DNA from: an uncultured Maribacter sp.
GTDB taxonomy: Bacteria > Bacteroidota > Bacteroidia > Flavobacteriales > Flavobacteriaceae
NCBI GenBank assembly: GCA_938038975.1
Contig: CALHVP010000061.1
Coordinates: forward strand, 86,329-118,336
Length of the DNA: 32,008 bases
Reading direction: 5' to 3'
A program made the position numbers and the translations under genes. The notes under the pieces are model-generated. The model did not search any database and had not been told where the DNA came from. It saw nothing but the letters and a program-made list of their open reading frames with translations. Below are positions 1 to 32,008 of the stretch, one piece after another (position 1 is the stretch's first letter; each line of letters begins with the position of its first letter).

Positions 1-2
1 AG

Positions 3-980
3 GATGCTGAAAGAACCATTGATTTGTTCAAATACGAAGAAAAGGAAAAATGGATTTTATTATCGGAACATATCCGTTTTAAGTTTAGGTTTAACGGGCA
101 CATTATAGGTGCAACTTTTATTGAATTGGAATTATTTGGAAAACTTTTTGTTTTTTCCGGGGATATTGGACGCAACAAAGACCCATTGCTGGCACCCCCA
201 GAACGTCCTAAATGGGCAGATTATCTCTTTATCGAAAGTACCTACGGCAACAGATTACACCCAAAAGAAGATGTAGAAGGTATTTTAGTTTCTTTAATCA
301 AGAGTACCATTAATGAAAGAGGAAACCTGATTATTCCCTCTTTTGCAGTTGAACGCCTACAGTCGCTCATGTACACCATATGGCAATTGTACAAACGGAA
401 TAAAATCCCCAATATTCCCATTTTTATTGATAGTCCTATGGGTAACAACGTGTTATCCGTCTTTGAACGCTTTAAGGACTGGCATAAACTCACGCTGAAC
501 GAATACCATGCCATGTGCGACCATTTCAATATCATTAGTTCATATGCCGATACATGGAAAACCATTGACGACACTCGGCCGAAAATCGTTATTGCTGGCA
601 GTGGAATGGTTACGGGAGGCAGGGTTCTAACCTACCTAAAACAGCTCATCGATATTCCAACTACGACCGTCTTAATAGTTGGCTACCAAGCAGAAGGCAC
701 ACGTGGAAGACAGCTTTTAGAAGGCGCTCATGAACTAAAACTATTTGGAAAATACTTTCCCGTTAAAGCAACAATTAGGCATCTAGAAAGTCTATCGGCC
801 CACGCCGACCAAGAGGAGTTACTAACTTGGATGAGCAACATTCAAAACATTCCTGAAGGTGTATTTCTTATCCACGGTGAACCCATGGCACTCGATGCTT
901 TTAGGGTTAAAATCCAAGATGTTTATGGCTGGCAAGCACATATTCCCAAATTAAACGAAATACGGGAGTTTGTAGTATAA
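3..980 (+). CDS. MBL-fold beta-CASP RNA nuclease, 5' truncated by window edge
   Basis: The reading frame is open to the left edge, so the start lies outside the window. What remains is about 325 residues of a protein family usually near 450-465 residues, so the N-terminal part with the HxHxDH zinc motif is missing. Seen in order: a metal-binding FNGHIIGA segment, the SGDIGR aspartate motif, FIESTYGNR, then beta-CASP motif A (IPSFAVERLQ), IDSPM, motif B (AGSGMVTGGR) and motif C (SAHADQEE), ending with IHGEP. These are the hallmarks of the CPSF73/YSH1-like metallo-beta-lactamase RNA processing enzymes. It presumably cleaves RNA in the cytoplasm using two zinc ions. Substrate is unknown. The next gene begins 77 bp downstream behind its own operator. 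Confidence 0.9.
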   Translation, partial: DAERTIDLFKYEEKEKWILLSEHIRFKFRFNGHIIGATFIELELFGKLFVFSGDIGRNKDPLLAPPERPKWADYLFIESTYGNRLHPKEDVEGILVSLIKSTINERGNLIIPSFAVERLQSLMYTIWQLYKRNKIPNIPIFIDSPMGNNVLSVFERFKDWHKLTLNEYHAMCDHFNIISSYADTWKTIDDTRPKIVIAGSGMVTGGRVLTYLKQLIDIPTTTVLIVGYQAEGTRGRQLLEGAHELKLFGKYFPVKATIRHLESLSAHADQEELLTWMSNIQNIPEGVFLIHGEPMALDAFRVKIQDVYGWQAHIPKLNEIREFVV

Positions 981-991
981 GTTTTGTTTTC

Positions 992-1036
992 TGACCAAGG
1001 TCATTGTATGTGTTTTGAATAGGGGTTAATTTTTTG
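992..1036 (+). promoter_or_regulatory. CRP/FNR-type operator and -7 element for the 1057 gene
   Basis: TGACCAAGGTCA at 992-1003, followed by TT. A TAATTT -7-like element starts at 1027, 29.5 bp from the operator centre. Predicted transcription start is about 1039. Member of the set described in the findings. Confidence 0.7.
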
Positions 1037-1056
1037 GGAAATACATAAAAAGGCAA

Positions 1057-1467
1057 ATGAAAAAGCAAGAAAAGAAAGCAGAAGAATTACATTGGGAAAT
1101 ACAACAATGGAAATCACACTTTCAATTTTTGAATGATGAACTTCTTTTTATCACACGTCTTTTGGACAGTTATGTTTTTCAACCCAACACACCGAATCTA
1201 TTTGAGCGCTTACAAGATTATAAAACACGTATTAAGCAAATTGAAACCACCAAAAAAGGTATTCGCCAGCGTATCTCACAACAAGAAAATATATTGGGAG
1301 GCATGTTAGAGTGCACCAATAGTGCATGTGATTTGACCTACTACCGTAAACACGACAAACTACAAATTGAAATCGATGGTTGTTTATCTCAATTTCAAGA
1401 GTTAAAATCCGAAATTTTTAATTACGCAGGAGGAATTCTAAAAAAACGAAAGCCTATCTCTGAATAA
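1057..1467 (+). CDS. Small coiled-coil protein, paralogue A
   Basis: Uncharacterised 136-residue cytoplasmic protein with no signal peptide or membrane segment. It is rich in Lys, Glu and Gln and looks largely helical/coiled-coil. Residues 18-35 carry a signature, W-x3-[LF]-x-F-x2-DE-x2-F-x3-L, that is shared with the proteins at 1573-2064 and 15917-16387. The three are therefore diverged paralogues. Two cysteines (in ECTNSACD) occur only in this copy. The ATG sits 59.5 bp from the centre of a CRP/FNR-type operator. Function unknown. A role in the stress programme is inferred only from its promoter. Confidence 0.75.
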   Translation: MKKQEKKAEELHWEIQQWKSHFQFLNDELLFITRLLDSYVFQPNTPNLFERLQDYKTRIKQIETTKKGIRQRISQQENILGGMLECTNSACDLTYYRKHDKLQIEIDGCLSQFQELKSEIFNYAGGILKKRKPISE

Positions 1468-1492
1468 AAAGCTTTAAGACTTCTCCCCTAGC

Positions 1493-1535
1493 TGACCAAT
1501 GTCATTTTAATTTCTGCATACAAAGTTTAATTTGG
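1493..1535 (+). promoter_or_regulatory. CRP/FNR-type operator and -7 element for the 1573 operon
   Basis: TGACCAATGTCA at 1493-1504 followed by TT. TAATTTGG starts at 1528, 29.5 bp from the centre. Predicted start of transcription is about 1540. It would drive the coiled-coil protein, lipoprotein and D-lactate dehydrogenase as one operon. Confidence 0.72.
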
Positions 1536-1572
1536 TATTTCACATGTATTCTTAACTTTTTAAAAATTCATC

Positions 1573-2064
1573 ATGAGCACTAAAAAAACAACAATAGAGT
1601 ATATAGAATGGTTTGATGCAGAGCAAATGCACGAACATTCAAAGAAATGGTTTTCAGAGCTATCTTTCATTAAAGATGAGCAGCAATTTTTAAAAAACCT
1701 GATTCAAACGTTCGCTATAAAACCTTTGAACAAAATACAATTTGGACGATTAGAAGGTTTTAAAAAGGCTATAGAAGAAAATGAGTATAGACTGGAACTA
1801 CTTTTTAAAAAAGTGCAAAAACATATAAACCAATTGCGAATCATGCTAGACGATGTAAATCAACTGGATATGGAAAAAGCCTACAGAAAAACGCATAGAA
1901 AACTTAATTCAATGGTTAATGTATACCTACTGGACTATAGAACTGTCAAGGAAAGGGGATTCATAAAATTATCATCTATCCTAAAAGCAGAAAAAGAGAA
2001 AATTGCTTTGGGCAATCCTGATTATAAAATCACCAACGTCAACAAAGAAACTCGAACATCATGA
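1573..2064 (+). CDS. Small coiled-coil protein, paralogue B
   Basis: Uncharacterised 163-residue helical, Lys/Glu-rich protein. It carries the family signature at residues 26-43 (W26, L30, F32, D35-E36, F39, L43) seen also in the 1057 and 15917 genes. No signal peptide and no cysteines. First gene of an operon: its TGA stop overlaps the ATG of the lipoprotein gene (ATGA), which in turn overlaps the dehydrogenase gene, so translation is probably coupled. Function not known. Confidence 0.75.
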   Translation: MSTKKTTIEYIEWFDAEQMHEHSKKWFSELSFIKDEQQFLKNLIQTFAIKPLNKIQFGRLEGFKKAIEENEYRLELLFKKVQKHINQLRIMLDDVNQLDMEKAYRKTHRKLNSMVNVYLLDYRTVKERGFIKLSSILKAEKEKIALGNPDYKITNVNKETRTS

Positions 2065-2720
2065 AACGTATATCAATTGTACTATTACTATTAATTTTTG
2101 GTTGCTCCGATGTGAGCTTAGTAGAAAATTGGAAAAATCCGGATATTGTATTATTTGACGCACAGAAAGTACTAATCGTAGGTATAACAAGTGATAAAGA
2201 TGCTCGAATTAAATTTGAGAATAAATTGAAAAAGCAATTTGACAAGCGGGATGTTGAATCCATGAGAAGCCTAGATGTTTTCGATATAAACTTTACCGAT
2301 TCCAGAAAAACAGAAAAAGAGTTGGACTACTTTGAGGAAAGCCTATTGGACAAGGACTTCGATGCTATATTACTAACTAAGTTAATCGGATCTGAAACAC
2401 GCCAATCCCTAAGAAAAACTATGAATGAATTATATGAAAGTAAGGACGGGTTCAATGAGGACTATAGAAGGCATCAAAATATTTATTATGAAGATGAGTA
2501 TTATGAAAATTTTACGGTGTACAATGCAGAGACCTCATTGTATTGCATCTGTGCAGGTAAAGAACGGTCGCTTATTTGGCGTGGTAGTATAGATATTATG
2601 GACCCAAAAAACATTGACAAAACCATTGATGATTATGTACAACTGGTCATATTGGCAATGGAAGAACAAGATTTAATTTTTAGAAAAGAAAAGCAAAATG
2701 ATGAAGTTACTGGTCTATAG
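2061..2720 (+). CDS. Predicted outer-membrane or periplasmic lipoprotein
   Basis: 219 residues. A short signal peptide with a hydrophobic run (IVLLLLIFG) ends in a lipobox, LIFGC, so Cys15 is the likely lipidated residue. The mature part begins with a VENWKNPD motif and alternating beta-strand/charged segments, resembling DUF4136-type or LPP20-like small lipoproteins, but I cannot assign the family firmly. The C-terminal half is unusually acidic and tyrosine-rich. Overlaps its neighbours on both sides (4 nt with the coiled-coil gene, 23 nt with the dehydrogenase gene), indicating tight operon packing. Confidence 0.75.
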   Translation: MKRISIVLLLLIFGCSDVSLVENWKNPDIVLFDAQKVLIVGITSDKDARIKFENKLKKQFDKRDVESMRSLDVFDINFTDSRKTEKELDYFEESLLDKDFDAILLTKLIGSETRQSLRKTMNELYESKDGFNEDYRRHQNIYYEDEYYENFTVYNAETSLYCICAGKERSLIWRGSIDIMDPKNIDKTIDDYVQLVILAMEEQDLIFRKEKQNDEVTGL

Positions 2721-3708
2721 TACAAAAAAATTTGAATTACCCTTTTTAGAAAAAGCGAATGGTAACCGACACAAAGTAACCTATATAGCGGATGCTTTAG
2801 ATAGTGAAACGGCGATTCAAGCTGTCGGGTACAAGGTAATTTCAATATTTTCTGGTGATGATGCTTCTTCTATTGTTTTAGAAAAATTATGGGAACTAGG
2901 AGTACGTTACATTACACTGCGTTCTTCTGGACATAACAACATTAATATAAAAACAGCGAAACGTTATGGTTTTAGAGTTGCTAACTCCCCAGATTACTCT
3001 CCTTACGCTATTGCAGAACATGCGGTTGGTTTACTGCTTGCCTTTAATAGAAAAATCATTTTAGCAGATAAACAGGTACGCACATATAATTTTCTGCAGC
3101 ACAATTTAATGGGATTCGATATACACGGTAAGACCGTTGGAATAATTGGAACAGGACGTATAGGTAGCGTAATGGTAAAGATTATGCATGGTTTTGGATG
3201 CAAAATAATTGCCACTGACCTTGAGGAAGATAATGATTTGATAGAGTTATGTGGGGTTACCTATGTCCCTTTGGAAGAATTATGTAGTCAATCCGATATC
3301 ATTAGTATTCATATACCACTTACCTATGATAATCACCAATTAATCAACAGGAATAAATTGGAACTAATGAAACGAAACGTAATCCTAATAAATACGGCAA
3401 GAGGAGCAATAGTTGATACCAAGGAACTCATTAAAGCTTTAGAAAAGAATACTATAGGTGGCTATTGTACAGATGTATACGAAAAAGAGAAAGGAAGCTT
3501 TTTTCTGGATAATTCTAAAAATGGATTAAAGGATAAACAGTTAAAGAAACTACTGTCATTTTCCAACGTGCTATTAACTCCCCACCAAGCTTTTGTTACT
3601 AAGGAAGCGCTGGCCAACATTGCAGAGGTTATGATCAGTACTATTACAAATTGGGAAAAAGGATTGCTATGCAAAAATGAGCTAGGATTAGAACTTATAG
3701 ACTCATAG
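2698..3708 (+). CDS. ldhA: D-lactate dehydrogenase (D-2-hydroxyacid dehydrogenase)
   Basis: 336-residue NAD-dependent D-2-hydroxyacid dehydrogenase, of usual length for D-lactate dehydrogenases. It interconverts pyruvate and D-lactate and re-oxidises NADH in fermentation. The Rossmann motif GIIGTGRIG is at about 148-156. The catalytic triad falls at R235 (in NTARGAIV), E264 (in DVYEKE) and H296 (in TPHQAF), the same numbering as in Lactobacillus D-LDH. The start at 2698 gives MM; 2701 is an equally possible start. It is the third gene of the operon starting at 1573. Its stop overlaps the end of the convergent cls gene by 6 bp. Substrate preference for pyruvate is inferred from family; other 2-ketoacids are possible. 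Confidence 0.88.
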   Translation: MMKLLVYSTKKFELPFLEKANGNRHKVTYIADALDSETAIQAVGYKVISIFSGDDASSIVLEKLWELGVRYITLRSSGHNNINIKTAKRYGFRVANSPDYSPYAIAEHAVGLLLAFNRKIILADKQVRTYNFLQHNLMGFDIHGKTVGIIGTGRIGSVMVKIMHGFGCKIIATDLEEDNDLIELCGVTYVPLEELCSQSDIISIHIPLTYDNHQLINRNKLELMKRNVILINTARGAIVDTKELIKALEKNTIGGYCTDVYEKEKGSFFLDNSKNGLKDKQLKKLLSFSNVLLTPHQAFVTKEALANIAEVMISTITNWEKGLLCKNELGLELIDS

Positions 3709-5109
3709 TAGTGGGCTGAACAACTTTCCAAAACCTTCTTTTAATTTATCTAATAGAGATCTTTGCATATATTCAGGATATGAAAGCATTGTACTTATGT
3801 TGGCATCCTTGAGAAAATCTGTTTTCAATAATTGTGCAAAAGTTTGATCGTAAACGATAGCGTTAACCTCATAGTTTTGTTCAAAACTACGATCATCCAA
3901 ATTTGCGGTTCCAATGGTACTAACAGCATCATCGCTAACTATAATTTTACTGTGTAAAAACCCATCTGGGAAAAGATAAATCTTAATACCAGATTTTAAT
4001 AGGGGCTCAAAATAAGAACGTACACTCCAGTTTACTATTTTACTATCTGCATTTTCGGAGACCATCAAGCGAACATCTACCCCACTTCTTACCAATGTTT
4101 GTAATGCCTGCATGATCGCTTGGCCAGGAATAATATAAGGATTAGTAATATAAAGGTATTTTTTCGCACTGTTAATCATTGTAAAATAGGCCTGTTCCAG
4201 TGATGGAAAATCATCATCTGGACCACCAGAAACTATTTGTACCAGCGCTCCCTTATCATCCGAAATCACTATATCCTGCAAGGGTAACGGTTCAATAATT
4301 AGTTGACTTACCAAATACCAATCCATTGTAAAAACATAATCTAAATGGTTAGCCGCTTGGCCTTCTAATTTGAGATGCATATCGTGCCAGCTGCCCAAAG
4401 CAGCATCTCCTTTCAAATATTTATCAGATATATTGATACCTCCCGTAAAGGCGATATAACCATCGATGACTATTATTTTTCGATGATTTCTGTAATTTAA
4501 TGAGGAAAGGAAGCGACCAAATTTAAAAGGGAGAAAAGGATATACTTCTACGCCAATAGCAATCAAGCTTTTTAAATAAGACTTACTTAAAGAAAAACTA
4601 CCGATACCATCATAAATCATTCTAACCTTTACATTTTGAGCTATTTTCTTTTTGAAAAGCTGTAGTAACCTATCTGCCAGTTCACCTTCCTCATAAATAT
4701 AATATTGTAAATGTATTTGCTGCTCTGCCCCTTCCAAGGCATTAAATATAGACTCAAATGTGGTTTTACCATCTTTCAGCAATGTGAGCTTGTTACTTTT
4801 TGTAGGTGGGAAATAGGAGTTTTTATAAACCAGTATCATTAATTTTTGATAGCTTCCTGCAAGCGTAGCTAAATGATTTGAAGTAGGTTTAGTAAGGTTT
4901 ACAAATGCTTCCTTTTTTAACTGTAGTAATTTATTCTTTCTGCGATTTCTTCCCAATAAAAGATATAGGAATATGCCACCAACCGGAACTGTAAATATTG
5001 CCAAAAGCCAAGCTAACGTTTTTGAAGGTTTCGCCCCGTGTAATAGTATGCTCACCACAATGAATAGTGCAAGTATAATATAAAGGGCTAACAAAATACT
5101 AATCCACAT
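3703..5109 (-). CDS. cls: Cardiolipin synthase (phospholipase D family)
   Basis: 468 residues, normal length for bacterial Cls. Two N-terminal membrane helices (residues ~3-25 and ~32-52) are followed by the phospholipase D domain with two HKD motifs, HRKIIVIDGYIAFTGG and LHSKIIVSDDAVSTIGTANL. Each is followed by the typical asparagine/aspartate context (NISDKY, LDDRSFEQNYE). It condenses two phosphatidylglycerols into cardiolipin at the inner membrane. It lies 43 bp downstream of the TonB-like gene on the same strand and is probably cotranscribed from the operator at 5928-5939. The window also has a CDP-alcohol phosphatidyltransferase, so envelope phospholipid remodelling recurs. Confidence 0.93.
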   Translation of the reverse strand: MWISILLALYIILALFIVVSILLHGAKPSKTLAWLLAIFTVPVGGIFLYLLLGRNRRKNKLLQLKKEAFVNLTKPTSNHLATLAGSYQKLMILVYKNSYFPPTKSNKLTLLKDGKTTFESIFNALEGAEQQIHLQYYIYEEGELADRLLQLFKKKIAQNVKVRMIYDGIGSFSLSKSYLKSLIAIGVEVYPFLPFKFGRFLSSLNYRNHRKIIVIDGYIAFTGGINISDKYLKGDAALGSWHDMHLKLEGQAANHLDYVFTMDWYLVSQLIIEPLPLQDIVISDDKGALVQIVSGGPDDDFPSLEQAYFTMINSAKKYLYITNPYIIPGQAIMQALQTLVRSGVDVRLMVSENADSKIVNWSVRSYFEPLLKSGIKIYLFPDGFLHSKIIVSDDAVSTIGTANLDDRSFEQNYEVNAIVYDQTFAQLLKTDFLKDANISTMLSYPEYMQRSLLDKLKEGFGKLFSPLL

Positions 5110-5120
5110 AGGTTCCTTTT

Positions 5121-5156
5121 GTAGTTTCTTTAAAAAGCAATAGTACAGGAAACTAC
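5121..5156 (-). other. Intercistronic inverted repeat between tonB-like and cls
   Basis: GTAGTTTC at 5121-5128 pairs perfectly with GAAACTAC at 5149-5156, with a 20-nt loop. On the minus strand it is followed by AAAAGG rather than a U tract, so it is not a classical terminator. It could be a processing or mRNA-stability hairpin. Confidence 0.4.
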
Positions 5157-5875
5157 ATCAATTTAAAAGTTACTGGAATACTAAAAGGTACTTTAACAGA
5201 CCTACCCCTTTGTTTTCCAGCAGTCATTTTGGGTAAAGTTGCAATAATCCTTTCTGCTTCATTTTCCAAAAGTCTATCAGGGCCTCTCGTTTTAATATCG
5301 GTAATGTTACCATCAACATTTATAATAAACTGGACGTGTACTTTCCCCTGTATCCCCATCTCTAAAGCTATCTCAGGATATCTGAAGTTCTTCTTTACAT
5401 GTTCCTGAATTTTTTGCTCAAAGCAAGCCCTTCTTTCTTCCTTTGCTACTTGCTCGCATCCTGGAAATACCGGCACATCCTCAATAACGGCAAAAGGTAC
5501 TGTTATTTCTTCCTCAACTTCATCAACCATAATATCATCTACGGATATTATTATAGCATTTATTTCAGTTTCCTGATTCATTTCCGTGCTCTGAATAAAT
5601 GTTTCCTCGATTTCGTCGGCATCGGCAATTACTTCGATAATAGTAGGAACAGTTGGCGGCGGTGGCGGTGGTAATTTAAGAGCTTCCGTTATTGGGACTT
5701 CTTCCTTTAAATCTGAATCTATCATATGTGCAATGACAACTTCAGATAAAGTAGTATCATAACTTTTGTACTCCAAAGCTCTCCAAGTAATAAAGAGTAC
5801 TAGAGTAAGACCAATGACAAAAAATAGACCACTATCCTTGTTTAAATCGGCTTTTGGATTTTTTTTAAGTTTCAT
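5153..5875 (-). CDS. TonB-like energy transducer
   Basis: 240 residues. A single N-terminal membrane anchor (residues ~17-34) is followed by a proline run (LPPPPPPTVP at ~68-77), an acidic linker and a C-terminal TonB domain (about 165-240) with NFRYPEIALEMGIQGKV, VQFIINVDGNI and the terminal PVTFKLM strand. This architecture spans the periplasm and links the ExbB/ExbD motor to outer-membrane receptors. No exbB, exbD or receptor lies nearby, so this is an orphan TonB. The mid-region VFPGCE motif is common in Bacteroidota TonB paralogues. It is the first gene of a two-gene unit with cls, behind a CRP/FNR-type operator. Confidence 0.88.
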   Translation of the reverse strand: MKLKKNPKADLNKDSGLFFVIGLTLVLFITWRALEYKSYDTTLSEVVIAHMIDSDLKEEVPITEALKLPPPPPPTVPTIIEVIADADEIEETFIQSTEMNQETEINAIIISVDDIMVDEVEEEITVPFAVIEDVPVFPGCEQVAKEERRACFEQKIQEHVKKNFRYPEIALEMGIQGKVHVQFIINVDGNITDIKTRGPDRLLENEAERIIATLPKMTAGKQRGRSVKVPFSIPVTFKLM

Positions 5876-5896
5876 TATCTTGAGGTTTGCGTTTAT

Positions 5897-5939
5897 TCAA
5901 AATAATACAGGTATTAGCACGTCACAATGATGTAGATCA
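5897..5939 (-). promoter_or_regulatory. CRP/FNR-type operator and -7 element for tonB-like/cls
   Basis: Read on the minus strand: TGATCTACATCA (5939-5928) followed by TTG. TATTTTG begins at 5904, 29.5 bp from the operator centre. The gene starts 58.5 bp from the centre. Confidence 0.7.
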
Positions 5940-6043
5940 GTGGTATGAAAATTTACTTTATACTCATCGTAGGTCTCTTTGATTTCATTTGATAGTTTGA
6001 TTTAAGCGAATTTTTGAGTTTTGGTTTATTATAAGCAAACAAT

Positions 6044-6211
6044 TCACAGCTGAAAATCTTTTTCTGATTTGATTTCAACATCGCTCAACTGTAACCCCAA
6101 ATTTTTCAGGTCCAAACTAATCTTTTGTTCATGAACCCTCGCATATATTTGTGTTGTAGAAATTTTGGTATGCCCTAGCATCTTAGAGACCGTTTCAACA
6201 GGTACTCCATT
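6044..6211 (-). pseudogene. C-terminal remnant of a tyrosine recombinase (integrase)
   Basis: A minus-strand frame too short for an ORF list encodes NGVPVETVSKMLGHTKISTT, then QIYARVHEQKISLDLKNL, and continues to a TGA stop at 6046-6044. This is the C-terminal end of a Bacteroidota phage-type integrase: LGHxxxxTTxxYAxV is the tail that contains the catalytic second His and nucleophile Tyr. The upstream part of the gene is absent. At position 6211 the reading runs straight into the terminal inverted repeat of the IS3-family element, and no matching integrase sequence continues on the far side at 7200. About 55 residues remain, so it is non-functional. It marks a former mobile element. Nothing else is seen in 5940-6043. 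Confidence 0.85.
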
Positions 6212-6302
6212 GTGACCTCCTCACATTAAACCGGACAGTTAAAAAAATAGAGAATATCGGGCGAATAAATGTTTAACTTTAATCAAGTAATTGCGTAATC
6301 AA

Positions 6303-6549
6303 ATGATCAAAGTATTCTGAATCGGAGTTTGTATTTGTAATCAAACAAGTAGAGACCGGCACCCGTATCCAAGAGGTGTGTCATATGATGGGTATCAGTG
6401 AGGCCACTTTTTACAATTGGAAGAAGAAATATGGAGGGCTTGGTGTCTCTGAACTATATAGGTTAAAGAACCTCGAAGAAGAGAATTCACAGTTGAAGAA
6501 ACTGGTGGCCGACCTAAGCCTTACAAACAGATTTTACAGGACATGCTGA
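6303..6549 (+). pseudogene. IS3-family orfA remnant, frameshifted
   Basis: An ATG at 6303 is followed by one base and then, in a different frame, SKYSESEFVFVIKQVE and a helix-turn-helix with GISEATFYNWKKKYGG. Next comes the leucine-zipper segment LKNLEEENSQLKKLVADLSL, after which the frame ends at TGA 6547-6549. The matching continuation KQILQDMLKKKVLRPPRK lies in another frame just downstream. So there is one indel at the start codon and another near 6525. The usual product is a ~90-residue DNA-binding subunit of the transposase. Confidence 0.8.
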
Positions 6550-7140
6550 AAAAAAAAGTTCTGAGACCGCCCCGAAAAAGTGGGATGGTCGATAACATCA
6601 GGATGTCAGTACAACATCTCCGTTTAGCGTTGCTCTAAGCTCGTGTTATTACATAAGAGTGTTTTTAATTATAAAGCCAAGGGGCTTAGTGATGAACTGC
6701 TTCGCATGCGAATAAACGAGATAGCTTCCGTAAGGGCGCGCTATGGGTTCTGGCGCATCCATATCCTTTTGAAAAGGGAAGGCTTTATTGACAAAAATAA
6801 GCGCATGTACAAGGTCTATTTTGAGGAGGGGCTCAATCTTAGGTCAAAACAACCAAAACGTATAAAAGTGGATAACGGGATCGAGTTCATCAGTAAAATA
6901 TTGGACAGGTGGGCATACGAGAACGAAGTGGAGCTAGACCTCTCAAGACCAGTAAAACCAACAGATTATCCATTTATCGAAAGCTTCAACGGTTCGTTAA
7001 GGGACGAATGTTTGAACGCCAATTGGTTGTTTTTTTTTGAAGATGCACAGGAAAAGTTCGATATTTGGAGGAAGGACTATAATGGATTTCGACCGCACAG
7101 CTCGTTGGGGGTACATCGTCCAACTAGTATATCGAAATGA
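6543..7140 (+). pseudogene. IS3-family orfB transposase remnant with internal deletion
   Basis: The frame begins MLKKKVLRPP but is interrupted by a TAG near 6627 and shifted. From about 6645 it runs unbroken to 7140. Visible: the N-terminal helical region (YGFWRIHILLKREGF), then LNLRSKQPKR joined directly to IKVDNGIEFISK, and IESFNGSLRDECLN with FRPHSSLG at the end. Compared with the family, about 60-70 residues carrying the first catalytic Asp of the DDE triad are missing at the QPKR/IKVD junction. The second Asp (VDNG) and the Glu (IESFNG) are present. It cannot be active. Confidence 0.85.
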
Positions 7141-7266
7141 ATGAAAATAGCCCGAATTCTCTAGTTATGACCAGTACTTAAATATGGGAGGAGGTCACAC
7201 CCTAGGTATATTTTGCGGTTTAATTACAATGGCCTTTCTAAGGAATATCCACAAAGTCCTAAGTAC

Positions 7267-8402
7267 TTATTCATCTTTCTTTTCCTCAAATAAAAGTCGT
7301 AGCAAGCGGTATTGGGCATGGTCGAATTTATTCAGGAAAAGATCCTTTTTTCTGGTAAGTCCATCTTCCAACAAATAACTCAGCGGTTCCGTAAGTTCAA
7401 AACTTCTAAAAATTTCTTTTGAGATTGCCAATAGGGGAAGTGCTAGAATCATGCCCGAGATACCCCAGATAATCCCCCCGGTAAAGAGTCCAAGAATAAT
7501 AAAAAATGGATTTATTTTAATACTCGGTCCCATGACATTGGGCGATATGATATTTCCCTCGATTTGTTGCACGATAATATAAAGGATAACTACGCCAATA
7601 GGTTGCCATAAGTTATCGGATACCATGAGCATATAAAAAAAAGGGAGAATACCTCCAATGGAGGTGCCAACATAGGGAATGATTTCAAGAAAGCCTGCCA
7701 AAAACCCCCAAAAGAATGGATATGGAACACCGATCAACCATAAACCAGAGCCTATCAATAGACCTAAAATAAGAATTACTAGACCCTGACCGATTAAATA
7801 GCGCTTGGCCAGCATTTGAATTTCTTCGAAGGCTCTTATGGCTCTATCACGATTTTTCGGATTTATTTGCACAAGGCAAAAGTTTTTAAAAGCAGTACGA
7901 TATAAAAGTATGAAATAGGTAATGACGATAACCAAGCCTGCATTCGCGAAAACGTAACCGGTGGATTGCAGGCTTTCTTGAATAACATCCATTGGAACGT
8001 CCGATGCTGCAAGAATATTATTTGAAATCCATTGAGAAGTTGAATCAGCATCAAGATTGAATTTTTGATCTGACCAATCAAATATAGAGACCAAGACCTC
8101 GTTCAGCCTTTCCCGAACCGAAGGAAGGTCGTTGAAAAGAATGCGAGATTGATTGAAAAAGAAAAAAAGCACCCCGATTAAGGGGACAACTGCAACAATG
8201 TATGCGGTAAAAATGGATAAGATGCGACTGCGCAGCTTTTTCTCAAAAAAAGCAACAATCGGTTTTAACATCAAGGCAAAAAAAAAGCGAATACTAAAGG
8301 AGCGATGACCACCTTACCAACAATAAGAATCCAGATTATCGCGGTTACGATAAAGAGCAAGTAAAAAACGTTTGCCAAATTGATGTTGTATTTTTTTTGC
8401 AT
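7267..8402 (-). pseudogene. AI-2E family transporter, frameshifted in a poly-A tract
   Basis: The long frame (7267-8274, 335 residues) holds most of an AI-2E/PurR-type permease: several membrane helices, a central soluble loop (about 60-130), and the family motifs PYPFFWGFLAGFLEIIPYVG and QQIEGNIISPNVMG. Its true N-terminus is in another frame: ATG at 8402 starts MQKKYNINLANVFYLLFI and runs through VVIAPLVFAFFL into a run of nine T (minus strand; 8278-8286). There it must shift by one base to continue ALMLKPIVAFFEKK. With the shift repaired the protein is 378 residues, normal for the family. It lies 72 bp downstream of the TerB-like gene. Either a pseudogene, a sequencing error or slippage-controlled expression. 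The exported substrate is unknown. Confidence 0.8.
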
Positions 8403-8474
8403 GCCTAAGTATATAGTGCTGTTTGATTGTTCATTACCATCTTTATTCGCGCCATTGAATTTACTTGAATTCTA

Positions 8475-8876
8475 TTAATCCGTAGACTCCGTACTTCCAT
8501 TAAAAATCATCGTACATTTTTCTATTTCCTTCTTCGCCCTGTCACTTGTGAAGCCCAAACCCAAAGCATATTTATAAATCAATTTTCGCTCTTCTTCGTC
8601 GACTTCGTGGTCGGCATAGATAATACCGCAAAGATCTTGGAGCCTTTCAATTCGGTCCTCCAACCTATAATGAGGAATAAATGGGTATTTCTTTGGGTCT
8701 TTCAAAATAAGTTTAACCTCATCTTCGGAAATACAAAGTTTAAACGCCAAACGTTTCAGCACAATTTCTTCATCAGGATTAATAGGTCCATCAACCCCCG
8801 CCAATTTTATGATAGCGGCAAAGTGTGCTAAATTACTTTGGTGTTCAGCCGATTCAAATCTATCTGCTATTGACAT
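8475..8876 (-). CDS. TerB-like protein
   Basis: 133-residue all-helical cytoplasmic protein resembling the TerB/DjlA-N family. The acidic segments AGVDGPINPDEEIVLKRLAF and YADHEVDEEERKLIYKYALG sit about 60 residues apart and look like the paired metal-binding helical repeats of TerB. Family members are linked to tellurite and other envelope stress, with no defined enzymatic role. It is the first gene of an operon with the AI-2E permease and has a CRP/FNR-type operator centred 60.5 bp upstream of its ATG. Confidence 0.75.
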   Translation of the reverse strand: MSIADRFESAEHQSNLAHFAAIIKLAGVDGPINPDEEIVLKRLAFKLCISEDEVKLILKDPKKYPFIPHYRLEDRIERLQDLCGIIYADHEVDEEERKLIYKYALGLGFTSDRAKKEIEKCTMIFNGSTESTD

Positions 8877-8899
8877 TATATTAGTTTTTGAAATTCAGG

Positions 8900-8942
8900 A
8901 CAAGCTAGCTCAAGAAATGGGTTTAAGCAATGACAATTGTCA
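8900..8942 (-). promoter_or_regulatory. CRP/FNR-type operator and -7 element for the TerB-like operon
   Basis: TGACAATTGTCA, a perfect palindrome at 8931-8942, is followed on the minus strand by TTG. TAGCTTG starts at 8907, 29.5 bp from the centre. The rest of the 290-bp intergenic stretch to 9166 holds only the divergent promoter at 9102. Confidence 0.7.
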
Positions 8943-9101
8943 GTTCAAACAACCATTCATAGGATACATTACTATTTCAGACCCCATCTATACCTCAGCA
9001 TAACAATTGAAATTCCAAAAATGCACTCCAATTCAATATGGGTATTGATGCCACAAGCAATGAACCTAATCAATGTGGAAATGATTTTAAATGATTAGAA
9101 C

Positions 9102-9144
9102 TGATATATATCATTATACATGCTCCTTTCATGGTCTAACTTAT
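9102..9144 (+). promoter_or_regulatory. CRP/FNR-type operator and -7 element for the quinone oxidoreductase operon
   Basis: TGATATATATCA (perfect palindrome) at 9102-9113 followed by TT. TAACTTA begins at 9137, 29.5 bp from the centre. The gene starts 59.5 bp downstream of the centre. Confidence 0.66.
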
Positions 9145-9166
9145 CTGGATAAAAAGGAAACAATAG

Positions 9167-10186
9167 ATGAAAGCAGTCTACCTCATAAAATACGGTCCCG
9201 CTGAAACCGCTTTTGAAATCCGGGGAATGAAAAAACCAGAACCAAATTCAAATCAAGTCCTAATAAAAGTGGAAGCCTTCGGACTTAATTTCGCCGACAT
9301 TGCGGCACGTTATGGCAAATATCGAGGGGCCCCACCCCTACCGGCCCTATTAGGATACGATGTAGTCGGCACCGTGGAAAAATTTGGGACCAATGTTCTA
9401 AATCTCAATCTAGGTGACCGCGTGACCGCACTCACCCATTTTGGAGGGTATGCAGAATATGCCCTTGCCGAAAAAGGTGTAGTTCATGAAATACCCAAGA
9501 CCATCCCCTCTGGAGTCGCCGTTGCCTTAGCGACTCAGTCTTGTGCGGCCTACTACTTATCGAACAGGCTGACCAATATTCAGGAAAACGAAAAAATCTT
9601 GATACATGCTGCTGCCGGGGGCGTTGGTACGGCCTTGATACAATTGGCCCTACATAAAAAATGTATTATTTTCGGCACATGTAGTTCACATGAAAAAATG
9701 GAATACCTGAAAAAAAACGGGGTGAACCATCCTCTCAATCATACAGAAACCGATTTTACCAAAACTATACGAAAGTTAATCGGCGACAAGGGGCTTGATG
9801 TTGTTTTTAATCCCATTGGCGGTAAATCCCTAAAACAGGGATATCGGCTTTTGGGCGCGGGTGGACGGCTGGCCAGCTATGGGGTTTCCTCTTTGAACAG
9901 CAAGAAAAATATATTTAAAAAACTGAAAGACCTATGGCAGTTCGGCATCTATCATCCTATACAGTTCTTGAGAAATTCGAACGGTATTATCGGAATGAAC
10001 ATGCTTAAGATAGCCGAAAAAAAACCAGAGAAAATCGCCAAGGTCATGCAAGAGGTCATTCAATTATATGAAGAGGGCGTACTGAATCCTCATGTGGGTG
10101 GGGAGTATCCAATTGACCGATTAGCAGAGGCACACAAGTTTTTGGAATCAAGAAAATCGATGGGGAAAATCGTCGTTAAGTGGTAA
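9167..10186 (+). CDS. NADPH:quinone oxidoreductase-type MDR protein
   Basis: 339-residue medium-chain dehydrogenase/reductase of the zinc-free quinone oxidoreductase / VAT1-like branch. The N-terminal catalytic domain has EAFGLNFADIAARYGKY and LLGYDVVGTVEKFG. The nucleotide-binding AAAGGVGTALIQLA motif is near residue 150, with the C-terminal GKIVVKW typical of the family. Catalytic and structural zinc cysteine clusters are absent. It likely reduces quinones or enals with NADPH in the cytoplasm. It is followed 14 bp later by a short-chain dehydrogenase and preceded by a CRP/FNR-type promoter. Confidence 0.85.
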   Translation: MKAVYLIKYGPAETAFEIRGMKKPEPNSNQVLIKVEAFGLNFADIAARYGKYRGAPPLPALLGYDVVGTVEKFGTNVLNLNLGDRVTALTHFGGYAEYALAEKGVVHEIPKTIPSGVAVALATQSCAAYYLSNRLTNIQENEKILIHAAAGGVGTALIQLALHKKCIIFGTCSSHEKMEYLKKNGVNHPLNHTETDFTKTIRKLIGDKGLDVVFNPIGGKSLKQGYRLLGAGGRLASYGVSSLNSKKNIFKKLKDLWQFGIYHPIQFLRNSNGIIGMNMLKIAEKKPEKIAKVMQEVIQLYEEGVLNPHVGGEYPIDRLAEAHKFLESRKSMGKIVVKW

Positions 10187-10200
10187 TCCAACAAGCAACT

Positions 10201-11058
10201 ATGAACTCCGACAAATTAAATGGCAAAGTGGCCATAGTAACTGGTTCTAGCCAGGGCATTGGAAAGGCTATAGCTGCTGAACTGGCTCAAAAAGGGATTA
10301 AGGTTATGTTAAATGGCAGGAACAAGGAAAGACTAGAAGCAACTAGAATTGAATTAACAAAAAATGGATATGATGTATCATCGATTGCCGCCGATATTAG
10401 AGATGTTGTTCAATGTCAAACCCTGATAACAAAAACCCTAAATCATTTTGGAAAAATTGATGTGTTGATTAATAATGCGGGCGATAGCAGTCGCGGCCCG
10501 GTTGAAAAAATGAACACTTCTAATTTTAAGAGCCTAATGGAAACCAATTACAACGGAGGAGCCTACATGAGCAAATATGCCGTTCCGCACCTTAAGAAGA
10601 CCAAAGGCCATATTATTTTCATCAATAGTGTGGGCGGGTTTAGAGGCATGCCTTATAATTCTGCCTATACTGCTTCAAAAATGGCACAGGCCGCATTGGC
10701 AGAGGCCCTCCGTATTGAACTTTATGATGCTGGCATTCATGTGGGCCTAATGTATGTAGGTTTTACAGAAAATGACCCTAAAAAAAGTATTTTAGATGTT
10801 GATGGCTCCCGCATCTATCTGCCTAAACGAATTAATATGCGATTAGCAAAGCCCCAATCTGTAGCCAAAAGTGTTCGAAGAATGATTGAAAAAAGAAACG
10901 ACAAAAGTACCTTAACGGAACTAGGTATGTTAGCCAATTTTATGATACGCTATATGCCTTGGTTGAGTAATTACATCCTATTGATGAATAGGGAAAAAAT
11001 CAGGAAACAGTTTACTGAAATCGGTGGTGAAAAAGTACTAGAAAATTATGATTATTAA
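10201..11058 (+). CDS. Short-chain dehydrogenase/reductase
   Basis: 285 residues from the ATG at 10201. An upstream in-frame GTG at 10180 would overlap the preceding gene and is less likely. Classical SDR features: the cofactor motif TGSSQGIGKA near the N-terminus, NNAG, the catalytic Ser in INSVGGF and the Tyr-x3-Lys in YTASK. It uses NAD(P)H to reduce or oxidise an unknown substrate. The C-terminal ~60 residues, with a hydrophobic stretch (LANFMIRYMPWLSNYILLM), suggest membrane association. It shares an operon with the quinone oxidoreductase. Confidence 0.85.
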   Translation: MNSDKLNGKVAIVTGSSQGIGKAIAAELAQKGIKVMLNGRNKERLEATRIELTKNGYDVSSIAADIRDVVQCQTLITKTLNHFGKIDVLINNAGDSSRGPVEKMNTSNFKSLMETNYNGGAYMSKYAVPHLKKTKGHIIFINSVGGFRGMPYNSAYTASKMAQAALAEALRIELYDAGIHVGLMYVGFTENDPKKSILDVDGSRIYLPKRINMRLAKPQSVAKSVRRMIEKRNDKSTLTELGMLANFMIRYMPWLSNYILLMNREKIRKQFTEIGGEKVLENYDY

Positions 11059-11066
11059 AAATATTT

Positions 11067-11526
11067 CTATCCTATTTGAAGAATTCGGCGATATGCTTTT
11101 AATACCCGCAAGGCCCTCAAGGTATTCCAACGGCTTGGTCGTCCTGCTTTTTCCATATTAAAATGGGTCTGCCCCTGGTGCTTGGCTTGCACATTCCACT
11201 TGCCGTCCTTATTTCTTATTTTCCAAAGGACATCAATGGCCGGTTGCATTCGGTCGTCCCAAGGCGTTTTGGAATATTATCAGGCAAATACAAAGGTTTC
11301 GAAGATCCAACAAGGTGTAATGAATAACCGTCCATTTGGGATAATAAAACTCCCTTCCCCAGTGACCATTAGGTTTACGCTTGGCCCTAAAACGGGCTCC
11401 CCACCCTTCTTTGGCAATCCTAATTTGTAAATCTTTGCGTTCAGTCCTAAGCAAATCGCGATGGACTTGATATTCTACGGCAACATCGCCTTGTAGAAGC
11501 CATTGTATGATTTTATCGGAATCCAT
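11067..11526 (-). pseudogene. Terpenoid-cyclase/prenyltransferase-like gene with its middle deleted
   Basis: Two minus-strand fragments. 11526-11233 gives an N-terminal part (MDSDKIIQWLLQGDVAVEYQ ... PNGHWGREFYYPKW ... YTLLDLRNL). 11249-11067, in another frame, gives a C-terminal part (WDDRMQPAIDVLWKIRNKDG, then QTHFNMEKAGRPSRWNTLRA). The GHWG and DGKW segments look like QW-type repeats of alpha/alpha-toroid squalene cyclase or prenyltransferase-like proteins. As I recall the flavobacterial family it is around 300 residues; here about 150 remain and the two ends join out of frame near 11255-11280. It keeps a complete-looking CRP/FNR-type promoter. Family assignment is moderate; the pseudogene call is stronger. 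Confidence 0.62.
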
Positions 11527-11547
11527 CTAATAAAAACGATTATCCGA

Positions 11548-11590
11548 TAAAATTACCACTGACGGGAATCTACTTAAATGATAACTGTCA
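11548..11590 (-). promoter_or_regulatory. CRP/FNR-type operator and -7 element for the cyclase-like pseudogene
   Basis: Minus strand: TGACAGTTATCA (11590-11579) followed by TT. TAATTTTA starts at 11555, 29.5 bp from the centre. The plus-strand reading of the same site is also followed by TT, but no -7 element sits at the right distance on that side. Confidence 0.62.
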
Positions 11591-11693
11591 TTCTAGAATT
11601 ATTTGGTTGCAAAGGCCAAAAAATAATTATTGGAATGATTTTGGTCATTGTGTTTCATCCGCAGTCCTACTTCCTTTGCATAAAATTTATTTC

Positions 11694-12194
11694 ATGATCG
11701 TTGTCGGAATTTTCATTCCTCTCTTTTTGCTAATACTCGGCCTATTGCTAGTACCTATTGAAATCTATATCGATACTACCAGCAATCAGTATTTCTTACA
11801 ATTAAAAGGTTTAGTAAGGGCAAGTCTCGAAGGGGATACCGAGGAAGTGATACGAATAAGATTAAGAGCTTTTTTTAGAGATTTTTACTTCTACCCATTA
11901 AAAAATATTGGGGCGGCCAAACCTAAAAAATCAAAAAAGACGAGCGTAAAAAAGCGCACAAAGGGAATTCCTGTTAAAAAAATTAGGCGCGTTTTGAACT
12001 CTTTCAAGGTAAAAAAACTGTTTGTGGATATAGATACGGGCAATTATATCTCGAATGCAAAATTATATCCTGTGTTCGCTTTTTTGAACTATTACCGTGG
12101 AGGTTTCAATATCAATTTTGAAGGAAGAAATCAAGTGGTATTGTTCATTCAAAATAGACCACTACATATCATTAAATCATTTATTAATCCTTAA
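11694..12194 (+). CDS. Membrane-anchored DUF2953/YtfI-like protein
   Basis: 166 residues from the ATG at 11694. The frame is open back to a TTG at 11607, but the ATG places the hydrophobic helix (MIVVGIFIPLFLLILGLLLV) right at the N-terminus. After the helix come VPIEIYIDTTSNQYFLQLKG, a region containing FYFYPL, a very basic linker (KPKKSKKTSVKKR) and a C-terminal part ending QNRPLHIIKSFINP. It lies just ahead of a GerW/YtfJ-like gene. In Bacillus the DUF2953 gene ytfI sits beside ytfJ, which together with the TM-then-beta layout suggests this is the DUF2953-like partner. Function unknown; the basic linker could contact phospholipid or nucleic acid. Confidence 0.6.
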   Translation: MIVVGIFIPLFLLILGLLLVPIEIYIDTTSNQYFLQLKGLVRASLEGDTEEVIRIRLRAFFRDFYFYPLKNIGAAKPKKSKKTSVKKRTKGIPVKKIRRVLNSFKVKKLFVDIDTGNYISNAKLYPVFAFLNYYRGGFNINFEGRNQVVLFIQNRPLHIIKSFINP

Positions 12195-12205
12195 AAAATA
12201 GTATT

Positions 12206-12580
12206 ATGGAACTAAATTTTGAAGAATTATTAGGGAAGGTCACGGACTTTATCAAGTCGGAAGCCAAAACGGAAACCGTTGTCGGGGAACAATTTGAATT
12301 GGGCGAATTTAAGTGTGTTCCAGTTATTAAAGTTGGAATGGGATTTGGCTCTGGTGGCGGCGAAGGTTCACAGCCTAAAACTGGACAAGGCCAAGGTGGT
12401 GGAGCGGCTGCAGGGGTGGGTATTGAACCTATTGGTTTTTTAGTGAGTAAGGGAGATGAGATTTCTTTTCTTGCCGCTGGAAATACCAATGGTCTTGCCG
12501 CTGCTTTTGAAAAAGTACCTGATTTGATTGAAAAACTGACCAAAAACAGGCGTGAGGAAAAAGAACCGGAAATGTCTTAA
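12206..12580 (+). CDS. GerW/YtfJ family protein
   Basis: 124 residues. Family features: an N-terminal helix (LLGKVTDFIKSEAKTETVVG), the strand GEFKCVPVIKVGMGFGSGGG, a long glycine-rich flexible segment (about 50-75), and IEPIGFLVSKGDEISFLAAG near the C-terminus. In Bacillus YtfJ/GerW is a spore protein needed for normal germination, but the family is widespread in non-spore formers, where its job is unknown. It follows the membrane protein at 11694 by 11 bp, so the two form an operon. A long hairpin terminator lies 18 bp after its stop. Confidence 0.82.
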   Translation: MELNFEELLGKVTDFIKSEAKTETVVGEQFELGEFKCVPVIKVGMGFGSGGGEGSQPKTGQGQGGGAAAGVGIEPIGFLVSKGDEISFLAAGNTNGLAAAFEKVPDLIEKLTKNRREEKEPEMS

Positions 12581-12598
12581 CTGTTTGGTCTATGGGAG

Positions 12599-12645
12599 AA
12601 CTGGATAGGCTTATTTTATGTACAAATGAGGCTATCCAGTTTTAG
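12599..12645 (+). terminator. Bidirectional hairpin terminator
   Basis: AACTGGATAG (12599-12608) pairs perfectly with CTATCCAGTT (12632-12641). The arms extend inward through one mismatch and seven more pairs to a 7-nt loop, followed by TTTAG. It lies between the convergent GerW-like gene (+) and the phosphotransferase gene (-) and can serve both. Confidence 0.75.
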
Positions 12646-12682
12646 TGATATTGACATGGTCATTCATTAATGCGATTAAAAG

Positions 12683-13699
12683 CTATCCAGTATCTAGGGA
12701 TTTCAAATAGCTTTCCATCAAGGCTAAATATCTTTTGACCTCGGTAAGAGCTGTGGTCTTATCCGCGTTGTTCGATGCACTTTTCGCTCTGAGACTATTG
12801 ACCTTTGCCCGCACATTGGCGCGGTAGCTTTTGTAATAGCTGAAAAGTCGTTTTTCCGCTTTGTTTCTGATTGACGGAAAAAGGAAGTTATACTGTGTAA
12901 TGAACAAATCGGAAAGGTCTTTTCTGCCAAGCGCATCCAAGTCCATACAAAGAAAGGCAACTTCGTTGAGCACATCTATTTGGCGGTAACTTTCATTAAA
13001 CTCGATACAATCAAACGGCTGTGGTTCAGGCAATAAAAAAATATTACGTGCATGCAGGTCGCCATGGCAATCCCTAAAAAATCCGGAACGCAATCGATCT
13101 TCAAGTAACTCTTTATTTTCGTTCAAGAAGGTATTGGAAACCACCAAGGTTTCTTCAATGGTCTTACCATACCCGTCACCCAACTTTTTGGAAAGGAATT
13201 CTTTTTCAGCACCTAAATCGTTGAATTTTTCTTTTATATCCAACACGTTTTTTTTATAAATGATGGTGGTATTGTTATGGAAATGAACAATAGTAGCGGC
13301 AAGGCTTTTAATATCCTTAGTAGAAACGTTATTGTTTCTCAAAAGAACATCCATTTGTTTCTCGGAATCGAGCTTCCGCATTTTTAGTGCGAAATCAATT
13401 AAGACGCCCTTCTTTCCACCAACATAGCAACCACCTTCATGCTCATAAACGGGAAGGACTTCGAGATAAATGCCCTTTGAAAATCGCTGGTTCAATTCCA
13501 GTTCCCTTTCACAAAAATACTTACGACGTTCGAGAGTAGAAAAATCCAAAAAGGAATACTTGATGGGTTTTTTGATTTTGTATACGTACGCATCACATAA
13601 AATAACCCATGAGATATGTGTCCCGACCAATTCATGATGCTCGGTCGGTTCCGGAAATACTCCTTCGGAAATCAGCTTATCAATTTGATTTCGGGTCAT
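12683..13699 (-). CDS. Aminoglycoside-phosphotransferase-like kinase (COG2187 type)
   Basis: 338 residues. N-terminal motif THISWVILCDAYVYKIKKPI, with the lysine that binds ATP, and FLDFSTLERRKYFCERELEL. Catalytic loop HGDLHARNIFL near residue 215, then FDCIEFNESYRQIDVLNEVA with the metal-binding Asp. In other bacteria this domain is often fused to a P-loop kinase in a single ~500-residue protein. Here the kinase is a separate gene upstream and the two overlap by 20 nt. The substrate of the family is not established. Last gene of the minus-strand operon, ending at the 12599 hairpin. Confidence 0.8.
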   Translation of the reverse strand: MTRNQIDKLISEGVFPEPTEHHELVGTHISWVILCDAYVYKIKKPIKYSFLDFSTLERRKYFCERELELNQRFSKGIYLEVLPVYEHEGGCYVGGKKGVLIDFALKMRKLDSEKQMDVLLRNNNVSTKDIKSLAATIVHFHNNTTIIYKKNVLDIKEKFNDLGAEKEFLSKKLGDGYGKTIEETLVVSNTFLNENKELLEDRLRSGFFRDCHGDLHARNIFLLPEPQPFDCIEFNESYRQIDVLNEVAFLCMDLDALGRKDLSDLFITQYNFLFPSIRNKAEKRLFSYYKSYRANVRAKVNSLRAKSASNNADKTTALTEVKRYLALMESYLKSLDTG

Positions 13700-14177
13700 T
13701 CTTTAGATATTCTTGTGCCTGTTGTAGCATGTCATCAATATTGTGGTTGGTAGATTCAAGCACCAAATGTGGTGCACCTAAAGGCTCCCATTCTTGTTTG
13801 ATTAATTGGTATACGTCAAAGTCGGCCTCGGAGATAGGTCTGTTTTTTTGTACGCGCTGCCTAATGGTTTCTTCATCGGCCCGTACTTCGATAATAGAAA
13901 TTTTTCCTTCTCCTTTTGCGAGAAAAGGGTGCCTCGTTTCCTTTTTGTTAAAGGTCGCATCGAGCACCAAATTCCTATTTTGATGTAAGGCTTCCTCCAT
14001 TTTTTCAAACATCATTGCATACACCATGGCTTTTTCCTGTTCGGAATAGGTTCTCTTTGGAAACAATTCCCTGCGTAACCGGTCAGAGTTCCTGTATTCG
14101 GCATCCAATTGTTTTGCAAGCCTTTCGGCAAAATAACTTTTTCCCGAACCGGGAAGACCTAAAACCAGTATAATCAT
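13680..14177 (-). CDS. P-loop (AAA/adenylate-kinase-like) kinase
   Basis: 165 residues. Walker A GLPGSGKS at about 7-14, then SDRLRRELFP, the Walker B-like LVLDATFNKKETR and a lid/sensor-type arginine region (RADEETIRQRVQKNRP). It belongs to the gluconate/zeta-toxin-like small kinases (COG0645) that usually accompany the phosphotransferase-like domain encoded next. It probably phosphorylates a small molecule; the true substrate is not known. It starts 15 bp after the CDP-alcohol phosphatidyltransferase gene. Confidence 0.82.
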   Translation of the reverse strand: MIILVLGLPGSGKSYFAERLAKQLDAEYRNSDRLRRELFPKRTYSEQEKAMVYAMMFEKMEEALHQNRNLVLDATFNKKETRHPFLAKGEGKISIIEVRADEETIRQRVQKNRPISEADFDVYQLIKQEWEPLGAPHLVLESTNHNIDDMLQQAQEYLKNDPKSN

Positions 14178-14192
14178 TTAATATGATAATTA

Positions 14193-14788
14193 TTATTTGT
14201 TTTCGTTGACATTTACTCTTTGCTTATCATTTACTACCCAATAAATCCCTTTTACATCCTTGACCCAGTTGTCGTACATAAAAATAAGCTTGATTTCCTC
14301 TAGTGTTTCCAAGACACCTATAACCAGTATGACATAGAACAACTGATATACAGGATAGAAAAAAAGTGTCGATAGGATGAAAAAGGCTTGTGTAACGGCT
14401 GATATTTTTGCCAAATAGGTGTGAAAAGCTGTAGCTTTGCCGTACTTTTAAAAGCAATCAACATCTGTACGATGTATGGTACGAAAGCAATGGCAATTAG
14501 TAATAGTTTTTCTTTTATGAACGCTTTTTCAAATACACAAAGTCCGATCAGACTCAAAATAAAGGTCAACTGGTCGCCTATTGAATCGAATTGTGCACCC
14601 CTTTCACTGCTAATCTTTAGTTTCCTTGCGAGGTAACCGTCAATGGCATCGGTGGAATAACTTATAAGTAAAAACCAAGTGAATATTTCCCGCTCTCTAA
14701 ACCATAATAAAACCAAGAGTATGGGTACAGCAGCAATTCGATAGAAAGACAGCCAATCGGCTATTGTATAGTTTTTGAAAGTAAACAT
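14193..14788 (-). pseudogene. CDP-alcohol phosphatidyltransferase, frameshifted
   Basis: The first frame (14788-14318) has the full catalytic signature D-x2-DG-x2-AR-x8-G-x3-D-x3-D (DAIDGYLARKLKISSERG, then AQFDSIGDQ) and N-terminal membrane helices. The C-terminal helices (HTYLAKISAVTQAFFILSTL and onward) are in another frame, ending at 14193. Restoring one base in the A4 run on the minus strand (TTTT at 14446-14449 on plus) reads KKYGKATAFHTYLAK and gives one 198-residue protein, normal for the family. It would transfer a phosphatidyl group from CDP-diacylglycerol to an alcohol at the inner membrane, for example forming phosphatidylglycerophosphate. As sequenced, the last ~90 residues are lost. 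Confidence 0.82.
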
Positions 14789-14789
14789 A

Positions 14790-15320
14790 TTAATTTTCAG
14801 TTACTATAATCGAATTTAGTTGGCCGACGATCTCAGCTACAACATCTGGTGCATCCTCCAAAATTGATTCTCCTGAAATGGCATCTACGTCTTCCATCCG
14901 CTCCGATCCTTCACCTGATGTGGTCAATACCACCATTTTATTTTTCGAATTGGAATTTTCATCCATAAACGATTGAACCGCTTCAGGAGGTTTACCATAC
15001 TCCCAAGTGTGCATGACCAAAATAGCCGTGTAGTCGATGGGTTTAATATCGCTCAAAGTAGAGACATCTATTACTTCAATGAAGACGGGGTTAGCTTTAT
15101 AATAATCCAAAACTCCTTGGGTCACAGTATTTTTAAAATTGCTACCCTGAGTAGCTATGAGGAGTTTGGTTTGCAGCGTTGAGGAGTTTATTGAATATGG
15201 AACTACGGAATCCATTGAATATTCATACTTATACCAAACGGCAAATACAAAAAATAGGGCTACGATACCTATCGATATCCAAACCACTACTTTATACCAT
15301 TTTACTTTCATTAGCTTCAT
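14790..15320 (-). CDS. Membrane-anchored flavodoxin-like protein
   Basis: 176 residues. One N-terminal membrane helix (about 11-28) is followed by a soluble alpha/beta domain. LLIATQGSNFKNTVTQGVLD has the strand-loop-helix layout of the flavodoxin phosphate-binding region, followed by PIDYTAILVMHTWEYGKP and KMVVLTTSGEGSERMEDVDA. The loop TQGSNFKNT departs from the canonical T/S-x-T-G-x-T, so FMN binding is not assured. The start at 15320 gives MKLMK; the ATG at 15311 is a possible alternative. It ends 1 bp from the next gene. Function unknown, possibly a periplasmic-face regulator or redox protein. Confidence 0.68.
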   Translation of the reverse strand: MKLMKVKWYKVVVWISIGIVALFFVFAVWYKYEYSMDSVVPYSINSSTLQTKLLIATQGSNFKNTVTQGVLDYYKANPVFIEVIDVSTLSDIKPIDYTAILVMHTWEYGKPPEAVQSFMDENSNSKNKMVVLTTSGEGSERMEDVDAISGESILEDAPDVVAEIVGQLNSIIVTEN

Positions 15321-15439
15321 ATTTATTTTTTTTAAATTAAATTTTTGTGATATCTGATAGGGTTTCTACCAAAATTATAATCTAACCCTTCAGAACAATG
15401 GGCTGTTTCATAATCTCTGGGTTTTTTTATCATTTTTAT

Positions 15440-15622
15440 TCAATCCTCTTCCGATAAGTCGTGATGTTCAAAATGCCTTCTATATGCCACATGTTCTTGA
15501 TTTACCAGATTTTTTATTTCCATACTCAGGCGGGCGGCAAATTGCGCTATCTGACCACATGTAAATAGTGTTTTTAAAATATCCTTGAAGCATCCGCAGT
15601 CCTTCCGCTTTGGTATAGGCAA
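15440..15622 (-). CDS. Small Cys/His-rich protein, TTG start
   Basis: 60 residues if it begins at the TTG at 15622; a stop lies only three codons upstream and the first internal ATG would remove half the protein. The N-terminal PIPKRKDCGCFKDILKTLFT CGQ segment contains CGC and a third cysteine. The C-terminus is histidine-rich (YRRHFEHHDLSEED). The pattern could bind a metal. No family recognised. It lies between the 71-residue protein gene and the flavodoxin-like gene, with same-strand gaps of 75 and 119 bp. Confidence 0.5.
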   Translation of the reverse strand: MPIPKRKDCGCFKDILKTLFTCGQIAQFAARLSMEIKNLVNQEHVAYRRHFEHHDLSEED

Positions 15623-15697
15623 GTGTCTATTTTACTCTGTTGAATGTGGAATGGTAAAACAAAGTAATCTGCCGTTCCAAGGTAGCTATCTCTACCA

Positions 15698-15913
15698 CTA
15701 CTTATAATTTTTATAGGTTTCCAAATGATGTTCCAACAGTTGCTGTAGGCTTTCCAAATAGTCCTGAAATACTTTTTTATCTATTTTAGGATGTTCGCTT
15801 GTAGGTAAGGTCAAAGGATTCTCATCCAAATTCCGATAGAGTTCTGGATAGTTAGATTCCATGGTATTGGTGAGTTCCATTATTTCTGCCAACACAGATT
15901 TAAGGTCTTGCAT
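15698..15913 (-). CDS. Small hypothetical protein
   Basis: 71 residues, acidic and helical (MQDLKSVLAEIMELTNTMES; VFQDYLESLQQLLEHHLETY), with a proline-containing loop in the middle (PLTLPTSEHPKID). No signal peptide or cysteine. It starts 3 bp after the stop of the coiled-coil gene, so it is almost certainly co-translated with it. Two helices separated by a loop suggest a small dimeric partner protein; function unknown. Confidence 0.7.
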   Translation of the reverse strand: MQDLKSVLAEIMELTNTMESNYPELYRNLDENPLTLPTSEHPKIDKKVFQDYLESLQQLLEHHLETYKNYK

Positions 15914-15916
15914 AGC

Positions 15917-16387
15917 TCATGCGATTATCGGTTGATTCGACTTTAAATCTAGCTGCAACATTTCCTGGCGTTCCATCATATATTCTGCAAGTGCAAATAC
16001 ATCCTTTCTAAGGATTCTAAAATTATTTTCAAACCGTGCAATCTCGTCTTCAAGATGTTCATGTTCAATCCGAAAGATGCGCGAATCCTTTCTTTTTGGT
16101 TCTTCCACCATTAGGGCCAATTGTTCTAGATGTTTGTTGGTCTTTCGTAATAAATCCTGACCTCGTCTATCGGTTTCTAACAAATCCATTTTTAGTTCGC
16201 GCACTGCATCGAGGTTTTCGTTGTGAATTGGTTCACCTAAATCAGTATCAATTAGCCTACGGAAAAACTTATGCTCATCGATATAGAATAACAGTTCTAA
16301 CTTCCAGTTTTGCGTCAACGCATATAGTTCATGCCAGTCCGCTTTTTGAATATAGTCACCCACAGGCCTTTTTCTAAATTTGTTCAT
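15917..16387 (-). CDS. Small coiled-coil protein, paralogue C
   Basis: 156 residues, helical and charged. Shares the W-x3-L-x-F-x2-DE-x2-F-x3-L signature at 28-45 with the 1057 and 1573 proteins and has a similar total length. The central part (LDAVRELKMDLLETDRRGQD, LLRKTNKHLEQLALMVEE) and the C-terminal part are predicted coiled coil. First gene of the seven-gene minus-strand operon that ends at 12683, behind a CRP/FNR operator with a perfect TANNTTTG -7 element. Function unknown. Confidence 0.75.
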   Translation of the reverse strand: MNKFRKRPVGDYIQKADWHELYALTQNWKLELLFYIDEHKFFRRLIDTDLGEPIHNENLDAVRELKMDLLETDRRGQDLLRKTNKHLEQLALMVEEPKRKDSRIFRIEHEHLEDEIARFENNFRILRKDVFALAEYMMERQEMLQLDLKSNQPIIA

Positions 16388-16409
16388 AATACATTTCTAT
16401 TTTGTCGTA

Positions 16410-16452
16410 CAAATCTATGGGATGTTCGCACTAGTCTAAATGATTTGAATCA
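16410..16452 (-). promoter_or_regulatory. CRP/FNR-type operator and -7 element for the 16387-12683 operon
   Basis: Minus strand: TGATTCAAATCA (16452-16441) followed by TTT. TAGATTTG, a perfect Bacteroidota -7 element, begins at 16417, 29.5 bp from the centre. The gene starts 59.5 bp from the centre. Confidence 0.78.
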
Positions 16453-16474
16453 GTTTAGAACATCGTTTGTAGAA

Positions 16475-16518
16475 TGACTTAAATCATTGTAAGTAATGAA
16501 AAATGTCCATTATTTAGT
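16475..16518 (+). promoter_or_regulatory. CRP/FNR-type operator and -7 element, rightward
   Basis: TGACTTAAATCA at 16475-16486 followed by TTG. TATTTAG starts at 16511, here 30.5 bp from the centre. It faces away from the operator at 16441, with centres 34 bp apart. It would drive the broken gene at 16542 and the hydrolase/phosphoribosyltransferase pair behind it. Confidence 0.65.
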
Positions 16519-16541
16519 AATATCCATTTAGACTAAATATT

Positions 16542-16817
16542 ATGCAAAAACTATACTTTATCATCGCATTGCTATTCTCTGCGAGTATAATGGCGCAACA
16601 TACAGGAAATGAAAAAATTAAAATCTCAAAACCTGAACAAGACTATATTTACCTTGCTTCCTAAAACATACAAGTAGATGCCATCGTCAATGGAGATGTT
16701 GTTGTAGCAGGAAGTAGGATTACCATAAGGGATGGTATATGCCAAGATTTCATCGTGGCAGGAGGTAAGCTGACCACTAATTCTGAAATTGGTAATGATG
16801 TAATCATCGTACCATGA
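16542..16817 (+). pseudogene. Polymer-forming (bactofilin-like) secreted protein, nonsense-broken
   Basis: ATG at 16542 begins MQKLYFIIALLFSASIMAQ, a clear signal peptide, and reads to TAA at 16662-16664 (codon 41). The same frame then continues for 51 more codons: NIQVDAIVNGDVVVAGSRIT, IRDGICQDFIVAGGKLTTNS, EIGNDVIIVP. These short beta-repeats with GDVVVAG / DFIVAGG are typical of right-handed beta-helix polymer-forming proteins. The premature stop and the abrupt end at TGA 16815-16817 make it a pseudogene, cut at its 3' end as well. It is too broken to appear as a long frame. Confidence 0.75.
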
Positions 16818-16908
16818 TTTAGTAAAACACATGAAAATTAAAGGGCACTATCCGTTGTTAAGTTTCAGTAAAAAGAATGTTACAGTCTAACATAACAAAA
16901 CCATAATC

Positions 16909-17553
16909 ATGCAAGATATACCTCTTAAATCCATTTCTATACAATTAGATGGAACGATTCTTCAAGGAGATTTGGTCGTACCAAAAAATGCTATGGGCAT
17001 GGTCATCTTTTCACACGGGAGTGGAAGTAGCCGTTTAAGTCCCAGAAATAGCTATGTTGCAAAAGTGATACAAAAAAAAGGACTAGCTACATTGCTCTTT
17101 GATCTTTTGACCGAAGATGAAGATAGGGTTTACGCCAATCGGTTCAACATCGATCTACTGACCATGCGTCTAATCGACGTGACCCAATTTATTCAACAAC
17201 GAAAAGAAACCGAAAATCTACCTATCGGTTATTTTGGCGCAAGTACCGGTGCAGCATCGGCGCTTCGTGCTGCCGCACACTTTGAAAACGATATTAAGGC
17301 CTTAGTCTCGAGAGGTGGCCGACCAGACTTGGCTCTTAATGATCTATATAAAGTGACTGCCCCTACACTTTTAATTGTTGGTGGACGAGACGGTGTCGTG
17401 ATAGAACTAAACCAACAAGCTTATGAAAAATTACCGTATAAAAAGAAATTAGAAATCGTTCCTGAAGCCACCCATCTTTTTGAGGAACCCGGCAAACTGG
17501 AAGAAGTAGCTCGGTTATCGGCAGACTGGTTCGATACACATTTATCAACATAA
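16909..17553 (+). CDS. Dienelactone-hydrolase-like alpha/beta hydrolase
   Basis: 214 residues. Alpha/beta hydrolase fold with oxyanion-region FSHGSGSSRLSPRN, nucleophile elbow GASTG (serine near residue 110), acid in LIVGGRDGVV and catalytic histidine in EATHLFEEPG. Cytoplasmic, no signal peptide. It is followed after 12 bp by a phosphoribosyltransferase-like gene; in actinobacteria the same two domains are commonly fused or adjacent, for instance in DosR-regulated genes. The substrate is not known. Transcription probably starts at the operator at 16475. Confidence 0.83.
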   Translation: MQDIPLKSISIQLDGTILQGDLVVPKNAMGMVIFSHGSGSSRLSPRNSYVAKVIQKKGLATLLFDLLTEDEDRVYANRFNIDLLTMRLIDVTQFIQQRKETENLPIGYFGASTGAASALRAAAHFENDIKALVSRGGRPDLALNDLYKVTAPTLLIVGGRDGVVIELNQQAYEKLPYKKKLEIVPEATHLFEEPGKLEEVARLSADWFDTHLST

Positions 17554-17565
17554 AAATAACGAACA

Positions 17566-18189
17566 ATGTTCAAGGATAGAATTGATGCAGGTACGCAATT
17601 AAAAGAAAAATTATTAAAGTTCAAAGATGAAAATATGGTGGTATTGGCCATACCTAGGGGCGGTCTCCCTATAGGAGCCATTGTGGCCAAAGCACTAATG
17701 ACACCATTGGATGTGGCCCTGACGAAAAAAATAGGCCATCCAAACAATAAAGAATATGCCATTGGAGCCGTGAGCCTGGAGGATACGGTACTTACCGAAG
17801 CAAAGGGTGTTACAAAAGGATACATAAACGAAGAAACAATTCGTATCCGTAAAAAACTCCAGCAACGGCATAACCAATATTACAAGAAACGTTCGCCCCA
17901 AAGTATCAAGGACAAAACCGTGATTATTGTAGATGACGGTATCGCAACAGGAAACACCCTATTGGCCACAATAGAACTCGTAAGCAAACAAAATCCAAAA
18001 AAAATAATAGTTGCGATTCCTGTGGCACCCAGTTCAGCCATAAAAAAATTGGAGAATACCGAAAAGGTAGATGAAGTAATCTGTTTACGGGTGCCTTATA
18101 ACTTTCAAGCAGTGGGTCAATTTTACACAATATTTAATCAAGTATCCGACGAAGAGGCTATCAAGATTTTAGACGGATTTTATGGGTAA
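17566..18189 (+). CDS. Phosphoribosyltransferase-like protein
   Basis: 207 residues with a type I phosphoribosyltransferase fold. The PRPP-binding loop is VIIVDDGIATGNT near residue 125, and an N-terminal AIPRGGLPIGAIVA segment and LTKKIGHPNNKEYAIGAVS precede it. No hood domain for a standard nucleobase is recognised. Proteins of this group (COG1926) are stress-associated orphans often coupled to a hydrolase domain, as here. The base or acceptor substrate is unknown. Confidence 0.85.
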   Translation: MFKDRIDAGTQLKEKLLKFKDENMVVLAIPRGGLPIGAIVAKALMTPLDVALTKKIGHPNNKEYAIGAVSLEDTVLTEAKGVTKGYINEETIRIRKKLQQRHNQYYKKRSPQSIKDKTVIIVDDGIATGNTLLATIELVSKQNPKKIIVAIPVAPSSAIKKLENTEKVDEVICLRVPYNFQAVGQFYTIFNQVSDEEAIKILDGFYG

Positions 18190-18282
18190 CATCTCATCGC
18201 TATCACAGCTCGGTGACTGTATTGCAGTTAGACCAAATACTCTGAATCAGAAATGAGAACAGTAACACCTATATAATTAATA

Positions 18283-18921
18283 TTATTTTTTAATCGCTCT
18301 AATCGTTACAAAAGACCCTTGCCCAAATCCTTCTCTAGGTATTTGTACTTCTTTTATATCCTCTAATTCCCCGAACAATGTTTGGTTGTATGTAGGTTTT
18401 TTGAATCCGGTTTTCCTAATTAATTTTTCTATGCGATTAACGCTATAAAACTGTGCTTTATGATAAAAATCGCTACGATGCCGTTCTTCCGCATAACGTT
18501 TCGCAATTTGGCCATCACTCTCCAGAAAACCGATAATAACAGACCCTTCGGGCTTAAGCACCCTATATGCCTCCTCAAAGGCTTTTTTAACATTTTTTAT
18601 GAAGCAAACGGTAACAAAAAGAACAAAATCGAATTGCATGGCAGCATAAGGTAACCGTTCTGCAGTTCCTTTCATAATCTCTATACCCCTTTTGACTGCT
18701 CTTTTGGCCATTTCTTTTGAAGACTCAACACCTTCCTTAATATCTAATGGTTTGGAAAAAAGACCAGTACCAACGCCTACTTCTATACCCCGAATATTCT
18801 GGGGCAGTTCCAATAACTGATCTTGTAAGGCTAAGATTTCAGATTGGTAAACCTCGGAATAGTTATCATACCAAGCTTCATATTCCTTTACGTGTTCATT
18901 GAAAATATCTATCTGATTCAT
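18283..18921 (-). CDS. Class I SAM-dependent methyltransferase
   Basis: 212 residues of UbiE/Methyltransf_11 type. SAM motif I is GIEVGVGTGLFSKPL near 45-59, followed by the acidic VESSKEMAKRA at the next strand, TAERLPY, FDFVLFVTVCFIKNVKKAFE and the post-motif VLKPEGSVIIGF. The substrate is unknown. It is a single-gene unit. Upstream a one-mismatch CRP/FNR-like site lies at exactly the distance seen for the other promoters. Confidence 0.82.
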   Translation of the reverse strand: MNQIDIFNEHVKEYEAWYDNYSEVYQSEILALQDQLLELPQNIRGIEVGVGTGLFSKPLDIKEGVESSKEMAKRAVKRGIEIMKGTAERLPYAAMQFDFVLFVTVCFIKNVKKAFEEAYRVLKPEGSVIIGFLESDGQIAKRYAEERHRSDFYHKAQFYSVNRIEKLIRKTGFKKPTYNQTLFGELEDIKEVQIPREGFGQGSFVTIRAIKK

Positions 18922-18937
18922 CTTATTAAATTTTAAA

Positions 18938-18980
18938 TAAATATAATTAGAATTAGGTCTGTAAGAAATGACTTTAATGA
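18938..18980 (-). promoter_or_regulatory. Degenerate CRP/FNR-type site and -7 element for the methyltransferase
   Basis: Minus strand: TCATTAAAGTCA (18980-18969) followed by TTT; one base away from TGA-N6-TCA. TATATTTA begins at 18945, 29.5 bp from the centre. The spacing argues that it is real despite the mismatch. Confidence 0.45.
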
Positions 18981-19029
18981 ATTAACCAAGGATATAAATA
19001 ATCCATTTTACCATAGAACACAAGTAAAT

Positions 19030-19074
19030 AAAAGGCCCCGCACAAAGCTTAATAGCAACTGTACGGTACCTTTT
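19030..19074 (-). terminator. Intrinsic terminator after dodecin
   Basis: Minus strand: AAAAGGTACCGTAC pairs with GTGCGGGGCCTTTT (13 of 14 pairs, G-U allowed) around a 17-nt loop, and TTTT ends the stem with ATTT after it. It lies 19 bp past the stop of the dodecin gene. Confidence 0.72.
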
Positions 19075-19092
19075 AAACCAACCAAACTAATT

Positions 19093-19308
19093 TTATTCCG
19101 ACGTATCCATAATACCAAATGTGACCTTAGCATTGACACGATATTCCGAAATTTTATTGTCCATTACGCAAACTTGCATATCTTTTACATAGACCGATTT
19201 AATATTCTTTATGGTCTTTGATGATTCGTTAACAATATTCTGAACGGCATCTTCAAAACTCTTGGTTGAGTTGCCTAAAATTTCTATTACTTTTAAAACT
19301 GTTGCCAT
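19093..19308 (-). CDS. Dodecin family flavin-binding protein
   Basis: 71 residues, the normal size. Features: VLKVIEILGNSTKSFEDAVQ, then IKNIKSVYVKDMQVCVMDNK, ISEYRVNAKVTFGIMD, the beta-alpha-beta-beta layout of dodecin. These assemble as hollow dodecamers that store or buffer flavins in the cytoplasm. The tryptophan that stacks on flavin in halophilic dodecin is replaced here (SVYV), so ligand binding may differ. It follows the secreted PepSY-like gene by 40 bp and ends at a strong terminator, so they share an operon. Confidence 0.88.
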   Translation of the reverse strand: MATVLKVIEILGNSTKSFEDAVQNIVNESSKTIKNIKSVYVKDMQVCVMDNKISEYRVNAKVTFGIMDTSE

Positions 19309-19348
19309 AACTTTTGTATTTACTAATTCGTAATTGTGATAATGTTCA

Positions 19349-19858
19349 TTAAAGGAATTCCCCTTTTTCGTTCAATTTTACCCGTAGGGTTTCCTTCCCG
19401 TTTTCCAATTTTAATTTATAGGTCTTTTTGGCTCCCCTACCATCCTTATAATTGACTAAATAAATATCCTTAGTAATCATCCAATTGGGAAAACGTTCCA
19501 AAACCGCTTCTTTTACAGCCATTGGCAAATTAACGTTCTTAAAACGCTCGGCGGTATGTAACAGTTTACCGTCTTTGTCGTAGGCGGCTAGAATCGTACC
19601 TTCTGGAATGAAGAAATTGATTTCATAGAAATCATAATCGTCTTGATAATATTCGGAATCCTTTACATTGAATGCTGCTACTTTGCGCTCCAACATTTCT
19701 ACAGGCACCGAAGCTACTTCTTCACTATTCACATTTTGTAAATATTTATAATTTGTAGCATATACGGTAACCTCTGAAAGCTCTTCCGTTTTAGTAATTT
19801 GGGCGTACATAGGGATGGTCAATCCGATTGTCAAAAGACCTAATAACATTTTTTTCAT
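19349..19858 (-). CDS. Secreted PepSY-like (DUF2874-type) protein
   Basis: 169 residues with a signal peptide (MKKMLLGLLTIGLTIPMYAQ, cleavage likely after YAQ or nearby). The mature region has EELSEVTVYATNYKYLQNVN and a C-terminal repeat-like unit, NLPMAVKEAVLERFPNWMIT followed by YKLKLENGKETLRVKLNEKG, which matches BLIP-like/PepSY-like domains of Bacteroidota periplasmic proteins. Role unknown; such proteins bind or inhibit envelope targets. It is controlled by the operator at 19945, which lies 92 bp from the ATG, so the leader is longer than elsewhere. Confidence 0.7.
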   Translation of the reverse strand: MKKMLLGLLTIGLTIPMYAQITKTEELSEVTVYATNYKYLQNVNSEEVASVPVEMLERKVAAFNVKDSEYYQDDYDFYEINFFIPEGTILAAYDKDGKLLHTAERFKNVNLPMAVKEAVLERFPNWMITKDIYLVNYKDGRGAKKTYKLKLENGKETLRVKLNEKGEFL

Positions 19859-19913
19859 GACTATAGAATTTGAGTTAATATATATTCCGACACTTTTTTT
19901 AGATGCATCGATT

Positions 19914-19956
19914 CAAAAATAATAGGACAAGTAAAAGCGCACAATGATGTAGGTCA
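19914..19956 (-). promoter_or_regulatory. CRP/FNR-type operator and -7 element for the PepSY-like/dodecin operon
   Basis: Minus strand: TGACCTACATCA (19956-19945) followed by TTG. TATTTTTG, a perfect -7 element, starts at 19921, 29.5 bp from the centre. Nothing else is seen between 19957 and 20108. Confidence 0.78.
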
Positions 19957-20108
19957 TTCACATGATTCAATCCCTTAAAAATGGCTATCATATATTGGCA
20001 AGATAATTCTGCTTATTACTTCATTGTATTAAACCTAATTAGTAACTGAATGCTACAGCTCTATTAAAAGGCATTTAAATAATTCCCAAAAAAGGTAGTG
20101 ATAGATAT

Positions 20109-20576
20109 TTAAGTTTGAAATACACAAACGCCTATGTAAGAATGGTCTTCATTTTCTTTTAGGATACATTTATCACTGATTAGTGATTTTACTTGAGTAT
20201 CAAAACTTTTAAACCAAATACCATAAAGTTGGGCGACTAGTATTGTGCTGGTTATTTCCTCAACATACATGGTACAAAAAATTGCTTTATGCGAATAAGT
20301 GAGTCGGAGCACTTTTTCGAGAAATTCGACTAACAAAGCCTTATGTCCCGATGCCTTGATTTCAACTTTCATAATGCAATCATAATGAGTTGCAGAACTG
20401 CAAGATCCGGGGCTCAAAACATGGCCTAAACCTTTAAGACTTGTCTTGAATGTATCTTGTAGGGAACTTCCTTGAATAGGTATTGTTGTACCAACTGATT
20501 GTACCCACCTAGACCGTGATGATTTGGTGTTTTTTCCTTTTGTTTGTGTTTTTGTAGCCAAATCCATTTTAAGCAT
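20109..20576 (-). CDS. Archease-like protein
   Basis: 155 residues. After a basic, Ser/Thr-rich N-terminal ~30 residues, the pattern TTIPIQGSSLQDTFKTSLKG, EIKASGHKALLVEFLEKVLR and IWFKSFDTQVKSLISDK resembles archease: a substrate-domain strand, the helix sleFxxaxxgL, an acidic helix [L]xxFLxxlL and beta strands near the end. Archease normally activates the RNA ligase RtcB. No rtcB is in this window, and the acidic metal-binding residues of archease are not clearly preserved. Assignment is moderate. Confidence 0.5.
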   Translation of the reverse strand: MLKMDLATKTQTKGKNTKSSRSRWVQSVGTTIPIQGSSLQDTFKTSLKGLGHVLSPGSCSSATHYDCIMKVEIKASGHKALLVEFLEKVLRLTYSHKAIFCTMYVEEITSTILVAQLYGIWFKSFDTQVKSLISDKCILKENEDHSYIGVCVFQT

Positions 20577-20636
20577 TTATAAAAATATTAATAACAGCTA
20601 TCTCTTTTTAACAATGAGTCTTTCCTGAGAGGAAAC

Positions 20637-20679
20637 ACAATATACTGGCTATGGGCAATACTTAAAATGACCTAGGTCA
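20637..20679 (-). promoter_or_regulatory. CRP/FNR-type operator and -7 element for the archease-like gene
   Basis: TGACCTAGGTCA, a perfect palindrome at 20668-20679, followed on the minus strand by TTTT. TATATTG begins at 20644, 29.5 bp from the centre. Together with the operator at 20971 it is the only feature seen in the 472-bp gap 20577-21048. Confidence 0.75.
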
Positions 20680-20970
20680 GTCCTCTATTCGTAAATGCCT
20701 ATTTAGTAGGTAACACAATTTAAACAGAAAAAATATTTCACTTTCAAGATAGTCTCGCCCAAGACAACAAATCCCATTATTAGTTACCAATACTTGTAAG
20801 CACTATGTACAAAATAAAATTTAGATGTCATTTTAAACAAGAGTTTCATGGTTATAAACTATGATTAACTCATGCGTTCTACAAAAAATTGAATACTAGT
20901 CAATATTTTCTATTAAGAAAGAATTTTGTTTTTAGACAATCCGGTATCCCGAACCAGTATTACGTTTCAC

Positions 20971-21013
20971 TGATTTGTGTCATTTCAAAAGAGTTTCGTC
21001 TTATCTATTTTTA
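20971..21013 (+). promoter_or_regulatory. CRP/FNR-type operator and -7 element for the glycogen fusion gene
   Basis: TGATTTGTGTCA at 20971-20982 followed by TTT. TATTTTTA starts at 21006, 29.5 bp from the centre. The predicted transcript starts near 21018, about 31 nt before the ATG. Confidence 0.75.
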
Positions 21014-21048
21014 TCACTTTGAATAGATGGATATAACTAAGAATACTA

Positions 21049-24000
21049 ATGGAAAACACTTCAAAATCCTATGCGCTACCTAATTATCTTTTCGAAGTAA
21101 GCTGGGAAGTCTGTAACAAACTAGGAGGTATCTATACCGTAGTATCTACTAAGGCAAAGCTGCTACAGGATACCTACGGCGATCACTTTATACTGTTAGG
21201 TCCCGACATTTACAAAGGGGAATTGGGCAACAGGGATTTTATCGAAGATCAAGAACTATTTAAGGATTGGAAAATACAATTCGAAGTTGATGGGCTCAAG
21301 CTCAGAACTGGTAGATGGAATATTCCAGGTAAACCGATTGTTATTCTTGTGGACTTTTCGCCATTGTTTGCTGTAAAAGACCAAATTTTCAAATTGTTAT
21401 GGTCCAAAAACAAGCTTGATTCACTCTTGGGTGGATGGAATTACATTGAACCAGCCTTATTTGGTATAGCCACAGGTAAGGTCATCGAAAATTTTAGCCG
21501 ATTCTACCTACAACCCAACGAACGTCCTCTAGCTCATTTTCATGAATGGATGACGGGCGCAGGCGTGCTCTATCTCGAGAACAATTCACCTGAAATAGCT
21601 ACCGTATTCACCACCCATGCTACTTTTACCGGACGTGCCATCTGTAGCAATGGGCAGCCTTATTACAGTCGGTTAGACACCTATAATGGAAATCAAATTG
21701 CAAAAGACTTTAACGTAATGGCTGAACATTCCTTGGAAAAGACAGCTGCTATTACTGCGGATGCATTTACCACGGTTAGCGAAAACACAGCGCGTGAATG
21801 CCAGCAATTATTAGGCAAGGCCGTGGACCAAGTAACTACCAACGGTTTCGAAGATTCTTTTTTACCAGAGAAAGATCAATGGAAAACAAAAAGGGTAGAA
21901 TCCCGAAAACGACTTCTAAAAGTTGCTTCCGCCGTGGTGGGCACTAAAGTAAACGAAGATGCATTTCTTGTAGCCACGAGCGGTAGATATGAATATCGCA
22001 ATAAGGGAATTGACCTCTATATTGATGCCTTGGCGAATCTAAACCAAAAAGAAGGAATGAACCGTCAGTTCATTGCTTTTGTTATAGTTCCTGCAAACCA
22101 TACCATTCCAATTCCCGAAGTACATACTGCTATCAAAACAGGAAACTTTACCAGAAGTAATGGCTCTATTACCCTAACCCATTACCTACAAGATCCAGAA
22201 AATGACCTTATTCTAAAACAAATCAAGGATAGCGGATTCACAAATAACTCCAATTCAAATATCATAATCATCTATGCCCCGATATACTTAGATGGCCACG
22301 ACGGAATATTCAACAGTTCCTATTACGAAGTACTTATAGGTCTGGATTTAACGGTTTTCCCATCCTACTATGAACCCTTTGGCTATACTCCCTTGGAAAG
22401 TCTTGCCTTTCATGTGCCCACCTTAACTACCACTCTGACAGGTTTTGGACAACAGGTTAAATCAAATGTAATAGGATATAGAACAGGTATGTTGGTCATT
22501 GAACGCTCTGACTTTAACAATCGAACCGTTACCGAACAAATTGCGAATTATATTTTAGCGTTTAGCAACAAAGATGCATCCGAAATAAAACAAGCACGTG
22601 AGAAAGCGTTCGAAATTTCACGTTCTTTTCTTTGGAAGAACTTGATTCATAATTATAACGAGGTTTACCAAATTGCCTTGAAAAGGCATACACTGCGAAC
22701 ACAAACATTGGAACGTCTCAGGAAACTGACCCCTAGCGTATACGTCGCCTCAGCGAAATCGAATGAGCCTATATGGAAAAGTGCAATGGTTAAGTTTAAG
22801 ATACCCGAAAGCCTAAAAGATCTGGAAAGAATAGCAAAAAACCTATGGTGGACGTGGCATCCCCAAGCGGCGGAACTTTTTGCCTCTATCGACTCCGAGC
22901 TCTGGGAAACTTCCAACCATAACCCCATTTGTCTGATTAGTTCGTTGGACTACGACCGTTTTCTTGAATTGGAAAAGGATGAAACATTTAAGTCCCGATT
23001 ACAACAAATAACGGAGATATTCAATGCCTACATGTTCAAAACTTCTGAAAAGAAAGACCCTAAAATCGCATACTTGTGTATGGAATACGGGTTGCACGAA
23101 TCCATTCCCATTTATTCTGGCGGACTAGGCATCTTAGCTGGCGACTATCTTAAGGAAGCCAGTGATCAAAACAGCGATATAGTAGCGTTCGGACTTCTTT
23201 ACCGCTATGGCTATTTTAATCAAGGTTTCACGGTGCATGGAGATCAAGTAACACAATATATCAAACAGCACTTTACGATGCTACCCATTTCCCCCGTTAT
23301 GGATGCAAATGGCAAGCGAATGGTATTACTCTTACCTTTAAGAGGAGCTATTATCAACTCACAGGTCTGGCGGATAGATGTAGGCCGTATTCCCCTCTAT
23401 CTATTCGATACAGATATACCAGAGAACAGCGACGATAATAAAAAGATTACTCACAACTTGTATGGAGGGGATAACGAAAACCGTTTTCGACAAGAACTTT
23501 TATTGGCCATTAACACCTTACAATTACTAGAAAAATTAAAGATAAAACCTAATTTGTTTCATTACAATGAAGGGCATACGGCCTTTACAGGACTAGTACG
23601 TATTGTAAAACTGATGGTTGAGAAAAACCTCAGTTTTAAGGAAGCGGAACAATTCGTGAAAGCATCGACCCTGTTCACTACACATACGCCAGTACCTGCT
23701 GGGCAAGATGTTTTCGGGGAAGACCTTTTACGTGGCTATCAGGCACATTTTGCAGAGACAATGAACATTCCTTGGGAACAATTTATGGGCCTTGGCAAAC
23801 TAAAACCTATAGATAAAAAAGAAAAATTCTCCATGACCTATCTGGCGGCTCGGTCGGCTGGGGAAATCAATGCCGTAAGTAAGATTCATGCGGAAGTGAC
23901 ACGAAATATGTTCAGCTCCATTTGGAAGGGTTTTTTACCAGAAGAATTAGCAATCGAGAACGTTACCAATGGGGTACATTATGCCACTTGGACAGCTACC

Positions 24001-25299
24001 GAATGGCAGCAACTGTTCACTGAAACGTTCGTGACCGATTTTCAAAAGAATGTGTCCAACTCTGAGCATTGGGTCAAGGTTCGTGAAATTCCTTCGCAAA
24101 AAATAGCAGAGATTAAAAAAGTCTTGAAAAAGAAGTTAATCTCTGCGTTAAAAAAACGCCTTTTGGAAAGTATGAAACAATTACATTCCTCCTCCAAACA
24201 GATGTACGGGGCATTAAACTCCTTTGATGAAAACGATTTACTCATAGGTTTTGCCCGCCGTTTTGCAACTTATAAACGTTCCAATCTACTCTTCCAAGAT
24301 GAAGAACGATTGGCAAAACTCCTGAACCAACCCAACAGACCGGTAAAAATAATCTTTTCCGGCAAGGCACACCCTGTGGACATCGGAGGGCAACAACTTA
24401 TTAAACAGATAATCGAGATTTCTAAAAAACCGAAGTTTTCAGGTAAGATATTCTTTATCCAAAACTACGATATGGCTTTGGCGCGTTTGCTAGTCCAAGG
24501 CTGTGATGTATGGTTGAACACGCCTGAGAGGAGAAATGAGGCCTGTGGTACTAGCGGCATGAAAGCAATTCTTAACGGCACCCTTAATTTTAGCATATTG
24601 GACGGTTGGTGGGCAGAGGCCTATAGAGACGATTCCGGTTGGGGACTGTCAAAAGAAAAAAATTATGATAACTCGGAAGATCAAAATGATTTTGATGCCG
24701 AGACCTTATACAACATGTTGGAACATGAAATAATTCCAGAATATTTTGAAAAAAATGCAAAGGAAATTCCTGAAAAATGGATCGGACGTATCAAAAATGC
24801 CCTGATACACATTGCCCCTCATTTTACGACGGAACGCATGTTAGATCAATATTTCGAAAAATACTATTTACAAATGTATAATCGAGTACAAAAAATGCAA
24901 CAGAAAGAGTATAAGGTGGTCAAAGAGCTTGTACAATGGGGTAAAAAAAATAATGAAGCATGGGATAAGATTTCGGTCGTGGATGTACAAGTATCTAATG
25001 GGGTCAAGCCATTGGAACTCGGAGAGACCTTTCAAGCGGAAATTACATTAGATTTGGGCGAGCTTTCCCCAAAAGAAATCGGTGTAGAACTGGTATTCGC
25101 TAAACGCCAGGCAACTGGGGAATTTAAAATCCGTAGCGTTCAAGAGCTAAAATTTATTTCACAAAAAAAGAATCAAGCAGTGTATAAAGGCGAAGCCATC
25201 GTAACCATTACGGGGGCATTTCAGTATGACATCCGTTTTTATCCTAAAAACAAATGGCTGAAATATCGGCGTGATTTGCCCTTGGTAGAATGGATCTAA
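21049..25299 (+). CDS. Fused glycogen synthase (GT3) and alpha-glucan phosphorylase (GT35)
   Basis: 1416 residues, two enzymes in one chain. N-terminal ~560 residues: GT3-type glycogen synthase with the sugar-nucleotide motif KLGGIYTVVSTKA, HFHEWMTGAGVLYLE, FTTHATFTGRAI and the acceptor Glu motif PSYYEPFGYTPLESLAF. From about 585 onward: short-type (archaeal-like, TIGR02094) alpha-glucan phosphorylase with NLWWTWHPQAAELF, IYSGGLGILAGDYLKEASD, THTPVPAGQD, GFARRFATYKR and the PLP site GTSGMKA with the lysine at residue 1172, followed by SILDGWWAEAYRDDSGWG. The last ~110 residues form a beta domain. One half builds and the other phosphorolyses alpha-1,4-glucan, so the polypeptide can both make and use glycogen. 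All key motifs of both halves look intact. Confidence 0.93.
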   Translation: MENTSKSYALPNYLFEVSWEVCNKLGGIYTVVSTKAKLLQDTYGDHFILLGPDIYKGELGNRDFIEDQELFKDWKIQFEVDGLKLRTGRWNIPGKPIVILVDFSPLFAVKDQIFKLLWSKNKLDSLLGGWNYIEPALFGIATGKVIENFSRFYLQPNERPLAHFHEWMTGAGVLYLENNSPEIATVFTTHATFTGRAICSNGQPYYSRLDTYNGNQIAKDFNVMAEHSLEKTAAITADAFTTVSENTARECQQLLGKAVDQVTTNGFEDSFLPEKDQWKTKRVESRKRLLKVASAVVGTKVNEDAFLVATSGRYEYRNKGIDLYIDALANLNQKEGMNRQFIAFVIVPANHTIPIPEVHTAIKTGNFTRSNGSITLTHYLQDPENDLILKQIKDSGFTNNSNSNIIIIYAPIYLDGHDGIFNSSYYEVLIGLDLTVFPSYYEPFGYTPLESLAFHVPTLTTTLTGFGQQVKSNVIGYRTGMLVIERSDFNNRTVTEQIANYILAFSNKDASEIKQAREKAFEISRSFLWKNLIHNYNEVYQIALKRHTLRTQTLERLRKLTPSVYVASAKSNEPIWKSAMVKFKIPESLKDLERIAKNLWWTWHPQAAELFASIDSELWETSNHNPICLISSLDYDRFLELEKDETFKSRLQQITEIFNAYMFKTSEKKDPKIAYLCMEYGLHESIPIYSGGLGILAGDYLKEASDQNSDIVAFGLLYRYGYFNQGFTVHGDQVTQYIKQHFTMLPISPVMDANGKRMVLLLPLRGAIINSQVWRIDVGRIPLYLFDTDIPENSDDNKKITHNLYGGDNENRFRQELLLAINTLQLLEKLKIKPNLFHYNEGHTAFTGLVRIVKLMVEKNLSFKEAEQFVKASTLFTTHTPVPAGQDVFGEDLLRGYQAHFAETMNIPWEQFMGLGKLKPIDKKEKFSMTYLAARSAGEINAVSKIHAEVTRNMFSSIWKGFLPEELAIENVTNGVHYATWTATEWQQLFTETFVTDFQKNVSNSEHWVKVREIPSQKIAEIKKVLKKKLISALKKRLLESMKQLHSSSKQMYGALNSFDENDLLIGFARRFATYKRSNLLFQDEERLAKLLNQPNRPVKIIFSGKAHPVDIGGQQLIKQIIEISKKPKFSGKIFFIQNYDMALARLLVQGCDVWLNTPERRNEACGTSGMKAILNGTLNFSILDGWWAEAYRDDSGWGLSKEKNYDNSEDQNDFDAETLYNMLEHEIIPEYFEKNAKEIPEKWIGRIKNALIHIAPHFTTERMLDQYFEKYYLQMYNRVQKMQQKEYKVVKELVQWGKKNNEAWDKISVVDVQVSNGVKPLELGETFQAEITLDLGELSPKEIGVELVFAKRQATGEFKIRSVQELKFISQKKNQAVYKGEAIVTITGAFQYDIRFYPKNKWLKYRRDLPLVEWI

Positions 25300-25318
25300 T
25301 TTAACTTTAAAAACAAAT

Positions 25319-25777
25319 ATGATGATAAAAGATTTGGATAAAAAAACATATAAAGACATACTCAGTAATAACTACATTGGACGTTTGGCCTATATATGCA
25401 AAGGAGAACCCTTTGTTGTGCCGATTACCTATTATTATTGCCATGACAATAATAGTATTATTAGTTATTCGGCAAAAGGTCATAAAATAGAGGCTATGCG
25501 TATAAACCGAATGGTTTCATTTGAAGTGGATGAGATCATATCCGTAAACCGTTGGCGCTCCGTATTGGTCCATGGGCTATTTGAGGAGTTGCATCAGATA
25601 GATGCAAAATACCGATTACATGAATTTTCAGAAGGCGTAAAAAAAATCATCGAAAAAATAGAAAAGAAAAATCCTCAATTTATCGGTGAATTTTCCAGTA
25701 AGCTAGAGGGCCAAGGAATGCCGGTGGTGTATAGAATAAACATACGGGAGATTACAGGAAAACAAAGGAAAGATTAG
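25319..25777 (+). CDS. Pyridoxamine 5'-phosphate oxidase-like flavoprotein
   Basis: 152 residues with the split-barrel FMN-binding fold. IGRLAYICKGEPFVVPITYY is the N-terminal strand pair of the nitroimidazole-resistance/PNPOx-like group. It is followed by YSAKGHKIEAMRINRMVSFE and the dimer-interface region NRWRSVLVHGLFEEL. Such proteins bind FMN or F420-like cofactors and act as small reductases. It starts 19 bp after the glycogen fusion gene and belongs to its operon. MM at the start leaves a choice of 25319 or 25322. Confidence 0.83.
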   Translation: MMIKDLDKKTYKDILSNNYIGRLAYICKGEPFVVPITYYYCHDNNSIISYSAKGHKIEAMRINRMVSFEVDEIISVNRWRSVLVHGLFEELHQIDAKYRLHEFSEGVKKIIEKIEKKNPQFIGEFSSKLEGQGMPVVYRINIREITGKQRKD

Positions 25778-25800
25778 CACTTAGTTTAAGGATATTATGC

Positions 25801-25819
25801 AGTAAAGAACACCTTTACT
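25801..25819 (+). other. Short hairpin after the PNPOx-like gene
   Basis: AGTAAAG pairs with CTTTACT (7 bp, 5-nt loop), followed by ATAATTT rather than a pure T run. It may be a weak terminator. In the remaining gap to 26082 I see no operator of the window's common type and no gene. Confidence 0.4.
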
Positions 25820-26082
25820 ATAATTTAGAGAAATAAAAAGGGAGGCATCCACAGTGGGTCTAGTGCAAAGCAAATGTAGTATTCAACCCTTTCGGACAAT
25901 CACTAGTAATCGTTCTAAATACATACCATGAAACAATAGATGAAAGGGCCAAAAACCGCGAAACAAAAAGTGGGCTATTACCTAAGCTGAAATAGTTTTT
26001 GAGCTTTTGGAGTTGTCAACCCCACGTGCTAAAATTGAAAAGAAGATTAGACTTTTTTTTCTTAAAACAAAAAATCTTTACC

Positions 26083-27051
26083 ATGAACAAGATTATTACA
26101 TTAACAATGAATCCCGTGGTGGAAAAAGCAACTTCAGTGGCCGGCGTTATCCCTAATAAAAAGTTACGCTGCGGGTCGCCTCATTATTCTGCGGGCGGTG
26201 GAGGTATAAATGTCTCGCGTGCGATACAAAATCTTGGAGGCAGCTCGCTCTGCATGTATGTCGCAGGTGGACCGGCGGGTACTCACTTGCAACAGCTTTT
26301 ATCCAATAACCTTATCGAACAAAAAGTTATTTCCATAAAGGGATGGACACGTGAAAATCTTTTCGTTACCGACACCAATACAAATTTGCAGTATCGTTTT
26401 GGGATTCCTGGACCAAATGTTAAAGAAGAAGAATGGCGTGAAGTGCTTAAACATGTTGACGATACTATAAGAAAAGGCGATTATTTAGTAGCTAGTGGAA
26501 AACTTCCATTAGGTGTTCCGACCAACTTTTACGTACAGGTATCCGATATAGTTCATAGAAAAGAAGGGCGCTTAGTTCTTGATACTTCCGGTAAAGCCCT
26601 GTTGCCCAGTATGAAATCAGATATTTTTCTCATGAAACCAAACCTCTCGGAATTGAGTGAGTTGTGCGGTGTAGAATCTATATCCATTTTGGAACTGGAA
26701 CGGCTATCAAAAAATATTTTGAAAAAATATCCTGTAAAAATCCTTGTGGTTTCCATGGGTGCGAAAGGTGCGTTCTTGGCAACAAAAGAGACAAATAAGT
26801 ATATTGCCGCGCCCACTGTACATCAAAAAAGTACTATTGGATCAGGCGACAGTATGGTTGCAGGGATGGTCCTGGGTTTATCTCAAGGAAAAGCGTTGAG
26901 TGAAATGTTCCAATATGGGGTTGCTTGTGGCACGGCAGCCACTATACATCCAGGAACACAGCTTTGCAAAAAAGAGGATGCGGATAAACTATACGAATGG
27001 CTTCTTGCGGAAAATGTTAAAAAAAATAAAAATATTACCGAACTGACCTAG
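26083..27051 (+). CDS. pfkB: 6-phosphofructokinase, PfkB family
   Basis: 322 residues from the ATG at 26083. The frame is open 28 codons upstream, but that start does not match the family. It resembles E. coli Pfk-2 closely in order: MNKIITLTMNPVVEKATSVA, KLRCGSPHYSAGGGGINVSR, MKPNLSELSELCGVE, the catalytic STIGSGDSMVAGMVLGLSQG with the Asp base, and the terminal YGVACGTAATIHPGTQLC. It phosphorylates fructose-6-phosphate with ATP. Pfk-2-type enzymes are linked with stress and low oxygen, as with the DosR-regulated mycobacterial pfkB. Its TAG stop lies inside the operator of the small RNA that follows. Confidence 0.86.
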   Translation: MNKIITLTMNPVVEKATSVAGVIPNKKLRCGSPHYSAGGGGINVSRAIQNLGGSSLCMYVAGGPAGTHLQQLLSNNLIEQKVISIKGWTRENLFVTDTNTNLQYRFGIPGPNVKEEEWREVLKHVDDTIRKGDYLVASGKLPLGVPTNFYVQVSDIVHRKEGRLVLDTSGKALLPSMKSDIFLMKPNLSELSELCGVESISILELERLSKNILKKYPVKILVVSMGAKGAFLATKETNKYIAAPTVHQKSTIGSGDSMVAGMVLGLSQGKALSEMFQYGVACGTAATIHPGTQLCKKEDADKLYEWLLAENVKKNKNITELT

Positions 27052-27086
27052 GTCATTTTGAACCATCCAAATCCGTATTACTTTAG
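27044..27086 (+). promoter_or_regulatory. CRP/FNR-type operator and -7 element for small RNA 1
   Basis: TGACCTAGGTCA at 27044-27055 followed by TTTTG. The pfkB stop TAG (27049-27051) is within it. TACTTTAG starts at 27079, 29.5 bp from the centre. Predicted start of the RNA is about 27091. Confidence 0.78.
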
Positions 27087-27161
27087 CTCTATTATAAGTA
27101 AAAAGTTATTTGAAAACAGTGAAAGTGGGTTTTGGTTTCGGGGGAACACCAAACCCATAAT

Positions 27162-27284
27162 TATAGAAGCGGTTACGAAAATTCGGTACACCATTTGAAT
27201 CGTGAACAGGTTTAGCAATAAACTGTAGTAAGGATCAGTATAAGCGGTCATCGAACAGAAATAACGGTTTCTTTGGAGACCGGG
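27162..27284 (+). repeat. Core repeat copy 1 of the small RNA pair (123 bp)
   Basis: Identical over 123 bases to 27453-27575, separated by 291 bp start to start. Flanking sequence differs on both sides except for the compensating terminator. Confidence 0.85.
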
Positions 27285-27310
27285 GGACTTCGGTACCTCG
27301 GTTTCTTTTT
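27276..27310 (+). terminator. Intrinsic terminator of small RNA 1
   Basis: GAGACCGGGGGAC pairs with GTACCTCGGTTTC over 12 of 13 positions (G-U allowed) around a TTCG loop, then TTTTT. A UUCG loop closed by C-G is exceptionally stable. Confidence 0.85.
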
Positions 27311-27328
27311 CTAAAAAAATAACAAAAC

Positions 27329-27371
27329 TGACCCAGGTCATTTTTAAATTTACTTCCTCAAACTATTTTAG
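27329..27371 (+). promoter_or_regulatory. CRP/FNR-type operator and -7 element for small RNA 2
   Basis: TGACCCAGGTCA at 27329-27340 followed by TTTTT. TATTTTAG begins at 27364, 29.5 bp from the centre. Predicted start about 27376. The operator, spacing and -7 element duplicate those of RNA 1. Confidence 0.78.
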
Positions 27372-27452
27372 TTGTAAGATTAAATAGAGAACAGTTCTTT
27401 GAAACTATAAGTAGGTGGGTTTTCACGTATTGGGAATATAAAGACCTATAAA

Positions 27453-27575
27453 TATAGAAGCGGTTACGAAAATTCGGTACACCATTTGAATCGTGAACAG
27501 GTTTAGCAATAAACTGTAGTAAGGATCAGTATAAGCGGTCATCGAACAGAAATAACGGTTTCTTTGGAGACCGGG
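27453..27575 (+). repeat. Core repeat copy 2 of the small RNA pair (123 bp)
   Basis: Identical partner of 27162-27284. Confidence 0.85.
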
Positions 27576-27600
27576 ATACTTTAGTGTCTCGGTTTCTTTT
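27567..27600 (+). terminator. Intrinsic terminator of small RNA 2
   Basis: GAGACCGGGATAC pairs with GTGTCTCGGTTTC at all 13 positions (G-U allowed) around TTTA, then TTTT. Compared with RNA 1, changes in both arms keep or improve pairing. Confidence 0.85.
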
Positions 27601-27694
27601 AGAATATTGATCTTGTGTCGCAAGGCTATAGGTCATCATGAAGCGCTTTATGCACTTCATGGGAAACAGGAAGTTAAAGCTTCCTGTTTCTTTT
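27601..27694 (+). ncRNA. Structured non-coding segment 3
   Basis: Lies after the terminator of RNA 2. Contains CATGAAG...CTTCATG hairpin (about 27637-27661) and ends in a strong terminator. No separate CRP/FNR-type promoter was found, so it may be a weakly transcribed read-through product or an attenuator. Boundaries are uncertain. Confidence 0.45.
27663..27694 (+). terminator. Intrinsic terminator, segment 3
   Basis: GAAACAGGAAG pairs perfectly with CTTCCTGTTTC (11 bp, loop TTAAAG), followed by TTTTA. Confidence 0.82.
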
Positions 27695-27888
27695 ATACAA
27701 TGATGTTAAACAAGCTTGGCTTCTAAGCAGCAATGCCTTAGCGGCTATAAAAAGGTATCCGATAACCTAAATTATTGAAAATTCGAGCTAATACGTAGCT
27801 AGTACGTTTCCACTCGGAACTGCATTCAAAAATGAAGTACTCGGATACCCGAGAAAGGACTGGGATATTCTGGTATGTCAGTCCTTTT
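27695..27888 (+). ncRNA. Structured non-coding segment 4
   Basis: No coding frame. Contains several small hairpins (AGCTA-ATACG-TAGCT; CTCGG-ATAC-CCGAG) and the terminator at its end. A TATACAAT box follows the previous terminator and could be a start signal. Boundaries are uncertain. Confidence 0.42.
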
Positions 27889-27891
27889 AAA
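27854..27891 (+). terminator. Intrinsic terminator, segment 4
   Basis: AAAGGACTG (27854-27862) pairs with CAGTCCTTT (27879-27887) around a 16-nt loop, with T and AA following. Confidence 0.7.
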
Positions 27892-28074
27892 AACATTAGG
27901 AAAGGTTTTTAGCGTTGAAAGGCACTAAAGACCGGAAAGGTTCGAGTTGTTTTTAGGCCAAGATTGCCCCTACACCATTTTAGCGATAAAATGGCTCAAG
28001 GATAGATTGAAAGCAAAAATGAATCGAACAGTTCAAAGGAAACAGGAGACCTATGGCCTCCTGTTTCTATTTTC
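27889..28074 (+). ncRNA. Structured non-coding segment 5 / leader of the DUF302 gene
   Basis: Contains an 8-bp hairpin with a GCGA (GNRA) loop, CCATTTTA-GCGA-TAAAATGG, and ends in a terminator only 23 nt before the DUF302 ATG. It may be an attenuating leader. A 64-codon frame through it (27947-28141) has no family resemblance and overlaps the terminator. Confidence 0.45.
28039..28074 (+). terminator. Intrinsic terminator, segment 5
   Basis: GAAACAGGAG pairs perfectly with CTCCTGTTTC (10 bp, 9-nt loop), followed by TATTTT. Both arms are close copies of those in the segment 3 terminator. Confidence 0.78.
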
Positions 28075-28097
28075 AATCCACACTAAAAACTTATCTC

Positions 28098-28490
28098 ATG
28101 GAATACTACTTCAACAAAACGATTGGCAACACTACTTTTGATCAAGCTATAGAAAAGACAAAAGCTGCACTACAAAAAGAAGGTTTCGGAGTACTGACGG
28201 AAATTGATATGAAAACTACCTTAAAGAAAAATCTCGAAGTCGATTTTCACAACTATATAATTCTGGGTGCATGCAACGCTCCTTTCGCCTACAAAGCTTT
28301 ACAGACCGAACGCAATATCGGCACAATGTTACCTTGTAATGTCATCGTACAGGAAAAGGAAGCCGGACTCATAGAAATCGCGGCCGTAAACCCTATGGCC
28401 TCTATGCAAGCGGTTATAAACAAAGATTTGAAGGGTATTGCAGGTGAAGTTGGTGAGAAATTAAAAAGAGTGGTAAATAGTCTCAGGTAA
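28098..28490 (+). CDS. DUF302 protein
   Basis: 130 residues from the ATG at 28098. An earlier in-frame TTG at 28053 would start inside the terminator and add a segment unlike the family. DUF302 features: YYFNKTIGNTTFDQAIEKTK, ALQKEGFGVLTEIDMKTTLK, and the internal LGACNAPFAYKALQTERNIG and MLPCNVIVQEKEAG. Function is unknown; the family is often encoded near sulfur, redox and stress genes. Its leader carries an array of structured non-coding segments, so attenuation is possible. Confidence 0.85.
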   Translation: MEYYFNKTIGNTTFDQAIEKTKAALQKEGFGVLTEIDMKTTLKKNLEVDFHNYIILGACNAPFAYKALQTERNIGTMLPCNVIVQEKEAGLIEIAAVNPMASMQAVINKDLKGIAGEVGEKLKRVVNSLR

Positions 28491-28519
28491 TTTCAAAAAT
28501 TACATCGTCTCAAACCGAC

Positions 28520-28562
28520 TGATTAAAATCATTCCAGAGCTCCATACAAGAATTTATTTTTA
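28520..28562 (+). promoter_or_regulatory. CRP/FNR-type operator and -7 element for the flavin reductase operon
   Basis: TGATTAAAATCA at 28520-28531 followed by TTC. TATTTTTA starts at 28555, 29.5 bp from the centre. The gene starts about 14 nt after the predicted transcript start. Confidence 0.75.
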
Positions 28563-28580
28563 ATCGAATAACTCAAGGAT

Positions 28581-29195
28581 ATGGACAAATTGCAAGAAGA
28601 CATATTCACTTCCTTAAACTTAGATTTTCCCCTGTGGGAACGTGTCTTTACCTTGGCGCCATTGATCGTAGTCGGAACCAAGGAAGAAAAAGGTTATGAT
28701 CTGGTCCCCAAGCACATGGCTATGCCCTTGGGGCATGTGAATCATTTTGGGTTTATCTGCACCCCGTGGCACGGCACCTATAAAAAAGTAAGGAAAACCA
28801 AGGCATTTACCGTAAGCTTTCCGACAACCAATCAGGTTGTATCGACTTCTTTGAGTGCCTCTCCCCGATTGAAAGGCATTTCAAAATCTGAAAGTACGGT
28901 CAACTCACTTCCCCAATCAAAAGCCAGTTTCGTAGATGCACTGCTTCTGAAAAACGCCTATTTGTATTTGGAGTGTGAACTGTACAAAATGATTGATAGT
29001 TTTGAAGATAACAGTATCATAACGGGTATTATTAAGGCGGCCCATGTGCACCATGATTGTTTACGCATGTCAGAAATAGACGAAGGGGAACAATTATACC
29101 GCCACCCACTGTTCGCCTATATCGCCCCAGGTCAATTCGCAAAGATTATGGACATCTATATGTTTCCCTTTCCCAAAGACTTTAATAAATGTTGA
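28581..29195 (+). CDS. Flavin reductase family protein
   Basis: 204 residues of the FMN-binding split-barrel flavin reductase family. Visible: LAPLIVVGTKEEKGYDLVPK (substrate/cofactor strand), HVNHFGFICTPWHGTYKKVR and KAFTVSFPTTNQVVSTSLSA, typical of the domain. It probably binds FMN and reduces flavin or a bound substrate with NAD(P)H. Its stop overlaps the start of the M20-like frame by 7 nt. Preceded by a clear CRP/FNR promoter. Confidence 0.85.
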   Translation: MDKLQEDIFTSLNLDFPLWERVFTLAPLIVVGTKEEKGYDLVPKHMAMPLGHVNHFGFICTPWHGTYKKVRKTKAFTVSFPTTNQVVSTSLSASPRLKGISKSESTVNSLPQSKASFVDALLLKNAYLYLECELYKMIDSFEDNSIITGIIKAAHVHHDCLRMSEIDEGEQLYRHPLFAYIAPGQFAKIMDIYMFPFPKDFNKC

Positions 29196-29728
29196 AGATG
29201 GCCACAGATATTACTTCTAAAGTGTTGGAATACCTCAAAATTAAACACGAAGAGCAGGTCGCATTCCTTAAACGGTTGGTCAGCTTTGAATTGCCCTCCC
29301 ATGATGCGGAATCCCAAAAAGATATGTTGCAACTCCTCGCTATGACTTTTGAAAAACTGGATTCTTTCCTACTATATCTGCCTAGTAAACAAGCTGGTGG
29401 CTACCTCTATGCCCAACCTAAAAATCGACAGCGCAACAAACCTTTGCAATTGCTAGTAGGCCACTGCGATACGGTCTGGAAAAAAGACACCCTCGAAGAA
29501 ATGCGCATTGTAGCGCTTGATGGTAAGCTTGCCTTAAATGGCTTGATGAAGTCTTTTGATCTGGTGCCGGATTTCGTTACCGGCATCGCATCCAATACCT
29601 TGGCAGGTATTGAAATGGTGAAGAAATTATGTGGATTAAAAGTCCTGGACCTCATCGATGCAAGTACAACGGACGGATTGAAACGGATATTGACCATTAA
29701 GACTGGATTATCATTATACAATTTATGA
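29189..29728 (+). pseudogene. M20-family peptidase remnant with internal deletion
   Basis: 179 residues, about half the usual 370-400. The N-terminal part looks like M20 carboxypeptidase: KHEEQVAFLKRLVSFELPSH and LLVGHCDTVWKKDTLEEMRI, with the first metal His and Asp. After VALDGKLALNG the expected GPGxxDMKGG loop, the DEE glutamates and the dimerisation domain are missing. The frame then continues into FDLVPDFVTGIASNTLAGIE and an unfamiliar tail. It cannot be a working peptidase. Its stop overlaps the ATG of the membrane protein gene by 4 nt, so it may still act as a translational link. Confidence 0.7.
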
Positions 29729-30381
29729 TGGGAAAAGATATAAATAGCGAAGCTTTGGTAAGTCAAAATAATTCAGAACTGCTTCTGTTACCACTAATCG
29801 GTATTGGACTATTTCTTGTTTGCTATATCGTTGCGGCCTCCAACTATCCCGGAGGTTCATGGATGTTTCCCGATGCGGATGGGTTCAGCTTCCAACACAA
29901 TTATCTGTGCGACCTACTAGATGAATACGCCATAAACGGAAAACTTAATGCGGCACGTTTCTATGCCAGAACCTCCCTTGGGTCACTTTGCATAAGTTTA
30001 CTTTTGATATGGTTCTACTTACCTAAACTGTTTCATCCAAAAAGTGTAAATCAGGCAATTATGCGAATAACAGGAATAGTCTCACTTGCCACCATAATGC
30101 TATTGAACCCGAACACCCATGACGGCACCGTGCGTGTCGCTGGGATTTTCGGTGTCTTGGCCCTAATCAGCTGTTTTATTGAACTATTTAAGGCCAGGTA
30201 TTACGGCCTATTTGGTTTGGGAATTTTATGTTTAGTAGTTTTTTTATTCAACTATTACAGCTATGAGACCGGGTCGTTCATTGAATTTCTTCCTCTTATC
30301 CAAAAGATAACTTTTATACTTTTTCTGACTTGGTTCGTATTTTTAAATGTGACCATATACCTAAAACGTAAAAACAAGTAA
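29725..30381 (+). CDS. Multi-pass membrane protein (DUF998-like)
   Basis: 218 residues with about six membrane helices (around 20-40, 85-105, 112-130, 140-155, 160-175 and 190-212). The loop after the first helix has SNYPGGSWMFPDADGFSFQH and NYLCDLLD, a conserved pattern of a flavobacterial membrane family. It resembles DUF998 in size and helix layout but I cannot be certain. Function unknown. It is the last gene of the 28581 operon. The 213-bp gap that follows, to 30594, shows no gene or operator of the common type. Confidence 0.65.
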   Translation: MMGKDINSEALVSQNNSELLLLPLIGIGLFLVCYIVAASNYPGGSWMFPDADGFSFQHNYLCDLLDEYAINGKLNAARFYARTSLGSLCISLLLIWFYLPKLFHPKSVNQAIMRITGIVSLATIMLLNPNTHDGTVRVAGIFGVLALISCFIELFKARYYGLFGLGILCLVVFLFNYYSYETGSFIEFLPLIQKITFILFLTWFVFLNVTIYLKRKNK

Positions 30382-30594
30382 ATTAAATTATTAAAAGGGA
30401 GTACAACTGCATTTTATCAGGTCAATTGATTTTGTTTGCAAACCATGAAATTGGAAGGTCTTTTATTTTATTCCCAAAAGGTAATTTTGCAACTTTAAAC
30501 TACAGTTTATATTCTCATTATAAGACTTTTACATACATTATCAATAGATTTCGCCCACATCAAAAACACTTCCAAAACAAAAAATTAAAAAGAT

Positions 30595-31338
30595 ATGAAC
30601 CCAGTATTCTTATTTTCCGTCATTTTACTTTTATTTCTATTATCAGGACTACGTGTTATCTTTGAATACAAAAGAGCCCTAAAATTCCGTTTTGGAAAAT
30701 ATATTACAACATTGCAACCGGGTTTAAGATGGATTATCCCCATTGTAGAGACCATTCAAAAAGTGGATATACGTGTTATAACGATTAATGTGGTATCGCA
30801 AGAAGTGATGACCGAGGATAATGTTCCCTGCAGTATTGACGGCGTGGTGTTTTTTAAGATTAACGATCCCGAAAAGGCTGTTCTGGAGGTAGAGGAATAC
30901 AATTTCGCAATTACCCAACTTTCACAAGCTGCGTTACGGGATGTTTGTGGAAAAGTGGAATTGGACACTATTTTATCCAAAAGAGAAGAAATGGGGAAGA
31001 ATATTAAAGCCATTGTGGAGACTGAAACACATCATTGGGGAATTAAAATCATAGATGTAAAAATCAAGGACATACAACTGCCCGAAAACATGCGGCGCAT
31101 GATGGCCAACCAAGCCGAGGCAGAACGTTCACGAAGAGCACGCATCATTCTTGCGGAAGCCGAAAATCAGGCCGCGGCAAAATTACTGGAAGCCGGACTA
31201 CAAATAGATAAATCGCCTTCGGCCATTAAACTGAGGCTCTACCAAACCTTATCCAATATTGCTGCTGAAAAGAATTCGACCATTCTTTTCCCGTTCCCTG
31301 AAGAAGTCTTACCAAGGAATTCAAAAAAAGAAGAATAA
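30595..31338 (+). CDS. Slipin (SPFH/band 7 stomatin-like)
   Basis: 247 residues. One N-terminal membrane helix (about 4-23) is followed by the band 7 domain: YKRALKFRFGKYITTLQPGL, VVSQEVMTEDNVPCSIDGVV, LRDVCGKVELDTILSKREEM, then a coiled-coil region MANQAEAERSRRARIILAEA. It forms oligomeric scaffolds in the membrane. No NfeD partner is adjacent within the window. The start at 30595 is the ATG nearest the hydrophobic helix. The CTTAAAAC/GTTTTAAG arms that follow (about 31354 and 31400) have a long loop and are not a clear terminator. Confidence 0.9.
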   Translation: MNPVFLFSVILLLFLLSGLRVIFEYKRALKFRFGKYITTLQPGLRWIIPIVETIQKVDIRVITINVVSQEVMTEDNVPCSIDGVVFFKINDPEKAVLEVEEYNFAITQLSQAALRDVCGKVELDTILSKREEMGKNIKAIVETETHHWGIKIIDVKIKDIQLPENMRRMMANQAEAERSRRARIILAEAENQAAAKLLEAGLQIDKSPSAIKLRLYQTLSNIAAEKNSTILFPFPEEVLPRNSKKEE

Positions 31339-31445
31339 CCAATCCACAGTATGCTTAAAACTTGGATTTTATTTTTGAATACCATTTTGTGTATGAAAAG
31401 TGTTTTAAGGACAGTAAACCTTCCAATCTTCATAGACGGTCTTGG

Positions 31446-31937
31446 TTATTTTAACTCAGCGAAAAGTACCATGTAATTATGCCTATTCCTTTTGGCGCAT
31501 TTCGGACAATAGGCATAGTGCACGTAATAGTTTTTGGCCGTTTTCCCCTCCTTTGCCAAAAAAATATCCATTTCTTTCATGAATTTTGGCACGGAGTTAA
31601 ATGTGCCATCAAAAACCTTGCTGATATAAGTGCCGGACAGGGTAGTGTTTTGGGCATTGGGCACATTGCCTGTCACGGATAGCAGCAGATTGGACTTAAA
31701 GGCACTCGGGTCCGTAAATAATAGCAAAATGTCTTCCTTATCCTCGGCAATCCTTTCGGCATCCTCGGCTAGCCTCATCATTTTAGTTACCCTATTGCCT
31801 ATCATTTGTGGCAGGGGTATGTGAAAAAGGGTCGGCACCGATGCCTTGATAAACTTCTTGTTATTCCAGTTAAACGTTTTTCCGTCCCATTTTTCGTGAT
31901 GAAAAGTGGGGCAGCATTCATCTTTTACCACTTCCAT
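31446..31937 (-). CDS. Uncharacterised Cys-rich protein of a flavobacterial family
   Basis: 163 residues from the ATG at 31937 (MEVVKDECCPTFHHEKWDGK). A longer frame starting at 31997 adds a hydrophobic, probably untranslated stretch. Features: CCP near the N-terminus, a middle region with KASVPTLFHIPLPQMIGNRV, NTTLSGTYISKVFDGTFNSV, and a C-terminal YAYCPKCAKRNRHNYMVLFA. The CC and CPKC pairs could hold a metal ion such as zinc. Similar proteins are sometimes labelled hydrolase but I see no catalytic motif. Function unknown. Its promoter lies at or beyond the window end. Confidence 0.65.
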   Translation of the reverse strand: MEVVKDECCPTFHHEKWDGKTFNWNNKKFIKASVPTLFHIPLPQMIGNRVTKMMRLAEDAERIAEDKEDILLLFTDPSAFKSNLLLSVTGNVPNAQNTTLSGTYISKVFDGTFNSVPKFMKEMDIFLAKEGKTAKNYYVHYAYCPKCAKRNRHNYMVLFAELK

Positions 31938-32008
31938 GATTACCTTGTTAAAAATTATCTTACTTGAACTAACTTGTAAGAGGATGTAAATCTTCAATTA
32001 CAATTTGA

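Follow-up and report, generated by a model that had tools for sequence, protein, structure and literature searches.

Gene content and operator array of the window

The window, i.e., the whole analysed stretch of 32,008 nucleotides, belongs to a large flavobacterial gene cluster devoted to stress and energy. Genes of this cluster encode universal stress proteins, Hsp20, a ribosome hibernation factor, PPDK, glycogen enzymes, archease, dodecin, a P-type ATPase and cbb3 oxidase, a content that suggests a role in low-oxygen and energy-stress survival. In the window, 14 TGA-N6-TCA sites had been predicted from the sequence, and all of them were found where predicted (Table 1). In 13 of these the distance between the operator centre and a TANNTT element is exactly 29.5 bp, as had been claimed, while for the site at 16475 TATTTA was recognised by eye at 30.5, again as described; this site fails the TANNTT phasing test and is counted as unconfirmed.

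Table 1. Features of the window with their coordinates and strands
Feature	Position (strand)	Remarks
Operator TGACCAAGGTCA + -7 element	992..1032 (+)	serves ORF 1057-1467 (136 aa, no Pfam)
Operator TGACCAATGTCA + -7 element	1493..1533 (+)	serves 1573-2064 / 2061-2720 / D-2-hydroxyacid dehydrogenase 2698-3708
Operator TGATCTACATCA + -7 element	5899..5939 (-)	serves TonB_C protein 5153-5875 and PLD-type (cardiolipin synthase-like) protein 3703-5109
Operator TGACAATTGTCA + -7 element	8902..8942 (-)	serves TerB-like 8475-8876
Operator TGATATATATCA + -7 element	9102..9142 (+)	serves zinc-type alcohol dehydrogenase 9167-10186 and SDR 10180-11058
Operator TGACAGTTATCA + -7 element	11550..11590 (-)	serves ORF 11233-11526 (97 aa, no Pfam)
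Operator TGATTCAAATCA + -7 element	16412..16452 (-)	serves ORF 15917-16387 (156 aa, no Pfam)
Operator-like TGACTTAAATCA	16475..16516 (+)	TATTTA at 30.5; by eye, unconfirmed
Operator TGACCTACATCA + -7 element	19916..19956 (-)	serves ORF 19349-19858 (169 aa), then dodecin 19093-19308 (-)
Operator TGACCTAGGTCA + -7 element	20639..20679 (-)	serves archease-like 20109-20576
Operator TGATTTGTGTCA + -7 element	20971..21011 (+)	serves glycogen synthase/phosphorylase fusion 21049-25299 and PNPOx-like 25319-25777
pfkB-type ORF	25999-27051	last codons overlap operator at 27044
Operator TGACCTAGGTCA + -7 element	27044..27084 (+)	heads RNA B
RNA B	27090..27311 (+)	covariance-model core 27165-27311; intrinsic terminator at end; start inferred from -7 element
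Operator TGACCCAGGTCA + -7 element	27329..27369 (+)	heads RNA C
RNA C	27375..27602 (+)	core 27456-27602; tandem near-copy of RNA B
Possible third, weaker RNA unit	27934..28073 (+)	31 to 42 bits; overlaps DUF302 gene start; unconfirmed
Operator TGATTAAAATCA + -7 element	28520..28560 (+)	serves flavin-reductase-domain protein 28581-29195, then 29189-29728, 29725-30381

With ORFs of 80 aa and more taken as the gene set, 13 of the 14 sites are intergenic; that all of them are, as originally stated, did not hold for the one at 27044, because it overlaps the end of the pfkB-type ORF. The intergenic DNA, put earlier at roughly 5 kb, was measured to be about 6.2 kb outside these ORFs and slightly less when the dodecin ORF is added. 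Dodecin, named among the targets, is indeed encoded (PF07311 at 3e-25), its ORF being located 40 bp behind the ORF whose operator is the one at 19945. When oriented towards the promoter, the sites are followed by T in 14/14 cases and preceded by C in 11 and A in three, yielding the consensus [A/C]TGAY-N4-RTCAT.

As both motifs are short and AT-rich, chance or a compositional artefact of an AT-rich genome might be held responsible for the array. The window, however, holds 25 TGA-N6-TCA sites in total as compared to 9.6 +/- 3.4 expected, with none of 100 shuffles reaching 25, so that the earlier statement of an arrangement far from chance is borne out. At other spacings from 14.5 to 44.5, TANNTT accompanies never more than two of the listed sites, and in 300 dinucleotide-shuffled versions of the window the count at 29.5 averaged 0.18 and never exceeded 2. 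Together with the control contigs, the control loci and the retention of the architecture in ten other genomes, one of the regions having a G+C content of 48% (both see below), these results already refute an origin by chance, for which practically no room is left. The original observation is thus confirmed as correct but understated.

Spread of the operator in the genome and in relatives

The fixed distance holds over the whole 118-kb contig that carries the window (C61), where 42 of 104 oriented sites are phased at 29.5 and no more than five at any other spacing between 8.5 and 99.5, a spike with a chance probability of about 1e-50. Within the draft genome, which is 85% complete, 38 of 52 CTGAYN4RTCAT sites locate to three contigs, C61, C147 and C212, that make up 5% of the genome (~170 kb) and may not be adjacent; 32 of these 38 are phased as compared to 2/14 elsewhere. 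A genome scan had been named as a possible refutation and ran the opposite way, the sites outside the three contigs being at control level and mostly unphased. The idea of one regulon with CRP/FNR-type class II operators is therefore supported, and the regulon extends beyond the window. A plasmid or recent foreign island was considered and rejected: the contigs' G+C content of 36-38% resembles that of three control contigs (33-38%), the clusters of relatives sit on contigs that reach 3.57 Mb in size, and only transposase pieces were found.

Among 58 oriented phased sites of the own genome, there are 45 for which a start codon lies no more than 150 bp away (21 at 60-70 bp), and the base before TGA is A in 26 and C in 32. 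Two criteria for class II membership are met, namely the two-fold symmetric site formed by the TGA half sites and the single fixed distance to a core promoter element. The operator position of -41.5 fits, being inferred from the distance to the -7 element without a mapped start. That the sites are those of a repressor or a bifunctional CRP/FNR protein, and not of an activator, is conceivable from the operator's promoter-proximal flank (TTTT), which coincides with the place expected for the Bacteroidota -33 element, so that binding could block the polymerase. Yet contact between activator and polymerase demands just such a single exact distance, which is kept in well over 100 promoters, no position from 16 to 34 is conserved above 0.3 bits, and class II CRP/FNR promoters are known to have this very geometry, which renders a repressor function quite improbable and leaves activation as the preferred reading.

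Around the gene of a response regulator with a CRP-type output (receiver-CRP, see below), the same operator architecture was found in 10/10 other genomes, representing nine other genera and one congener. Here, 102 of 252 sites are phased at 29.5 as compared to 1/204 in 63 control loci, the weakest genome having only three phased sites. In Jiulongibacter, Arcticibacter, Mucilaginibacter, Sphingobacterium, Crocinitomix and one bin, several of which have sites at 51.5, the surroundings of the fusion gene yielded no 29.5-phased site. Genes bearing the operator in relatives tend to match operator-bearing genes of the own genome (62/19/33/136, odds ratio 13, p 4e-18), a statistic inflated by the paralogy of many universal stress protein genes.

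Candidate regulators

In line with the proposed CRP/FNR type of the operators, genes of this family with a fitting recognition helix were identified on the same contigs. The first candidate, encoded next to the cbb3 oxidase genes, is an FNR-like protein in which four cysteines are conserved; its gene has a phased site of its own. The protein possesses the cNMP fold and HTH_Crp_2, and Cys10, 13, 59 and 112 are present in 8/8 aligned sequences, its own included. Three of these align with cysteines of solved FNR while Cys59 does not, and binding of a 4Fe-4S cluster, as in oxygen-sensing FNR, is at most inferred. FNR and ANR recognise the half site TTGAT, which is not met in any of the 58 own phased sites with A or C before TGA, and for this reason the protein is termed FNR-like and not FNR proper. 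Its recognition helix reads TESCIR, with Ile where FNR structures have Ser.

The second candidate comprises two response regulators in which a receiver domain is joined within one protein with a cNMP domain of CRP type plus a helix-turn-helix, the gene of each adjoining that of a PAS histidine kinase. Receiver Asp52 and the helix residues E316, I319 and R320 are invariant in 16/16 receiver-CRP sequences and a kinase gene adjoins at 43/44 loci, by which the phosphoacceptor Asp and the partner kinase required of a response regulator are both given. As the E-x-x-I-R recognition helix is common to both candidates, one operator could read oxygen (via an iron-sulfur cluster) and a kinase signal together. 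At C61:69859, right before the kinase-fusion pair, lies an operator whose phasing holds only for the TerB-like gene on the other strand. Three further CRP-like genes (C61:60693, C66 and C212) were rejected as site readers, their helices lacking the Glu of the FNR-like and fusion proteins.

Oxygen sensing by heme in the kinase was likewise not retained. Its first PAS domain does match FixL (1e-10), but among 11 of 43 adjacent kinases that aligned in the respective region, the equivalents of FixL His200 and of the heme-pocket Arg220 are present in 10/11 and only 6/11, respectively; absence of the Arg in 5/11 leaves kinase oxygen sensing unsupported. For the other 32 kinases the best segment stopped short of this region.

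It might be argued that the FNR-like protein alone reads the operator and that the receiver-CRP proteins control something else, given the phased site on the FNR-like gene itself and the many sites found in some genomes with an FNR-like gene but without a receiver-CRP match (G077: 71 vs 7 control). Against this, in five genomes (G075, G108, G056, G078 and G054) the receiver-CRP gene is surrounded by 9-16 phased sites although a close FNR-like ortholog is lacking, their best matches being at E 4e-34 to 1e-25 or weaker as compared to 1e-57 and better in 89 genomes; the first of them is a congener. Moreover, in Arcticibacter, Mucilaginibacter, Sphingobacterium, Salinimicrobium and Aquimarina the receiver-CRP gene is followed at 10-40 bp by an operator-like site. 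Exclusive reading by the FNR-like protein is therefore unlikely, though it keeps some weight. The excess of the motif peaks where both regulators are present (median 27, n=36 genomes) and is lowest where neither is (7, n=28), yet five of the latter 28 reach 15 or more, so that other proteins may read the site as well. This test was not corrected for phylogeny, its reversed-pattern control is imperfect, and one genome (G002) was scored as fusion-less as its matches span the receiver only. Which proteins bind the operator is inferred from co-location and co-occurrence, without binding data.

A structured RNA family

Behind the operators at 27044 and 27329 no gene is found; each heads a structured RNA of about 225 nt, and it was this lack of a gene that brought the RNA family to light. 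The RNAs listed among the original targets have been verified in so far as they form a structured family that is conserved. Searches with blastn and covariance models identified it in 36/397 genomes of the bacterial family, while it is absent from both congeners searched (G075, G570). One G133 hit (C1:710867) was dropped as no operator is nearby, the second, on C2, having been obtained via model R2; four hits of 33-37 bits that were only partial and came from outside the family were dropped as well.

Conservation is strongest in the terminator helix, with 98.6% of cells paired, and the four partial hits resemble terminator-only matches, which would be in keeping with mere common terminator hairpins instead of a single RNA family. 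Changes on both sides were, however, documented for 42/44 base pairs and in all six non-terminator helices, and MAFFT alignment with RNAalifold independently recovered the outer stem and the apical helix. Furthermore, a phased operator lies at a nearly fixed distance upstream of the core (109-128 bp, about 120) at 26/32 covariance-model loci, although the model does not include the operator. A collection of unrelated terminators is thus most improbable, and the existence of one RNA family is shown by conservation; its transcription and its target can at most be inferred.

Near the RNA 5' end many loci have an element resembling AGTTCTTTGAAAA, which may be an rRNA-type boxA as in 16S leaders (binding of NusB/S10 being inferred at most). 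At least 11 of its 13 letters are matched in 17/31 RNA loci, and of the 236,672 strand positions of C61, 17 reach this level; 16S leaders match 10/13 letters in two of three genomes and 8 in the third. A 46-aa TTG frame (27058-27198, +) opens before the inferred RNA B start, and antisense frames run across the RNAs at 27078-27341 (87 aa) and 27423-27623 (66 aa). No Pfam match was obtained for frame 27078-27341, the only one of the three RNA-spanning frames that was scanned. Rfam 15 gave no match at the gathering cut-off in the window and, at relaxed E-value, nothing relevant in 26900-28100 or in six RNA loci; the family is new to Rfam, a statement that refers to Rfam only and does not cover the RNA literature. 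A 6S-like function was considered, an idea derived from the long hairpin.

Proposed mechanism

What can be documented from sequence is the oriented operator, its exact spacing, its concentration within ~170 kb and its conservation elsewhere. The suggested mechanism assumes that CRP/FNR-family activators, with the FNR-like protein and the receiver-CRP regulators as best candidate readers, would dock immediately upstream of where a -33 element would lie, overlapping this place in part, and bring in RNA polymerase at promoters of class II. The output would be a low-oxygen/energy-stress survival state, part of which may be the structured, apparently non-coding RNAs made from the same promoters. 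We consider it probable that the operators are sites of class II activators of this family running such survival, RNAs included, even though no transcription start, binding or expression data are available. A further-reaching model, for and against which we see even chances, assumes a chromosomal low-oxygen survival island of the Flavobacteriaceae with about 50 promoters, whose operator would be read jointly by the FNR-like sensor and receiver-CRP, and with boxA-bearing, often tandem RNAs as core output acting at oxygen/energy exhaustion.

Comparison with known systems

The operator array is real and resembles known CRP/FNR-type systems. FNR/ANR class II promoters of E. coli and Pseudomonas likewise involve this family, two TGA half sites and a centre near -41.5, and their targets include cbb3 oxidase and universal stress protein. 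The window differs from them by its half site [A/C]TGAY and by the Bacteroidota -7 element TANNTTT. In the FixL-FixJ-FixK cascade a PAS histidine kinase acts with a CRP/FNR output on micro-oxic genes, a combination also found here, but receiver and CRP output reside in one protein instead of FixJ and then FixK. DosR/OsdR dormancy regulons comprise universal stress proteins, Hsp20, pfkB, PNPOx-like protein and P-type ATPase as well, but belong to Actinomycetota and use a response regulator of another type and another operator.

The lxa locus of Burkholderia, as far as the accessible part of its description goes, unites metabolic, stress and transport genes induced by low oxygen, among them those of six universal stress proteins, and the Anr-related CRP-type protein BCAM0049 was proposed as its oxygen-sensing regulator. 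It differs in phylum and promoter type, and that part describes neither an array of operators nor a receiver-CRP regulator or an RNA family. For NmpRSTU of Myxococcus xanthus, the available portion of the report describes two-component control of oxygen-use operons, with a universal stress protein gene among the targets, by an NtrC-like regulator at sigma-54 promoters with the site GCGCA-N5-TGCGC (PMC11841059). On this partial basis two-component control is common to both systems, while regulator type, promoters and site differ (PMC11841059).

Significance

No description of this regulon in Bacteroidota was found in the literature searched. The finding defines a precise operator together with a promoter geometry, names candidate regulators and provides a gene list testable at once in relatives such as Aquimarina and Salinimicrobium. 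Marine Bacteroidota are main degraders of algal matter. For the low-oxygen life of this phylum, the RNA family is a candidate for an RNA that regulates or binds protein, and the receiver-CRP fusion offers a direct route joining kinase signalling to FNR-type promoters. If joint reading of the island's operator holds true, a two-component system would write directly onto FNR-type promoters.

Operators at a fixed distance from the promoter

From the sequence alone, the window had been predicted to carry 14 CRP/FNR-type operators (TGA-N6-TCA) at fixed spacing from the promoter, and all 14 were found where they had been placed. In thirteen, the distance between the operator centre and a TANNTT -7 element is exactly 29.5 bp (hereafter phased), while site 16475 is followed by TATTTA at 30.5 bp. 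Other spacings between 14.5 and 44.5 bp occur at most twice each, and 300 dinucleotide shuffles of the window yielded 0.18 phased sites on average and never more than 2. The sites are oriented, being followed by T in all cases and preceded by C (11) or A (3). The original prediction had also proposed a genome scan, which was carried out on the draft assembly (3.29 Mb, 279 contigs, 85% complete, contig order unknown) and bore the regulon out: CTGAYNNNNRTCAT was counted 52 times as compared to 14 for the reversed-pattern control, and 38 of the 52 sites locate to three contigs, namely C61, which includes the window (118 kb, 27 sites), C212 (34 kb, 8) and C147 (17 kb, 3). On these contigs, which make up 5.2% of the genome, 32 of the 38 sites are phased, as opposed to 2 of the 14 on all remaining contigs (C123 and C171; one further site, on C97, is spaced at 30.5 bp).

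When all oriented TGAYN4RTCA sites of C61 were considered, the 29.5 bp spacing was identified in 42 of 104, with any other spacing from 8.5 to 99.5 bp occurring at most five times; the chance of this spike is about 1e-50, even when calculated with the frequency that the element has upstream of genes. Over the three contigs 58 oriented sites are phased, whereby in 45 the operator start is followed by a start codon within 150 bp, and in 21 at 60-70 bp, the latter implying short leaders. At some palindromic sites promoters are phased in either direction, so that one operator serves divergent genes, and for further phased sites no gene was called in the 180 bp behind the inferred start. Of these, one opens onto a 224-aa ORF left out by the ORF caller, others face frames that look decayed or short. 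Pieces of transposases also reside within the clusters (see the table).

Coordinates of operators, regulator genes, RNAs and transposase pieces
Feature	Location	Remark
Operators phased both ways	C61:37620, 62465, 81045; C212:3718	divergent genes
Phased sites without called gene	C61:55075 (-), 67613 (-), 78223 (-); C212:734 (+)	
51.5-bp sites outside the family	L112:11039, L113:11042, L117:11065, L111:60 and 5822, L110:17426	weaker second site by eye
Receiver + cNMP + HTH_Crp_2 fusions	C61:30699-31775 and 71412-72464	each adjoins PAS histidine kinase
FNR-like gene	C147:3347-4051 (L013)	adjoins CcoN/FixO fusion gene; orthologs in L084-L102
RNA copies beside receiver-CRP gene	G031:C12 (L216), G037:C314 (L207), G110:C1 (L212), G124:C27 (L205), G133:C2 (L206)	other genera
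Transposase pieces (HTH_Tnp_1, rve_3)	window 6376-6549, 6643-7140; C212:4512-4826	within clusters

Promoter anatomy

The promoter consensus was derived from these 58 sites and 102 sites of relatives, selected on TGAYN4RTCA and TANNTT. Further letters were found to be conserved, giving AA[A/C]TGAY-N4-RTCATTTT, then 19 bases of which none exceeds 0.3 bits, then TANtTTT[A/G]. The T-run behind the operator occupies the place at which a Bacteroidota -33 element is expected. Judged from this arrangement of the sequence, the activator appears to overlap the -33 element or to stand in for it, as at class II promoters. Outside the family (loci of Chitinophaga, Arcticibacter, Mucilaginibacter, Sphingobacterium and two bins), 10 TGAYN4RTCA sites were identified at 51.5 bp from a -7 element. 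By eye, several of them are followed by another, weaker TGA-N6-TCA-like site 22 bp closer to the -7 element, placed at the usual 29.5 bp. Such paired sites stand in tandem, two helical turns apart.

Operators in relatives and candidate regulators

Six HTH_Crp_2 matches were identified in the genome, three of them on C61. Two genes of this contig encode response regulators in which a receiver domain is fused to a CRP-type cNMP domain and a helix-turn-helix (receiver-CRP), and C147 encodes an FNR-like protein, the gene of which is preceded by its own phased site and, by eye, has other cbb3-type genes nearby. In ten other family genomes (nine other genera and a congener), 35-40 kb around the receiver-CRP gene were sampled and 102 of 252 oriented sites were phased (3 to 16 per genome), compared with 1 of 204 in 63 control loci matching only or mainly the receiver part. 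Comprising about 1% of each genome, these regions hold 3-11 of the 21-53 CTGAYN4RTCAT sites per genome, where an even spread would give 0.2-0.5. Near the fusion gene phased sites were found in Aquimarina (5), a Flavobacteriaceae bin (5), Salinimicrobium (1) and Flavobacterium sp. 7A (2); none at 29.5 bp were found near it in Jiulongibacter, Arcticibacter, Mucilaginibacter, Sphingobacterium, Crocinitomix and one bin. Operators of relatives' genes and of their matches here are associated (both 62, only there 19, only here 33, neither 136; odds ratio 13, p 4e-18), an association inflated by universal stress protein paralogs.

Asp52 and E316/I319/R320 are kept in 16 of 16 aligned fusions. The recognition helix reads TETAIR in the second fusion and TESCIR in the FNR-like protein, Ile standing at the position of Ser in solved FNR chains. 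The FNR half site carries a T before TGA, and the exchange of Ser for Ile fits the loss of this T from the operator. Cys10, 13, 59 and 112 of the FNR-like protein occur in 8 of 8 aligned sequences; three of them align with FNR cysteines, whereas the fourth has moved. Of 149 family genomes, 66 encode a full-length fusion (a 67th, G002, was left out as its match is limited to the receiver). Among 296 genomes of the phylum that were surveyed, such fusions were confined to the class of this organism (E up to 1e-30). The median motif excess over control was 27 with both regulators (36 genomes; p 2e-6 versus neither), 14 with the fusion only (30; 8e-4), 10 with the FNR-like protein only (55; 0.02) and 7 with neither (28), uncorrected for phylogeny; 5 of the 28 genomes with neither still show an excess of at least 15.

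A family of structured RNAs

Three operators (window 27044 and 27329, C61:28581) have no called gene within 650 bp. Common to the approximately 225 nt behind each are a long hairpin with imperfect pairing and a strong terminator (minimum energies of -58, -53 and -60 kcal/mol); ATG frames of at least 25 aa are absent from the first two copies, and the third has one of 30 aa. No Rfam match was found for the family. When 149 genomes were scanned with a model built from the three copies, 6 further ones were matched; of these, the match in G133 was dropped for want of an operator. The second model (7 sequences) matched 36 of 397 family genomes, this one included, in 31 of 237 genera, and among 395 class genomes exceeded 100 bits only in 3 of the family, with partial matches of 33-37 bits in four others. 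The units often lie two or three in tandem, later ones scoring lower (C61:28902-29042, L194, L202, L215 and others).

Among 52 copies, often tandem, both sides have changed in 42 of 44 pairs, with 528 cells so changed, as compared to 166 for shuffled and 70-122 for slid controls, this alignment having been fitted to the structure. MAFFT alignment of the 18 best copies with RNAalifold returned the same outer stem, apical helix and terminator, 26 of 36 pairs being compensated at least once. Of 32 loci read for operators (30 of the 36 genomes; three are the copies described here), in 26 the RNA core is preceded by a phased operator at a distance of 109-128 bp, in five more at 69 or 301-483 bp, and in one, near a contig end, by none. 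For the second-model loci (25, one overlapping an earlier locus) it was found at 109-128 bp in 19 and within 500 bp in 24. The receiver-CRP gene is present in 12 of 13 RNA-bearing genomes versus 54 of 136 others (149 genomes; p 2.6e-4), and its distance to the RNA, where both could be compared on one contig in 12 other genomes, is 0.2-37 kb in nine and at least 198 kb in three. A copy lies within 2 kb of it in five other genera, as does copy A of the genome studied here. Near the RNA start, 17 of 31 loci carry AGTTCTTTGAAAA or a variant with at least 11 of 13 letters matching; it resembles an element in the 16S leaders of two of three genomes read, and also boxA of rRNA operons.

Gene content and proposed mechanism

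Targets and their neighbours include universal stress proteins (two Pfam-confirmed, others recognised from their first residues), two Hsp20, a DnaJ/CbpA-type protein, an S30AE ribosome hibernation factor, PPDK, PNPOx-like proteins, PfkB, a P-type ATPase, an MlaE permease, an M50-CBS protease, a BON protein, an archaeo-eukaryotic release-factor-like protein, archease, glycogen synthase/phosphorylase, dodecin and cbb3 oxidase. Judged by its likeness to the lxa locus (PMC9104464, PMC6127331), this is a low-oxygen/energy-stress survival set, low oxygen as inducer being inferred without expression data. A description of the regulon was not found in the open-licence literature searched. The suggested mechanism assumes that the FNR-like protein, whose gene is documented and whose sensing is inferred, and presumably phosphorylated receiver-CRP proteins would bind the same operator near -41.5 upon low oxygen or energy stress. 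Thus bound, they would recruit polymerase and switch on survival genes and RNAs, for which expression, binding and start-site data are lacking. Speculatively, boxA may protect the RNAs from early termination, and the RNAs may act on messages or proteins.
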